From Rhodobacteraceae bacterium F11138 (lineage in GTDB: Bacteria; Pseudomonadota; Alphaproteobacteria; Rhodobacterales; Rhodobacteraceae), in the NCBI GenBank assembly GCA_016521575.1, contig JAEKDP010000016.1, positions 1-53,263 of the forward strand: DNA of 53,263 nt. The letters run 5' to 3'. The notes under the pieces were generated by a model. The model was not told the DNA's origin. It ran no database searches and was given only the letters and a program-made list of their open reading frames with translations. How positions within the stretch are numbered: the first letter of the stretch is position 1; each line of letters begins with the position of its first letter. Position numbers and translations under genes: made by a program. Below are positions 1-53,263 of this stretch, one piece after another.

Positions 1-2
1 GA

Positions 3-560
3 TCAAGCCTGATAGACAAACTGACCGCCGACAATGGTGGCAGCAGGCTGGGCCTGGTCCAATTCCTCCAATGGTGCTGCTTCGATGTCGCGGTCCAGGA
101 TCACGATGTCGGCCATCATGCCCGCCCGCAGACGGCCCTTGCGGTCTTCGTTGAATTCCACCCAGGCATTGTCGCGCGTATAGCCTGCCAATGCCTGGCG
201 AAGCGTCAGGCGATCATCAACCCAAGGCTCCGGCAACGTTTTGCCCACCACAGCGGCCTGAATGGAGGGCATGACGTCGATAGGCACCACGGGCCAGTCA
301 GTGTTCAGCACCACCGTGGCGCCGGCTTCCATCAGGCGGCGCATTGGATAGTTCCAGCGCAGCTCCTCGGGGCGCAGAAAGCTGTCGCTGGGATCGCCAT
401 AGTCGAAAAAACCGCCGCCGGGTCCGTGAAGGGGTTGCATGGATGCGACCGCGCCCAGTTCGGCAAACCGGGGCAGATCGGAAGGTGACAGCACTTCGAT
501 ATGCTCAACTCGGTGAAAGGTAGCGCACCAAGCCCGGACAGAGCGGTTCACAAACGACAA
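3..560 (-). pseudogene. C-terminal fragment of a YtcJ-type amidohydrolase
   Basis: The translated segment matches the C-terminal third of metal-dependent amidohydrolases of the YtcJ family (amidohydrolase 3). Seen are the RVEHIEVLSP metal-ligand strand, SMQPLHG, the NTDWPV segment and the closing GRLRAGMMADIVILDRD strand typical of these enzymes. Family members are about 540-600 residues; only about 170 alignable residues remain, and the N-terminal TIM-barrel half with the HxH metal site is missing. The open frame can only begin at TTG, and the residues before RVEHIEV do not look like the family. I read it as a 5'-deleted remnant downstream of the molybdenum hydroxylase operon. Its stop lies at the left window edge. 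Confidence 0.72.
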
Positions 561-662
561 TGCAGCCAGAATTGATTTGGGTGGGACTGTTGCGTTATTC
601 TGGCCTTATGTATCAAACGCACCAAGCTATTCGTGCAACGCGGTCATGCTGATATAGGTCGC

Positions 663-1115
663 TCAGCTCAGCTCCACTCCCTCCATCTCGCCTTTGAAGC
701 TCTCAAAGAATTGGTTTGCCATCTTTTTGGCAAATCCATCAATGATACGCGAGCCAAGCTGAGCGATCTTACCTCCGATCTTTGCCTCTACCACGTAGAC
801 AAGTTCGCAGCCGTCGGGATGATCCGCCAGCGTAATGGTGGCTGTTCCCTTGGCAAATCCGGCCGCACCGCCCTTGCCCTCTCCAATAAGCCGAAGGGAA
901 CGTCCTGGAACCACGTCTACGACGGTGACCGCGCCTCTGAATTTTGCTTTCACCGGCCCAACTTTCTGAACGACGACAGCCTCGAAACCCTCGTCCGGCG
1001 ACCCGGTAACATCTTGCGCCCCGGAAATGCAGGCCTTCAACATTTCCGGTGTCAGGATTGCCTCGAATACAGCGTCGCGCGGGGCCGCGATAATTTGGCT
1101 GTCTTGCATCTCCAT
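663..1115 (-). CDS. coxG: CoxG-like SRPBCC protein, molybdenum hydroxylase accessory
   Basis: This 150-residue protein belongs to the carbon monoxide dehydrogenase subunit G (CoxG) family of START/SRPBCC fold proteins. It starts with a strand containing IIAAPRDAVFEAI, then the typical LKACISGAQDV segment and the C-terminal helix GFAKKMANQFFESFKGEME. CoxG proteins are membrane-associated factors needed for maturation or membrane recruitment of molybdenum hydroxylases; they are not catalytic subunits. It lies 25 bp downstream of the large subunit on the same strand, as the last intact gene of the operon. It lacks the long C-terminal hydrophobic anchor of some CoxG proteins. Family assignment is firm; the client enzyme is inferred from adjacency. 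Confidence 0.85.
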   Translation of the reverse strand: MEMQDSQIIAAPRDAVFEAILTPEMLKACISGAQDVTGSPDEGFEAVVVQKVGPVKAKFRGAVTVVDVVPGRSLRLIGEGKGGAAGFAKGTATITLADHPDGCELVYVVEAKIGGKIAQLGSRIIDGFAKKMANQFFESFKGEMEGVELS

Positions 1116-1140
1116 GGGTGAACTTCCTGTGTTTAGATAC

Positions 1141-3510
1141 TTATTCGAGGTTCTCTGCGGCCATTACGGCCTCAAGAATGCGGCGGGTAGTGAACGGTTG
1201 CTTTGCCACGCGCGCAGCAAGCGGCGACAAGGCATCATTGATCGCCGTGCGCACGGCTCCTGGCGCACCTACTGTCCCAGCTTCACCCACCCCCTTCGCG
1301 CCAAGGCCGGACGCGCGGGTTGGAGTTGTGATATGGTCGACGTGGATAGCCGGCATTTCGCCCGCCATTGGCACCACGTAATCTGCGAGTGTCCCATTGG
1401 TGAATTGGCCATCCTCGGAATACACACACTCTTCGTAGAGCGCCGCACCGATGCCCTGCACGATCCCGCCACGCAGCTGTTCGTCAACCAGAAGCGGGTT
1501 CACGACCGTGCCGCAATCATCCACCACCCAGTAATCAAGCAATTCAACGGTGCCGAGTTCGGAATCGACCTCGAGATGCACGGCGTGAACGCCATTGCTG
1601 GTGATGTAAGGCAAATTCAAGGGAAGGAAGCTTTCCTCGATCGTCATTGGCGGCACTTGCCCAGTCGGGATATCATACGGTCGATAGTGGCACAGCGCGC
1701 CCATCTCAGCGAGCGTCAGGCCAGAGGGACCCTTTAGCCCGATGATCTCGCCGTTGTCGAACGCCAGCGCGCTTGGTTCGCATTGGAGAACCCCGGCCGC
1801 TACCTCAAAAAGCCCGTCGCGCATACGCACGCAGGCGCGCCTTGCTGCCTCCCCGCCAAGAGCCATCCCACGTGACGCCCAGGCGCCGCCACCATAGGGA
1901 GTACGCCCTGTGTCGCCAGAGATCATCCGGACCATGTTCGGTGCGATATCGAATTCACCTGCGATCAATTGACCGAGTGCGGAAAGCGTCCCTTGTCCCT
2001 GATCCGTTACGCTGGTCGCGCAGGTCAGGCTTCCGTCGGGCTGCAAAGTCAGGCGACACGACTCGTTTGCGGCGAGCGGCAGACCGAGAGGTCCATAGAG
2101 TCCTGCTCCGACGCCTGTGAGTTCGACGAAACTGGCAAATCCGATCCCACGATAGATACCGTTTTCTCTTAGCGCCGCCTGTCCGGCTCTGAGCGTCTTG
2201 TAATCCATCGCTTCCATCAGCTTGGCGAGGCAGGCGTCAAGCGAAAGCTCTTCGATCACAAGCCCGGACTGGGTTGCACGAGTTCCTTCGTCCAGTGTGC
2301 TGCGATAGTTAATGCGGCGCATTTCAGCCGGGTCAATTCCTACTGCCCGTGCTGCAAGATCAATCATGTCTTCAGTAATGGCGCAGGCGATGGGTTGGCC
2401 GACACCACGATACGCACCGCTCGGGGCCTTGTTTTGGCGCCATCCGCGCACCTCGGCCCGGAAGGCACCCACTTTGTAGGGGGCGCCGATCATCTGGGCA
2501 GCCTGCATTGCTTCGCCGAAACTGCCACGTGGATGCATGGCATAGGCACCAAACCCGGAATCGACCACCGCGTCTATACCAAGGATGTGCCCCTCGGAAT
2601 CCACCGCCATCCGGCATGTAGCCTTGGCTTCACGCGCATGTGCGTCAGAGGTGAAAGATTCCAGCCGGTCCACGATGTATTTTATTGGCCTGCCCAACCG
2701 CTTTGACACCGCCACCGCCGCGAGTTCGTCCGCGTATGCATGCAGCTTCAGACCAAAAGCACCCCCCACGTCGGGAGCCACTACGCGTATGGATTGCGGC
2801 GACAGCCCTAATTGAGCGGCATAGACCTCTCGCATTTGCCAAGGCACCTGGTGTGATTGCCAAACCTCGAGTTCCTCGGCGCGAGGATCCCAATGCGCTA
2901 TGATCCCGCGCGGTTCCAGAGTCACCCCTGTCTGGCGGCCAAAAGCGAAACTCTCCTCGACCACATGAGCCGCGTTTTCGAAGGCGTCTGATACATCCTC
3001 GGCTCCGAACCGGTGGTGAAGCGAGAGGTTGTTGTCGAAACTACTATGAACCGCCGCTGCACTGTCGGACTGTGCCTCCGCGATAGAACACGCAGCCGGT
3101 AGCTCTTCCCAGTCCACGAACACCAACTCGGCCGCATCTTCGGCCGCGGCCCGGCTCTCGGCAACCACGGCGACCACGGTCTCGCCTTGGAAACAGCTTT
3201 CTTCGATCGCCAATGGTGGCTGAGGCGCCGAAGCATGGCCTGGCACTCCGGGCGGATTGGTGTCGAATGGCGCGCAGATCTCTGCCAGTTCTTTGCCGTC
3301 AATTGCGGCGACAACCCCGGGCATCTGAAGCGCATCTGCAGTTTCGATACACAGGATACGCCCATGAGCGAACGGCGCGCGCACGAACGCGATATGAAGC
3401 ATGCCTGGCAGCGCTATGTCGTCGACGTAACTGCCCCGCCCTTCGACCAGAAGGCGTGCGCTTTCGCGTGGCATCGGCGCGCCGACAGCTTTTGAAACCA
3501 GCTTATTCAT
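1141..3510 (-). CDS. Molybdenum hydroxylase large (Mo-pterin) subunit, CoxL/XdhB-like
   Basis: This is a 789-residue xanthine-oxidase-family molybdopterin subunit. It begins with the aldehyde oxidase a/b hammerhead (SARLLVEGRGSYVDDI, residues 17-32), then EPRG (199-202), GGAFG (249-253), AYRGVGQP (366-373), the QGQGT segment and the catalytic-glutamate motif GVGEAG (Glu743). The active-site loop is AYRG, not the AYxCSFR of true CO dehydrogenase, so no Cys can bind copper: this is a hydroxylase of an organic substrate. The start ATG at 3510 overlaps the small-subunit stop by 8 bp; an open frame extends further upstream but lies inside the small subunit. Order M-S-L-G matches cox-type operons. 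Substrate unknown; an N-heterocycle or aldehyde is typical for the family. Confidence 0.93.
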   Translation of the reverse strand: MNKLVSKAVGAPMPRESARLLVEGRGSYVDDIALPGMLHIAFVRAPFAHGRILCIETADALQMPGVVAAIDGKELAEICAPFDTNPPGVPGHASAPQPPLAIEESCFQGETVVAVVAESRAAAEDAAELVFVDWEELPAACSIAEAQSDSAAAVHSSFDNNLSLHHRFGAEDVSDAFENAAHVVEESFAFGRQTGVTLEPRGIIAHWDPRAEELEVWQSHQVPWQMREVYAAQLGLSPQSIRVVAPDVGGAFGLKLHAYADELAAVAVSKRLGRPIKYIVDRLESFTSDAHAREAKATCRMAVDSEGHILGIDAVVDSGFGAYAMHPRGSFGEAMQAAQMIGAPYKVGAFRAEVRGWRQNKAPSGAYRGVGQPIACAITEDMIDLAARAVGIDPAEMRRINYRSTLDEGTRATQSGLVIEELSLDACLAKLMEAMDYKTLRAGQAALRENGIYRGIGFASFVELTGVGAGLYGPLGLPLAANESCRLTLQPDGSLTCATSVTDQGQGTLSALGQLIAGEFDIAPNMVRMISGDTGRTPYGGGAWASRGMALGGEAARRACVRMRDGLFEVAAGVLQCEPSALAFDNGEIIGLKGPSGLTLAEMGALCHYRPYDIPTGQVPPMTIEESFLPLNLPYITSNGVHAVHLEVDSELGTVELLDYWVVDDCGTVVNPLLVDEQLRGGIVQGIGAALYEECVYSEDGQFTNGTLADYVVPMAGEMPAIHVDHITTPTRASGLGAKGVGEAGTVGAPGAVRTAINDALSPLAARVAKQPFTTRRILEAVMAAENLE

Positions 3511-3988
3511 CGGCCATCTCGCGCAAGGTTTCAGCAGCATCTGAAATCGCCTCAACGATGGCTTGATAACCTGTACAGCGGCAAAGATTGCCCGAAATCG
3601 CATCACGGATTTCTTCGCGGCGCGGTGCCGTATTGCCGGCCAGCAACTCTCGTGCGGTCATGATCATCCCGGGCGTGCAATAGCCGCATTGGAAGGCATT
3701 TCGGGCCACGAACGCATTCTGTAGGGCGGCTACATCGTGGTCGCTCCCCAGATGCTCGATCGTTTCGATCTCTGCCCCATCTACTTGTACGGCAAGTGTC
3801 AGGCAGGAACGCACCACGACCCCATCCATGACGACGTTGCAGGCGCCACAGACCCCATGCTCGCACCCTATGTGCGTACCGGTTTCACCAAATTCATGAC
3901 GCAATAGATCGCCGAGATGTCCCCGTGTCGTGGCAGGAACCGAGACATCTCGCCCGTTGAGGGTGAAACGGATTGTATCCTCAGACAT
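3503..3988 (-). CDS. Molybdenum hydroxylase small subunit, 2x[2Fe-2S]
   Basis: This 161-residue CoxS-type subunit passes electrons from the Mo site to FAD. The N-terminal plant-type ferredoxin domain has CEHGVCGAC and a later Cys (RSCLTL). The C-terminal helical domain has CGYCTPGM and CRCTGY, so all eight cluster ligands are present. The true start is ATG 3988 (MSEDTIRF); residues readable upstream belong to the FAD-subunit gene in another frame. It overlaps the FAD subunit by 8 bp upstream and the large subunit by 8 bp downstream, which implies translational coupling. Length is standard for the family. Confidence 0.95.
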   Translation of the reverse strand: MSEDTIRFTLNGRDVSVPATTRGHLGDLLRHEFGETGTHIGCEHGVCGACNVVMDGVVVRSCLTLAVQVDGAEIETIEHLGSDHDVAALQNAFVARNAFQCGYCTPGMIMTARELLAGNTAPRREEIRDAISGNLCRCTGYQAIVEAISDAAETLREMADE

Positions 3989-4844
3989 CGGCAAACTCCA
4001 TTGCAGCGTGCAGGCAGCGTTCGGCCAGCGCACGATATTGTCGGCGGCGCATCTGCGGTGTCGCGAGCGGACTTTCCATCGGATGGACTTGGTCTGCGAC
4101 GGCTTGGGACAGATCGGTGATGAGACCCGGGTTGGGCGCTTTGCCCAAAGCGATATCAGCCACGTTTTCCAGCAAAAGAGGCGCGGGTTCGGATCCAAAA
4201 GCGACGAGATCAAAGGCTGCGATGACGCCGCTGTCGACATGGATCTGACCGGCAAGGCCAAGCGTCGCGAAATCGCCCCGGCGCGCAGCCACTTCGTCGA
4301 ACACCGGGCGCGCGCCTTTGGGTGCGACGGGAAAACGCGCCTCGATCAGCATTTCATGCGGTGCGCGTTGGGTCTCATAGAGCCCTTCAAAAAATTCGCG
4401 CGCAGCCACCTCGCGAGTTCCGTCCGTGCTGGCAAGGACAAGGGTAGCGCCAAGCGCCACAGCACATGCTGGCATTTCCGCCGCCGGATCACCATAGGCC
4501 AGGCTCCCACAAGTCGTCCCGCGATTCCGGATCGCCGGATGAGCAACATGAGGCAACGCCTTGCCAATCAGCGGCAGGGCCTTGGTCGCTTCGTCGCTGG
4601 CCATGAGTTGGGCATGACGCACAAGCGGTCCAATGCGAACTTCGTCATCTCCGATCTCGATTTGGTCGAGACCCGGCACATGGTTGATGTCCACCACGAG
4701 TTCAGGCACCTGCAGCCGCAAATTGAGTGCAGCAACCAGACTTTGACCACCTGCGAGAACGATGGCGTCCTCTGTATTCGCGAGCGTGCTCAGTGCGTGA
4801 TCAAGAGACGTGGCCCGTATGTAGGCAAAGTTCGCGCTTTTCAT
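3981..4844 (-). CDS. Molybdenum hydroxylase FAD-binding medium subunit, CoxM-like
   Basis: This 287-residue subunit has the two FAD motifs of the molybdopterin dehydrogenase FAD-binding family: AGGQSL near residue 32 and IRNRGTTCGSLAYGDPAAE near residue 105. A CO-dehydrogenase flavoprotein C-terminal domain follows. It transfers electrons from the 2Fe-2S subunit to the final acceptor. It lies 12 bp downstream of the TRAP permease dctM and overlaps the small subunit by 8 bp, so uptake and hydroxylation genes are co-transcribed. Length and motifs are complete. Confidence 0.94.
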   Translation of the reverse strand: MKSANFAYIRATSLDHALSTLANTEDAIVLAGGQSLVAALNLRLQVPELVVDINHVPGLDQIEIGDDEVRIGPLVRHAQLMASDEATKALPLIGKALPHVAHPAIRNRGTTCGSLAYGDPAAEMPACAVALGATLVLASTDGTREVAAREFFEGLYETQRAPHEMLIEARFPVAPKGARPVFDEVAARRGDFATLGLAGQIHVDSGVIAAFDLVAFGSEPAPLLLENVADIALGKAPNPGLITDLSQAVADQVHPMESPLATPQMRRRQYRALAERCLHAAMEFADV

Positions 4845-4856
4845 CTTGTCACCTCG

Positions 4857-6179
4857 TCAGCGGATCAATTCGGGCAGCCAACTCACCGTGCCCGGCAGGA
4901 ATAGTATGAGCGCAAGCACCGCGAATTCGAGGAGCAAGAACGGAATAACGGCCCTGTAGATTGTGGTCATGGCGAGTGGTCTGTCAGCCACGCTCTGCAT
5001 CAGAAAAAGAAGGAGCCCGAAAGGCGGCGTCGTCAAGCTGATCTCCAGCGCGATCAGCATGAGAACACCGAACCAAACTGGATCCACCCCGATGGTGACG
5101 ACGATGGGCATGAAAATCGGCAGGGTCAGCATCATCATTGACACTTGGTCCATGAAGCAGCCGAGAAAGATCAGGATCGCCAGCATGAAGATCACCAGCA
5201 TCGTGTTCGATACGTTTGCGCTGGTGACAATTGACGACATCTCTTGCGTTGCGCCTGAGAAGGCAAGGATCTGTGAAAATGTACCGGAGGTGCAGATAAT
5301 GAGCAGGATCATGGCACTAAACTTGAGCGTCTCGCTCACCGACAGGATCATCGCCTTGATCGACAGCGCGCGATAGGCCGCTGCGGCGACCAGCGTGGCC
5401 AGGACACCGAGTGCCGCGCTTTCGGTTGGTGTGGCGATGCCCATGAACATTGATCCGACAACCACCACGAACACGCCTATAAGCGGCACGACATGGGTAA
5501 AGATCGGCAGAATTCGCTCCCTAAGACTCAGGACCGGCCCATCATACCGTGGCGCGATCTCCGGATTGCTGAGGCAGCGCGCAATGATGTAGGCCAGAAA
5601 CAACACGGCCATTATCGCTCCGGGCACGATCGCCGCGATCAGCAAGTCATTGATCGAAATCCGCGCGAGCGAGCCAAGCAGAACGCCAAGACCAGAGGGC
5701 GGTATCAACATGGCGATTCCGCCGACCGCAAGGATCGGACCGATCGAGATACTCGTGGAATATCCACGGTCGCTCATTTGCGGGAATAGCGTGCGTCCCA
5801 GTACTGCCGCGTTGGCCAGCGTAGAGCCCGATAAAGACGAGAATACGGTGCCGCCCAGAACCGCAACGATCGACAAGCGACCGGGCACTTTACTAATCAG
5901 ACGGTCGATGGCGTCGATGGATTTCTGCGCCATTCCTGTCTGCAACATGATCTCGCCCATCAAGACAAACAGCGGAATTGGTACCAGAGAGTATTGCCCT
6001 GCGGTCGAACGCATGCTGCGCACCATCTGGGTAAGCCCCATGTCGCCGCCCAGGAAAATCAATGCTCCGATGATATTTACGGCGAGAAACGAAAACATCA
6101 CCGGCACGCTCAGCAACAGCAAGATCAGGACGCTGCCGAACATCAGCGAAATTACAAAAATCCACTCAGGCATTGTCAT
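4857..6179 (-). CDS. dctM: TRAP transporter large permease (DctM), first system
   Basis: A very hydrophobic protein of about 440 residues with roughly a dozen membrane spans and DctM family landmarks: PIPLFVLMGEIM, the SSLSGSTLANAAVLG segment, and MLIPPSG. It is the channel-forming subunit of a tripartite ATP-independent periplasmic transporter, which imports organic acids with sodium. Two in-frame ATGs (6179 and 6173) follow an AGGAG; either is plausible and both overlap the dctQ stop. No dctP gene is adjacent. The likely binding protein is the dctP at 15033, which shares the predicted GntR operator. The substrate is probably that of the surrounding oxygenase operon (inference). Confidence 0.92.
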   Translation of the reverse strand: MTMPEWIFVISLMFGSVLILLLLSVPVMFSFLAVNIIGALIFLGGDMGLTQMVRSMRSTAGQYSLVPIPLFVLMGEIMLQTGMAQKSIDAIDRLISKVPGRLSIVAVLGGTVFSSLSGSTLANAAVLGRTLFPQMSDRGYSTSISIGPILAVGGIAMLIPPSGLGVLLGSLARISINDLLIAAIVPGAIMAVLFLAYIIARCLSNPEIAPRYDGPVLSLRERILPIFTHVVPLIGVFVVVVGSMFMGIATPTESAALGVLATLVAAAAYRALSIKAMILSVSETLKFSAMILLIICTSGTFSQILAFSGATQEMSSIVTSANVSNTMLVIFMLAILIFLGCFMDQVSMMMLTLPIFMPIVVTIGVDPVWFGVLMLIALEISLTTPPFGLLLFLMQSVADRPLAMTTIYRAVIPFLLLEFAVLALILFLPGTVSWLPELIR

Positions 6180-6678
6180 GAGCTCCTGTAAGGGCTGCAC
6201 GGTGGGCGGGCGAGCCGAGTGCCAACCAGATCCGGCGCGAAAATTCGATCACGAGCAATGCGAGCGCGAGCGGGACTTGCCACTGCAGCATCCATTCGCT
6301 CACCACCACATCGTCGAAGAGGAATCTTCCATGCTGGTAAGACTGAACCAGAACATCGAACGCGTAGCGAAGCGTGACAGCCGTCGCCACCAGACCGATC
6401 ACATCCGTAAGAAGCAAAACCCGCGCCCGTGCGCGTCGGCCGAGCGAGTCAAGAACGATCGTTACCCTCAGATGGCCATCGTTATACAACAGCCAGGGTG
6501 CGGCGAGCATCGCCAGGCTGAAAATAGCGTATTCCGAGAATTGCACGCTGCCGCGAATCGAGCCGAAATTGAATAGTCGCAGGATCGCTTCGGCGCCGAT
6601 CACGACAACAAGAAACACCAGCAATAGCCCGGCAACAATCGCAAGACTCAGCAAAATTACTTTGTAAATTCGTCCCAT
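6166..6678 (-). CDS. dctQ: TRAP transporter small permease (DctQ), first system
   Basis: This 170-residue membrane protein has four predicted hydrophobic segments and DctQ features (RLFNFGSIRGSVQFSEYAIF, then RVTIVLDSLGRRAR). DctQ bridges the binding protein and DctM. An ATG at 6678 with AAGG five bases upstream, and a GTG at 6684 with GGAGG nine bases upstream, compete as starts; the protein differs by two residues. Its end overlaps the start of dctM. It follows the asparaginase-like gene after a 60-bp gap, the widest in this part of the operon, so a weak internal promoter is possible there. Confidence 0.88.
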   Translation of the reverse strand: MGRIYKVILLSLAIVAGLLLVFLVVVIGAEAILRLFNFGSIRGSVQFSEYAIFSLAMLAAPWLLYNDGHLRVTIVLDSLGRRARARVLLLTDVIGLVATAVTLRYAFDVLVQSYQHGRFLFDDVVVSEWMLQWQVPLALALLVIEFSRRIWLALGSPAHRAALTGAHDNA

Positions 6679-6742
6679 GGGCACCTTGGCGAACCTCCGT
6701 AGCTGGCTAGTGTGGGGCCGTGTTCTATTGCTGAACCTTCAG

Positions 6743-7756
6743 TCAGGTCTTGCGCGGGGTGGGCGGAAGGCGCCCCCAAGTCTGGAGGAGGTCTTCTATT
6801 GCGTCGCGGTCTGAATTCGAAGCCAGTGCCAATAATACGAGGATGCGGGCCTTTTGAACGCTTAAACCACCGCCGCCCAAAATACCGTCTGCCCGGTTAT
6901 AAGGCTGAACCGGCACGCCGCCGCGCGTTGCACGGCTTGATTGGACGACAACGACGCCTGCTGCGACTGCTTCGAGCATGGCGGCACGGTCCCCCGGCGC
7001 GGCACGCCCCGGCGGCATCCCGGCGACGATGATCCCCTCTGCCCTGGCAGAGGTCAGGGCGCGGATAGCGGTCCCGTCAGAGCCGGCATAGGACAAGGCG
7101 ATGTCCACGCGGGGCACAGCGCCTGCTGGCAAATCCAGTACCTTAGGTGCCGGTATCGGTGCCCGGGCCATGAATAGACCTCCGTCTGCATCGACCCGCC
7201 CGAGTGGACCGAACTCCGGCGCTTCGAAGGCATCGAGCGCAAAGTTCGACGTTTTGGTCACGTCAGACGCCGCAAAGAGTTGACCATTCATACAGGCGTA
7301 GACACCAGCAGGTGCCTGCGTTGCGGCAGAAACCGCCGAACGCAGGTTTACCATCGCGTCGCTCGCGGCCGTGTTGGGCGGGCGTTGTGCGCCGGATAGA
7401 ATGACTGGCTTTGTTACGTGGCAGGTTGCTTCGATGAAGAACGCAGTCTCCTCCAGCGTGGCGGTCCCGTGAGTGATGACGACCCCCGCGATATTTGCCT
7501 GTGCGTCCAAAGCCATCACGACACCGGCAAGTTCGATCCAATCATCGACGGAAATTCCCGTCGATGGCAGCATGCGGAATGGCACCAGTTCAAGATCGAC
7601 ACCGTCAAGCCCGAGGTTCATACCCCTTACAATTTTGTCGACGGGATTGATCCGACCAGTGTCCCCATAGTCGACCCAATCGAAAGGGTGCGCACCCTCC
7701 ATCGCAATGGTGCCTCCTGCGCCAACTACGGCTACGCGGCAACCTGCAGCGCTCAT
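6743..7756 (-). CDS. L-asparaginase-family hydrolase with altered active site
   Basis: A 337-residue member of the asparaginase/glutaminase family. GGTIA (Thr16) supplies the usual nucleophile, and HGTATLEETAFF (residues 96-107) and DVTKT (Lys168) supply the second catalytic set. In type II asparaginases the second motif is HGTDT, and its Asp contacts the substrate alpha-amino group. Here that Asp is Ala99, and the preceding SQ substrate pair reads ST (residues 66-67). The Thr-Lys machinery is therefore kept while amino-acid recognition looks lost. No signal peptide is present, so it acts in the cytoplasm. Its ATG overlaps the Rieske ferredoxin stop (ATGA). I infer an amidase acting on a pathway intermediate rather than free asparagine. 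Confidence 0.85.
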   Translation of the reverse strand: MSAAGCRVAVVGAGGTIAMEGAHPFDWVDYGDTGRINPVDKIVRGMNLGLDGVDLELVPFRMLPSTGISVDDWIELAGVVMALDAQANIAGVVITHGTATLEETAFFIEATCHVTKPVILSGAQRPPNTAASDAMVNLRSAVSAATQAPAGVYACMNGQLFAASDVTKTSNFALDAFEAPEFGPLGRVDADGGLFMARAPIPAPKVLDLPAGAVPRVDIALSYAGSDGTAIRALTSARAEGIIVAGMPPGRAAPGDRAAMLEAVAAGVVVVQSSRATRGGVPVQPYNRADGILGGGGLSVQKARILVLLALASNSDRDAIEDLLQTWGRLPPTPRKT

Positions 7757-8070
7757 AGCTGTACCTGCACTTGTCCGTTCTCGACGCGCACAGAGTAGCT
7801 TTTCACCGGTTTCTCGACGGGTTCACCGCAGGCCTCGCCATTGCGGTAGTCGAACAAACCACCATGGAGCGGGCATTCCAGAACGCAGTCTTCCGTATCG
7901 CAATAGCCTTCGGACAGAAATGCTCGGCCATGGGTACACAGGTCATCGACGCAATAGTAGGACCCTGCATCATTGACGAGGCACAGGCGCGCGCCATCAA
8001 TTTCGAAAGCACGCGCTTCTCCATCAGGTAAATCGCCTTCTGCGCAGAGCGTAGACCAGCTTGTGCTCAT
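7753..8070 (-). CDS. Rieske [2Fe-2S] ferredoxin, oxygenase component
   Basis: A 105-residue Rieske ferredoxin of the bacterial aromatic-dioxygenase type. Cys45-x-His47 (CTHG) and Cys66-x2-His69 (CPLHGG) are the cluster ligands. It lacks a second domain, so it is a soluble electron carrier between the reductase (13749) and the oxygenase (11451). The start at 8070 is chosen because AAGGA lies eight bases upstream; an ATG at 8085 has no good ribosome site. It sits 18 bp after the PyrD-like gene and overlaps the asparaginase-like gene by 4 bp. Confidence 0.93.
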   Translation of the reverse strand: MSTSWSTLCAEGDLPDGEARAFEIDGARLCLVNDAGSYYCVDDLCTHGRAFLSEGYCDTEDCVLECPLHGGLFDYRNGEACGEPVEKPVKSYSVRVENGQVQVQL

Positions 8071-8088
8071 TAATTCATCCTTCATATT

Positions 8089-9033
8089 TCACAAAGCGAC
8101 CGCGTCGCGCTGTTCGGACTTCTGATCGACGGGCAATTGTAGCGCCCCGGTCAGCTCCGCCACGCGGGCGATGTTCTTTCGTGTGCAATAGTCCGCGACC
8201 CAGTCGATGCTTTGTTCCATCGCGGCCGTGTGGACGAAATTCATGGTGCCGATTTGAACTGCAGCGGCACCTGCCAACATGTATTCGATGATGTCCTCAC
8301 CAGTCGAAATGCCGCCGCAACCGATGACGGGGATCTTCACCGCTTCCGCACATTGGTTGACCATTCGCAGGATCACCGGCTTTACTGCGGGGCCTGTCAG
8401 GCCGCCAACCACGTTGCCAAGTCGCGGCATCATGGTTTCCGCATTGATGGCCATCCCTAGGATTGCGTTCGCCGTGACGACCGCATCGGCGCCCGCATCT
8501 TCAACCGCGCGGGCAATTTCGGCGATATCACCCACGTTCGGCGTGAGTTTGGCCCAGACCGGCAGATGCGTATTGCCCTTCATTGCTTTGATGACTTCAG
8601 CCGCAGCAACCGGGTCCATTCCGAAAGCACGCCCATGCGCGCGCAGATTCGGGCATGAGATATTGGCCTCGATCGCCGCGATACGCGGATCGCTGATGTA
8701 TTTTGCGAGATTGCCAAAATCCTCGGCCGTATCGGCAGAGATGCTAGCAATCACGGGTGGACCGAACCGAGCAAAAAACGGCACTGTGTGGTTGAGAAGA
8801 TAGTCAGGACCCTTGCTGGGGATGCCAATCGAAAACAAGGTCGCATCGGTATACTCGACCACACGGGGCGGCTTTACGCCCTGTCGGATGTCCGGCGTAA
8901 TGGTTTTAAGCACGATAGCCCCGAGCTTCCCGAGATCAACCACATCGGCTATGCCTTCGGCGATAGAACCGGACGCAGGCATGATCGGGTTTGCCATGCG
9001 CACACCGCCAACGGTAACGGAAAGATCTACCAT
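8089..9033 (-). CDS. PyrD-like (class 1 dihydroorotate dehydrogenase family) flavoprotein
   Basis: A 314-residue FMN TIM-barrel protein of the class 1B DHOD / PreA type. Seen are NISCPN (124-129) with the active-site Cys127, Lys162 in WAKLTPN, TANAILGMAIN, and the phosphate-binding GCGGISTGEDIIEYMLAGA segment. The loop that in DHODs reads like IGLxNxG, whose Asn binds orotate, is IGIPSKG here, so orotate is unlikely to be the substrate. The start ATG 9033 overlaps the PyrK-like stop by 7 bp. Inside a Rieske oxygenase operon it may oxidise or reduce a ring double bond of a catabolic intermediate, for example re-aromatising a dihydro compound. That role is inference; the fold assignment is firm. 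Confidence 0.87.
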   Translation of the reverse strand: MVDLSVTVGGVRMANPIMPASGSIAEGIADVVDLGKLGAIVLKTITPDIRQGVKPPRVVEYTDATLFSIGIPSKGPDYLLNHTVPFFARFGPPVIASISADTAEDFGNLAKYISDPRIAAIEANISCPNLRAHGRAFGMDPVAAAEVIKAMKGNTHLPVWAKLTPNVGDIAEIARAVEDAGADAVVTANAILGMAINAETMMPRLGNVVGGLTGPAVKPVILRMVNQCAEAVKIPVIGCGGISTGEDIIEYMLAGAAAVQIGTMNFVHTAAMEQSIDWVADYCTRKNIARVAELTGALQLPVDQKSEQRDAVAL

Positions 9034-9872
9034 GTCGTCACCTCGTTGACCCCGAAAACCGGACCGTCGTAACAGACCCGTTTCATTTCTTCTTTTCCTT
9101 CGGCGTCGCGCACCGGAACCACGCAGGCAAAACACATGCCCAGTCCGCAGCCCATGAATGCTTCGACGGCGACCTGACCCGGAATGTTCCATTCGGAACA
9201 AAGCTCGCGTGTCAGGCTCAGTAGACGATTTGACCCACAGGTCGCCATGAAATCGATCGGCGTCTTCTCGTGGATGTCACGAAGGCGGTTCGTTACGTCC
9301 TGCGGCGATGAATTGCCAGCGACATCGTTCACCTCGATGACAGCTGCTCCAGCTGCCTCGAGTTCATCCCGGGACATAAGAAACTCTGGCGCGCGCGCTG
9401 AGAGGATTGCGGTGATCTTCGCACCGTTTACGGTAGCCATCCGCGCCAGGGGGGCGAGCGTTGCCAGCCCCACGCCGCGCGCGATCATGGCAACATGTCT
9501 GGTGCCTTCTGGAATGCTGAACCCGACACCCAGCGGGCCGGTCGCATTCAACTCATCCCCTGGTGCGAGCGACGCGAGAGCACAGGTGCCTTTCCCGGTT
9601 ACTTTGTACAGAAACCCGAGCTGGCCATTCTCGCGATCAATTCGATAGATGCTCATCGGGCGACGCAAGAATGGCTGTTCGGTCGCAGTTGCCGGACAAA
9701 GAAGGTGGAAAAACTGGCCTGCATAGGCCGAAAGCCCGGTCTCAGGTGCATTCACGACCATGAGCCGGTATTCGGAATTCATCGGTTCATTGGACGCCAC
9801 CAGGCATCGGTTTTCTGCGCGCGGGAAGCAACCTGACGGCCCCTCCACCTTGGCGGTGGCAGTCAAAGTCAT
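9027..9872 (-). CDS. PyrK-like FAD/[2Fe-2S] electron-transfer subunit
   Basis: A 281-residue ferredoxin-reductase-like protein of the PyrK family. FAD motif RPMSIY is at 71-76, an NAD-binding Rossmann segment with ARGVGLATLAPL near 132-143, and the PyrK-specific C-terminal cluster has Cys242, Cys247, Cys250 and Cys267 (CGLGMCFAC...C). In class 1B DHODs PyrK couples the FMN subunit to NAD+. Its tight coupling to the PyrD-like gene (7-bp overlap) predicts a PyrD2K2-like NAD-dependent complex. It overlaps the SnoaL-like gene by 4 bp upstream. Confidence 0.9.
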   Translation of the reverse strand: MTLTATAKVEGPSGCFPRAENRCLVASNEPMNSEYRLMVVNAPETGLSAYAGQFFHLLCPATATEQPFLRRPMSIYRIDRENGQLGFLYKVTGKGTCALASLAPGDELNATGPLGVGFSIPEGTRHVAMIARGVGLATLAPLARMATVNGAKITAILSARAPEFLMSRDELEAAGAAVIEVNDVAGNSSPQDVTNRLRDIHEKTPIDFMATCGSNRLLSLTRELCSEWNIPGQVAVEAFMGCGLGMCFACVVPVRDAEGKEEMKRVCYDGPVFGVNEVTTW

Positions 9873-10399
9873 GCTGCTTGTCCTTTCTTCGGTATTAGGC
9901 AGGTGACTGCGTTGCGACTGTCCGCGAGCTCGATCTCCTGCAACACTTCGAAATTCATCGAAGTGATGCGCCAGCCCTCCGAGGTGCGTCGGCAGATTTG
10001 CTCGACAACCCCGCTCAGAAGGACCACGCGTTCATCGGCTTGGGGACATCCTATTTCGATCAAGCGCCAGCGCACCTCTGCGGTATCGCCGTCAACGGCG
10101 ATTTCAGGACACACGTAGTGGTGTAACGCGTAGCTCCATGGGCTGGACTCGAAGAACTTTGCGATTGCTGCGCGGCCGGTCAACACGCCCCCGAACTGCC
10201 CGGCACTCCAGGCTGCATCTTCAGCGAAACAAGCGGCTTGTTCGGCAGCAGCTTGCGAGACCGCTTCGGGGTCCCGCAGGTTTAGATCCGGCGTGTATTT
10301 GGCATCCGCCGCCCGAGCATAGCGCTGCATGAGATCGCGAATTTCTTCGCGATGCTCAATGGCCGCGATTCGGCCAGATAGATCGGCCGCACCACTCAT
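9869..10399 (-). CDS. SnoaL/NTF2-fold protein, possible oxygenase partner
   Basis: A 176-residue protein with the SnoaL-like (NTF2) pattern: an N-terminal helix EHREEIRDLMQRYARAAD, a middle segment FGGVLTGRAAIAKFFES, then ALHHYVCPEIAVDGDTAEVRWRL. NTF2-fold proteins include small subunits of ring-hydroxylating oxygenases as well as dehydratases and isomerases. Length and its place in a Rieske operon would allow a beta-subunit role, but the sequence looks more like stand-alone SnoaL proteins. The start ATG 10399 overlaps the upstream cupin stop (ATGA). An upstream extension of the open frame lies within that cupin gene and is not used. Confidence 0.75.
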   Translation of the reverse strand: MSGAADLSGRIAAIEHREEIRDLMQRYARAADAKYTPDLNLRDPEAVSQAAAEQAACFAEDAAWSAGQFGGVLTGRAAIAKFFESSPWSYALHHYVCPEIAVDGDTAEVRWRLIEIGCPQADERVVLLSGVVEQICRRTSEGWRITSMNFEVLQEIELADSRNAVTCLIPKKGQAA

Positions 10400-10674
10400 T
10401 TCAGCGTGACTCGATAAAGCAGCGCGGGTGTCTCGAAATTCCACGAGCGCAGGCTGGAATTGGGGATCAGAACGCCCTGCCCTTTGGACAGATCGAACAC
10501 CTCGCCGTCGCACGTCAGCCGCCCATTTCCTTCAATGACCGCAACCAGCTCTTCGCCAGCCGTATGCGCCTCGATCGGGTCCGTGACCCAGCGCATGTCG
10601 ACGGCAAGTTCGTCGCCGGTCACATGAAAGGGCGTCTTGGCCATATTGGTCTGATAGGTTTCACATTCGCTCAT
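10396..10674 (-). CDS. Small cupin-domain protein
   Basis: A 92-residue single cupin barrel. Motif 1 is reduced to AHTAGEELVAVIEGNGRLTC and motif 2 is GQGVLIPNSSLRSW. Only one His (His37) is seen in the expected metal-binding set, with two Glu in AGEELVAVIEG, so metal binding and catalysis are uncertain. It overlaps the next cupin gene by 4 bp on each side (ATGA junctions). The pair of unlike cupins could form a heteromeric dioxygenase, isomerase or ligand-sensing protein. No specific function is recognised. Confidence 0.72.
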   Translation of the reverse strand: MSECETYQTNMAKTPFHVTGDELAVDMRWVTDPIEAHTAGEELVAVIEGNGRLTCDGEVFDLSKGQGVLIPNSSLRSWNFETPALLYRVTLK

Positions 10675-11084
10675 GGCTTGTCCCCCGTCGGGTAATAGAC
10701 TTTGGCCTCACCCGACTTGCCGTATTCGGCGCGTGGCGGCGTGACCACATTGAGACGTAGGCACATGCCAGCACCATCAAAGCGGTTGACCCCTGAATGA
10801 TAGCGGTCGGCGGGCATGATCATGACTACACCCTCCTCAAGTTCCACCGATCCTTCGGGCGCATCCACATCCACGCCCAGATTGACCGTACAGCCGCCGC
10901 GCAGCTGCAAAGTCGCTTCTTCACCATGGGCATGTGACTTGGCCGGGATGTCGCTGCCCTTCGCGGCACGGAAGTTCACCACCCCCACACTCAAGGCTTC
11001 ACCAACTACCGCCTGCATATAAAGCCCGTCCTCGACAACCTCGCGCAGATCGCTGTCAAAACTGAATACCTGACACTTTACCAT
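10671..11084 (-). CDS. Cupin-domain protein
   Basis: A 137-residue cupin. Metal-site residues fit the canonical pattern better than in its neighbour: KSHAHGEEATLQLRGG (two His and a Glu) in motif 1, and MIMPADRYHSGVNRFDG (a His) in motif 2. A dioxygenase, lactone or keto-enol isomerase, or sugar-type binding role would all fit. It is 7 bp downstream of the unknown 115-residue gene and overlaps the smaller cupin by 4 bp, so it is part of the same transcript as the Rieske oxygenase. Confidence 0.78.
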   Translation of the reverse strand: MVKCQVFSFDSDLREVVEDGLYMQAVVGEALSVGVVNFRAAKGSDIPAKSHAHGEEATLQLRGGCTVNLGVDVDAPEGSVELEEGVVMIMPADRYHSGVNRFDGAGMCLRLNVVTPPRAEYGKSGEAKVYYPTGDKP

Positions 11085-11091
11085 GCCAGCC

Positions 11092-11439
11092 TCACAGCGC
11101 CGGACGGAGCGGATGACGCTCCTCGGCTACGAAAAGTTTGGAATCGTAGCCGTGAACCACCTCGACTTCGGGGTCATAGCTTTCGATGGCAGGCGCCACC
11201 TCAGCCAAGGACATGAGCATATAGAAAAGATTCAGAGTCGGCTGATCCAAGTCACCTTCAGCCTGCTCTGCGTCGATATGCGCGCAGATCGCTTCGATAT
11301 GCGGCTCCAGTGCCGATGCGAAGGCCGAAATGTCCTCGAAGCTACTCGCCACTCGGCGCGCATTCCGTTCGGTTTCAGTGGCAAGGCACCATGTGCCCCA
11401 AACCGAAAGCTCTGCGAATTCACTGGGAAGCTCTGTCAT
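11092..11439 (-). CDS. Unknown 115-residue protein in Rieske oxygenase operon
   Basis: I do not recognise a family. The protein is acidic, mostly alpha-helical by appearance (SSFEDISAFASALEPHIEAICAHIDAEQAE), and ends with VEVVHGYDSKLFVAEERHP. No signal peptide, membrane span or metal motif is seen. It lies 11 bp downstream of the oxygenase alpha subunit and 7 bp upstream of the cupin, so it is certainly in the operon. Codon use resembles its neighbours. A specificity or assembly partner of the oxygenase is a guess from position only. Confidence 0.7.
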   Translation of the reverse strand: MTELPSEFAELSVWGTWCLATETERNARRVASSFEDISAFASALEPHIEAICAHIDAEQAEGDLDQPTLNLFYMLMSLAEVAPAIESYDPEVEVVHGYDSKLFVAEERHPLRPAL

Positions 11440-11450
11440 GTCTTGGATCC

Positions 11451-12746
11451 TTATTCCGCAGCATGCGCTGCCGCTTCGGCGGCGATGCCAGCTTCGACGA
11501 TTTTGTCGACAACCACGGCCTGATGACGCACCATCAATTCGAAGTCGTTGATCACCATTTCGGTTTTGGCGCCGGTATTGGCGGCTTCCTGCGTCATTTC
11601 CAGCGTGGCCAGGTCTTCCAGCAACACGTCACGCAATGTGACTTTCATGTATTCCTGATAGAAACGCCCCCCCGCGGTCTTCATTTCGGGGTAGTACACC
11701 CGGGCCTCAAACAGCGTCTTGTCGTGGGAAATCGGACGGAAATTATACGCCTGGAAATAGTTGGGGCGGCACGAAAGATAAAAGTCCGGAAAGACGACGT
11801 TGATATCGAAGGCCCAGTGCGGATGCTTGGTCCAGTTCAACGCCTCAGGCAGCGTCACCTCTGACAGATCAATCTTGGTGCCCCCTGCACCGGCGGCAAG
11901 TGCCTTGGCCGCGATCCGCTTGCCGATGTCGGCGCTACCCGAAACAGAACTTTGCGTCAGACCGCTGGTGGCGGCCTGCGGGTTGCCATAAACCGTGTTC
12001 GGATTCCCGGCAATCGACAAGCGGCGATGCACGTCGCCACACAAACCATCGATTGGGTGTAGCATTCCCTCCTCGTTCTTCTCGAGGGAATCTGCGATCG
12101 AGCGACCATGTAGATAGGCGACGTGATAGGTTTCCTGAAAGGCGTCGAGCGCGAACTTCCAGTTCGCATCGATCACCGTCGACCAACCATAGCACGCGGT
12201 GAATTTCTCGAAAGGATAGCCCTCAAGCCCGCCATACATTGGCTCCATGAATTCTGCCAATGTCTGCACCGGCTCAAGATCCATATTGATGAAAATGAAG
12301 CCCTGCCAAACATCGCACGAGACCTTGGCGAGACCGTGACAGGCCTTGTCAAATCCTTCCATGAAGGATCTTTCATCCGGCACACCCGAGAGCGAGCCAT
12401 CAAGATCATATGCCCAGCCGTGGAACCTACAGGCGAATTTGCGTGTCGTACCGTATGGCTGATAGGCAATCTTGTTCAGACGATGCGAGCAAACGTTGTG
12501 AAAGGCGTTGATTTCGCCCGAGCGATCTCGGGCGATGACGATCGAAGCATCGAGCGCCGCAATGTCACGCACCATGTAAGAGCCCTTTTTCGGCAGCTCT
12601 TCCACGCGACCGATGTGGAGCCACGTTTTCTTGAATAGGTGCTTTTTCTCAGCTTCCCAATACGCAGGGTCGATGTAGGGGCCGACGGGCAAGTTGCCCG
12701 TCCCCAATTCGGGGTAGCGATCGTGAAGCCTTGCCTTTTCTGTCAT
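11451..12746 (-). CDS. Rieske non-heme iron oxygenase, alpha subunit
   Basis: A 431-residue ring-hydroxylating oxygenase large subunit. The N-terminal Rieske domain has Cys86-x-His88 (CSHR) and Cys106-x2-His109 (CRFHGW). The catalytic domain has ETYHVAYLH, giving iron ligands His208 and His213, with Glu205 in the bridging position and Asp379 in LLEDLATLE as the third ligand. The start has AGGAGG five bases upstream. It is the first gene of the long minus-strand operon, and a 21-bp palindrome lies 16 bp upstream of its start. It needs the ferredoxin at 7753 and the reductase at 13749, so the system looks three-component. Substrate unknown; benzoate-, phthalate- or heterocycle-type acids are plausible. 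Confidence 0.95.
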   Translation of the reverse strand: MTEKARLHDRYPELGTGNLPVGPYIDPAYWEAEKKHLFKKTWLHIGRVEELPKKGSYMVRDIAALDASIVIARDRSGEINAFHNVCSHRLNKIAYQPYGTTRKFACRFHGWAYDLDGSLSGVPDERSFMEGFDKACHGLAKVSCDVWQGFIFINMDLEPVQTLAEFMEPMYGGLEGYPFEKFTACYGWSTVIDANWKFALDAFQETYHVAYLHGRSIADSLEKNEEGMLHPIDGLCGDVHRRLSIAGNPNTVYGNPQAATSGLTQSSVSGSADIGKRIAAKALAAGAGGTKIDLSEVTLPEALNWTKHPHWAFDINVVFPDFYLSCRPNYFQAYNFRPISHDKTLFEARVYYPEMKTAGGRFYQEYMKVTLRDVLLEDLATLEMTQEAANTGAKTEMVINDFELMVRHQAVVVDKIVEAGIAAEAAAHAAE

Positions 12747-12761
12747 CTTGACCTCCTGATT

Positions 12762-12782
12762 TAACGTATACCGTATACGTTA
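12762..12782. promoter_or_regulatory. GntR operator palindrome, site 1 (oxygenase operon)
   Basis: A perfect 10+1+10 palindrome whose core reads CGTATACCGTATACG. It sits 16 bp upstream of the Rieske oxygenase start and about 140 bp upstream of the divergent GntR gene. The same core occurs at 13695-13721 and 23341-23359 and nowhere else I could find. Odd-length palindromes of this kind are typical for FadR/VanR-type GntR proteins. Its closeness to the start codon suggests repression of the oxygenase operon. Confidence 0.8.
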
Positions 12783-12814
12783 TTTTGAAACATGCAAGAC
12801 AAAATTTCCAGGTG

Positions 12815-12842
12815 TTGACCTGTGCGCGCGTAAGCCTAATAC
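12815..12842 (+). promoter_or_regulatory. Candidate sigma70 promoter of gntR
   Basis: TTGACC (12815-12820) and TAATAC (12837-12842) are separated by 16 bp and lie about 80 bp upstream of the GntR start. They are 33 bp to the right of operator site 1, so a repressor bound there would touch this promoter only indirectly. Assigned by eye. Confidence 0.4.
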
Positions 12843-12920
12843 CAATAGGGTGATGCTCGGCGCGCCGAAGATGCAGGCTAAATGATGCGGCGCAGCAAGC
12901 GCGTTTGAGAGGAAAACAGT

Positions 12921-13574
12921 ATGACGAAACCCATTGTCCGAGCCGTTGATCTACGCCAACAGGTCTACGAGAATCTGCGGCGACGCATTACCAGCGGCGA
13001 ATTTGATAAAAACACTCGCTTTTACGAACGAACCTTCGCTGACGAATTGGGCGTCTCAAGAACCCCTGTACGAGAGGCGCTGGCCATGCTTGAGCAGGAT
13101 GGCCTCTTGTCGCAGGCTGCACGCGGCTACCGCCTGCCCCGGATGTCGCGTCAGCAAGTGATTGATGTGACCGAGATCCGACTCCTGCTGGAGCCGCATG
13201 CGATCCGCTCTATGGTGCAGGAAACGCAGCCAGCGAAGCTGGCAAAGATCGCCGATGGTATCCGCAAGGAGGTAGAGGCCAGTCGCGACAGCGATGCCTA
13301 TATTGCAGCGCACGGCCGCATGCGCGAAGTCATTCTGAGTGAGGTAAAAAACCGCTCTCTCGTTGATGCGATCCAGCAATACGAGGATTCCATTCATTTC
13401 GTCCGAATCAGCACGCTCGGCCGACCGGACTGGCGGCGTCTATCCTCCGACGGGATGCTTGATCTCGCGGACGCGCTCGAAACCGGGGACTCCGATCGGG
13501 CGGCCGAACTGCAGTTTACGCTCCTCACCAAGGCACGGGATTCGTTCCTTGAGTTCAGCGAGTCTGAAACCTGA
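12921..13574 (+). CDS. GntR-family regulator (FCD domain)
   Basis: A 217-residue transcription factor. The N-terminal winged helix spans about residues 9-75 (LRQQVYENLRRRITSGEF ... ELGVSRTPVREALAMLEQDGLL), followed by the all-helical FCD ligand-binding domain (EIRLLLEPHAIRSMV ... His residues at HGRM and IHFVR). FCD regulators sense organic acids and often use a metal ion. A GAGAGGA ribosome site precedes ATG 12921. It is transcribed between two copies of the GTATACCGTATAC palindrome and is the natural candidate to bind all three. Derepression by a pathway acid is the expected mode (inference). Confidence 0.92.
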   Translation: MTKPIVRAVDLRQQVYENLRRRITSGEFDKNTRFYERTFADELGVSRTPVREALAMLEQDGLLSQAARGYRLPRMSRQQVIDVTEIRLLLEPHAIRSMVQETQPAKLAKIADGIRKEVEASRDSDAYIAAHGRMREVILSEVKNRSLVDAIQQYEDSIHFVRISTLGRPDWRRLSSDGMLDLADALETGDSDRAAELQFTLLTKARDSFLEFSESET

Positions 13575-13687
13575 TGGCGTGAGTGGAAACTGCTTGGGCT
13601 GCGCCGCGCAAGACCTCAGTTATCATTGAGTCGCCGAATCGAAAAATTCCAAGTATTTCAATACGTTTGCACGGGAATAGACGATCG

Positions 13688-13721
13688 TTGACAGAATTAA
13701 TGTATACCGTATACGTTAATT
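13688..13721 (+). promoter_or_regulatory. Promoter with overlapping GntR operator, site 2
   Basis: The palindrome (13695-13721) has 13-base arms around a single C with one mismatch; its core is GTATACCGTATAC. A consensus -35 TTGACA occupies 13688-13693, and TATACG at 13710-13715 (16-bp spacer) can serve as -10. The operator therefore covers the spacer and -10 of the promoter for the ferredoxin reductase and dctP genes, which fits repression. The reductase start is 27 bp downstream. Confidence 0.78.
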
Positions 13722-13748
13722 AAAGTGTAACGAATCGGAGACCGCCCC

Positions 13749-14966
13749 ATGGTCCACGTACAGCGCCCGATCTTGATTGTTGGGGCCGGACAGGCCGGAG
13801 CGCGCAGCCTTCGCGCATTGATCGACGAGGGCGTCACCGCACCCATTATCCTTGCTGGAGACGAGCCGCACGAACCTTATGATCGCCCGCCGCTCAGCAA
13901 GGATTTGCTGAAAGCCTTCAACCCGAAGAATGCCGACCCGCTATGCCCGGCAGAAGTGCTGGCGGCCCCGAATGTCGAGATAAAACTAGGCGACCCGGTC
14001 ACCGCAATTGATTACGAAGCTCGTGTCGCGACCACCGCGGCGGGCGAAACCATTGACTTCGGTTCTCTGATAATCGCCACAGGTGGCCGATCACGGGCAC
14101 TCCCCGTGCCGGGTGGAGATCTATGCATCGGACTACGCAACATGGACGATTGCGCGCGCTTGTCGCAGGAACTCGACACAGCCAAACGTATCGTGGTCAT
14201 CGGCGGGGGCGTCATCGGGTTGGAAGTGGCCGACGCGGCCCGGGCGCGTGGTATCGACGTCACCGTTCTCGAAGCCGGGCCGCGTGTCATGGGGCGCATT
14301 CTGCCGCCGACTGCATCGCACTGGCTGGCCAAGCGCCACCAGGCAAACGGCACCGATATTCGAACCGGTATTACCGTGAACAGAATCGACAAGATCGACG
14401 CCCACTATGCGGTTGAAACTGATCAGGGACTCTTCGAAGCCGACATTGTCCTTGCGGCAATTGGCATGACGCCAAATACCGAAATCGCCCCAACAGACGC
14501 GCTTGGTCCCGGAGGTGGCATCCTGACTGATACCAGCGGCAGGATTGCTGGATACGACAACCTGTATGCAGCAGGAGATGTAGCCGAAAGTTTCAATCCG
14601 CATTTTGGCGCGCATCTGCGACTTGAGACCTGGCGCAACGCAGATCGTCAGCCACAGGCCATCGCGCGCACTATCGCGGGCAATCCAGCAGAATATGCCG
14701 AAATTCCATGGATGTGGACGGACCAATTGGGTCACAATCTTCAAGTCGTCGGTTTTTGGACCGACACCAGCGAAGAAGTGCCCCGTGGCGTGCCCGGAGA
14801 ACACGGTTCCAGCCTGTTCTGGACTTGCGACGGCGTGATCAAAGGCGGCGTGCTGTTTGACAACGGGCGCGATCGACGTTTCCTCGAAACGCTCGTGCAG
14901 AATAAGGCCGTTGTGCCCACAGAAAGCCTGGCAGATCCCGAGCTTCGCCTGAAAAAGCTTGCCTGA
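13749..14966 (+). CDS. FAD-dependent ferredoxin reductase of the oxygenase system
   Basis: A 405-residue NADH:ferredoxin reductase of the BenC-independent, glutathione-reductase-fold type (BphA4/ThcD-like). GAGQAGARS (12-20) binds FAD, YDRPPLSK is the diagnostic segment, VVIGGGVIGLEVAD binds NAD, and YAAGDVAE closes the FAD site. A reductase C-terminal domain follows (WSWT-like segment PWMWTDQLGHNLQVVG). It should reduce the Rieske ferredoxin at 7753. It is preceded by operator site 2 and followed after 66 bp by dctP, on the plus strand. Confidence 0.93.
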   Translation: MVHVQRPILIVGAGQAGARSLRALIDEGVTAPIILAGDEPHEPYDRPPLSKDLLKAFNPKNADPLCPAEVLAAPNVEIKLGDPVTAIDYEARVATTAAGETIDFGSLIIATGGRSRALPVPGGDLCIGLRNMDDCARLSQELDTAKRIVVIGGGVIGLEVADAARARGIDVTVLEAGPRVMGRILPPTASHWLAKRHQANGTDIRTGITVNRIDKIDAHYAVETDQGLFEADIVLAAIGMTPNTEIAPTDALGPGGGILTDTSGRIAGYDNLYAAGDVAESFNPHFGAHLRLETWRNADRQPQAIARTIAGNPAEYAEIPWMWTDQLGHNLQVVGFWTDTSEEVPRGVPGEHGSSLFWTCDGVIKGGVLFDNGRDRRFLETLVQNKAVVPTESLADPELRLKKLA

Positions 14967-15032
14967 TCAAGAAGCAACGAACTGAACCTTGGCCAAAATT
15001 CGGCCCAGAAATTACCAACAGGAGCAAAAACG

Positions 15033-15992
15033 ATGAACATGAAGCTATTTCCCGGTGTCTTCGCCGCTGCCGTGGCGGTCGCTTCCTCGGCATATGCCGA
15101 AGAACTGACCTTGCGGGCCGGTGTTTTCGTGCCGCCGCACACCACATACGGAGTGCCGTTTCAGATGTACGCCGACCATCTCAATGAAATCGGCAAAGGC
15201 GTGCTTCAGATTCGCATCGTTGGCGGCCCCGAGGCCGTCCCTGCTACTGAGCTGGCAACTGCTGTCTCCAACGGTGTGCTCGACCTAGCTGCGCTTCCCC
15301 CCTCTTACTATAAAGGGCAGATGGTTGAATCCGACGCGCATTCGCTCACTTCGCTTTCCGTGCCGCAGCAGCGTGAATCAGGCGCATATGCGGCGCTGGA
15401 CCAAATTGCACGGGAACGGATGGGCGTAACCTATGTCACGACCTATGGCGATGGCGTGCCTTTCCACATTTTCCTTACGGATGATATTTCCAGCCTCGAC
15501 GAGCTCAATGGCACGCGTCTGCGTGGTCAAACGACCTATAATCTCATCTTCGAAGAGTTGGGCGTGATCAACACACCGATCCCCGCGCCCGAAATCTTCA
15601 CGGCTCTGGAGCGCGGCACAGTCGATGGATACGGTTGGGCGCTTTGGGGAATCGGCGACATGGGGTGGTTGGACATGACCTCGGTTCGGGTTGACCCGGG
15701 TTTCTACAACGTCATTATCAACGTGCTGATGAACGAAGAGACCTACGACTCTCTCACGGAGGAACAGCAAGGCATCGTCGATCAAACGACCGCTTGGTTC
15801 GAAGACATGATGGTTGAGTGGAGCGCCGAACGAACCGCCGCAGAATTGTCCGCACAAGAAGCCGCAGGCGTCGCCGTGTTCGATGCTGGCGCCGAACTCA
15901 GTGAAATCGCAACCTCGGCCTATTGGGAGGATCTTGAAAGCCTTAGCCCTGAAGTTGCGCGTTTGCGTCCCCTTCTGGACCCGCAGGATTGA
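15033..15992 (+). CDS. dctP: TRAP transporter substrate-binding protein (DctP), first system
   Basis: A 319-residue periplasmic protein with a Sec signal peptide (MNMKLFPGVFAAAVAVAS, cleavage after AYA). DctP features include GTRLRGQTTYNLIFEELG, with the Arg that binds substrate carboxylate, and ALERGTVDGYGWAL. No permease genes are next to it. It shares the GntR-controlled transcript with the reductase and most likely serves dctQM at 4857-6678, which lie in the other GntR-controlled operon. A hairpin terminator follows. Confidence 0.92.
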   Translation: MNMKLFPGVFAAAVAVASSAYAEELTLRAGVFVPPHTTYGVPFQMYADHLNEIGKGVLQIRIVGGPEAVPATELATAVSNGVLDLAALPPSYYKGQMVESDAHSLTSLSVPQQRESGAYAALDQIARERMGVTYVTTYGDGVPFHIFLTDDISSLDELNGTRLRGQTTYNLIFEELGVINTPIPAPEIFTALERGTVDGYGWALWGIGDMGWLDMTSVRVDPGFYNVIINVLMNEETYDSLTEEQQGIVDQTTAWFEDMMVEWSAERTAAELSAQEAAGVAVFDAGAELSEIATSAYWEDLESLSPEVARLRPLLDPQD

Positions 15993-16016
15993 GATCCGCT
16001 TTTTTGTATACTCAGG

Positions 16017-16050
16017 CCACCCCGGGATTGCCGGGGTGGTTCTTCTTGTT
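16017..16050 (+). terminator. Rho-independent terminator after dctP
   Basis: A perfect 9-bp stem (CCACCCCGG / CCGGGGTGG) with a 5-base loop is followed by a T-rich run, TTCTTCTTGTTTC. It lies 25 bp after the dctP stop and just beyond the IclR stop on the other strand. The poly-T is only on the plus-strand side. Confidence 0.85.
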
Positions 16051-16055
16051 TCATT

Positions 16056-16814
16056 TTAGGCCAATACGCGTTTCAGCCCCGACTGAACCTTCACGAGCGG
16101 CTCCTGAAACATCTCGACAAGATCCACGGCCTTGGCCTGCGTTGCGGCCAAGCCGATATTTAACGCCGCGACTACGCGTCCGTGTACATTCATCAACGGA
16201 ACTGCAATAGATCGCAGGCCGACCTCGACCTCCTGGTCTATGACACAATAGCCGTCATGCTGGACCTCGGCGATCCGTTTCATGATCTCTTCAGGGTCTG
16301 TCAAACTGTGAGCGGTGCGCGGCGACAAGTCGGCGCGATCGATAAGGATCCTCGCTTCGGCCTCGGGCAGCGCGGCCAGCAGAACACGCCCCATTGAGGT
16401 GCAATGTGCCGGAAGCCGCGAACCCGGCATGAGACCAATCGACATGACCCGGCGCTGCGCTGCGCGCGCAAGATAGACTATTTCAGTTTCGTCCAGAATA
16501 GACACCGACGCCGATTCCCCAATTTGATCCGACAATTGGTCGAGCCAGGGCTGAACCATTTGCGGCAACGGCAAGGACGCTAGGGACCCCATCCCCAGGC
16601 GCAGAACACGCGGCGTCGGGGTGAAAAACTTGCCGTCGAACTCAGCATATCCCAATTGGCAAAGCGTTAGGAGGCACCGCCTCGCCGTTGCCCTATCGAG
16701 TCCGGTTCGCTTGGCGACATCCGTGATCGTCAAGCGCGGCGTTTCGGCCCCGAAACACTCGATCACCTGAAGGCCCTTTGCCAAAGATGCGACATAGTCA
16801 GTCGGTTTGTTCAT
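16056..16814 (-). CDS. IclR-family regulator (PcaR/PobR type)
   Basis: A 252-residue regulator. An N-terminal helix-turn-helix (LTITDVAKRTGLDRATARRCLLTL) is followed by the IclR effector domain (GSRLPAHCTSMGRVLLAALP; GYCVIDQEVEVGLRSIAVP). The PcaR/PcaU/PobR subgroup regulates beta-ketoadipate genes and responds to beta-ketoadipate or related acids. It is divergent from the CoA-transferase genes with a 107-bp shared gap. Two ATGs (16817, 16814) are adjacent; the upstream open frame is not used because it would cross the divergent promoter. Confidence 0.9.
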   Translation of the reverse strand: MNKPTDYVASLAKGLQVIECFGAETPRLTITDVAKRTGLDRATARRCLLTLCQLGYAEFDGKFFTPTPRVLRLGMGSLASLPLPQMVQPWLDQLSDQIGESASVSILDETEIVYLARAAQRRVMSIGLMPGSRLPAHCTSMGRVLLAALPEAEARILIDRADLSPRTAHSLTDPEEIMKRIAEVQHDGYCVIDQEVEVGLRSIAVPLMNVHGRVVAALNIGLAATQAKAVDLVEMFQEPLVKVQSGLKRVLA

Positions 16815-16921
16815 CATCCGCACAAGTAAAAGCATCGTTTGAACAAATGTCAATATGCGCACAAAACCCATAGCTCTCTGCAAAGACTGGCCATACCTTT
16901 GGCGGCGAAGGAGAACCTGAC

Positions 16922-17629
16922 ATGGACAAAACCATTCAGACCACCGCGGAAGCAGTGGCACAGATTCCCGATGGAGCGACGGTAATGATCGGTGGCTTCG
17001 GTGGCTCTGGCGCGCCGATCGAACTGATCCACGCGCTCATCGACCAAGGCGCCAAACACTTGACGGTTGTGAACAACAACGCCGGCAACGGCCACGTCGG
17101 CCTTGCTGCGCTGATTGAACAGGGTCGTGTTGACAAGTTGATCTGTTCGTTTCCGCGCTCTGCCGATCCGAGCGTATTTGTCGAAAGCTATTGGGCAGGG
17201 AAGATAAAGTTGGACATCGTTCCGCAGGGCACACTTGCTGAACGTATCAGGGCCGGTGGCGCAGGCATCCCTGCATTCTATACCCCCACCGCCTTTGGCA
17301 CTGATGTAGCCAAAGGCAAACCGGTCGAGGTCTTCGAGGGGCGCTCCTATGTGCAAGAACGCTGGCTCAAGGCGGATTTCGCTCTAATCAAAGCCGATCT
17401 GGGGGATCCGCACGGCAACCTGACCTACCGGATGGCCGCGCGAAACTTCAATCCGATCATGGCAACCGCCGCAATGACAACAATCGCGCAGGTATCGCAG
17501 CTGGTAGGGCTGGGCGCCATCGATCCCGAGCGTGTAATCACGCCGGGCATATTCGTGGCCGGCCTTACCGAGGTTCCGAACCCCGCGCAGGAAGAAGAGC
17601 TCAATTGGGCGGAGGCCATTTACCCATGA
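16922..17629 (+). CDS. pcaI: 3-oxoadipate CoA-transferase, subunit A
   Basis: A 235-residue CoA-transferase alpha subunit. It has the family I pattern GATVMIGGFGGSGAPIELI near the N-terminus and AGGAGIPAFYTPTAFGT in the middle. The enzyme moves CoA from succinyl-CoA to beta-ketoadipate. The call is to the PcaI/CatI group by overall resemblance and by its neighbours (IclR regulator, thiolase remnant, intradiol genes); 3-oxoacid transferases with other substrates are similar. It overlaps subunit B by 4 bp (ATGA). Confidence 0.87.
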   Translation: MDKTIQTTAEAVAQIPDGATVMIGGFGGSGAPIELIHALIDQGAKHLTVVNNNAGNGHVGLAALIEQGRVDKLICSFPRSADPSVFVESYWAGKIKLDIVPQGTLAERIRAGGAGIPAFYTPTAFGTDVAKGKPVEVFEGRSYVQERWLKADFALIKADLGDPHGNLTYRMAARNFNPIMATAAMTTIAQVSQLVGLGAIDPERVITPGIFVAGLTEVPNPAQEEELNWAEAIYP

Positions 17630-18315
17630 TCGACATCACCGACATAAAGCTGTCCAACGCGCAGATCGCTTGGCGTGCTGCACAGGATATTGATGATGGA
17701 GCCTACGTAAACCTTGGCATTGGCTTTCCGGAAATGGTTGCGCGATTTCAGGCTGAAGGCAAACAGGCGATTTTCCATACCGAGAACGGCGTTCTCGATT
17801 TCGGCGAGGCACCCAAGCCGGGAGAAGAAGACTGGGATCTCATCAATGCCGGGAAAAAGGCCGTCACGCTCAGGCCCGGAACGTCGTTTTTTCACCACGC
17901 CGACAGTTTTGCCATGGTGCGTGGCGGCCATCTCGATGTGGCTATTCTCGGCGCATACCAGGTGGCACAGAACGGTGACCTTGCGAACTGGTCGACTGGC
18001 AAAAGCGGCATTCCTGCCGTGGGTGGTGCCATGGATCTTGTCCAGTCTGCCAAGCGGGTCGCGGTAGTCACGGACCATGTCACCAAGAATGGCGCGCCCA
18101 AACTGGTCGATGCCTGCACTCTGCCGCTCACCGGTGTCGGGTGTGTCACACGCATCTACAGTTCGCTGGCTGTCATTGATGTTGATGTTGCAGGCTTCGT
18201 CTTGCGCGAGAAGATTTCGGCGATCTCGACGGATGAACTTCAATCCCTGACAGGTGCCCCACTGCACGCGAACGGCCCCGTACAAAAGCTAATCTGCCCA
18301 AAGGTTCTGGCATGA
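17626..18315 (+). CDS. pcaJ: 3-oxoadipate CoA-transferase, subunit B
   Basis: A 229-residue beta subunit with the catalytic glutamate in TENGVLDFG (Glu53), which forms the glutamyl-CoA thioester. YVNLGIGFPEMVA lies near the N-terminus, and TNHVTK-like (TDHVTKNGAPKLV) and GPVQKLICPKVLA segments are near the C-terminus. The ATG at 17626 overlaps subunit A by 4 bp, and its own stop overlaps the start of the decayed thiolase by 4 bp, so the ancestral operon was pcaIJF. Confidence 0.88.
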   Translation: MIDITDIKLSNAQIAWRAAQDIDDGAYVNLGIGFPEMVARFQAEGKQAIFHTENGVLDFGEAPKPGEEDWDLINAGKKAVTLRPGTSFFHHADSFAMVRGGHLDVAILGAYQVAQNGDLANWSTGKSGIPAVGGAMDLVQSAKRVAVVTDHVTKNGAPKLVDACTLPLTGVGCVTRIYSSLAVIDVDVAGFVLREKISAISTDELQSLTGAPLHANGPVQKLICPKVLA

Positions 18316-18513
18316 AAGGCGGCTACATTTGCGACTGGTTCGCGCACCGATCGGTCGCTTTGGCGCTGGCCTAACGCGTCAGGGGAAAATGACGGGGCTG
18401 CCGCGTTCGTCGCCGCCTTTGGAAAAGCAGTCAGAGCACACGGGATGACACCGCTCGCACACGTATTGGGCAGGGCGGCCGCTGGCGTCGCACCGTGTAT
18501 CATGGGTTTTGCA
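18312..18513 (+). pseudogene. pcaF: Deletion remnant of 3-oxoadipyl-CoA thiolase
   Basis: An ATG overlapping the pcaJ stop starts MKGGYICD, matching the thiolase N-terminus. In a shifted frame comes PIGRFGA, the next conserved stretch (RTPIGRFGG). From 18373, in another frame, 47 residues read NASGENDGAAAFVAAF ... GVAPCIMGFA, matching the middle of thiolases (NASGxNDGAAA ... GVxPxxMG). About 200 residues between these blocks and the whole C-terminus with the second active-site Cys and the His are missing. Frameshifts plus deletion make it non-functional. Thiolysis of beta-ketoadipyl-CoA must come from elsewhere. Confidence 0.85.
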
Positions 18514-18568
18514 AACACTTCCCAATCCGAATTGGTGGATGTCCGAGTCCGATCAGACGCGCCGCAGT

Positions 18569-19426
18569 TCAGGACGCCCCGGCCCCTGCGCTCGGCATGC
18601 GCGCCAGCCCGTCCACGAAGAACGGGCGGAATGCCTCGGGGTATTCACTCATCGGAAAATGCCCGACCTCGTCCATGACCGACAAGGTCGCCCCCTCCAC
18701 TTGCTCTGCGGTGCGACGTGCATCTTCTGGTGTGCAGGTGAAGTCGTAGGCACCGACGATGAAATGAACCGGGGTCTTGGCGGTGTCGATGCGGTGTAGC
18801 TGGCCGACAAGGCTGTCATCCTGAGTGTAGAAGCTCAAGTCACCCCGGAACACACCTGGCCCCGACTGCATGAACATCCACAATGTATTGGCCCGTTCCG
18901 TATCTGGTGCATAGGGTGAGATGTTGGTCGACACGAGCGCGGCACCCATCTCGCCGCCATGCGCGTCCGGACGGTGGAACCAGTCGATATCGTACCACGC
19001 GGGCTGGAAGTCGCTTGCTTCAATTGCAAGAAAACCCGCGAATGATTCTGGATGATGTACCGCAAGCTGCAAAGCGATGCGCCCACCCATGGACACACCC
19101 GCCAGAACGGGCCGGTTGAGTTCCAAGCCGCCGATGACGGCCAAAACCGTTTCCATGTAGGCTTTGGTGCTCAGCAGATATTCTTCCTGCATGAATCCTT
19201 CAGGTGGAAGGCTTTTGCCGTGCCATGGCATATCGAAGGCAATGATCCGGTTTTCGGCGGTGATCGCTGGATCGTTCAAGATATGGCGCCATTGCCGCGT
19301 GTCTGAACCGGCGGTGTGGAGGCACAGAACCGGCCGTCCCTGCCCTGCTTCTTCGAAATAGATACGTTGGGCCCGACCGGCCACCTCGACGGTCAAATAG
19401 CGACCTGTGATCTGTTCAATGGTCAT
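18569..19426 (-). CDS. Alpha/beta hydrolase, possible enol-lactone or ring-cleavage hydrolase
   Basis: A 285-residue alpha/beta hydrolase. The oxyanion strand is LCLHTAGSDTRQW, the nucleophile elbow GVSMGG, the acid is in GAYDFTC and the His in GHFPMSEYP, so the triad is complete. Similar proteins include beta-ketoadipate enol-lactone hydrolase (PcaD/CatD) and meta-cleavage product hydrolases. Its place beside pcaIJ and the intradiol genes suits an enol-lactonase, but specificity cannot be read from sequence. It is translationally coupled (ATGA) to the upstream SCP2-like gene and transcribed towards pcaJ. Confidence 0.85.
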   Translation of the reverse strand: MTIEQITGRYLTVEVAGRAQRIYFEEAGQGRPVLCLHTAGSDTRQWRHILNDPAITAENRIIAFDMPWHGKSLPPEGFMQEEYLLSTKAYMETVLAVIGGLELNRPVLAGVSMGGRIALQLAVHHPESFAGFLAIEASDFQPAWYDIDWFHRPDAHGGEMGAALVSTNISPYAPDTERANTLWMFMQSGPGVFRGDLSFYTQDDSLVGQLHRIDTAKTPVHFIVGAYDFTCTPEDARRTAEQVEGATLSVMDEVGHFPMSEYPEAFRPFFVDGLARMPSAGAGAS

Positions 19427-19803
19427 TCGACCACCTCCCGACGCGCACGCGGCAATGCCAGCACCTCTTTTAGAAATCTCAAGTTTTTGACGAGAAGCAG
19501 TATGTCACCCATAATTTCAGCGCGCCCGATCTTCACCATGGCAAAGATGTCATGAAATCCCGGTTTGGGCGTAGCGGTCCAGAACTCTTCGAACGCGTCT
19601 TCATCTGTGACGAAGCTGAAACGATACGGCGTCTTTTTTGACGGCCCCTCCAGCAGCTGCGCGATCCGGCCTTTTTCGAACACGAGATAGAACTCTTGCC
19701 CGTCCACCTTGATCAGAACGGTCTCAGAAAACAGCGCACCCATCCTGCGCAAGTGCGGCAAACGATCCAGCGCCGCCTGCATTTGTTTCATTCGATCTAA
19801 CAT
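19423..19803 (-). CDS. SCP2-like small protein
   Basis: A 126-residue protein resembling the sterol-carrier-protein-2 / alkyl-sulfatase C-terminal fold: TVLIKVDGQEFYLVFEKGRIAQLLEGP followed by PYRFSFVTDEDAFEEFW. Proteins of this type bind hydrophobic ligands and often accompany hydrolases or oxygenases. The start at 19803 has GAGGAG upstream; a longer frame to 19839 is less likely. It overlaps the hydrolase by 4 bp. Fold assignment is tentative and no enzymatic residues are recognised. Confidence 0.6.
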   Translation of the reverse strand: MLDRMKQMQAALDRLPHLRRMGALFSETVLIKVDGQEFYLVFEKGRIAQLLEGPSKKTPYRFSFVTDEDAFEEFWTATPKPGFHDIFAMVKIGRAEIMGDILLLVKNLRFLKEVLALPRARREVVE

Positions 19804-19915
19804 ATTGTCGCTATCTCCTCGTCCTGATGCGTTGGGCACTATATGCGGAGGGCGTGGCCTTCTTGGTCATCTCTGATACCGCAACGCGCGACAAGCCTTG
19901 AGCGTTCAAACGTCT

Positions 19916-19933
19916 GGGTATCGCGTAATACCC
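19916..19933. promoter_or_regulatory. Candidate LysR operator before the intradiol dioxygenase
   Basis: GGGTAT and ATACCC form a perfect inverted repeat around a 6-base spacer, within the 238-bp gap between the SCP2-like gene and the dioxygenase. Another half site, GATACC, lies about 40 bp to the left. CatR/BenM-type LysR proteins bind ATAC/GTAT dyads, so this could be the site of the LysR protein encoded at 22182. Assigned by eye. Confidence 0.42.
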
Positions 19934-20041
19934 CGTGGACGGCTTCCCGAAGTGCGTTTTGCGATGCAATCTCTGCAGGATGGAGAAGAGACCGGGCAGG
20001 AAAACCTGTCCAAAAACGCCCCACCTGAGGAGGAGAATCCC

Positions 20042-20911
20042 ATGAGAAACGTTACCGTAGAAAATGTCACGGACGTCGTGGTCAACGCCATCGGCGCATC
20101 ACACGATCTGCCGGCTCGCAACAAGGAGATCATGACCGCTTTGGTACGTCATCTGCATGATTTCTGCAAGGAAGTGAACCTGAGCAGCGAAGAGTTCATG
20201 AACGCCTGCGATTTTCTGGCGCGCGCGGGCGCTGTCTGTTCTGACAAACGGCAGGAGTTCATCCTGCTATCTGATATTCTGGGTGTCGAGGTGCTGGTGG
20301 ATATGCTGTCGAACCCAACACCAAATGGAGAAACGACCGGCACGGTGCTTGGGCCCTTTTTCCGCGAAAACGCCCCGGTGCTTCCGCACGGCGCGTCCAT
20401 TGTCCAAAAGCACTTTGACAATGAAGAAACGGTGTTCGTTGACGGCTATGTCAAGGATGCCGACGGAAATCCGGTGGCGCAGGCCGTGCTGGATGTCTGG
20501 GAAGATGCGCCCAACGGGCTTTACGAGAACCACGATCCCGAGCAACCAGATTACAATCTGCGCGGTCGGTTCGAGACTGATGAAAACGGCTACTATTGCT
20601 ATCGTGCCATTCGCCCCGTGCCCTACCCGATTCCGTCGGACTGGACCGCAGGCGAGATGATTTCCTATATGGGTCACCACACAATGCGTCCCGGCCATAT
20701 TCATGTGATGATCACAAAGCCGGGCTTTCGCACACTGGTTTCCCAACTGTATGACTCCTCGTCTGAACATCTCGATAACGACGCGGTGTTCGCGGTGAAG
20801 GAAGACCTGATTGGCGACTTCTCGAAGGGAACTGATGAGATGGGCACCGATCTTTATGTCAAATTCGACTTCACGCTCGCCGCTGAAGCCACTGCGATGG
20901 CGGCCGAGTAA
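20042..20911 (+). CDS. Intradiol ring-cleavage dioxygenase (hydroxyquinol/catechol type)
   Basis: A 289-residue non-heme Fe(III) dioxygenase. The N-terminal helical dimerisation domain has VRHLHDFCKEVNL and SDKRQEFILLSDILGVEVLVD, which most resembles hydroxyquinol 1,2-dioxygenases. The iron ligands are Tyr161 (GLYENHDP), Tyr195 (VPYPIP), His219 and His221 (PGHIHV). AGGAGG precedes ATG 20042; the open frame extends upstream without a ribosome site. The next gene is a muconate cycloisomerase, which points to a (substituted) catechol giving a muconate. Hydroxyquinol would instead need a maleylacetate reductase, which is not here. Confidence 0.9.
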   Translation: MRNVTVENVTDVVVNAIGASHDLPARNKEIMTALVRHLHDFCKEVNLSSEEFMNACDFLARAGAVCSDKRQEFILLSDILGVEVLVDMLSNPTPNGETTGTVLGPFFRENAPVLPHGASIVQKHFDNEETVFVDGYVKDADGNPVAQAVLDVWEDAPNGLYENHDPEQPDYNLRGRFETDENGYYCYRAIRPVPYPIPSDWTAGEMISYMGHHTMRPGHIHVMITKPGFRTLVSQLYDSSSEHLDNDAVFAVKEDLIGDFSKGTDEMGTDLYVKFDFTLAAEATAMAAE

Positions 20912-21005
20912 TCAATCCCCGGCGCACACAGTGCCAACTTGTGTGCGCCCAATATGCCTTGCTCTTCGCGAGCAGGATGTCCGCTCGCGCGAAAGGATAC
21001 CACCC

Positions 21006-22178
21006 ATGTCCAGGCCCCAGGAAGCTGTTGTCAACCGAATGGACAGCGCCGCGAAGCGCGACACAATCATCGCAGAGATCGGCACCCGCATTGTCGATTG
21101 CGTCACGACCCGGCGACACAAATTGTCGAACACGGAAATAACCCACCAGTCCTTCGTCATCGTCGAAGCCAAACTGTCCTGTGGCACTGTTGGATACGGC
21201 GAAGCATCGACTCTGGGTGGGCCGCGCTGGTCCGAGGAAAGCGTCGAGGCCATAAAGGCCAATATCGACACCTATCTTGCCCCAATTCTTGTCGGTCAGC
21301 CCGCACTTGCGTTCGAAGCAAACGGATTACGCATGAAGAAGGCGGTGAATCGCAACACTTCGGCGCGTGCCGCGATTGAGGGCGCGCTTTACGATGCGAC
21401 TGGCAAGGCGCTGGATCTGCCGGCGACCGCATTTCTGGGCGGTCCGGTGCGCGACCGCACCGAGGTGCTCTGGGCCCTTGCCTCGGGCGATGCAGATCAG
21501 GAAATCGAAGAGGCGCGCGGCAAACTCGCAGCCCGCGAACACCGCCGTTTCAAGATCAAGTTGGGCTTCCACAGTCCGGCTGACGACATGGCCCGTCTGC
21601 GCAAGATCATGAGCGCAATGCCCGAAGGCACTGAGATGGTCGTTGACGTGAACCAGGGATGGTCCGAGTCGACCGCAATTCGGTATCTACCCGAACTGGC
21701 CGAACTTGGCGTCGCTTTGATCGAGCAACCGCTTCAACCAGGTCAGCTTGCCGCTACCGCCCGGATAGCTGCGCGCAGCGCGATCCCGATCATGATTGAC
21801 GAAGCCGCATTCTCTAACCCCGAACTTGTTCAGAACGCCAATGTCGCTGCAGGTAGCGTGTATTCCCTAAAGCTGGTCAAATCCGGCGGGCTGCAGGAGA
21901 TGAAGCGCGCTGCGGGAATTGCGAGCGCGTTTGGGATGGAGCTTTACGGAGGGTGTCTGCTGGAAAGCGGGATCGGCGCAGCGGCGCACATGGCAGTCTT
22001 CTCGACCCTTCCGCAGCTCGAATGGGGCTGTGAACACTTCGGTCCGCGTATCCTGAAAAACGACCTGATTTCGTCCGGCCTTGTATTCAAGGATTTCCAA
22101 ATCCACATGCCCACGGGGCCTGGCCTCGGCATCTGCGTAAATCACGACGCGCTGAACGACGCGACGCGCAAGGCCTGA
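21006..22178 (+). CDS. catB: Muconate cycloisomerase (enolase superfamily)
   Basis: A 390-residue lactonising enzyme. Catalytic residues line up with Pseudomonas muconate-lactonising enzyme with a constant offset: Lys183-x-Lys185 (KIK), Asp214 (DVNQ), Glu240 (EQP), Asp265 (DEA) and Lys289 (SLKLVKSGG). The N-terminal capping domain contains GYGEAST. It converts cis,cis-muconate, or a substituted form, to a muconolactone. The start at ATG 21006 follows a GAAAGGA site, 94 bp after the dioxygenase. Only 3 bp separate its stop from the convergent LysR gene. The symbol is by function; the residues cannot separate muconate from chloro- or methylmuconate enzymes. Confidence 0.88.
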   Translation: MSRPQEAVVNRMDSAAKRDTIIAEIGTRIVDCVTTRRHKLSNTEITHQSFVIVEAKLSCGTVGYGEASTLGGPRWSEESVEAIKANIDTYLAPILVGQPALAFEANGLRMKKAVNRNTSARAAIEGALYDATGKALDLPATAFLGGPVRDRTEVLWALASGDADQEIEEARGKLAAREHRRFKIKLGFHSPADDMARLRKIMSAMPEGTEMVVDVNQGWSESTAIRYLPELAELGVALIEQPLQPGQLAATARIAARSAIPIMIDEAAFSNPELVQNANVAAGSVYSLKLVKSGGLQEMKRAAGIASAFGMELYGGCLLESGIGAAAHMAVFSTLPQLEWGCEHFGPRILKNDLISSGLVFKDFQIHMPTGPGLGICVNHDALNDATRKA

Positions 22179-22181
22179 CTG

Positions 22182-23069
22182 TCATTGATTTCGCACAAAC
22201 TTCTTTGCGATATCAAGAAACTGAAGCAGCTGGCGCGACTGGTTGTCGCGCCGGGCATGGATCGTCAATCCGGTCCCCGGATTCGGTCCTTCATAGGATC
22301 GAAAGAAAACGCCCGGCCGGGTGGTGCGCGATACGCTTTCCGGAACCACGCTGATACCGGCGCCGACAGAGACAAGGGCAATTGCCGTCTGGTAGTCCTG
22401 CGTCAGTTCCAGCGTGGCGGGTTCAAAATTCGCCTGCCGGCACAAATCAAGGATGAAATCGGCGTAACTTGGGCGCGGGCGGCGTGGATAAAGAACGAAG
22501 GGCCGATTGCGCAATTCCGCGAAGCGGATTGTCTGCTGCGTGGCGAGCTCTGAATTGTCGGGCACAGCAAGGATCAGGCGTTCGCGCTCGAGCGGTTCTC
22601 GTCGCAACTCTTCATCCTCCAAATGAGGACGCGCGACGGCGATATCGATCTCGCGCTGCACAAGCGCAGAATGAAGCGCAGCGTTGTTCATCGCCGACAG
22701 CGCAAGTTCAACCTTTGGATAATGCGAGCGATAGGATTTGATAAGGCTGGGCAATGCGCCATGTGTGGCTGATCCCACGAAGGCCACGCGAAGTCTTCCA
22801 GCGCCCCCCGCCCCTACGAGATGGGTTTCCTTGTAGGCCGAGTCAAGCCGGTCAACCAGCTCGCGCGCGTGGCGCTCCAACACTTCGCCGGCCTGAGTCA
22901 GGCGAATCTGGCCACGAGTGCGATCAAAAAGCTTGGCTCCTATATCGGCCTCAAGTGCTGCAATCTGACGGCTAAGTGGCGGCTGGGCTATGCCAAGTCT
23001 GGACGCCGCGCGCCCAAAGTGCAACTCGTCGGCGACTCCGAGAAAGTATTTGATCCTGCGCAGTTCCAT
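22182..23069 (-). CDS. LysR-family regulator (CatR/BenM type)
   Basis: A 295-residue LysR protein. The N-terminal HTH has the RxxHFGRAA-type pattern (LHFGRAASRLGIAQPPLSRQI) typical of regulators of catechol and benzoate genes, and the effector domain follows (LRVAFVGSATHGALPSLI). It is convergent with the muconate cycloisomerase, rather than divergent as is usual for CatR, and starts next to the 528-bp region before the GMC operon. Likely inducer: a muconate (family knowledge); target: the dyad at 19916 (inference). Confidence 0.9.
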   Translation of the reverse strand: MELRRIKYFLGVADELHFGRAASRLGIAQPPLSRQIAALEADIGAKLFDRTRGQIRLTQAGEVLERHARELVDRLDSAYKETHLVGAGGAGRLRVAFVGSATHGALPSLIKSYRSHYPKVELALSAMNNAALHSALVQREIDIAVARPHLEDEELRREPLERERLILAVPDNSELATQQTIRFAELRNRPFVLYPRRPRPSYADFILDLCRQANFEPATLELTQDYQTAIALVSVGAGISVVPESVSRTTRPGVFFRSYEGPNPGTGLTIHARRDNQSRQLLQFLDIAKKFVRNQ

Positions 23070-23597
23070 GAGCGCCTCCGAGAGGTATTCAAATCAACTC
23101 GACCACATCTTATCAGCACGCCCAGAAACTACTGTTGTAACGTGCGCCGCAACGAGAAAGTGAAAAGTAACTGCCCTAAACGGCGTTGTTCGAGACATGT
23201 AGCGCCCAAACACACGGATCATGAGTGTCCGCATCAAGTGCAAGCCCGGAAATTGGCCAATTGCCACCAAAGCTGGTGGAACCGCACATGAAGCAGAAAC
23301 TGTTTTCACCTTGGTGTTGCAACAAAGTTGACCCATCGTTATCGTATACGGTATACGATGTCTAGACACATCATTCGATAAGCGCGACTGCTGTTCGCTC
23401 GGGTATTACTAGACCTGTCGCAGCCCCACCCGTCGCTCCATCGCGAGGATTGCACGATATGCTTTATGCGCGACACTGACAGCCAAGCCGCTCGCCCCGC
23501 CCCCGGAAACCTATCAGAACCCCTGCATCCGCTGGAAAGCGCGATACCAGGCGCACCGCTACACCCGGTATTGGGTGCAATCACAACAGGAGAGACC
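23070..23597. other. 528-bp non-coding region between lysR and GMC oxidoreductase genes
   Basis: No credible gene is seen. It holds a short hairpin CCACCA-AAGC-TGGTGG near 23267, the promoter and GntR operator at 23328-23359, and a leader of about 240 bp before the GMC start. The leader contains open frame continuing into the GMC gene, but the ribosome site (CAGGAGAG) at 23588 points to the ATG at 23598. Confidence 0.6.
23328..23359 (+). promoter_or_regulatory. Promoter with GntR operator, site 3 (GMC-ALDH operon)
   Basis: A perfect 9+1+9 palindrome (23341-23359) contains the same core, CGTATACCGTATACG on the minus strand, as sites 1 and 2. A -35 TTGACC (23328-23333) lies ahead, and TATACG (23352-23357) at 18-bp spacing can serve as -10, so promoter and operator overlap as at site 2. 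It predicts that the GMC and ALDH genes belong to the same GntR regulon as the oxygenase. Confidence 0.76.
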
Positions 23598-25319
23598 ATG
23601 AACACCAAATCCAGAGAGCACGCCGAAACGCTTCTCGATCTCGCCGCGACCGGAAAGTTAAGTCGCCGCGCCCTACTATCCAATCTCGCTGCCGCCGGGC
23701 TTGGCGCCGTGGTATCGGCCTCCGCAGTAAACCAGGCGATCGCCGCTGGTCTCGTACAATCAGAGAACGCATCCAATATTCGAGAAGAATACGACTACAT
23801 TATTGTAGGTGCAGGGGCTGCTGGTTGCGCCCTTGCGCGGCGGCTTTCGGATGGCACCGACGCCAGTATTCTGGTGCTCGAAGCGGGCGGCAATGACGAA
23901 GGCGTACCGGAAATCGACAACCCCGCCGCTTGGGTCGCAAACATCGGCTCCGAACGCGACTGGAACTACTTTTACACACCCACAGAGCATGTAGACAATC
24001 GTCAGATCCTGTTGTCACGGGGCAAGGTTCTGGGTGGCTCGTCGTCGACCAACGCGTTGGTCTGGGTGCGGGGCGTTCCGGGCGACTACGACAACTGGGC
24101 TGCGCAGGGCGCTGCAGGGTGGGATTTCCAATCGGTCCTGCCCAAGCTCAAGGCAATGGAAGACTGGCAAGGCGGCGAAACCGACCTGCGAGGCGCAGGC
24201 GGCCCGATCCCGGTGATGGCCCCGGCGCCCGATAGTCTGCACCCCGTGGCCAAAGTCCTCATCGACGCTGGAAAAAGCTGGGGTATGCCCTATATTGAGG
24301 ATATGAACGGCCCGTCAAATCTTGGCGTAGGTCCGAACAATTTCAATATGCGTGACGGCGTCCGCGTCAGTACTGCGCGAGGCTACTTGCGTCCGGCTCT
24401 CGACAATCCGAACCTAACGGTCTTGCTGCGCGCCAAGACCACTGGACTGGTGATGGAAGGCACCGCTTGTCGCGGGGTGAATATCCTTGTCGACGGCGAG
24501 CACCGCACGATCCGAGCGGGCGCTGAAGTGATTTTATGTGCTGGCGCCATTGATACCCCTCGACTGTTGATGCTCTCCGGGATCGGCAACGCCGACGAAC
24601 TGGCCGAAGTCGGCATTTCTTCGCATACGAACCTTCCCGGCGTCGGGCAGAACCTTCAGGAACACATCCTGCTGGGCGGTATGATATATGAAGCACGCGA
24701 GCCGATTGCGCCACCTGCGCACAATCTCGAAGGGTCGACGTTCTTCTGGAAATCCCGGCCCGAGCTGACCGCCCCCGATCTCATGTTCGTGTCGATTCAG
24801 ATCCCTTATCTGATGCCAGGGCTGGCAGCGGAATACCCGATGCCACAGAACCCGTTCACGATCTCACCCGGTCTGATGGGGGTGAAAAGCCGCGGCTACA
24901 TTAAAATGCTAACCTCGCGGCACGATGGTGAACTAGAGATTCAGCCGAACATCCTGCAGGAGCCGGAAGACCGCGAAGCAATGTACCAAGGGGTCTTGCT
25001 GGCGGAAGAATTGGCCAACGAACCTGCCTTCCGGGAGTTTGCGGTTCAGCGGTCGATTCCACCGGAAACCGCCACCACCCGCGAAGAGAAAGAAGCCTTT
25101 ATCCGGCGCTCGGTTACAACTTACTTCCATCCAGTCGGCACTGCCAAGATGGGCGTTGACGAAATGGCCGTCACTGATCCGGCGACGCTCAAGGTCCACG
25201 GGGTTGACGGGCTGCGCATCGCCGATGCCTCGGTCATGCCTTCGACCACCTCCGCCAATACCCATGTACCATCGATCCTCATGGGTGAAATGGCTGCAGA
25301 CATGATTATCAACGGTTAA
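23598..25319 (+). CDS. GMC-family FAD alcohol dehydrogenase with Tat-like signal
   Basis: A 573-residue glucose-methanol-choline oxidoreductase. The N-terminus carries KLSRRALLSNLAAAGLGAVV, which looks like a twin-arginine (Tat) signal, then DYIIVGAGAAGCALARRL for FAD. GMC signatures follow (GKVLGGSSSTNALVWVRG; GAIDTPRLLMLSGIG). The C-terminal His-Asn pair lies in TYFHPVGTAKMG and STTSANTHVPSILM. It should oxidise a primary alcohol on the substrate, possibly in the periplasm and passing electrons to the respiratory chain. CAGGAGAG sets the start. It is 9 bp upstream of the ALDH gene. Confidence 0.9.
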   Translation: MNTKSREHAETLLDLAATGKLSRRALLSNLAAAGLGAVVSASAVNQAIAAGLVQSENASNIREEYDYIIVGAGAAGCALARRLSDGTDASILVLEAGGNDEGVPEIDNPAAWVANIGSERDWNYFYTPTEHVDNRQILLSRGKVLGGSSSTNALVWVRGVPGDYDNWAAQGAAGWDFQSVLPKLKAMEDWQGGETDLRGAGGPIPVMAPAPDSLHPVAKVLIDAGKSWGMPYIEDMNGPSNLGVGPNNFNMRDGVRVSTARGYLRPALDNPNLTVLLRAKTTGLVMEGTACRGVNILVDGEHRTIRAGAEVILCAGAIDTPRLLMLSGIGNADELAEVGISSHTNLPGVGQNLQEHILLGGMIYEAREPIAPPAHNLEGSTFFWKSRPELTAPDLMFVSIQIPYLMPGLAAEYPMPQNPFTISPGLMGVKSRGYIKMLTSRHDGELEIQPNILQEPEDREAMYQGVLLAEELANEPAFREFAVQRSIPPETATTREEKEAFIRRSVTTYFHPVGTAKMGVDEMAVTDPATLKVHGVDGLRIADASVMPSTTSANTHVPSILMGEMAADMIING

Positions 25320-25328
25320 GGAGACAGA

Positions 25329-26840
25329 ATGATGAATGTCCAAACAAAGTTTTCCGAGGCCGCGTCCAGCCTGTTTTCGTCCGCGAGTTCTCTGTTCATC
25401 AACAATGAATTCCGATCGCCCAAGACCGGCGAAGGCGCGCCAATTTCTGTCGAGAACCCGGCTACCCTCGACGAGCTGCTGACGCTCGCACCGCTCTCTA
25501 CTGCCGATGTAGATGACGCCGTCGCCGCAGCCCGGAATGCGTTCGAGAATGGCCCTTGGCAAAACATGCCTGCGACCGAGCGTGCGCGTCTGATGTTCAA
25601 ACTCGCCGACCTGATGGAGAGGGACTCCGCGCTTCTGGCGGAACTTGAAACGCTGGACAACGGCATGCCGACGGTTCTTTCGAATCATATGGCGTTGCCA
25701 TTGTCGATCGAGATCATGCGCTATTATGCAGGCTGGCCAACCAAGCTGGACGGGCGCACCATACCCGCTGCGCCCGGCGCGGCAAATGGTGCCCCGACAT
25801 TGACCTACACCCGGCGGGAAGCGGTGGGTGTCGTTGCCGCAATCACCCCCTGGAACTTTCCTCTGGGCATGGCAATCCTAAAGCTTGGCCCGGCGCTGGC
25901 AGCGGGATGCACGGTGGTCTTCAAGCCATCAGAACTGACGCCGCTGACTGCAATGCATCTCGCCCGTCTCATCGCAGAGGCCGGCTTTCCCGAGGGGGTG
26001 GTGAACGTCGTCACCGGCGAAGGCAGCATCGTTGGCGCACACCTCGCCAATCACCCCGATGTCGACAAGATCAGCTTCACGGGTTCCACCGAGGTCGGAA
26101 AGTCGATCTTGAGCGCAGCACGGGGCAATCTCAAGCGCGTGTCATTGGAACTGGGCGGCAAATCGCCAGTGGTCGTCTTCGCAGATGCCGATCTTGAAAA
26201 GGCTGTTCCGGGCGCGGCCATGGCCGCCTTCCTGTTGCAAGGGCAGAACTGCATGGCCGGCACGCGGCTCTTTATTGAGAAGCCGATCTACGAGGCCATG
26301 ATGGCAGGGATTGAACAGGTCGCGAAGGACCTGAAGATCGGGGACCCCTTCGCCATGGACACGATGGTTGGACCGCTCATTTCCAAAGCGCAACAAGATC
26401 GCGTCGCAAGCTATGTCGCAAGTGGTGTGGAACAGGGTGCGGAACTCTTGACCGGCGGCAATACACACGGCCCCGGCCACTTCTTCGAACCGACGCTTTT
26501 TTCCAACACCAGTTCCGAAATGCGGATCGTGAAGGAAGAAATCTTCGGGCCGGTAATTTCGGCACAGGTATTCGACGACGCCTCAGACCTGAAAGCGTTG
26601 GCACGTCGGGTCAACGACACGCAATATGGTTTGTCGGGCAGCGTCTGGACAAAGGATTTGTCAAAGGCGCACGGGATGGCGCATCTCATCCGGTCAGGTC
26701 AGGTCGCGATCAACTGCCACGGGGCGGTCGATATCAACGTGCCGTTCGGCGGGATGAAGCAATCCGGTTGGGGACGCGAATATGGCGAAGCAGCGCTGGA
26801 CGGTTACCTCGAAACCAAGGCGATCACTGCAGTGCTCTAA
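25329..26840 (+). CDS. NAD(P)-dependent aldehyde dehydrogenase
   Basis: A 503-residue ALDH. Residues Asn176 (PWNFP), Glu274 (LELGGKSP) and nucleophile Cys308 (QGQNCMAG) are present, along with FTGSTEVGK for the coenzyme. It would oxidise the aldehyde made by the GMC enzyme to an acid. It has no signal peptide, so it is cytoplasmic. Two ATGs (25329, 25332) follow AAGGAGA. It resembles the betaine/phenylacetaldehyde dehydrogenase group, but the substrate is not determined by the sequence. Confidence 0.92.
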   Translation: MMNVQTKFSEAASSLFSSASSLFINNEFRSPKTGEGAPISVENPATLDELLTLAPLSTADVDDAVAAARNAFENGPWQNMPATERARLMFKLADLMERDSALLAELETLDNGMPTVLSNHMALPLSIEIMRYYAGWPTKLDGRTIPAAPGAANGAPTLTYTRREAVGVVAAITPWNFPLGMAILKLGPALAAGCTVVFKPSELTPLTAMHLARLIAEAGFPEGVVNVVTGEGSIVGAHLANHPDVDKISFTGSTEVGKSILSAARGNLKRVSLELGGKSPVVVFADADLEKAVPGAAMAAFLLQGQNCMAGTRLFIEKPIYEAMMAGIEQVAKDLKIGDPFAMDTMVGPLISKAQQDRVASYVASGVEQGAELLTGGNTHGPGHFFEPTLFSNTSSEMRIVKEEIFGPVISAQVFDDASDLKALARRVNDTQYGLSGSVWTKDLSKAHGMAHLIRSGQVAINCHGAVDINVPFGGMKQSGWGREYGEAALDGYLETKAITAVL

Positions 26841-26989
26841 GCCGGGCTTGAATCACATGATGTCAGTCATTTGCGACAGATTATCGTAGCGGTTTCCCAA
26901 ATTATTCGACTGTCTTGCCCCTGCTATCCGCGGGTCATTGACCTGCCGACCAATATGCCGGTTCTGACGGCTTCGGTCCTGGAGCTGTG

Positions 26990-27676
26990 CTATGTCGTGT
27001 ACTGCGCGGGCAGTTCGAACAGGTCGATGAACCTTTGGCAGAGGCCCTCATCGCCAGTAATCTCGACATTGACCGGTTCAGGGGTTGCGTTACCGTAGAA
27101 CACCGCCGCAAGTGGCGGGGCGGCGGAGGCCGCGAAATGCAGATCGGGCGCATCGGCCTCGCCACGCGTAACAGGAAGAGCGCAGTTCGCAAGGCGGGCC
27201 GTAAATTGCGCGGTACCGATGGTAAATTGAACCACGGCGGTCATTCCATGCGCGGCGTCGTTTATGAGCATCGTTCTCAGCGACAGCATGAAAGATACTG
27301 GCGACAGGGGCAATGTCGGGTCATGCAATGGAGAGGACGCAGCCCAGCGGCCGAGTTCGATGATGATCGGTTCGGCGGCATAGCCCCAGTCCGTCAGTCC
27401 GTAAAGTCGCGCTGGAACGGGATCTTGCGCGGTCGAGCGCATAATCACGCCATGCCCCTCAAGCCCGGCGAGTCGTTCGGTCAGTACCTTGGCGCTGATC
27501 CCGGGAAGGCTGGCGCGAATATCGCTGAAGCGGCGCGGCCCAAGCATCAATTCGCGCACGATCAGCAAGGACCATCGTTCGCCCAGAAGTTCCAGCCCAA
27601 ACGCCGTGCCACAGGCATCCCCATACCATCGCCCATGGGGGGATTCCGCCTTTATAGTTTCTTTTTGTAACTTCAT
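26990..27676 (-). CDS. HxlR-family regulator with SCP2-like C-terminal domain
   Basis: A 228-residue regulator. The N-terminal HxlR winged helix reads GLELLGERWSLLIVREL and RRFSDIRASLPGISAKVLTERLAGLE (about residues 20-80). The C-terminal half (AVVQFTIGTAQFTARL) looks like an SCP2 or ligand-binding fold, found in some longer HxlR proteins. A Cys in GDACGTAF may be redox-active as in other HxlR/HypR members. It is divergent from the DUF1428-GST pair and convergent with the ALDH gene. Two direct repeats flank its start codon. Confidence 0.85.
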   Translation of the reverse strand: MKLQKETIKAESPHGRWYGDACGTAFGLELLGERWSLLIVRELMLGPRRFSDIRASLPGISAKVLTERLAGLEGHGVIMRSTAQDPVPARLYGLTDWGYAAEPIIIELGRWAASSPLHDPTLPLSPVSFMLSLRTMLINDAAHGMTAVVQFTIGTAQFTARLANCALPVTRGEADAPDLHFAASAAPPLAAVFYGNATPEPVNVEITGDEGLCQRFIDLFELPAQYTT

Positions 27677-27693
27677 TGTTGTATTTTGTAACT
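27663..27693. promoter_or_regulatory. Direct repeats around the hxlR start, candidate operator
   Basis: TTTTGTAACT occurs at 27663-27672 and 27684-27693, exactly 21 bp apart, two helical turns. The HxlR start codon (27676-27674) lies between them. Repressor binding here could block both hxlR translation initiation sites and its promoter. The spacing suits a dimer pair of winged-helix proteins. Assigned by eye. Confidence 0.5.
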
Positions 27694-27830
27694 CTTTTGA
27701 TCTAGGCTGTCCATATCGGTCGTGCGGCAAGCGGGGTTTGGCATGCTACAACATCGTGCTTTTCCCGCGCTCACAGACGGCACGGCGATTAATGATTGGC
27801 GCATTCCATACCATAAAGAGGAGACACATC

Positions 27831-28184
27831 ATGACCTATGTTGCCGGTATTCTGACCCCAGTCCCAAATGAGAATAAAGAGGCCTATATCGCAAGCGTCC
27901 GCAAGGCCTGGCCTTTGTTCAAGGACTATGGTGCCTTGCAGATCGTGGAAGCCTGGGGCGATTATATCCCCGAAGGCGAGCATACCGATTTCAAACGCGC
28001 GGTGACGCTGAAGGAAGGCGAAACCGTATGTTTTTCATGGATCATCTGGCCCGACAAGGAAACGCACGACAAATGCGGCGTCAGTATGCAGACGGATCCA
28101 CGCTGGCAGGACATGGATATGCCCTTTGATGGCAAGCGGATGATGTGGGGCGGATTTACCCCCATCGTTGAAGAAAAGGCTTAA
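27831..28184 (+). CDS. DUF1428 family protein
   Basis: A 117-residue protein of the DUF1428 (YbaA-like) family, a dimeric ferredoxin-like alpha+beta fold. It starts with MTYVAGILTPVPNENKEAYI, contains WGDYIPEG and VCFSWIIWPDKETHDK, and ends with GKRMMWGGFTPI. The family is functionally undefined and related in fold to antibiotic-biosynthesis monooxygenase / EthD proteins. GAGGAG lies upstream of ATG 27831. It is 3 bp upstream of the GST gene and probably under the divergent HxlR regulator. Confidence 0.85.
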   Translation: MTYVAGILTPVPNENKEAYIASVRKAWPLFKDYGALQIVEAWGDYIPEGEHTDFKRAVTLKEGETVCFSWIIWPDKETHDKCGVSMQTDPRWQDMDMPFDGKRMMWGGFTPIVEEKA

Positions 28185-28187
28185 ACC

Positions 28188-28847
28188 ATGGTGCCTGACA
28201 ATCAGTCAGAACTCACCGTCTGGACCTTTGACTGGGTTCCCGATGGCCCGCGCGGATACGTCCGCGATCTGCGATTGAGATGGGCCTGCGAAGAGGCGGG
28301 GCTGGAGTATCAGCTCCGCTCGGTTCCATTTGAGGATCGCGGGGCCGATCACTTTGCGCGACAGCCTTTCGGACAGGTGCCATTCTTGACGGATGGCGAC
28401 CTTCGCCTTTTTGAAAGCGGTGCGTGCTTGCTGCACATTGCCGAAAAGAGCGAGGCCCTGATGCCGCAGGATGCCGAGGAGAAAGCGGACACGCTGTCTT
28501 GGGTCATCGCAGCATTGAACTCAGTCGAGATGGTCAGCCTGCCGTGGTGGTTCGTAGGCTTGTCGAACCCGCCCGAGAACCCGCTTGAAGACTGGCTGCG
28601 CTCGCGTCTTGACGTGATGGAACATGTGTTTGCCGCGCGTGACTGGCTGACCGCCGGGCGCTTCACCGCCGCTGATCTGATCATGGCGGATGTTCTGCGC
28701 CTGCCCTGGGTCCGCGGTCTTGGCCGCTACGCTGCAACGGATGCCTATGTGGCGCGCATCTGCGCGCGACCCGCCTTTGAAAAGGCTCACGCCGATCAGA
28801 TGGCCCATTTCGCCGCAGCAGACACCACCCGTTCGATTGAAACGTAA
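28188..28847 (+). CDS. Glutathione S-transferase family protein
   Basis: A 219-residue GST. The N-terminal thioredoxin-like domain includes GQVPFLTDGDLRLFESGACLLHIAE, with the cis-Pro VP and the ES gamma-glutamyl-binding pair. The C-terminal helical domain has the N-capping motif WLTAGRFTAADLIMADVL. It follows DUF1428 with a 3-bp gap. GSTs in such operons may detoxify reactive ring-cleavage or quinone products or isomerise maleyl compounds; the substrate is unknown. Confidence 0.88.
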   Translation: MVPDNQSELTVWTFDWVPDGPRGYVRDLRLRWACEEAGLEYQLRSVPFEDRGADHFARQPFGQVPFLTDGDLRLFESGACLLHIAEKSEALMPQDAEEKADTLSWVIAALNSVEMVSLPWWFVGLSNPPENPLEDWLRSRLDVMEHVFAARDWLTAGRFTAADLIMADVLRLPWVRGLGRYAATDAYVARICARPAFEKAHADQMAHFAAADTTRSIET

Positions 28848-28862
28848 GATCTCTCGGGGCGC

Positions 28863-29015
28863 AACGATATCACCACGAAACCAGGCACCAATCTTCGGAA
28901 TACCCTTCTGTCCGCGGCGGTGCTGTGCTCTGCATCAGCCGTTCCTCTTGCTGCACAGGAGACGGCGGGCCGGGCGATGTCCGGCGACCTCGGCTTTGGT
29001 GTGACGCGCAGGTGA
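28863..29015 (+). pseudogene. Possible decayed start of a secreted protein
   Basis: A frame without a start codon reads a convincing signal-peptide pattern, LRNTLLSAAVLCSASAVPLA followed by AQETAG, then MSGDLGFGVTRR and a stop. The 294-bp gap between the GST and the repeat protein otherwise holds nothing recognisable. It may be the remnant of an exported protein lost by deletion; chance is not excluded. Confidence 0.3.
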
Positions 29016-29141
29016 CGCTGGAGGTTAAAGTTGGCACAGACAGGGACGGAAGATCAGGTTGATACAGCGTCAGCTGGAAATTTCGAACTGACGCACGATC
29101 GAAATGTCCCGCAACTTGACGATGCCGCCGGCTGGAACGGG

Positions 29142-29921
29142 CTATCGCTCGACCGCGATCTCAACAAGTTCACGGGCGGGCAGCCCGGGCTTCGCCCCCA
29201 TCTCAGTCGCCAAAGTGTTGCAAGCTGAAATCACACCGTCTTGCCATGTTGACCGGGCGTCACCGATCCGCGCCGTCATCGCCGCGACGGTGACGGCGGC
29301 AACGCCGCGATGCTGCAAGGCGGGCAAGCGCGACGTGGACGCGCCGCCGGCATCGTTGAACAGGGCAAGATGCGCATCGGCCTTCAGCGCATTGGCGGGG
29401 TCGCCGCCAAAGATCGCCCCGTGCGAGCCGGTGACGACCACCTGACCGGCATCTTCGGGCAGGATGAGACTCGCAGAATCCACCAGCACCAGCCGCCGCG
29501 CGCACTGCTCCAGCACCTTGCGCGCTTCGCGGATCTCGGGAGCGTCGTCTGCGGGCATCCCCGCATTCTCCAGCAGTCGCGCCGCCTCGGTGCAATACAT
29601 TCCCGGCTTGACCCCCAAGGCCCGCGCGGCGGCGTTAACATGCGAGATCACGCCGCACTCCAGCATAGCCGTCGCATCGCCGATGGGTGCGGTTTGGTGA
29701 TCCACTGCCGCCGCCGCCATGTTCGCGCGGTCAAGCCAGGCCAACCCACCTATGCCCGCAGCGTCCAACCCAACGCCGGCATCGTGGAACACCGCCGCGC
29801 GGCAGCCCGTCCGCAACGCCAGACTGGCTGCAAACACCCCACCATGTGATCCGGTGACGACGGTGCGTCCCCGCGCACCATCCAGTTTCGTCACACTGTC
29901 CGCCAGCAGCGGCTCAGGCAA
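29142..29921 (-). CDS. Unknown protein with two tandem copies of one domain
   Basis: A 259-residue protein of no family I recognise. Residues about 7-118 and 147-257 are repeats of each other. Each has a lead strand, VVTGSHG (21-27; 162-168), HDAG or NDAG (46-49; 189-192), IGDA (80-83; 219-222), GVIS with a following Asn (90-96; 229-235), and KPG (105-107; 244-246). Invariance of SHG, DAG, GDA and the Asn suggests an active or ligand site in each copy. No signal peptide or membrane segment is seen. It starts with TTG and overlaps the TPP-enzyme stop by 8 bp, the same coupling pattern as nearby genes. It closes an operon of TPP enzymes and a TRAP transporter. Confidence 0.78.
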   Translation of the reverse strand: MPEPLLADSVTKLDGARGRTVVTGSHGGVFAASLALRTGCRAAVFHDAGVGLDAAGIGGLAWLDRANMAAAAVDHQTAPIGDATAMLECGVISHVNAAARALGVKPGMYCTEAARLLENAGMPADDAPEIREARKVLEQCARRLVLVDSASLILPEDAGQVVVTGSHGAIFGGDPANALKADAHLALFNDAGGASTSRLPALQHRGVAAVTVAAMTARIGDARSTWQDGVISACNTLATEMGAKPGLPARELVEIAVER

Positions 29922-31641
29922 CGCGGTCGCCCTTCTTGACCTTGACCGCGCGACTGTCAGCGGCGGGCAGCATCTTGCCCGGATCGCGTGTCACCACGAC
30001 GTCGAGCACCGTAGGCCGGTCACGTTCGGCCAGCCCTCTGCGGATCGCCTCGCCCAATGTACCCGGCGTCTCGACGCGGATGCCCAGACACCCCATCTCT
30101 TCAGCGACCCGGGCATAATTCGTCTCGGCCAGGTCGCTCGACTGATAGTTTCCCTCGCCATACATCAGGTGCTGCAACGCCTTCACATAGCCCGAAGCGG
30201 CGTTGTTCACGACCATGATGACCGGAGCCAGTTTCATGCGCCGCGCGGTCTCGATCTCGCCCAGGACCATGTTGAACCCGCCATCGCCGGTGATGGCAAA
30301 AACCGCCCGCTCGGGCGCGGCAAGGCAGGCGCCGATCGCGCCCGGCAGACCATAGCCGATCGAGGCAAAGCCCCGGTCCGGCACGAACCCGCGGCCAGGA
30401 CGCTTGCTGTCATAGAGCAGCCCGCCCCAATGCGCTGCAAAACCCCCATCGGCGATCAGGATTGCGTCATCGGGCAGGTTCCGGTTCAGTTCGCCGATCA
30501 TCCGGCCCATCGACACGGGGACTTCCTCGCTGGTCAGCCGGGCACTGGCCATCTTGCGCCAATCCTCCATCTTGGCGACTACACCGTCGCACCAGTCTCT
30601 GCGCGCGCTCGGCACTGGTTTGTCCTTCAGCGCGGCATGCAGATCGCGGACACCCTCGCGGACATCCCCCCAGAGCGGCAGTTCGGGACGATAGGTGCGG
30701 CCGATCTCCTCGGCCACGCAATCCAAGTGAATCACACGCTTGCCCGGGGACGGCACCGTGTACCGTTTGGTCGCAATCTCGCCCAGTTTGCAGCCGACCA
30801 CCAGAAGACAGTCGCTGTCTTCGATCAGCCCGTTGGCGATACGGTCGTAGCGTCCGAACAGCCCCGCGGACAACGGGCTGGTGCAGGCAATGGCACCCTT
30901 GCCGCCCATGGTGTGAGCGACCGGAATCTGAAGCGCCTCGGCAAAAGAATGCAAGTCTTTGGCCGCCTGCGAGATATGCACCCCTCCCCCAGCCAGGATC
31001 AACGGGCGCTCGGCCGCTGCCAGCAGCGCCGCCGCCTCGGCCAGCGCCTTGGCCTCGGGACGGCAGCGCAATGCGGGTGCTGCCTCGTAGCGGGAATCAC
31101 AGAAGAAATCCTCGACCGCGAAACCGAACGTGCCATGCGCCACGTCCTCGGGCACGATAAGCACCACCGGTCCGGGCCGCCCGGTCGTCGCCACGATGAA
31201 GGCACGGCGCAGTAACTCAGGGATGCGCTGCACGGACTCGACCCGGATTACTTCTTTGCAGGCGGGCCGCAGGATTTCGGCCTGGTGCGTCTCTTGCGTC
31301 ATGTTCTTCCACGAATGATCCCGGTGCGTGTCGCCCACGATGGCCACGATAGGCGAACCCGCATTCAGCGCCTCGACCAGCCCGGTCACAAGGTTCGTCG
31401 CCCCGGGCCCCAGTGTGGCGTCAACCAGCCCCACCCGGCCCGACACCTTGGCATAGGCATCCGCCGCGAAAGTACCGCAGCGCTCGTCGTTGATCAGGTG
31501 GTGATTCAACCCCAGTCGCCTTCCTGCATCGTAAAAAGGCAGAAGCTGGAAGCCCCCCATGCCAAAGACCGGCCCGGCCTGATGCGCAATCAGCGTCCTC
31601 ACCAATGCCTCGCCGCCGGTCATCTCGTTCGTGTCAGTCAT
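29914..31641 (-). CDS. Thiamine-pyrophosphate enzyme, acetolactate-synthase-like
   Basis: A 575-residue three-domain TPP enzyme. The N-terminal domain has the cofactor-activating Glu53 (NDERCGTFAADAYAK) and LGPGATNLVTGLVEA, the middle domain ERPLILAGGGV, and the C-terminal domain the TPP/Mg motif GDGGFNMVLGEIETA ... NNAASGY. It is close to the acetolactate synthase / benzoylformate decarboxylase / sulfoacetaldehyde acetyltransferase superfamily, but I cannot place it in a named subgroup. A 2-oxoacid decarboxylase or carboligase/lyase role is expected. It is 13 bp downstream of dctM in the IclR-headed operon. Confidence 0.88.
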   Translation of the reverse strand: MTDTNEMTGGEALVRTLIAHQAGPVFGMGGFQLLPFYDAGRRLGLNHHLINDERCGTFAADAYAKVSGRVGLVDATLGPGATNLVTGLVEALNAGSPIVAIVGDTHRDHSWKNMTQETHQAEILRPACKEVIRVESVQRIPELLRRAFIVATTGRPGPVVLIVPEDVAHGTFGFAVEDFFCDSRYEAAPALRCRPEAKALAEAAALLAAAERPLILAGGGVHISQAAKDLHSFAEALQIPVAHTMGGKGAIACTSPLSAGLFGRYDRIANGLIEDSDCLLVVGCKLGEIATKRYTVPSPGKRVIHLDCVAEEIGRTYRPELPLWGDVREGVRDLHAALKDKPVPSARRDWCDGVVAKMEDWRKMASARLTSEEVPVSMGRMIGELNRNLPDDAILIADGGFAAHWGGLLYDSKRPGRGFVPDRGFASIGYGLPGAIGACLAAPERAVFAITGDGGFNMVLGEIETARRMKLAPVIMVVNNAASGYVKALQHLMYGEGNYQSSDLAETNYARVAEEMGCLGIRVETPGTLGEAIRRGLAERDRPTVLDVVVTRDPGKMLPAADSRAVKVKKGDRVA

Positions 31642-31654
31642 CTTTCAAGTCCAT

Positions 31655-32956
31655 TCAAGTTATGCGATAGCCCAGCACCCGGGGCAGCCAGAGCGCGATT
31701 TCGGGAAAAGCCAGGATCAGACCTAACGCGACGGCCATGGCCAGCAGCAGCCAGCCCACCCATCGGAAAGTCGATTCCAGCGGAACGTTGGCGATCTTGG
31801 CGGTGACCATCAGGTTGACGGCGACCGGCGGCGTGAATTGCCCCATGGCGATATTGATCGCCATCACCACTCCGAACCAGACATAAGACCAGCCGAAGGT
31901 CTGCACGATGGGCACCAGAAGCGGCAGTGCGATCAGATAGATCGATACCCCGTCCAGCACCATCCCCGCCAGCAGCATGATAAACATCAGCAGCGCAAGG
32001 ACTACCCATTGGTTGTCGCTGACCGACAACAGGGCGCGGGTCGTGGCGTCAAAGGCACCCATGGTAGATCCGGCCCAGGCAAAAAGCCCCGCCAGCGACA
32101 GGATCAGCATAAGCACGCCCGAGATCTTGGCGCTTTCTGCCAGCACGTTGTAGACGTCGCGCCACCCCATGGTGCGGTAAAGAACCGTGCCCACCAACAG
32201 CCCGTAGAATACCGCTACCACAGCGGTTTCGGTCGGGGTGAACAGGCCCGACCGCAAGCCGCCCAGGATGATGACGGGGGCCATAAGCCCAGGCAACGCA
32301 CGGCGCAGGCTAGGCCAAAAGCGTGGCCGCACCGGCGATTCCTGCGCGCCGAAATCATGCTTGCGGCTCAGGATCAGCGTCGGCACCGCCACGGCGGCCC
32401 CCAGCAGGATGCCGGGGATCAGGCCCGCGGCGAACAGCGCCCGCAGGTCCATGCCCGGAATGACCACCGAATAGACGATCATCGCGATGGACGGCGGAAT
32501 CAGGATCGCGGTCGAGGCCGAGGCCGCGATCACGCTGGCAACAAAGGGCTTGGGATACCCCGCCTTCACCATCGAGGGAAGCATCACGGTCGCCACCGCC
32601 GCTGCGTCGGCGGGGCCGGAACCCGACATGCCGCCCATGATCATGCAGACCAGAATCGCCACCAGCGCCAGCCCGCCTCGGCGCGGACCGACCATTGTCT
32701 GCGCGAATTCCACCAGCCGCGCCGCCACGCCGGAACGTTCGAACACGGCACCGGTCAGAATGAACAACGGAATGGCAATCAGCGGGTATTTGGCAATCGC
32801 TGCATAGGTATTCGGACCGATCATCCCCATGGCGGCGGCGTCGAGCCCCAGGAACACGCCGATCACCCCGCCGATACCAAGCGCGACGGCGATGGGCGTA
32901 CCGATTATCATCAGGCTGACGAAGGCCAGCAGAAGCAGCAGGTTTGCGGTAATCAT
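31655..32956 (-). CDS. dctM: TRAP transporter large permease (DctM), second system
   Basis: A 433-residue polytopic membrane protein with DctM marks (IAIPLFILTGAVFERSGVA, MSGSGPADAAAVATVMLPSM, ILIPPS). The start ATG 32956 overlaps dctQ by 4 bp; an upstream extension of the frame lies inside dctQ and is rejected. With the adjacent dctQ and dctP it makes a full TRAP system, unlike the split first one. Confidence 0.94.
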   Translation of the reverse strand: MITANLLLLLAFVSLMIIGTPIAVALGIGGVIGVFLGLDAAAMGMIGPNTYAAIAKYPLIAIPLFILTGAVFERSGVAARLVEFAQTMVGPRRGGLALVAILVCMIMGGMSGSGPADAAAVATVMLPSMVKAGYPKPFVASVIAASASTAILIPPSIAMIVYSVVIPGMDLRALFAAGLIPGILLGAAVAVPTLILSRKHDFGAQESPVRPRFWPSLRRALPGLMAPVIILGGLRSGLFTPTETAVVAVFYGLLVGTVLYRTMGWRDVYNVLAESAKISGVLMLILSLAGLFAWAGSTMGAFDATTRALLSVSDNQWVVLALLMFIMLLAGMVLDGVSIYLIALPLLVPIVQTFGWSYVWFGVVMAINIAMGQFTPPVAVNLMVTAKIANVPLESTFRWVGWLLLAMAVALGLILAFPEIALWLPRVLGYRIT

Positions 32957-33489
32957 CTCGGCGCGCTCCGCCGCTTGATCAGGACCGCCCAGCCGCGCCC
33001 CAACACCCGCAACAGGATCGCGACACAGAGGATCGGCATCCAGATCGTGTAGATCCAGCTGGGATTGCCCAGACCAGGAGTCGTTTCCTCCCAGTACCAT
33101 TCCGAATAGGTGACGCGCGCGCCGTAATACAGCACCAGCGAAAACATCAGCGTCGTCGCCGCCAGCGTGATCATTTCGCACACCCAGTACAGCCTCGGCG
33201 GCAACCGGTCGAGCAGGAAGGTGATGCGGATATGCTGATTGCTCGCAAAGGCGGCCGAAGCGCCGACGAAGGTCATGAAGACCAGAAGAAACACCGAGTA
33301 CTCCTCGGTAAAGGCGAAGGACACATTGGTCGCATAGCGCACCACGACATTGCCGAAAGAGATCAGGCAGATCGCCGCCATGGCAATAGCGCCAAGCGCC
33401 TCTTCGATGCGCACCGGAACGATCGTGTGGGCGGTGTCCGGATCCCCGGGTTTCGCGTCTCCGGGTTCGCTGCCAGGCTCGGATGCCAT
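32953..33489 (-). CDS. dctQ: TRAP transporter small permease (DctQ), second system
   Basis: A 178-residue membrane protein. A charged N-terminal tail (about 30 residues) is followed by four hydrophobic segments; AFASNQHIRITFLLDRLPPR is the DctQ signature region. AGGAG lies 6 bases upstream of ATG 33489. It is separated from dctP by a 72-bp gap with a strong hairpin. Confidence 0.9.
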   Translation of the reverse strand: MASEPGSEPGDAKPGDPDTAHTIVPVRIEEALGAIAMAAICLISFGNVVVRYATNVSFAFTEEYSVFLLVFMTFVGASAAFASNQHIRITFLLDRLPPRLYWVCEMITLAATTLMFSLVLYYGARVTYSEWYWEETTPGLGNPSWIYTIWMPILCVAILLRVLGRGWAVLIKRRSAPR

Positions 33490-33524
33490 CGCGAGCTCCT
33501 AACTGTGGGACATCAAATTCGGAT

Positions 33525-33553
33525 GGAACCCGCGCTGCATTCGCGCGGGTCCC
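33525..33553 (-). terminator. Intercistronic hairpin between dctP and dctQ
   Basis: GGAACCCGCGC and GCGCGGGTCCC pair as an 11-bp GC-rich stem with one mismatch around a short loop, 9 bp after the dctP stop. No U-run follows on the minus strand. It probably works as a partial terminator or 3'-end stabiliser that allows more binding protein than permease to be made. Confidence 0.6.
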
Positions 33554-33561
33554 TTAAAGTA

Positions 33562-34587
33562 TCAGCGGTTCTTGATCGCCTCTTCGGCCTGGCTCACCAG
33601 ATCGACGCCGATCTTTTCTTTCCAGTCCTCATAGACACCGCGCGTCGCGTCGACGAATTTCTGGCGCTCTTCGTCGGTCAGCGTGATGACCTCGACGCCA
33701 AAGCCCTTGACCTCGTCGATCAAGCTGTTGTCACCCTCGGTCAGACCCTTGCGTGCGACCTCGATGCCATAAGCACCCGCGTCGATGGCGGCCTGCCGCA
33801 GGATTTCCTGGTCCTCGGGGGTGAAGCTGTTGAAGACGTCCGGGTTCACCGCAAAGATCAGCGGGTCGGCCACGTAACCCCACTGTGTCACATAGGTCTG
33901 GCCCAACTCGTGCATCTTCAGCACGGTATAGATGGTCAGGGGATTTTCCTGCCCGTCGACCGCGCCGGTGGTCAGCGCGGGCTGCGCATCTGCCCAACTC
34001 ATCTGGGTCGGATTGGCACCCAGAGCCGTGAACATGTCGTTATAGATCGGCGAGCCGACCACGCGAAGCTTCAGGCCCTTCATGTCGTCGGGCGTGCGGA
34101 TCGGCTGTTTCGAGTTGGTCACCTCACGGAACCCATTCTCGGCCCAAGCCAGCGGGATCGCGCCCTTGGACTCGACGATCTCGAACAGTTGCTCGCCCAC
34201 CGGGCCCTGCGTCAGCGAATCCAGCGCCGCGTAGTCGGGCATCAGGAAGGGCAGCGAGAACAGGTTCAGCTCGGTGATCTGCGGCGACCAGTTGATGGTC
34301 GATCCGACCGCCATGTCGATCACCCCCTGCCGCAGCGCGGTGAATTCACGAGTCTGGTCGCCTTGCACCAGCTGCACACCGGGATAGATTTTCAGGTTGA
34401 TCCGGCCATCGGTGCGCTCGGCGGTCAATTCAGCCCAGCGTTCGGCTGCAAGCCCCCAAGGAAAAGGCGCCGGAACCACGGTCGAGACGCGGTATTCATC
34501 CTTGTAGTTGTCCTGCGCCAGCGCCGGGGCAATCCCCAGCATGGCCACTGTCGCACCCGTGGCGATCAGAGTCTTCAGATTCATCAT
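33562..34587 (-). CDS. dctP: TRAP transporter substrate-binding protein (DctP), second system
   Basis: A 341-residue periplasmic binding protein with a Sec signal peptide (MMNLKTLIATGATVAMLGIA, cleavage near ALA-QD). It has the DctP pattern MKGLKLRVVGSPIYNDMFTALGANP, with the carboxylate-binding Arg, and TTGAVDGQENPLTIY. GGGAGAG precedes the start. The ligand is presumably the organic acid used by the TPP enzymes of this operon. Confidence 0.94.
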   Translation of the reverse strand: MMNLKTLIATGATVAMLGIAPALAQDNYKDEYRVSTVVPAPFPWGLAAERWAELTAERTDGRINLKIYPGVQLVQGDQTREFTALRQGVIDMAVGSTINWSPQITELNLFSLPFLMPDYAALDSLTQGPVGEQLFEIVESKGAIPLAWAENGFREVTNSKQPIRTPDDMKGLKLRVVGSPIYNDMFTALGANPTQMSWADAQPALTTGAVDGQENPLTIYTVLKMHELGQTYVTQWGYVADPLIFAVNPDVFNSFTPEDQEILRQAAIDAGAYGIEVARKGLTEGDNSLIDEVKGFGVEVITLTDEERQKFVDATRGVYEDWKEKIGVDLVSQAEEAIKNR

Positions 34588-34639
34588 GATCTACTCTCCC
34601 ATGTCTGATGAAAATCGGTGCCTCCCGACACCCTTGGAT

Positions 34640-35626
34640 TCAGGAAATGTCCTCCGGCTGCATCATCTTGTGTACTGCCGCCTCGATCCCCTCGGGGCTG
34701 ACGCGCGCCATGTCCTCCATCGTTGGCGCATAGGCGATCGGGATGCGCGGCGCACCCAGCCGCGCAACCGGAGCCTTTAGGCGAAAATGCAGCGCCTCGG
34801 CCACGCTCGCCGCGATCTCGGCACCGAATCCTGACACGGCGACAGCCTCGTGCACCACCAGCAGTCTCCCGGTCCTGCCGACCGACTCGAACACCGTGTC
34901 GCGATCCCAGGGCCAAAGCGTGCGCAGATCGAGCACCTCGGCCTCGATACCCGCGTCGGCCAGCGTCTCCGCCGCCTTCAGACAGCCATGTCGCATCCCC
35001 GACCAGGTGACGATGGTCACATCCCGCCCCTCGCGCGCGACGTCGGCCTTGCCCAAGGGTACGACATAATCGCCCTCGGGCACCTCGCCCTCCGTCGCCC
35101 AGAGGTTCTTGTGCTCCATGTAGACAACCGGATCGTCGCAGCGGATCGACGCCTTGAGCAGGCCAAGGTTGTCAGCCGGAGTCGCGGGCGCAACCACCAC
35201 CAAACCCGGAATATGCGTGTACCAGCTTTCCAGCGACTGCGAATGCTGCGCCGCAGACGAGCGCCACATGCCCACCGGCTCGCGCACCACCAGAGGCACC
35301 CGCATCTGTCCGCCGAACATGAACCGTGCCTTGGCCGCCTGGTTCACCAGCTCATCCACGGCACAAAGCGCGAAATCGGAAAACCGCATCTCGACGATAG
35401 GCCGCGTTCCGGTCATCGCCGCGCCCACGGCGGCACCCATGATGCAGGCCTCGGAAATCGGGGTATCTGCGATGCGGCCCTCGCCAAACATCTCCTGCAG
35501 GCCCTTGTATTGGCCGAAAACACCACCACGCCCCAGATCCTCGCCAAGGGCCCAGACCGACGCGTCGCGTTGCATTTCTTCCATCACGGCACGGCGGCCG
35601 GCTTCCAGGTAGGTCGACATCGTCAT
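34640..35626 (-). CDS. 2-oxoacid (acetoin/pyruvate) dehydrogenase E1 beta subunit
   Basis: A 328-residue transketolase-type protein: pyrimidine-binding domain with ALGEDLGRGGVFGQYKGL and PISEACIMGAAVGAA, then the C-terminal transketolase domain (VLDLRTLWPWDRDTV ... VVHEAVAVSGFGAEIA). Together with the alpha subunit it makes an E1 tetramer. The start ATG 35626 is one base after the alpha stop; an ATG at 35620 is also possible. No E2 (lipoyl acyltransferase) or E3 gene is in the operon, which is unusual. Confidence 0.92.
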   Translation of the reverse strand: MTMSTYLEAGRRAVMEEMQRDASVWALGEDLGRGGVFGQYKGLQEMFGEGRIADTPISEACIMGAAVGAAMTGTRPIVEMRFSDFALCAVDELVNQAAKARFMFGGQMRVPLVVREPVGMWRSSAAQHSQSLESWYTHIPGLVVVAPATPADNLGLLKASIRCDDPVVYMEHKNLWATEGEVPEGDYVVPLGKADVAREGRDVTIVTWSGMRHGCLKAAETLADAGIEAEVLDLRTLWPWDRDTVFESVGRTGRLLVVHEAVAVSGFGAEIAASVAEALHFRLKAPVARLGAPRIPIAYAPTMEDMARVSPEGIEAAVHKMMQPEDIS

Positions 35627-35627
35627 C

Positions 35628-36638
35628 TCAGAACGCCCTCTCGCTTGGGTCACCCACATCCTGTACATCGGTGAAGGCTCCTGCGGCCTCCGGCCAGCCG
35701 GTGTCGCGCGCCGTGCGCGCGATCTCGGCCATGCCCACGGCCTCGCTGCGGTGCAACGCGCTCAGTCGCGAATCCTCGATGCCCGCCACCTGCAGCGCCG
35801 CCTCGAGCCGTACAATGGGGTCGTTGCGCCGCCAATCCTCGACCTCCTGCGCGGGGCGATAGGCACCCGGATCGACTGAGGTATGCCCCGTCATCCGGTA
35901 TGTATGGCAGGTCAGGAACCGCGGCCCCTGCCCCGCCCGCACGGCGTCTATCGCCGCCCGCGCCGCCGAATCCACGGCCACCACGTCGTTCCCGTCCAGC
36001 TCGGCGGTCTCGATCCCCAGGCTTTCGGCCCGCGCCGCCGCTCCGGCCCCGCCGGTCATCTCGCGGGTTCGCGTGGTGGCCGAAAAGGTGTTGTCCTCGC
36101 AGACGAAAAGCACCGGCAGATCGAATATCCGCGCCCAGTTCAGCCCCTCCATGAACGGCCCCCGGTTCACCGCACCGTCACCGAAGATGCAGGTCACGAT
36201 CTGCCGCGACCCCTGCAGCTTGAGCGCATGGGCGGCCCCGGTGGCGATCGGAATATTCGCCCCGACCACGCCGTTTGCGCCCAGCATCCCAACCCCGAAA
36301 TCGGCAATGTGCATCGAACCGCCCTTGCCGCCACAGGTGCCATCTTTTCGCCCGAACAGCTCGCGCATCATGGCCAGCGGCTCGGCGCCCTTTGCCAGCG
36401 TGTGCCCATGGCCGCGATGGGTCGACAGCATCAGGTCCGCGGTCTCAAGGTTGCCGCAGACCCCCGCCGCCACCGCCTCCTGCCCGATCGAGGGATGAAT
36501 CGCGCCCAGAACCAGCCCCTCCTTCTGCCCCGCGATGGCCTCCTCCTCGAAGGCGCGGATGCGGTGCATCAGCCCCAACAGGTCCAGAAATCGCTCCCGA
36601 TCGAAATTGTCATGGCGTTGGCTTGGGCCTTCCGTCAT
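35628..36638 (-). CDS. 2-oxoacid (acetoin/pyruvate) dehydrogenase E1 alpha subunit
   Basis: A 336-residue E1 alpha. The TPP/Mg motif runs from GDG (153-155) to Asn183 (GDGAVNRGPFMEGLN ... CEDN). HRGHGHTLAKGA and GGKGGSMHIAD are shared with acetoin and pyruvate dehydrogenases, and the phospho-loop region TYRMTGHTSVDPG is present. It is closest in look to AcoA-type proteins. It follows the IclR gene by 3 bp. Confidence 0.93.
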   Translation of the reverse strand: MTEGPSQRHDNFDRERFLDLLGLMHRIRAFEEEAIAGQKEGLVLGAIHPSIGQEAVAAGVCGNLETADLMLSTHRGHGHTLAKGAEPLAMMRELFGRKDGTCGGKGGSMHIADFGVGMLGANGVVGANIPIATGAAHALKLQGSRQIVTCIFGDGAVNRGPFMEGLNWARIFDLPVLFVCEDNTFSATTRTREMTGGAGAAARAESLGIETAELDGNDVVAVDSAARAAIDAVRAGQGPRFLTCHTYRMTGHTSVDPGAYRPAQEVEDWRRNDPIVRLEAALQVAGIEDSRLSALHRSEAVGMAEIARTARDTGWPEAAGAFTDVQDVGDPSERAF

Positions 36639-36641
36639 GGT

Positions 36642-37454
36642 CTAGTCCTCATCATTCACTTCCAGTGTACGCGCTTCGTGCGCGCGGTGGCGGTCGATCA
36701 TCGGCCCCATATCGGCTGCCTCGGCCTTCAGCAGGGCGGCAAGTTCCTCAAGCCTGGGCGGGGCAACCCGCTCGCGGATCGCCGCAACCGACAAAGCCGC
36801 GACCACCCGGCCATTCCCGTCGATCACCGGCACACCCACGGCATTCATCGCGCTGACGATAAGCCCGTCATTCACGGCAAATCCCCGCGCCCGCGCCCGC
36901 AAGACCATCTCGCACAGCGCCTCGTCACCAAACGCCGCGAAGGGCCGCCGCGCCTCTCGCGTGCTGGCGACGATCCGCTTGATCTCGGCCTCGGGCTCGA
37001 AGGCCAGCAAAGCCAGCGCGCCAGCGCCAACCCCCAACGGTCGGCTGTCGCCCACCGAAAGCGTCAGCGTGCGGATCGGATAGGCCCCGGTCTGGCGATC
37101 CACGCAATGCGCCTGATCCCCGTCCCGCAGCGACAGAAAGATCGTATCGTCGGTCCTGTCCGCCAGACGCGCCAGCGCCGGGCGGGCCAGTTCGATGATG
37201 TGAAACCGCCGCGCCGCTCTGCCCAGATTGAACAAGCAATACCCCAACCGGTAGTACTTGCCCAACGCATCGGTCTCGACATAGCCGACGTCGATCAACG
37301 CCCGCAAAAGCCGTGAAGCGGTCGACTTGCCAAGACCGATGGCAACGGCCACGTCCGACAGGCGCATACCGTCGGAATCGGCCTCCGACAGCACCTTCAG
37401 CACCATCGCGGCGCGTCCGATCGTTTTCACGGATGCAACGCCAGTGTCCGGCAA
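36642..37454 (-). CDS. IclR-family regulator of the TPP-TRAP operon
   Basis: A regulator of about 270 residues. The winged helix reads LSDVAVAIGLGKSTASRLLRALIDVGYVE and is followed by the IclR effector domain (DSRPLGVGAGALALLAF; GFAVNDGLIVSAMNAVGVPV). No ATG is available: an AGGGAGGA site followed by TTTT and TTG at 37454 gives the best start, against another TTG at 37469 lacking such a site. As the first gene of the operon it is probably autoregulated. Confidence 0.87.
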   Translation of the reverse strand: MPDTGVASVKTIGRAAMVLKVLSEADSDGMRLSDVAVAIGLGKSTASRLLRALIDVGYVETDALGKYYRLGYCLFNLGRAARRFHIIELARPALARLADRTDDTIFLSLRDGDQAHCVDRQTGAYPIRTLTLSVGDSRPLGVGAGALALLAFEPEAEIKRIVASTREARRPFAAFGDEALCEMVLRARARGFAVNDGLIVSAMNAVGVPVIDGNGRVVAALSVAAIRERVAPPRLEELAALLKAEAADMGPMIDRHRAHEARTLEVNDED

Positions 37455-37467
37455 AAAATCCTCCCTC

Positions 37468-37490
37468 AAACGGATCGAATGAAACCGTTT
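37468..37490. promoter_or_regulatory. Candidate IclR operator
   Basis: AAACGG (37468-37473) and CCGTTT (37485-37490) form an inverted repeat directly upstream of the IclR ribosome site. IclR proteins often bind such dyads over their own promoter. Only the 6-bp arms are perfect; assigned by eye. Confidence 0.42.
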
Positions 37491-37682
37491 ATACCGCTAG
37501 GTGATACCGATTTATCCGAGAAATGAAACAAAATTTGTCAAATGATCCACGTCGGGGCACAGATTTCTCGATGCGGCAGGCCCCATGGCCATCGTGAAAA
37601 TCCACGATAGTAGTAGTTCCGTGGGGATTGCCAACTTGTTTGCGGTGCGGCGCTTGGTTAGGCGTTGGGTATGAATATACCA

Positions 37683-38402
37683 GGCATTGCCAAGTTATCT
37701 GACGTGGATTGTGATATGGGTGAGACCGCGCTTTTAGACCGATGTTTCGACTGCATATCCGTTCCACAGGTTGAATGCGTCAGCTCTGGCGTGGCGGTAG
37801 GAAAGAGCGGAAAGGCGATAGCGACGGGGGCGGAAGATCGTGCTGACCTGATCGTGGGCCGCGAGAAACCGTTGTGCCTGGCGCGGTGACTTGAACCGGC
37901 CCATGATCTTTTCCCGTTTCCGCGTTGGCCGATGTGACCCTTCGATCCGATTGTTGAGGCCCTTGTGTGCTCGATGGTCAGCGCCAGGCGCGATGGCCTG
38001 GATCGGCTTGGTATAACTGCGGAGCTTGTCGGTGATCACGACACGCGGATTGCCATAGGCGGCGACCAAACGGGCGAAAAATCGCTTCGCGGCTTTGGCG
38101 TTGCGGCGGGGCTGAATGAGAATGTCGAGAACGTTTCCGTTGGCATCAATGGCCCGCCACAGCCAGTGTTTCACGCCGTTGATCGGGACGACGACCTCGT
38201 CCATATGCCATTTGTCGGCTGGCCGGGGTCGATCGCGCTGGATACAAGCCGCGAACTGGGGACCGAACCGGTTCACCCAGAGGCGGATGGCCTCGCGGTT
38301 GACGACGACACCGCGCTCGGCGAGCAAGTCCTCGACATCGGCCGTGCTCAGCCCAAACCGATGGTAGGCCCAGACGGCATAGGAGATGATCTCGCGGGGG
38401 AA
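37683..38402 (-). mobile_element. IS6-family element, cut at its 5' end
   Basis: The left end carries GGCATTGCCAAGTT, which matches the ends of two other IS6 relics in the window (GGCATTGTCAGGT at 42011 and 51448, read inward). The right end is missing, replaced at 38403 by an IS5 terminal repeat. A second similar sequence (GGGATTGCCAACTT) about 60 bp to the left may be the end of another lost copy. Confidence 0.75.
37734..38402 (-). pseudogene. IS6-family transposase lacking its first codons
   Basis: The frame from 38402 reads FPREIISYAVWAYHRFGLS, the normal IS6 N-terminus minus about ten residues, and continues through the DDE core: WHMDEVVV, VITDKLRSY and the Glu in NNRIEGSHRPTRKRE. The stop at 37734 looks natural. 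The catalytic core is intact, but no start codon or promoter of its own remains; an internal TTG could give a 197-residue product. Loss of the 5' end coincides exactly with the IS5 boundary. Confidence 0.85.
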
Positions 38403-39452
38403 GGCTTTGTTGCATAAATCGCTTCAGGGATTCACTGTGTGAATCCAGCATGATAGCTGGGCGACATGAGCAGTTGGGCCCCTACGAAGTACAAGACCAG
38501 GAACTGGCCTTCGTACAACACAGCGCTGAAGCAACGCGGATCGCTGTCGATTTGGTTTGATCCGGAGATGACCTGGACGCCGCCGCCAACGGGCAAGCGT
38601 GGGCGACAGCAAGAGTTCAGCGACGCGGCCATCCAGACCTGTCTGACGCTAAAAGTGCTATTTGGCTTGCCGCTGCGGCAAACCACGGGTTTCGTCGAAA
38701 GCCTGTTGCGGTTGGTTGGGTTGGACTGGGCAGTGCCCGATTTCAGCACCCTTTGCCGCCGTCAAAAGACACTGCACGTGAGCCTGTCGTATCGCGGTGC
38801 CACCGGCCCTCTGAACCTGCTCATCGACAGTACGGGCATCAAATCCGAGGGTGAAGGGGAATGGAACGCGCGCAAGCATGGCTGCCCCAAACGGCGCATA
38901 TGGCGCAAGATACATATAGGGATCGACGAGGAAATGCTGGAGGTGCGTGCAGTCGAGGTCACCACCAGCAATGTCGGTGACGCCCCCATGCTCCCAGAAT
39001 TACTCAACCAGATCCCGCCTGATCAGAACATCGGATCAGTGACCGCAGATGGGGCCTATGACACGCGCAAATGCCATGACGCGATTGCCGCCCGAAATGC
39101 CCACGCCGTCATACCCCCGCGCAAGAACGCCAAACCGTGGAAGCCCACGAGCGCCGGGGCCGTCACCCGAAACGAGGCGGTCCGTGCATCCCGCTATCTT
39201 GGCAAGGCATTGTGGCGACGTTGGAGCGGATACCACCGCCGAAGTCGCGTCGAGACCAAGATGAACTGCATCAAGCTTCTCGGCCAATCCCTGATGTCGA
39301 GAGACTTCGACCGGCAGGTCGCAGAAATCCAGGTCCGCATCGCCGTCCTGAACCGCTACACCGCTCTTGGCATACCCGTCACAGAGGCCGTAGGATAAAT
39401 CCGTCCGGGGAAAGGGGAACTCCGGACTTCAGATGATTTGTGCAACAAAGCC
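38403..39452 (+). mobile_element. Complete IS5-family insertion sequence
   Basis: About 1050 bp with 18-bp terminal inverted repeats, GGCTTTGTTGCATAAATC on the left and GGCTTTGTTGCACAAATC (reverse complement) on the right, differing at one base. It encodes one intact transposase. The flanks are different IS remnants (IS6 left, IS110 right) with no target duplication visible, so this copy sits at a recombination or deletion junction. Confidence 0.9.
38466..39398 (+). CDS. IS5-family transposase
   Basis: A 310-residue transposase, apparently full length. The DDE residues are in LLIDSTGIK, TADGAYDTR and RSRVETKM. The N-terminal DUF4096-like/HTH region (FSDAAIQTCLTLKVLFGLPLRQTTGFV) is typical of the IS903/IS5 subgroup. 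It lies inside matched terminal repeats, so it may be active. Confidence 0.94.
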   Translation: MSSWAPTKYKTRNWPSYNTALKQRGSLSIWFDPEMTWTPPPTGKRGRQQEFSDAAIQTCLTLKVLFGLPLRQTTGFVESLLRLVGLDWAVPDFSTLCRRQKTLHVSLSYRGATGPLNLLIDSTGIKSEGEGEWNARKHGCPKRRIWRKIHIGIDEEMLEVRAVEVTTSNVGDAPMLPELLNQIPPDQNIGSVTADGAYDTRKCHDAIAARNAHAVIPPRKNAKPWKPTSAGAVTRNEAVRASRYLGKALWRRWSGYHRRSRVETKMNCIKLLGQSLMSRDFDRQVAEIQVRIAVLNRYTALGIPVTEAVG

Positions 39453-40520
39453 GTTTGAGGCGACCGGCAATTATCACCGTGCTTTGGCTCATCATCTCGG
39501 CCAGGCCGGTTTCGACCTGAAGCTTGTCTCTTCCGTTGGCTTGGCCCGAACGCGCGAGGCTCTGCACAACAGCTGGGACAAGAATGATCCCAAGGACGCC
39601 CAGGTCATTCTGCACATGATGGAGATCGGGGCCGTACAGTTCTTCCATGATCCGCTCGTGACCGGGACCGCGGACATCCAGGAGCTCTCCAAAACCCACG
39701 AGATCGTTTCGCGCTCGAAGACCGAGCTGTGGCACCGCATCCTGACGCATTACCTACCGCTGTACTTTCCCGAGGCCGAGCGATTTCACCGAAGCTCGCG
39801 GACCGATTGGTTCCTGGCGTTCCTCGAGAAGTATCCATCGCCACATATGATCACGGTCATGAGCCAGGAGGCTTTCATAGCTGATGCTGGGAGGTCGTTG
39901 GCCGCAAGGTTTCCAAAAAGCGCCTGCTTTCAGGTATTTACGCCACTGCGATCAGTTCAGTCGGACTGCCAGTGCATTCCGACTCCGATGCCATCCGCAT
40001 GTTCCGCATGGTACTGGCCGAAGGTCGCAGCCTGATCCGACAGCGGGATGTGATTGAGGCACGGGCCGTCGAGTTGCTGTCGAATCTGCCCGACTATCAG
40101 CTGCTGACGACCATTCCCGGGATCGGCCCGATCAACGCCATGACCATCCTGGCCGAGGCCGGTGACCTGCGTCGGTTTCGCCATCACCGGCAGTTCCTGA
40201 AGTTCTGCGGAATGGACCTCGCCACGATGCAGTCCGGCATGTTCCGTGGCCAAAGCCGCATCTCGAAGTATGGCAATGCCCGATTGCGGCGCACACTCTG
40301 GATGGCCGGCCAAACCGCCGTTCTCAAGCGGACCAACAGCTTCCGGGACAAGTTCGAACGCTACATCTCGAAAGATCGACACAACGCCCATCTGCGCCGC
40401 AAGGCCTACACCGCGATCGCGGCCAAGATGGCGCGCACCGTACACGCCGTGGTCAAACATGGCGCACCCTATCGCCCCTTCTTCGAGGGGGTGAGCCCAG
40501 GCGGAAGGACCTCTCTCTGA
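39453..40520 (+). pseudogene. IS110-family transposase, 5'-truncated and frameshifted
   Basis: The first segment (FEATGNYHRALAHHLGQAGF ... NSWDKNDPKDAQVI) is the DEDD domain without its first ~70 residues and first catalytic Asp, lost at the IS5 boundary. Near 39887 the frame shifts: the sequence continues as WEVVGRKVSKKRLLSGIY in another frame. The C-terminal transposase 20 domain follows (TTIPGIGPINAMTILAEAGD ... FCGMDLATMQSG), ending at 40520. Not functional. Confidence 0.9.
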
Positions 40521-40754
40521 TGAGCCGTGGAGGCAGATTGCTGACCTCGTAGATAATGTTCGGGCCTTCTGCTTGGGATTTGGGATCTCGTATTAAGGAC
40601 GGTGAGGGCCGCCAGCGCGCGTACCCTGTGTTTGCTATGGAAGAGATCATTTCTTGACGGCAGAGCCCGTCTGGGCAAACGTAACAGGGCATCCGGTGCT
40701 CCGGATGTCCCATGACCTGCTGACCTAAGCAGCCAGATTTTCCCGACATAGGAC

Positions 40755-41330
40755 GTTGTCGCTGACGATGCTGGACGGTTTGCCATAGAGCCGGACCAGC
40801 GCGTCCAGCTCCCGCGCCACACGGGCGCCTGAGATGCTGATGTCGGCCATCAGGCACAGGTTCTCGCGGCAGCAATCATCTTTCACGGCCAGAATGCGGA
40901 ACCTGCGCGATGCCCCGAACGTGTCGGACAGGAAGTCCAGAGACCAACGTTCGCCCGGTATCAGCGCCTCTGGCATCGGCGTCCGCGAACCTTTGGCGCG
41001 CTTGCGGCCCCGGCGACGCTTCACGGACAGCTTCTCCTCTGTATAAAGCCGATACAACTTCTTGTGGTTCATGCTCATTCCCATGCGCTCCAGCATCACG
41101 CCGATAGCCGAACCGACGCCGCTGGGCTGCGACGGCCTTCATCTCCTTGCGTATCTCAGGGTTATCCGGCGGGCGTTCACGCCGGACCGTCTTCGGATCG
41201 ACACCCCCTCTCATGGTTTGCAGGCAAACCACTGCCGGGCAGTGGACCAGTCGGCAGGCCCGGCGCTGGGAGATATCATGATCCCGCATCGCGCGACGCG
41301 CTGCCTCTCGCCGCTCATTCGGCGTCGTCA
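40755..41330 (-). pseudogene. IS3-family orfB (integrase), frameshifted and truncated
   Basis: The N-terminal part reads SQRRACRLVHCPA and PEIRKEMKAVAAQRRRFGYRR, then the frame shifts near 41103. It resumes as VMLERMGMSMNHKKLYRLYTEEKL and GERWSLDFLSDTFGASRRFR, the rve domain start with its first Asp. It ends abruptly after GKPSSIVSDN, where the second catalytic Asp stands; the rest, including the catalytic Glu, is gone. Confidence 0.88.
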
Positions 41331-41591
41331 GCTCTTTCCCAGCAAGTCCTTCAGCACAACGTTATCCAGCACTGTATCCGCCAGCAGCCGTTTGAGCCTG
41401 GCGTTCTCGTCTTCCAGCGATCTCAGCTTGGCGACGTCCGACACCTCCAAGCCCCCATACTTCGATTTGTACCTGTAGAACGTGCCTTGGCTGAGGCCGT
41501 GCTTGCGGCACACCTCCGCCGTCGGCATCCCGGCTTCCTGTTCCGTGATCATCCCGATTATCTGCGCCTCGGTGAAACGGCTCTTTCGCAT
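41328..41591 (-). CDS. IS3-family orfA
   Basis: An 87-residue HTH protein (MRKSRFTEAQIIGMITEQEA ... AEVCRKHGLSQGTFYRYKSK) with a leucine-rich coiled coil (SLEDENARLKRLLADTVLD). This is the standard IS407/IS3 orfA. It is intact but without functional orfB. Confidence 0.92.
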   Translation of the reverse strand: MRKSRFTEAQIIGMITEQEAGMPTAEVCRKHGLSQGTFYRYKSKYGGLEVSDVAKLRSLEDENARLKRLLADTVLDNVVLKDLLGKS

Positions 41592-41659
41592 CTGTTTGCT
41601 CCTTCAAAAGGTTGAGCAAACTCTACGTTAAAACGAGGGAAGTATCGGGGAGCAGGTCA

Positions 41660-42011
41660 TGACCTTTACATAAGTTTCGTCGATCCGCCACGAACAACCC
41701 GTTGGTGCCTTTCGACGATGTGCTTCTTCGGCAATAGTGCCCGCACACTTCTCAACCCACCGATTGAGAGTCGCATGATCCAAATCCGCGCCGCGTTCCG
41801 CCATGATCTCTTCGAGGTCGCGATACGAAACGGGGAAGCGAACGTAAAACTACACGGCGTATAGGATCACGGATTTCGGGTACTGCGCGCCTTTGAAACC
41901 GATCAACTTCTCATTCCTGAAACCGGTTTCTGAAAGCGCCCCAATTGGACCGGGCTGAAATCAAACGCAACGGCACTCTCAAATTTTGCGACACCACCAC
42001 CTGACAATGCC
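41660..42011 (-). mobile_element. Relic of an IS6-family element
   Basis: The minus strand encodes pieces of an IS6 transposase N-terminus: FYVRFPVSYRDLEEIMAERG, LNRWVEKCAGTIAEEAHRRK and WRIDETYVK, with a stop before the first piece. The outer end at 42011 carries GGCATTGTCAGGTGGTGTCG. The C-terminal half is missing where the IS3 element begins. It is distinct in sequence from the IS6 copy at 37.7 kb. The 135 bp between it and the next gene hold nothing recognised. Confidence 0.8.
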
Positions 42012-42146
42012 ATTGCATCCGCTTCTGTCCCTGACTTCACCATTGAGTCTGAGGGCCCCAATCACCCCATGGCCGCAGGTCCCCTCCGACTGAACGAACA
42101 AAGCCGGAGGGAAAGCCGCGGCCCTTCATGCTACCTCACGAACAGA

Positions 42147-43871
42147 TCACTCCGCGCGCGACCAATCTGCGATGTTCCACAGCTCGTTGTCCCAGGCATT
42201 GATCTGCACACCGTCCAGATCCCCGCTCACACCAGACAGCCGTCCGCGTTCAATCAGCGGGATGATCACATATGACTGGATCAGGATATCGTTCATCTTC
42301 TTGGCCAGTTCCGCACGCTTGTTCAACTCGCCGGTTTGGGCCATTTTCTCGACCAGCGCATCGTATTCGGGCGAACAGAACCGCGCTATGTTATTTCCCT
42401 GCCACTGGCTGTCGGGGCCGGGTATCTCGTCGCATACAGGGTAGGCCATATAGGCTTCCGGGTCCGTCCCGCTGGAGCCGTCCATATACATCTGCACGTC
42501 GGCATAGAACTTCCACAGGTTGTCAGGCGATCCGGGGTCGGCGCCAAAAAAGACCGATCCGTCGATGTTGCGCAATTCAGTTTCGACACCGATTTGCGAC
42601 CACCAGTGTTTGATCAGGGCCTGGGTGTCTTGACGAACCGCGTTGTTTGAGGTCTGAAACAGTATTTTCAACCGCACGCCATCTTTGTCGCGGATGCCGT
42701 CGCCATCACTGTCGATATATCCGGCCTCTTCTAGCAGGGCCTTGGCACCCTCGATGTCCTGTTCAAGGCAACCGTCATTCTGAGAAGAGCGGTAGATCGC
42801 GGGCGCAGGCAACAGGTTGCACGTGGGTCGCCCTGAGTTGCCGTATCCGGTGTCGGTCAGCAGCTGGCGATCGATAGCTATCGACAGCGCCTGCCGCACG
42901 CGGATATCGCTCAGGAAGGGATGCGGATGCGCGGGGGTCGAGCGCTCTTCGCCAAGCTCCGCGGAGGGGTCCGTCAAATTGGTATAGATCCGTTCGACGT
43001 TGTTGCCAAAGCCGGTAATGAGCTTGCCGTCACTTCCCTCCAGCATGGAATTGAGGACATCCGGCGCGACTTGAAGATTCCACGCGTAGTCAAACTCGCC
43101 GGTCTGCAATACTGCCCGCGCCGCCGCGGCCGCATCGCCGCCGCCTTTCAGCACCACCTTGGCAAAATGGGGTTTGTCGGGTTCGCGATAGTTCTCGTTC
43201 GCGGAAAAAACCGCAATGTCGTTGGGGCGAAACTCTTCGACGACGAAGGGTCCGGTGCCGATCGGCATGAAATTCTGTTCAGAACAGGTTACCGCGTCCG
43301 TGCCCATGCAATCCGCAAATTGCTTTTTCTGCAGGACCGGCGTGAAAGATCCCACGAAGGCGGAATACGGAAACGATTTTGCAACGTCGAAATTGATCAC
43401 CACCGTCTGATCATCCGGTGTCTCGACGCTTTCGATGCTCGCAAATTTCGAAACATAGGCGCATCCAAATTCAGGCGACGTACAATACTCGTAGGTGAAT
43501 TTGACATCTTCGGACGTGAATGGCGTGCCGTCCGACCAGGTGATATTTGGCTTCAGGTGCCAGGTCATCTGCGTCAGGTCTTCCGATACGCCGCCGTTCT
43601 CAAGCGATGGGATCTCCGTGACGAGCCAGGGCACCATATTGCCGTCGGGGTCGAACCGGACGAGTGGTTCGACAACCAGACCTGCTGGCTCGATATCCTT
43701 GTAGCCGTTCGAAATGTAGGGATTCAGAACCGACGGAGCCTGCCAGAACATGATGCGCAGCTCCCCGTCCTCTCCCCGCTCGGCCAAGGCTGGCGCTGCC
43801 GCGCCGAGCGTGGCAATTGCAACGGTCCAATTCAATAATTTCGCGCGTTTTTTCAAGGCAAGAAATGACAT
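42147..43871 (-). CDS. ABC transporter binding protein, oligopeptide/nickel type (SBP_bac_5)
   Basis: A 574-residue periplasmic binding protein with a Sec signal (LLNWTVAIATLGAAAPALA). Family marks include WHLKPNITWSDGTPFTSEDVKFTYEY and VRQALSIAIDRQLL. Such proteins bind peptides or other cationic or amphipathic solutes and normally sit upstream of two permeases and ATPases. Here the downstream side is IS debris 135 bp after the stop, so the rest of the transporter appears lost. It is divergent from the M20 gene across an AT-rich 118-bp gap. Confidence 0.93.
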   Translation of the reverse strand: MSFLALKKRAKLLNWTVAIATLGAAAPALAERGEDGELRIMFWQAPSVLNPYISNGYKDIEPAGLVVEPLVRFDPDGNMVPWLVTEIPSLENGGVSEDLTQMTWHLKPNITWSDGTPFTSEDVKFTYEYCTSPEFGCAYVSKFASIESVETPDDQTVVINFDVAKSFPYSAFVGSFTPVLQKKQFADCMGTDAVTCSEQNFMPIGTGPFVVEEFRPNDIAVFSANENYREPDKPHFAKVVLKGGGDAAAAARAVLQTGEFDYAWNLQVAPDVLNSMLEGSDGKLITGFGNNVERIYTNLTDPSAELGEERSTPAHPHPFLSDIRVRQALSIAIDRQLLTDTGYGNSGRPTCNLLPAPAIYRSSQNDGCLEQDIEGAKALLEEAGYIDSDGDGIRDKDGVRLKILFQTSNNAVRQDTQALIKHWWSQIGVETELRNIDGSVFFGADPGSPDNLWKFYADVQMYMDGSSGTDPEAYMAYPVCDEIPGPDSQWQGNNIARFCSPEYDALVEKMAQTGELNKRAELAKKMNDILIQSYVIIPLIERGRLSGVSGDLDGVQINAWDNELWNIADWSRAE

Positions 43872-43989
43872 TATATTTTCTTTCTCCTGTTGTGTGTTGA
43901 TTATTTTTCGTTCTTTTTCCGTTTGCGACTCACTCCATAAATGATTATCTCGGATTGATATTTTTTCATTACTTCGCGGGAGGTTAAAA

Positions 43990-45135
43990 ATGAAAATACC
44001 AGAAGGTTTTAAGATCGAGGCGACCGAATGGCGCCGGCATTTACATACAATGCCGGAACTTGAATTCGATACTTTCGAAACGGCCGCTTTCGTAGCCGAA
44101 AAGCTTCGTGCCTTTGGCTGTGATCAGGTCGAGACTGGTATTGGACGGTCTGGTGTTGTCGGTGTTATCGAGGGAAAACCCGGAAACCGGGTAATCGGTC
44201 TGCGGGCGGATATGGATGCCCTGCCGATGACCGAAACAACTGGTCTGCCATATGCCTCGAAGGTTCCCGGCAAGATGCATGCCTGCGGCCATGACGGCCA
44301 TACGGCGATACTGCTGGCCACGGCCCGTCTGTTATGTGCCTCCCGTGATTTTTCTGGAAAAGTTGTGGTGATCTTTCAACCTGCCGAGGAAACCGGCGGC
44401 GGAGCAGGAGTGATGATCAAGGACGGATTGTTCACGCGGTTTCCGGTCGATGAGATCTACGGAATGCACAACACGCCCGGCATTCCCGTGGGCTCCTTCG
44501 CAATACGTTCCGGCGTCTTTGCCGCCGCGTCGGATGTATTCGATATTACCGTGACCGGGCGCGCGGCTCATGCCGCCAATCCGGACCACGGTATCGACCC
44601 GCTGATTCCGGCGACACAGATCATCAATGCGGCGCAGACGATTGTGTCGCGCAAGATTTGCCCGATCAATCCGCTTGTCGTATCCGTCACGACGATCAGC
44701 ACTGACACTGACGCCTACAACATTCTGCCCGGCGTGATCCGCATGAAGGGAACCGTGCGCGCACTTGACGCGGCGACGCGCGATCAGGCCGAGAAGCAGT
44801 TGAAACATCTTGTGCCTGCCATTGCGGCCGCCCATTCTGCTACCGGAGAGATCGACTATCGCCGGAACTACCCGATCCTTCGAAACGATCCCGAGATGAC
44901 GGAACACGCGGCGCGGGCGGCGGAAACCGTCGGTCCTGTGGACCGGGAGATAAGCCCGGACATGGGAACCGAGGATTTCGCGTTCTTCTCCGAGGCTGTT
45001 CCGGGCGCCTATATCTGTTTCGGTAATGGTGACACGGCGGTCTGTCACCACTCGGACTACGATTTCAATGATGCCGCATTGCCCCCGACCGTCACCTACC
45101 TGCAACGGCTTGTCCAGGACCGGCTGCCCGGCTGA
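43990..45135 (+). CDS. M20 family amidohydrolase (N-acyl amino acid / hippurate type)
   Basis: A 381-residue M20D metallo-amidohydrolase. Metal residues: Cys99-Gly-His101-Asp-Gly-His104, Glu133-Glu134, a His in GRAAHAANPD, and the C-terminal His in CHHSDYDFND. The opening RRHLHTMPELEF is typical of the aminoacylase/IAA-conjugate hydrolase group. It removes acyl groups from N-acyl amino acids. GGGAGG lies 5 bases before the start. In this locus it could free a beta-amino acid from its acyl form. Confidence 0.92.
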   Translation: MKIPEGFKIEATEWRRHLHTMPELEFDTFETAAFVAEKLRAFGCDQVETGIGRSGVVGVIEGKPGNRVIGLRADMDALPMTETTGLPYASKVPGKMHACGHDGHTAILLATARLLCASRDFSGKVVVIFQPAEETGGGAGVMIKDGLFTRFPVDEIYGMHNTPGIPVGSFAIRSGVFAAASDVFDITVTGRAAHAANPDHGIDPLIPATQIINAAQTIVSRKICPINPLVVSVTTISTDTDAYNILPGVIRMKGTVRALDAATRDQAEKQLKHLVPAIAAAHSATGEIDYRRNYPILRNDPEMTEHAARAAETVGPVDREISPDMGTEDFAFFSEAVPGAYICFGNGDTAVCHHSDYDFNDAALPPTVTYLQRLVQDRLPG

Positions 45136-45294
45136 GACCGTGTCGCGGCATAGCGGCCTTGGCGCCGTTCGGCCGCGACCACCATGTGATCCCAAATGGC
45201 CCCAAAACCCGGTCATTGATGACCAGCGACGGTCGATGATCCAGGACCGGGTGATGGTGAATTGATCGGATCTGGTCGCGCGTTGGCCACGTTA

Positions 45295-46194
45295 CTACTC
45301 CGGCGACCTAAGTTTCAATATATCGCGGGTCTCCGAAGGGGTTGCGATTTCGAAACCCATGTTCTCCAGGATCGAGCGCCCTTTCTCAACCAGTTGCCCG
45401 TTGGTGGCGAAAACGCCGCGCGACAGATATAGATTGTCTTCCAGTCCGACGCGCACGTTTCCACCCAGCAACGCCGCCTGCGCCACCATTCGCATCTGGT
45501 TCCGGGCAAGACCAAACGCGGCCCACACCGCGTCCTTGGGCAAAAGGCCGCGCTGATACAGAACCGTCTCTGTATCCGTCGGCGCGGCCCATTTGACACC
45601 GGTGACCATCTGGATCAGGGGCGGACCATCGATCAGGCCCTCGGCGATCAACTGCTTGGAAAATTCGATGTCTCCGGCGGAAAAAACTTCCAACTCAGGT
45701 TTGACACCAAGTTCCTGAAAACGTTTTGCAAGGGCGCGCAGCGTGCGAGTCGTATTGAGATAAACGTACTCAAGGTCACCTTCGATCTGATTCCCCGTCG
45801 TTACGTCGATCGTCGCGATTTCGGGCAGAAGTTGCTCGATATGCGCCACGCGATCCGGCACGTTGGCGACATCACTTTCGGGCAAGGCTTTGCTCTCGTC
45901 TTCCGGATCGGGCAGGAAAACCGCGCCCGCACCACAGGTAATATTGAGGACGATATCGACGCCGGTGGCCCGGATACGCTCAACAACCTCCTGAAACAAC
46001 GCGGGATCGCGACTGCCTTTACCGGTTTCGGGATCGCGCACATGCAGATGAACAATGCTCGCGCCCGCACCTGCAGCCTCGAAAGCAGCGTCTGCGATCT
46101 GGGCCGGTGTAATAGGCATCGCCGGATGCTTGGGGTTGAACGGCGCTGCCCCTGTCACGGCGCTGGTCAGAATGATCTTTCGGGACGTATCCAT
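45295..46194 (-). CDS. Beta-keto acid cleavage enzyme (BKACE, DUF849)
   Basis: A 299-residue TIM-barrel protein of the BKACE/Kce family. His49 and His51 in IVHLHVRDPETG and the Glu in GGNVRVGLEDNLYL form the metal site. The enzymes condense a beta-keto acid with acetyl-CoA and release acetoacetate and a new acyl-CoA. Several BKACE groups exist (3-keto-5-aminohexanoate, dehydrocarnitine and others); which one this is cannot be read safely. It is 102 bp downstream of the GntR gene on the same strand as the aminotransferase, which can supply a beta-keto acid. GGAGGAG precedes its start. Confidence 0.92.
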   Translation of the reverse strand: MDTSRKIILTSAVTGAAPFNPKHPAMPITPAQIADAAFEAAGAGASIVHLHVRDPETGKGSRDPALFQEVVERIRATGVDIVLNITCGAGAVFLPDPEDESKALPESDVANVPDRVAHIEQLLPEIATIDVTTGNQIEGDLEYVYLNTTRTLRALAKRFQELGVKPELEVFSAGDIEFSKQLIAEGLIDGPPLIQMVTGVKWAAPTDTETVLYQRGLLPKDAVWAAFGLARNQMRMVAQAALLGGNVRVGLEDNLYLSRGVFATNGQLVEKGRSILENMGFEIATPSETRDILKLRSPE

Positions 46195-46296
46195 CTTTTC
46201 GACTCCTCCAAGGTTAGAAAATCCATCGGGCGCAGCTGAGGATGCTTTTCGCTGCTGGCGTCGGCACCGTTTCGACGCGACATGGCGGGGCAGTCG

Positions 46297-46998
46297 TCAT
46301 TCCGCTCCTTCCTTCGCACCACGCGCAAGAGTTTCGCGTCGTGACTCTACCCAACGCAGGATGTTGCCTCCCGCCACGGCAATATCGGCGACCAGTGCCT
46401 GACGCGCCGCCGCGCCATCACCCGCATGCAGGGCCGTCAGCAGGTCAAGATGGTATTCCACGCCGAAAAACGGTTCATCGTCATCTTGCCGCTTGATCGT
46501 CAACCATGGACCGGCGCGCAACCAAAGGCGGTCAATTATCTGCATCAACGCGGGCGAGCGCGCAGCACGGTAGATATCGAAATGGAACTCCCGGTTCAGA
46601 TGCAGATACGAAACATGCGATCTCTTCTCAGTCTGGATCTGCATCGCATCATTCTTGCGCACGCATTCGGCCAGTTCACGACCGGAAATGGTGGCCGCCG
46701 CCCATTCAACGGCCTGGCCTTCGATCACGCAACGGATGCGAGTAAGGTCCGTCACCGCCTCCATGGTGATTTCGGGCACGATCACCCCGCGGTTCGCGGA
46801 ATCTTCCAGGGCATTTTCGGCAACCAGACGGCGCAGCGCCTCTCGGACCGGCATGGTGGAGGTTCCAAAACTCTCGGCAAGATCCCTCACGATCAGCCGC
46901 TGGCCGCACGCAAGATCACCGTTCATCAGCATCTTGCGAACCGACGCGTACACAACCTCTTGGGCGGTCATTGATTTCTGGGGTTCAGGCTGTGTCAT
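46297..46998 (-). CDS. GntR-family regulator (FCD domain), amino-acid locus
   Basis: A 233-residue regulator with a winged helix (EVVYASVRKMLMNGDLACGQ ... TSTMPVREALRRLVAENAL) and FCD domain (HLNREFHFDIYRAARSPALM with metal-type His residues). It overlaps the aminotransferase stop by 4 bp, so it is co-transcribed and probably autoregulates the aminotransferase-GntR-BKACE operon. It is a different protein from the GntR at 12921. Confidence 0.92.
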   Translation of the reverse strand: MTQPEPQKSMTAQEVVYASVRKMLMNGDLACGQRLIVRDLAESFGTSTMPVREALRRLVAENALEDSANRGVIVPEITMEAVTDLTRIRCVIEGQAVEWAAATISGRELAECVRKNDAMQIQTEKRSHVSYLHLNREFHFDIYRAARSPALMQIIDRLWLRAGPWLTIKRQDDDEPFFGVEYHLDLLTALHAGDGAAARQALVADIAVAGGNILRWVESRRETLARGAKEGAE

Positions 46999-48323
46999 AG
47001 CGTCGGCAGGTATTGATGGTTCTGCGACAGGAAATCATCGAAGGCAGCGATGAACTCAGCGGCCTCGGCGGCCCCGAACGGCAGCGACAGGGCGATCATT
47101 CCCCTGGGAGCGACATAGAAGCCACGCAACAGCATCTCGACGTGAAACAGCCCTAGATGACGCTGATTGCCTGAATCCAAGGTCGCAGGCGTCGTCACGG
47201 GCTCCAAGACAAAATGCAACGCCATCAGCGAACCGCGTCCGCTGACGGTACCGGCAATCCGGTGCCGGGCCAACGTTTCGCACATCTGTTCACGCAGCGC
47301 ATCGCCGCGATCGTTGAACGCCTTGCAAGCCTCTTCCGTCAGAACCTTAGTCATCCCCGCCATGCCGGCCGACATCGACAGGATATTGTTATTGAACGTA
47401 CCGCCATGCGAAAACGCGCCGGGACGGGATGGATCGAACCAATCCATCAGGTCGGCGCGTCCGCCGAAACACCCGAAACTGGCCCCACCGCCAAGATACT
47501 TGCCCATTGTCACGAGGTCCGGCGTCATCCCATCCGCCCCGTGCAGGGCGCGATAATCCAGCCGTGATGTCATCACTTCGTCGAGGATCATCAACGCATC
47601 GATGCGTCGGGTTTCTTCGCGGATCATCTGCATAAACTCCGGGTTGGCCGGGATGCAGCCGCCGCCGCCAAGCATCGGCTCAAGGATCACGGCGGCCAAG
47701 TCCGACCCTGCGGCGCGGATCATAGCGCGCGTGCCTTCGATATCGTTGTAGGTGGCGAACGACACCGGAAACGGCAGGTTCAACACGGATCCGCCGCCTA
47801 CGTAGGTCAGCACCCCACCATGATACCCGGCAGTCATCGCGATGATATTGCTCCGCCCTGTGATGGCCCGCGCCATGGACAGTGCCATGATGTTGGCCTC
47901 AGTACCCGAATTGCAGAACCGCACGCGTTCATATGCCGGAAAACGGTCGACCAGCAGCGCCGCATATTGTGCCTCGACCGTGTTCGGTCCGCCCAGAGCC
48001 AGCCCACTATCGACAGCGGCTTTCATCGCCTCGGCAATAACCGGGTCTGTGTGCCCGTAAACTCCGGCAGAGTATTCTGAGACCATGTCGATCAAGGTCT
48101 GGCCATCCAGAGTCCGCACGCGGCATCCCTCTCCACCGGTAAAAGTCAACGGAAATGGCGGATAGTAAAGCACCGCACGGGTATTGCCGCCCGGCAGCGA
48201 AGCCGACGCCTCTTGGTGCCGCTGCAAACTTTTCGGATTTGCATCAATGAATCGCTGCCGCGAGGCCAGAAGCGCCGCATCCATGTCTGAATTGCTGACG
48301 GAACGGCCTTTATTTTCCATCAT
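46995..48323 (-). CDS. Class III aminotransferase, beta-amino-acid type
   Basis: A 442-residue PLP enzyme. It has NSGTEAN for phosphate binding, GYHGGVL, ILDEVMT with the cofactor Asp, and the Schiff-base Lys in MGKYLGGGASFGCFGGR. Segments NTRAVLYYPPFPLT, EYSAGVYGH, DEVMTSRLDY and HGGTFNNNILSMSAG recall the beta-phenylalanine aminotransferase of Variovorax, from memory. So amino-group removal from a beta-amino acid to a beta-keto acid is a better guess than glutamate-1-semialdehyde mutase. It starts at ATG 48323 or 48320, divergent from the flavoprotein gene. Confidence 0.88.
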   Translation of the reverse strand: MMENKGRSVSNSDMDAALLASRQRFIDANPKSLQRHQEASASLPGGNTRAVLYYPPFPLTFTGGEGCRVRTLDGQTLIDMVSEYSAGVYGHTDPVIAEAMKAAVDSGLALGGPNTVEAQYAALLVDRFPAYERVRFCNSGTEANIMALSMARAITGRSNIIAMTAGYHGGVLTYVGGGSVLNLPFPVSFATYNDIEGTRAMIRAAGSDLAAVILEPMLGGGGCIPANPEFMQMIREETRRIDALMILDEVMTSRLDYRALHGADGMTPDLVTMGKYLGGGASFGCFGGRADLMDWFDPSRPGAFSHGGTFNNNILSMSAGMAGMTKVLTEEACKAFNDRGDALREQMCETLARHRIAGTVSGRGSLMALHFVLEPVTTPATLDSGNQRHLGLFHVEMLLRGFYVAPRGMIALSLPFGAAEAAEFIAAFDDFLSQNHQYLPTL

Positions 48324-48349
48324 TTGATCAGAATCCTTTGATTATTTTA

Positions 48350-48376
48350 TATTCTAATACAAAAACTTACAGAATA
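48350..48376. promoter_or_regulatory. AT-rich dyad in the aminotransferase/flavoprotein divergent gap
   Basis: TATTCT (48350-48355) and AGAATA (48371-48376) form an inverted repeat in the 251-bp gap between divergent genes. It is a candidate site for the GntR regulator at 46297. Weak, assigned by eye. Confidence 0.3.
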
Positions 48377-48574
48377 ACTGTTGCATTGCAAGCTAAAATA
48401 CATTGAAATCTGATCAATCAATGCGCAAACGGGCAAAACCATCAACGAATCCAGCGGGTTTGAGATTTTCCGCATGACTGCGCATAGCGCAGGATCTGAC
48501 AATTTCTCCCGCAAGATCACCTGGCCGACGGTTCGACAAGGACCCCGAGCCGCCCCTGGACGAGAGAAGCGACG

Positions 48575-50842
48575 ATGTCAGATGCCGAACAGCTACCTTC
48601 AAACGCGGACGTGGTCATAATAGGTGGCGGCATCATGGGATGCGCACTGGCTTGGCATCTGGCCGAGATCGGCGCCGGTTCAGTGGTGCTGCTTGAACGC
48701 GACAAGCTGGGTTGCGGAACGACTTGGCATTCCGCGGCGAACATTTCGTTCCACGAAGTTTCGACGCGTGCGGGTATCGAAACCTATCACTACAGTCAGG
48801 AAATGTTCGCCCGGCTCGAAGAAGAAACAGGTCAAGAGGTGGGCTGGACGGAAACCGGTCGCGTCCAACTGGCCACCAATCCCGATAGGCTGGCGGCGTT
48901 GCGGCATATCAGCGCCTGCGGCAAGGCGAACGGAATCGCGGCGGACATGATCGGCCCGGATGAAATCACCGAGCGGTTGCCGCTTCTGAACGTCGAAGAC
49001 GTCCTTGGCGGGCTTTGGACCCCGGATGCCGGACGCGTCAATCCAACCGACCTAGTGGCGGCCTACGCCTTGGGCGCACGGCAGCGGGGCGCGCATATCA
49101 TTGAGAACGCCCCGGTAGTGGGAGTCAATCGCGATGCGAACGAGATAACCGGCGTCGTCACGGAACAAGGCCGGATTGCCACACGCAAGGTTGTCATTGC
49201 GGCAGGGCTCTGGTCACCCGCGATTGCCGCGCTGTGCGGGCTGCGGTTGCCCATCCACGCGACAGAGCATTTCTATATTCTCACCCGTCCTTTCGACGGC
49301 GTTCGTACGAACATGCCTGCGTTCCGCGATGCCGATGCGCTGATCTACGGACGCGACGAAGTGGGTGGATTGCTGCTTGGGTGCTTCGAAAAGCGTGTCA
49401 AACCGCTCCCCCTCTCAGCGCTGCCGGAAAAGTTCTCTTTCGATCTTTTGCCCGAGGATTGGGACCAGTTCGAACCCTACATGATCGAAGCGCTGCATCG
49501 AATCCCTTCATTGGCGGATGCCGAAGTCAAAATGCTGCTCAATGGTCCTGAGAGCTTTACCATCGACGGGCGATATCTTCTCGGGCCGCTGCGCGACGTT
49601 TCGGGTCTCTATGTTGCGGCCGGAATGAACTCTGCGGGGATAACTGACTCGGCAGGCGCGGCGCGGGCCCTGGCGGAAATCATGGTTCATGGGACATCAA
49701 CGGTGGATGTAAGCCCTTTTGATCCTGGCCGTTTCGCGGGCTTCCACTCGGCGCCCGGCTGGCTGTCAGAGCGCATTGCCGAAGCGCCAAGCTATGTCTA
49801 TGGGCGGGGCAGGAAACCAAAGGACTTCGAAACCGGACGCGACCTCAAGCTGTCTCCGCTCCACAGCGAACTTTCGGCAACGGGCACCCGGTTTCAGAGC
49901 GTGATGGGCTGGGAGCGCGCAGCCCATGTTGGGCGGCAAGGCGAAAGTGCCTCCGAGGCTTTGAAGCGGGCTTGCCGATGGCGCGAGGAATCTGTCGCCA
50001 TGGTGGATGCCACGGCGCTCGGACGGCGTATCGTGAACCTGCGGGACTTGGCCAAGAAATGCGCCGCCTGGGCTCCCGATCTTGCCGATGTCGCCTTGGG
50101 CGATTGCCGTGTGATCGAAGCCAGTGATCAGAATGGCCGGGGGCTTGGCCGCGCGCATGTGATCGGGCTGGGCGGGCCGCAGGCCTTGGTCGTGACACAA
50201 GCCGAGCGCGCCGCAATTGACGGCACCCTGTTTGCAGGGCTTTCTGATGCAGGGCTGAAGGGCAGGCTGGCCGAAGCCGGATTTGCCCAGTTTCTGTTGA
50301 TCGGGCCGCGTGCGGCAGAGGCGCTGGAGAAATGGATCCCGAGGCCAATTCCACTGGGAAAGGGGATGGTCATAGATATTGACGGCGCCGACGGCATCGC
50401 TTCACGGCTGCCCGATAGTGGCGCGTTGCTTGTAACGCTTGCGGCAGATGTCGCCCGCTCCGGCTGGCGCAAGATCGCCGGCGTGGTCGACAACATTGGC
50501 GGCGGTGTGGCGGGCTGGTCAATCATCGAACTCGATCGGATCACCCGCATGGTCCCTGCCGCCGGGCGGGAAATCACTCCGGGGATTCCACTTGCTGCCA
50601 ACGGCGCATTGGCGCCGGCACAACGGTTGATCGCCGCATCTTGCGCCCTCCCGCTTGTGGGGGGCGAGCCCGTCTGGCGCGGGGCCGATCCGGTCGGTTT
50701 GGTTACCTCCGTCGCGGCGCTTCCGGACGGGTCGCGGCTGGCTATCGCAGTTGTCAGTGGTCCTGAAGGCGAGTTTGAGGCGGATCTCGAAGGCACCCGA
50801 GCCGTTCTCACACCACGAAAGGCAGACACGCACGACAACTAG
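48575..50842 (+). CDS. FAD-dependent dimethylglycine/sarcosine dehydrogenase-like protein
   Basis: A 755-residue flavoprotein. GGGIMG (17-22) binds FAD, and TTWHSAAN (His52) matches the covalent-flavin histidine site of dimethylglycine and sarcosine dehydrogenases. The DAO domain runs to about residue 370 (YVAAGMNSAGITDSAGAARALAE), then an FAO_M-like linker (ERIAEAPSYVYGR). The C-terminal ~320 residues occupy the place of the GcvT folate-binding domains but show none of their usual motifs clearly. It would demethylate or deaminate a secondary or tertiary amine. The usual length is about 815 residues. Confidence 0.87.
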   Translation: MSDAEQLPSNADVVIIGGGIMGCALAWHLAEIGAGSVVLLERDKLGCGTTWHSAANISFHEVSTRAGIETYHYSQEMFARLEEETGQEVGWTETGRVQLATNPDRLAALRHISACGKANGIAADMIGPDEITERLPLLNVEDVLGGLWTPDAGRVNPTDLVAAYALGARQRGAHIIENAPVVGVNRDANEITGVVTEQGRIATRKVVIAAGLWSPAIAALCGLRLPIHATEHFYILTRPFDGVRTNMPAFRDADALIYGRDEVGGLLLGCFEKRVKPLPLSALPEKFSFDLLPEDWDQFEPYMIEALHRIPSLADAEVKMLLNGPESFTIDGRYLLGPLRDVSGLYVAAGMNSAGITDSAGAARALAEIMVHGTSTVDVSPFDPGRFAGFHSAPGWLSERIAEAPSYVYGRGRKPKDFETGRDLKLSPLHSELSATGTRFQSVMGWERAAHVGRQGESASEALKRACRWREESVAMVDATALGRRIVNLRDLAKKCAAWAPDLADVALGDCRVIEASDQNGRGLGRAHVIGLGGPQALVVTQAERAAIDGTLFAGLSDAGLKGRLAEAGFAQFLLIGPRAAEALEKWIPRPIPLGKGMVIDIDGADGIASRLPDSGALLVTLAADVARSGWRKIAGVVDNIGGGVAGWSIIELDRITRMVPAAGREITPGIPLAANGALAPAQRLIAASCALPLVGGEPVWRGADPVGLVTSVAALPDGSRLAIAVVSGPEGEFEADLEGTRAVLTPRKADTHDN

Positions 50843-50915
50843 CGACGACTCGCAGCGGATGTGATGATGCTGTTGATTCCCGGACGCTGGCAAAAAAAGT
50901 GAAATTAGCTTGTGG

Positions 50916-51448
50916 GGGATTGTCAGGTTGTTTTGCGTTGGTGTGACAGTGCGTTCATAGTCTGTTCAAGCGGTCAGTTCGCAAGTGTAGTCGGCTCAGA
51001 GTGGGAAAGCATCGCTGCGAGCGTGGCGGTATGATCTTGCGGAAAGGTGATGACGTTTTGGGCGAAACAGAGCGGCAGTTTGATCGTGAACCGACAGGAA
51101 CCGCTGTGTCTGACCGGGTGGCTTGAATCGCCCCATGATTTTCTGTCGCCGTCTTGTAGTCTGTGCGAAGCCTCAGCGCGATTGTTCAGCCCTTTGTGTT
51201 GGCGATGTTCGATCCCGGGGCCAGGTCCGCCTTCGCGGCGCCGGAAGGTCTAAGTTTGTCCGTGCTGTCTCGCGCCGCCAGAAGATCTTCAACGTCACGA
51301 AGGCTGAGAGCAGACCGCTGGTAAGGCCAGACGGCCGAACCGATCACCGAGCGGGGGAAACGGAAACCCTTCAGACGTGAAAGATCGGACATATTTAACA
51401 CGGTTTCGCGCTACAACGGCGAGGCGGCTTCAACAACCTGACAATGCC
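50916..51448 (-). mobile_element. Decayed IS6-family element
   Basis: The ends read GGGATTGTCAGGTTG (left) and GGCATTGTCAGGTTGTTG (right, reverse complement). The minus strand holds an IS6 transposase start (FRFPRSVIGSAVWPYQRSALSLRDVEDLLAARD) and, after a large internal deletion and frameshifts, pieces related to the C-terminal part of the copy at 37.7 kb. No target duplication is visible. It cannot encode transposase. The 73 bp to its left, after the flavoprotein gene, hold nothing recognised. Confidence 0.82.
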
Positions 51449-51736
51449 TGACAAGCCATTCCGCACCAACGGCAACGGATTCTCCGTCATCATCATCCAG
51501 AGATACTTGCCGCATAAGTTTGTGAACCCTGTCTCAGCCTTAAGGGCAAGCATATCGGAATTAAGAGCTACGCGACACGAGAGCAGAGATGGTGACGGGC
51601 GGCGACGCGCGCTGACTGCCGCACCTGTCTCGGCAGTGACCGGATTGAGCGTGTACCCCGGGCCAGCGCGCCGGCGGACGCCAACCCGTCCGCCGTATCA
51701 TCCGATTTTGACGCGGGAACCGCCAGGCCGTATCGA
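51449..51736. other. Non-coding stretch, nothing recognised
   Basis: About 290 bp between the IS6 relic and the end of the Ntn hydrolase gene. No credible gene, repeat or strong hairpin was seen; small open frames here lack ribosome sites. Confidence 0.5.
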
Positions 51737-52804
51737 TCAGAGTCCTTCAAACACAAAGGGTTCGGCCGGCTTGAACGCATCGGTCGCGTCGCCCGCAAAG
51801 GTATGCGTTTGCTCTGGGCCAAGGTCCAGCCGCATGACCTGCCCCGTTTCCGGTGAAAAGTCGATCTCGTTGACGTTGACCCAGAAAACATTGGGCGTCC
51901 GCGCCGAGTCAAAGAAGTAAAGCCCTCGCTTGTGATCCACCACCGTACGCCAGCGAGTAGAGCTGATTTCTGGACGATCCGCAGTGCCAATACCGAGCGG
52001 CACTGACGCGTTACGGATAACGCCGAATACGCTGGCGAGTGCCCGATCAGGATCCGTGTCCTGCGGAACAGCATTCACATAAAAGGATGCCCGGGCAAAG
52101 CGATCTGCCGCACGCGAAGTACCGGGTAGCATTACCGTCCCGCCGATATCTTGCCAGTAGGAATTCAGTGCGAGTTGTTTCTCGAAGCGTGGAGAATTGG
52201 TCATCACCTGATATTGGCGGCCATGATGAACGACCGGTTTACCGTCGATATATTCAACAATCGCACTGTCGCCTGTCGAATCGGATAGCGATAGGTGCAA
52301 CGTGGTCAGACGATCCTGTCCGGGCACATTCGCGGATACGAGAGTGAATGGCGGATCCCGCAATACTTCGACCGCTTCGGACACGGTGGAAAAGTTGTCA
52401 AGCACGTACTGCGCCCACGCGGCGATCGTCAAACCTGGCTTAGTGTCATCCGCGAACTCCGGATATTCGGATTCCGCAAGCCACAGAACGTTTGCCGCCA
52501 ATCCCGCCTCGTTCACACCATCGGTGGTTGAAACGTCGTAGCCCGTGGTGACAACCGACCCGTATTTTGCCACCCATCGCAGCGAATTGGGTCCCGCCTG
52601 ACCATTTCTTTCCATGCCGCGGGGAAGAGAATAAAGATTGCTCAGCATGGGTTCGCTCCAATCCATGGAACGCGCGGTAATGATCGTGTCATTCGCACCG
52701 AGGTAAACGACACGGGTGCAGGCCTGTGAAATCGATGCATTGCCAACAAGAAAGGCTGCAAAAAGCATGCATGCAGCGCGGCGCAAACGGGAAAAGCGTT
52801 TCAA
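51737..52804 (-). CDS. Exported Ntn hydrolase, choloylglycine hydrolase/penicillin V acylase family
   Basis: A 355-residue protein with a Sec signal ending in SISQA, directly followed by Cys29. In this family the nucleophile is the N-terminal Cys, so signal cleavage itself would expose it. Spacing to Arg45 and Asp48 (ARSMDW) equals that between Cys2, Arg18 and Asp21 of bile salt hydrolases. It would hydrolyse linear amides (acyl-amino acids, penicillin V, acyl-homoserine lactones) in the periplasm. The start is TTG at 52804, supported by AGGAG eight bases upstream. It is isolated from the amino-acid locus by an IS6 relic. Confidence 0.88.
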   Translation of the reverse strand: MKRFSRLRRAACMLFAAFLVGNASISQACTRVVYLGANDTIITARSMDWSEPMLSNLYSLPRGMERNGQAGPNSLRWVAKYGSVVTTGYDVSTTDGVNEAGLAANVLWLAESEYPEFADDTKPGLTIAAWAQYVLDNFSTVSEAVEVLRDPPFTLVSANVPGQDRLTTLHLSLSDSTGDSAIVEYIDGKPVVHHGRQYQVMTNSPRFEKQLALNSYWQDIGGTVMLPGTSRAADRFARASFYVNAVPQDTDPDRALASVFGVIRNASVPLGIGTADRPEISSTRWRTVVDHKRGLYFFDSARTPNVFWVNVNEIDFSPETGQVMRLDLGPEQTHTFAGDATDAFKPAEPFVFEGL

Positions 52805-52907
52805 GTAACTATCTCCTATAATATAAACGAATGCCTGTTTCGGGGCCAGTTGATGTCAAAGGCGGCGGGATTGCAAATGACATTCCTCAAGTCATGGGGC
52901 ATCTGAT

Positions 52908-53263
52908 GGGCGTTGTTGCATTACTCTGAGCTGAGGCGTGATCATCCCTTCCCCCGTTGTCGTCATGCCATACGAAAGATCTCGGCGGTGCCGAGGGCGT
53001 TGAAGCGGTTCATGGGGGCGATGCGGATGTGGATTTCGGCGGTTTGGCGGTTGGGGTCTCTTGCGGCGATGCGCTCGCCGAAGGATTTCAGGCAGCGCAT
53101 CTTGGCCTCGATCCGGCTGCGCGCGTGGTATCTGGTCCACCGTTTCCAGAAGCGCCCGGCCGTAGTGCCGGGTGGCGCGCAAGGTTTCGTTCCGAACCCG
53201 CGCAGCTGGGCAATCTTCCTTCCACGGCCGACCGTTCTTGCGGACCGGAATGATCGGGACGGC
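52908..53263 (-). mobile_element. IS5-family element, partial at the window edge
   Basis: The end repeat begins near 52908 with GGGCGTTGTTGCATTACTC, similar to the ends of the IS5 element at 38.4 kb (GGCTTTGTTGCATAAATC). The element extends beyond the right edge. Confidence 0.75.
52963..53263 (-). pseudogene. IS5-family transposase C-terminus, frameshifted
   Basis: From the right edge the frame reads VPIIPVRKNGRPWKEDCPAA and LRATRHYGR, then shifts by one base near 53155. The continuation in the other frame is WTRYHARSRIEAKMRCLKSF, with the DDE Glu, to the stop at 52963 (ALGTAEIFRMA). An extra G in a GGGC run would explain it. It is not the same element as the IS5 at 38.4 kb. The N-terminal part lies outside the window. 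Confidence 0.82.

Follow-up and report, generated by a model that had tools for sequence, protein, structure and literature searches.

We analysed a 53,263-nucleotide stretch of the genome of Rhodobacteraceae bacterium F11138 (the window) and find in it a catabolic gene set that is genuine, tightly coupled and common to marine and soil bacteria. This operon may encode a route that excises catechol from a benzo-fused lactam, in which a PyrDK-like complex would serve as C=C reductase and an asparaginase-like protein as succinamate amidase. We assign this reading a probability of roughly 0.42. The module looks undescribed: no pathway in the literature searched matches the whole operon, in agreement with a preliminary description of the DNA, which knew of no named pathway for this gene set.

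Layout of the operon

Each component that the preliminary description had named (Rieske oxygenase, cupins, SnoaL, PyrK/PyrD, ferredoxin, amidase-like enzyme, TRAP permeases, Mo hydroxylase and CoxG) is present in the window. These genes and their neighbors are as follows.

663..1115, minus strand, CoxG-like accessory protein (Pfam COXG)
1141..3510, minus strand, Mo hydroxylase large subunit, MoL (solved-structure match; start re-set)
3503..3988, minus strand, Mo hydroxylase 2Fe-2S subunit, MoS (Pfam Fer2_2; start re-set)
3981..4844, minus strand, Mo hydroxylase FAD subunit, MoM (Pfam FAD_binding_5)
4857..6200, minus strand, TRAP large permease (67% to the annotated TRAP large permease of locus L014)
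6166..6684, minus strand, TRAP small permease (47% to the annotated TRAP small permease of L014)
6743..7756, minus strand, asparaginase-like amidohydrolase without Asp90 (Pfam Asparaginase; residues)
7753..8085, minus strand, Rieske-type ferredoxin (Pfam Rieske)
8089..9036, minus strand, PyrD-like flavoenzyme (family match, aligned residues and tree)
9027..9872, minus strand, PyrK-like electron-transfer subunit with FAD and 2Fe-2S (Pfam DHODB_Fe-S_bind, above cut-off)
9869..10405, minus strand, SnoaL/NTF2-fold protein (Pfam SnoaL_4)
10396..10674, minus strand, cupin 2 (Pfam Cupin_2; conservation lower than in cupin 1)
10671..11084, minus strand, cupin 1 (metal-type motif residues conserved)
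11092..11439, minus strand, u115, a 115-aa helical protein without Pfam match, adjoining Rieske alpha
11451..12746, minus strand, Rieske oxygenase alpha subunit (Pfam Rieske and Ring_hydroxyl_A)
12921..13574, plus strand, divergent GntR/FCD regulator (Pfam)
13749..14966, plus strand, ferredoxin reductase of the Rieske system (Pfam Pyr_redox_2 and Reductase_C)
15033..15992, plus strand, TRAP DctP solute-binding protein (Pfam DctP), just beyond the range 663-14966
20042..20911, plus strand, intradiol (catechol 1,2-type) dioxygenase (Pfam Dioxygenase_N and _C), probable downstream step
21048..22178, plus strand, muconate/chloromuconate cycloisomerase (TIGR02534, 385 vs 335 bits), probable downstream step

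From Rieske alpha to CoxG, the minus-strand intergenic gaps measure 11, 7, -4, -10, -4, -10, 3, -4, 58, -35, 12, -8, -8 and 25 bases. Based on these gap sizes, the genes from Rieske alpha to the asparaginase-like enzyme form a single tight block, and the transporter/Mo hydroxylase block lies 58 bases further on. Mechanical ORF starts fall too early for MoL, MoS, PyrD and SnoaL; those of MoL and MoS were re-set to give 1141-3510 and 3503-3988. The TRAP permease names rest on similarity to the annotated L014 genes, not on the Pfam scan.

Recurrence in other genomes

Of 545 confirmed candidates from a genome scan, the best 80 were compared for gene neighborhood together with two plasmid loci, and all counts of close and distant loci given here and below refer to this set. 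Close loci (n = 29) have a Rieske alpha in the 56-95% identity band; the next band begins at 43%, and 51 loci were classed as distant. The window copy and a further operon locus, L005, lie outside the 29. A gene was scored as present if its protein marker matched at 40% coverage inside the stretch fetched, with genes past the flanks scored absent. One caveat is that the close loci are partly dependent, as L034 and L096 come from one genome and L030 differs little from L092.

Genes for u115, cupin 1, SnoaL and the ferredoxin reductase were each seen in all 29 close loci. The ferredoxin and the asparaginase-like enzyme follow with 28 each, PyrK and PyrD with 25, cupin 2 with 18 and the GntR/FCD regulator with 6, and the Mo hydroxylase is absent from the stretch fetched in 23. 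Among the 51 distant loci, u115 is present in 38, and PyrDK, the asparaginase-like enzyme and cupin 1 in none. The preliminary description had proposed a neighborhood search and would have given way had these genes failed to co-occur in other genomes; instead, PyrK-PyrD accompanies this Rieske alpha in 25 of the 29 close loci. Because the same gene set is found again in other genera, chance assembly can be set aside. PyrDK is missing from L020, L040 and L044 (L020 retains a PyrD remnant only), suggesting that its step is dispensable for some substrates.

A PyrDK-like complex with an altered substrate pocket

The operon PyrD scores 317.8 bits against the NCBIfam dihydroorotate dehydrogenase model, above the cut-off of 269. 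In a midpoint-rooted tree whose bootstrap is not fully settled, a single clade (26 rows, 100/96) unites the operon PyrDs and lies next to those of orotate clusters. In the Trypanosoma cruzi enzyme, according to the available part of a structural report, Asn67 contacts N1-H and C2=O of orotate, Asn194 contacts N3-H and C4=O, and Lys43 contacts the carboxylate (PMC4427443). Our alignment places Phe at the Asn67 equivalent in all 28 operon rows and Asn in all 13 orotate-cluster rows; likewise, the residue after Asn193/194 is Ala in 28/28 operon rows and Thr in 13/13 orotate-cluster rows. The equivalents of Lys43 and Asn194 and the catalytic Cys (NxSCPN) are retained in the window copy and the aligned operon PyrDs. 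Judged from these aligned positions, the altered contact is exactly the orotate edge (N1-H/C2=O) that a benzo ring would occupy.

Gene context differs as well. A Zn-hydrolase of the orotate-catabolism type adjoins PyrDK in 13 of 13 comparison loci, and no marker match to a Zn-dependent hydrolase was obtained near PyrDK in the operon loci listed. The residue pattern and the partner genes missing from these loci argue against plain pyrimidine or orotate breakdown. Since the host carries a separate class-2 PyrD (371 bits, cut-off 200), the operon PyrDK is unnecessary for biosynthesis. The preliminary description had suggested that PyrDK shifts a ring double bond. We consider reduction of a lactam C=C more likely, because the nearest PyrDK relatives belong to reductive orotate-catabolism clusters.

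An asparaginase-like enzyme without Asp90

The asparaginase-like protein has Pfam Asparaginase domains above cut-off and scores 173.2 bits against the type II L-asparaginase model TIGR00520, below the cut-off of 314.3. The preliminary description had called this enzyme altered, and the alignment bears it out: Asp90 is replaced by Ala in all 29 operon rows, compared to Asp in both reference asparaginases. Positions Thr12, Ser58, Thr89 and Lys162 are retained. For L-asparaginases, the accessible text of one study calls Asp90 invariant and describes Ser58 as the carboxylate site (PMC6667453). Gln59 and Glu283 are also changed, but both are absent from the Campylobacter jejuni asparaginase in the same alignment, and an active archaeal asparaginase is described, in the portion of the report at hand, as having Thr in place of Gln59 (PMC8470970); these two changes are therefore non-diagnostic. 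Loss of Asp90 may reflect an altered catalytic mechanism besides an altered substrate.

We propose that the enzyme is an amidase for succinamate (desamino-asparagine). Action on a ring amide, as envisaged in the preliminary description, seems less likely than action on a small primary amide freed after the Rieske step. Maleamate/maleate was considered as the amide product because an arylmalonate decarboxylase/Asp-Glu racemase superfamily gene occurs in 10 of the 29 close loci. The best NCBIfam matches of that gene, EutA and arylmalonate decarboxylase, are both below cut-off and a racemase role is equally possible, and we rejected this product.

Oxygenases and catechol genes

The Rieske system has three components: an alpha subunit with a Rieske motif and a His-His-Asp site, a Rieske ferredoxin and an FAD reductase. 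At least 97% of 84 rows share Glu205, His208 and His213 of the alpha subunit, Glu205 occupying the usual bridging-Asp position of Rieske oxygenases. For the ferredoxin and reductase, the highest-scoring models are those of anthranilate and phenylpropionate dioxygenase components, with scores that stay under the cut-offs. No classical Rieske beta subunit was matched by Pfam in the window, and none is so named among the 50 fold matches listed for the SnoaL model (pLDDT 93.5). Those matches are SnoaL-like dehydratases/lyases and isomerase-like proteins. They give no clear support to a role for SnoaL as an ordinary beta subunit, although the best of them, 3b8l, carries the title putative aromatic ring hydroxylase. 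Asp34 and His95 of SnoaL are conserved, as are His51, His53, Glu56 and His96 of cupin 1 (in 30 rows and also in 22 rows).

With its gene next to Rieske alpha in all 29 close loci, we take u115 to be a partner of this clade of Rieske alphas. Pfam gave no match for the window copy and isolated weak ones among 65 members, no solved relative scored better than E 0.33, and a comparison of the model (pLDDT 88.9) with PDB folds found nothing at E<=0.001; we therefore set aside membership of a known family.

The Mo hydroxylase comprises three subunits, which by Pfam carry the Mo, FAD and 2Fe-2S domains. Among solved structures, MoL matches quinoline 2-oxidoreductase best (1t3q, 435 bits), followed by CoxL (400). 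Scores against curated CoxL models are far under the cut-offs (413 vs 991 bits for TIGR02416; 471 vs 950 for NF040766), arguing against CO dehydrogenase. In 5 of the 21 host genomes searched, a large subunit is present at 44-51% identity, the remaining matches being at 32-36%.

The preliminary description had also linked the operon to an intradiol pathway next door. The link gains support from a catA-type gene beside the window operon and in 5 of the 29 close loci (cycloisomerase in 4, catC in 2), none being found in the stretch fetched for the other 24. The dioxygenase scores under the NCBIfam cut-offs for named catechol types. The muconolactone isomerase family PF02426 has no match in the host genome, and hence the evidence stops short of a full classical catechol pathway.

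A candidate route

These observations support the earlier assignment of the operon to N-heteroaromatic catabolism. The substrate, the order of steps and every reaction are what we infer from the observed gene set, recurrence, residue changes and family relations. A carboxylated N-heteroaromatic would be taken up via TRAP, and the Mo hydroxylase would oxygenate it beside the ring nitrogen to yield a lactam. With quinoline-4-carboxylate, the favored candidate substrate, this would be 2-oxo-1,2-dihydroquinoline-4-carboxylate, which shares with orotate the NH-CO-CH=C(COOH) edge. NADH-driven PyrDK would then reduce the lactam C=C, as its relatives do with orotate. Rieske alpha, u115, ferredoxin and reductase, perhaps with SnoaL and cupin 1, would dioxygenate both ring-fusion carbons, and the product would break down into succinamate, a primary amide, and catechol, given that the carbon departing the benzene ring bears a carboxylate by this stage. 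The asparaginase-like enzyme would hydrolyse succinamate, which is asparagine lacking the amino group, with succinate and ammonia as products, and catechol would enter intradiol cleavage. Where a locus lacks PyrDK or the Mo hydroxylase, the compound taken up would already be the lactam or saturated lactam. Oxindole-3-acetate would yield the identical product pair. Several observations count against this reading: the host genome gives no PF02426 match, three loci have no PyrDK, and most of the close loci show no Mo hydroxylase, and most no catA-type gene, in the stretch fetched. More specifically, and only tentatively, we suggest a DHODH-family 2-quinolone-4-carboxylate reductase, a succinamate amidase and a u115-partnered Rieske enzyme, with the core serving oxindole-3-acetate where PyrDK has been lost.

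Relation to known systems

In riboflavin catabolism, a xanthine-oxidase-type enzyme forms a quinoxaline dione, which a Rieske system dihydroxylates and opens to a catechol (PMC12746152). The Nocardioides lum cluster (LumJ and LumABCD) resembles the window operon in that a Mo hydroxylase forms a ring of lactam type, a Rieske system of four parts yields a catechol from it and a ring-cleaving dioxygenase follows. In contrast, u115, cupins, PyrDK and an asparaginase-like enzyme go unmentioned in the available text of that report, the released amide hydrolyses non-enzymatically, and ring cleavage is extradiol (PMC12746152).

In Acinetobacter piscicola p38, genes 1684, 1687 and 1690 rise on skatole, as does catA, and the spacing in the Acinetobacter locus L024 (distant Rieske alpha plus u115) matches that of these genes, as far as the accessible text of the p38 report allows comparison (PMC11434297). 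This group shares with the operon a related Rieske alpha (34-37% identity), a u115-like gene, an NTF2 protein, a ferredoxin and co-induced catechol genes. However, a styrene/indole monooxygenase replaces the Mo hydroxylase, an acetamidase/formamidase-type gene replaces the asparaginase, and neither PyrDK nor cupins appear in the material available.

Reductive orotate-catabolism clusters (L015-L019; PyrDK, Zn-dependent hydrolase and dihydroorotase) encode PyrK at 39-51% and PyrD at 48-51% identity to the window's, some with TRAP transporters. They keep the Asn, lack Rieske, cupin and asparaginase genes and use a hydrolase of another family. The iac/iad auxin operons share a Rieske-type oxygenase and an indole-type ring attack, and iac also SnoaL and the catechol end, but their first oxygenase is the flavoprotein IacA or IadDE, and the portions of the reports at hand give no PyrDK or asparaginase-like gene. 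Quinoline 2-oxidoreductase (1t3q) resembles the operon in the Mo large subunit, of which it is the closest solved relative. No operon similar to this one was found for homarine or other betaine catabolism in the literature searched.

Alternative readings

An auxin-type route from indole-3-acetate or oxindole-3-acetate would also give catechol and succinamate: the Mo hydroxylase would form oxindole-3-acetate, the Rieske enzyme would split it, and PyrDK would act on an unsaturated oxindole or side branch. In its favor, Azospirillum has the core genes but neither PyrDK nor Mo hydroxylase, and the iac route from indole-3-acetate, in the available account, likewise ends at catechol and includes a SnoaL protein, IacI (PMC7225977). 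Yet PyrDK, present in 25 of the 29 close loci, would have no clear job, and no acyl-CoA-dehydrogenase-like IacA domain was found among the 20 window proteins scanned. We regard this route as unlikely.

Ranked next, and unlikely too, is an order in which hydrolysis precedes oxygenation, with PyrDK saturating the lactam, the asparaginase-like enzyme opening the ring amide and the Rieske enzyme converting a 2-aminophenyl acid to ammonia and catechol in the manner of anthranilate dioxygenases. Enzymes of the asparaginase fold are known for acting on small amides that carry a free carboxylate close by, which counts against this order, as does the retention of the carboxylate-site Ser58. The Acinetobacter relative pairs the same Rieske alpha clade with an acetamidase/formamidase-type gene, which a small amide also fits. 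What speaks for hydrolysis first is its parallel to orotate catabolism, where reduction is followed by hydrolysis (as by dihydroorotase), together with the anthranilate and phenylpropionate dioxygenase matches noted above.

We think it improbable that the substrate is a pyridine carboxylate such as isonicotinate, which the Mo hydroxylase would turn into a pyridone for reduction by PyrDK, leaving an open-chain acid amide for the asparaginase-like enzyme. While a pyridone carboxylate has the same NH-CO-CH=C(COOH) edge, and a distant Rieske-u115 pair in Variovorax WDL1 adjoins 2,5-dihydroxypyridine dioxygenase, isochorismatase-family and Mo hydroxylase genes, this would leave unexplained the catechol-type genes near the operon in several lineages and the skatole-induced Rieske relatives, and the top solved match of MoL is the quinoline enzyme. 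Least credible, despite the PyrD score above the dihydroorotate dehydrogenase cut-off, is orotate/pyrimidine catabolism, or PyrK as a mere reductase of the Rieske enzyme, given the Asn67-to-Phe change in every operon row, the operon loci listed without a Zn-hydrolase marker match, the operon's own ferredoxin reductase and the catalytic Cys retained by PyrD.

Annotation and distribution

Because the curated dihydroorotate dehydrogenase model is passed, annotation pipelines will label the operon PyrD a pyrimidine enzyme, even though each operon copy examined has an altered substrate pocket. Should the catechol-excising route prove correct, orotate and asparagine chemistry would have been recruited for dismantling bicyclic aromatics, a large Rieske clade would gain a partner protein family in u115, and the operon would provide a genetic marker for the breakdown of quinoline carboxylate or oxidized auxin in sea and soil. 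PyrK-like genes occur in 10 of the 394 genomes of a family sample, those of the host and one other genome being operon-type and the remaining eight orotate-type; among 61 near-relative genomes, u115 is found in the host alone.

Conservation of the gene set

The genes considered here are arranged as follows.

12746 down to 663, minus strand: fifteen-gene run, in the order Rieske alpha, u115 (a 115-residue protein), two cupins, SnoaL, PyrK, PyrD, Rieske ferredoxin, asparaginase-like enzyme, TRAP small, TRAP large, Mo hydroxylase M, S and L, CoxG
Plus strand, divergent from the operon: GntR, ferredoxin reductase, DctP
Beyond the divergent genes: CoA transferase, alpha/beta hydrolase, intradiol dioxygenase, muconate cycloisomerase
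3-560, operon strand: amidohydrolase-like ORF, 102 bases past CoxG, truncated by the window edge
37734-40520, mid-window: several transposase-like ORFs, called by eye only

Within the run, which we classed as an N-heteroaromatic catabolic operon, neighboring genes overlap or lie at most 12 bases apart, except for gaps of 58 bases ahead of the TRAP genes and 25 ahead of CoxG. On a plasmid of Paroceanicella profunda, the block from Rieske to asparaginase has the identical gene order and is flanked by Mo hydroxylase, GntR, DctP and reductase genes.

To survey other genomes, we scanned a single representative of each species with a profile built from five Rieske alpha rows and retained the best 80 of 545 confirmed candidates. 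The 78 loci listed fall into two identity bands, 56–95% and ≤43%. The close set (n = 29) comprises the 27 upper-band loci and two plasmid loci (L014, L020), and these are not wholly independent: L034 and L096 come from one genome, and L092 is almost a duplicate of L030. Presence or absence of each gene was scored by marker searches. The preliminary description had placed PyrK, PyrD and this Rieske alpha in one operon, and their co-occurrence was borne out, with the PyrK–PyrD pair present, among the matches listed, at 25/29 close versus 0/51 distant loci. Among the same matches, u115, cupin 1, SnoaL and the ferredoxin reductase each occur at all 29 close loci, the ferredoxin and the asparaginase-like enzyme at 28 each, cupin 2 at 18 and the Mo hydroxylase subunits at 6. 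Marker searches of the 51 distant loci gave no listed match to asparaginase, ferredoxin, reductase or cupin 1; u115 was listed at 38 and SnoaL at 4.

Four close loci gave no PyrDK match. One (L038) is cut by a contig edge inside PyrK, and in L020, L040 and L044 the pair is absent. In L020, from Azospirillum ramasamyi, a 'hypothetical' gene between SnoaL and ferredoxin (L020:18999-19289) is a short PyrD remnant; here PyrDK seems to have decayed, with the Rieske/asparaginase core retained. Because the hosts of the close set span Paracoccaceae, Burkholderiaceae, Oxalobacteraceae and sphingomonad families, plus Azospirillum, the data suggest horizontal spread of the operon.

Other features of these neighborhoods were seen in passing. 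A Caballeronia genome (G426) carries two core copies (L034, L096), only one of them with Mo hydroxylase. Ten of the 29 close loci (L033, L034, L037, L038, L040-L044, L084) have a nearby gene of the arylmalonate decarboxylase/Asp-Glu racemase superfamily, perhaps encoding a racemase that acts on the chiral center of the substrate. Ten close loci, including L036, L045 and L047, encode a protein of ~235 residues with a weak EthD-family match just under the cut-off, directly after the asparaginase gene or near by. Candidatus Binatia and related MAGs (L050-L052, L057-L059, L067, L097 and others) have Rieske alpha and u115 paired two or three times within a single stretch; the marker search found no ferredoxin, reductase or amidase there.

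Mo hydroxylase

Against solved structures, the Mo hydroxylase large subunit matched quinoline 2-oxidoreductase best (435 bits, versus 400 for CoxL), and its scores with CoxL-specific models were far under the cut-off. A match at 1e-100 was found in 18 of the 21 close-locus genomes searched, but at 44–51% identity in only 5. For this reason, we regard the Mo hydroxylase as an accessory part, without a nearby copy in most members.

PyrD pocket

The remaining PyrK relatives, whether plasmid-borne or from genomes of the family, adjoin a Zn-dependent hydrolase (13/13 comparison loci) and in some cases also a dihydroorotase, the make-up of clusters for reductive orotate breakdown. A PyrK-like match was present in 97 plasmid records, of which Klebsiella accounts for 53, one example (L019) carrying PyrDK, Zn-hydrolase, dihydroorotase and an MFS transporter, an orotate-catabolism set. 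The operon PyrDs form a single clade (26 rows, support 100/96) next to the orotate-cluster PyrDs, in a midpoint-rooted tree with a long outgroup branch and bootstrap not fully settled. The host genome has a separate class-2 PyrD.

In the alignment, the 28 operon rows, including that of the window (L004), share the loop TLFSIGIPSKG and a later NA motif; the 13 orotate-cluster rows have N at the position of the loop's Phe, and NT later. Counted off the printed alignment, the altered position corresponds to Asn67 of L. lactis PyrDA. In T. cruzi DHODH, Asn67 binds orotate N1-H and C2=O, Asn194 binds N3-H and C4=O, and Lys43 binds the carboxylate (PMC4427443). Since the Asn67 site is changed and the other orotate contacts are conserved, the operon PyrD is predicted to retain what is required for NH-CO-CH=C(COOH) and to have lost the contacts to the polar edge on the other side. 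With a benzo ring in that place, the substrate would be 2-oxo-1,2-dihydroquinoline-4-carboxylate; a pyridone acid would fit as well.

Asparaginase-like enzyme

In all 29 operon rows of the alignment the THGTD motif has become THGTA, and the Thr12, Ser58, Thr89 and Lys162 positions are conserved. Asp90 of asparaginase contacts the ammonium group of the substrate. In L-asparaginases, Asp90 and Lys162 are described as invariant, with Ser58 anchoring the alpha-carboxylate (PMC6667453) and Gln59 contacting the amino group (PMC8470970). The operon rows have Thr or Val for Gln59 and a shorter Glu283 stretch. Both changes recur in the C. jejuni asparaginase row, and an active archaeal asparaginase has Thr for Gln59 (PMC8470970). 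As genuine asparaginases share these changes, the loss of Asp90 alone is telling. A substrate that carries an amide and a carboxylate and lacks the amino group would fit, succinamate being an example.

Rieske step and catechol

In Acinetobacter SH20PTE14, a distantly related cluster combines Rieske alpha with a hypothetical gene the size of u115, an NTF2 protein and ferredoxin, together with indole/styrene monooxygenase, flavin reductase and SDR. Judged by spacing, this cluster would correspond to A. piscicola p38 genes 1684, 1687 and 1690, reported to rise on skatole along with catA (PMC11434297). During riboflavin breakdown, a quinoxaline dione is produced by a xanthine-oxidase-type enzyme, and a Rieske system dihydroxylates this dione and opens it to a catechol (PMC12746152). 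We see here a precedent for catechol excision via attack on ring-fusion carbons. Among the matches listed for the 29 close loci, catA-type genes occur in 5, cycloisomerase in 4 and catC in 2. The host has one intradiol dioxygenase gene in the window and two further matches elsewhere. What looks like a pyridine route occurs in Variovorax sp. WDL1 (L022), where a distant Rieske alpha and u115 adjoin genes for Mo hydroxylase, isochorismatase and 2,5-dihydroxypyridine dioxygenase.

Predicted pathway

We propose that a lactam would be formed, its C=C bond reduced, catechol excised by the Rieske enzyme and the small amide hydrolyzed. Final cleavage would be chemically reasonable with a carboxylate on the carbon that departs the benzene ring, and for that reason reduction ahead of oxygenation would make sense. 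2-(2-Aminophenyl)succinate has two lactams, 2-oxo-tetrahydroquinoline-4-carboxylate and oxindole-3-acetate; both would yield catechol and succinamate, which would account for core-only loci such as that of Azospirillum. Counting against this pathway, muconolactone isomerase has no match in the host genome, and most close loci have neither a Mo hydroxylase nor catechol genes within the stretch seen. We tentatively favor the whole four-step account, predicted from the genes, as the best explanation, at somewhat below even odds (roughly 0.4). A literature search, with most subscription journals outside its coverage, found no publication on the gene set. The protein families are known; what appears undescribed is the way they are combined, together with the two altered enzymes.

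u115, SnoaL and cupins

The window copy of u115 has no Pfam match, 65 members of its family gave only three single weak ones, and no relative was found among solved structures. Seven residues are invariant. The confident model (pLDDT 88.9, pTM 0.80) is helical and matched no PDB fold at E 0.001 or better. We propose that u115 is a partner or assembly protein for the Rieske clade. SnoaL, with conserved Asp34 and His95 and a confident model whose fold matches SnoaL-type enzymes (e.g. bile-acid dehydratase, LdpA), may catalyze fragmentation after dioxygenation. Cupin 1 conserves a His-x-His...Glu...His set.
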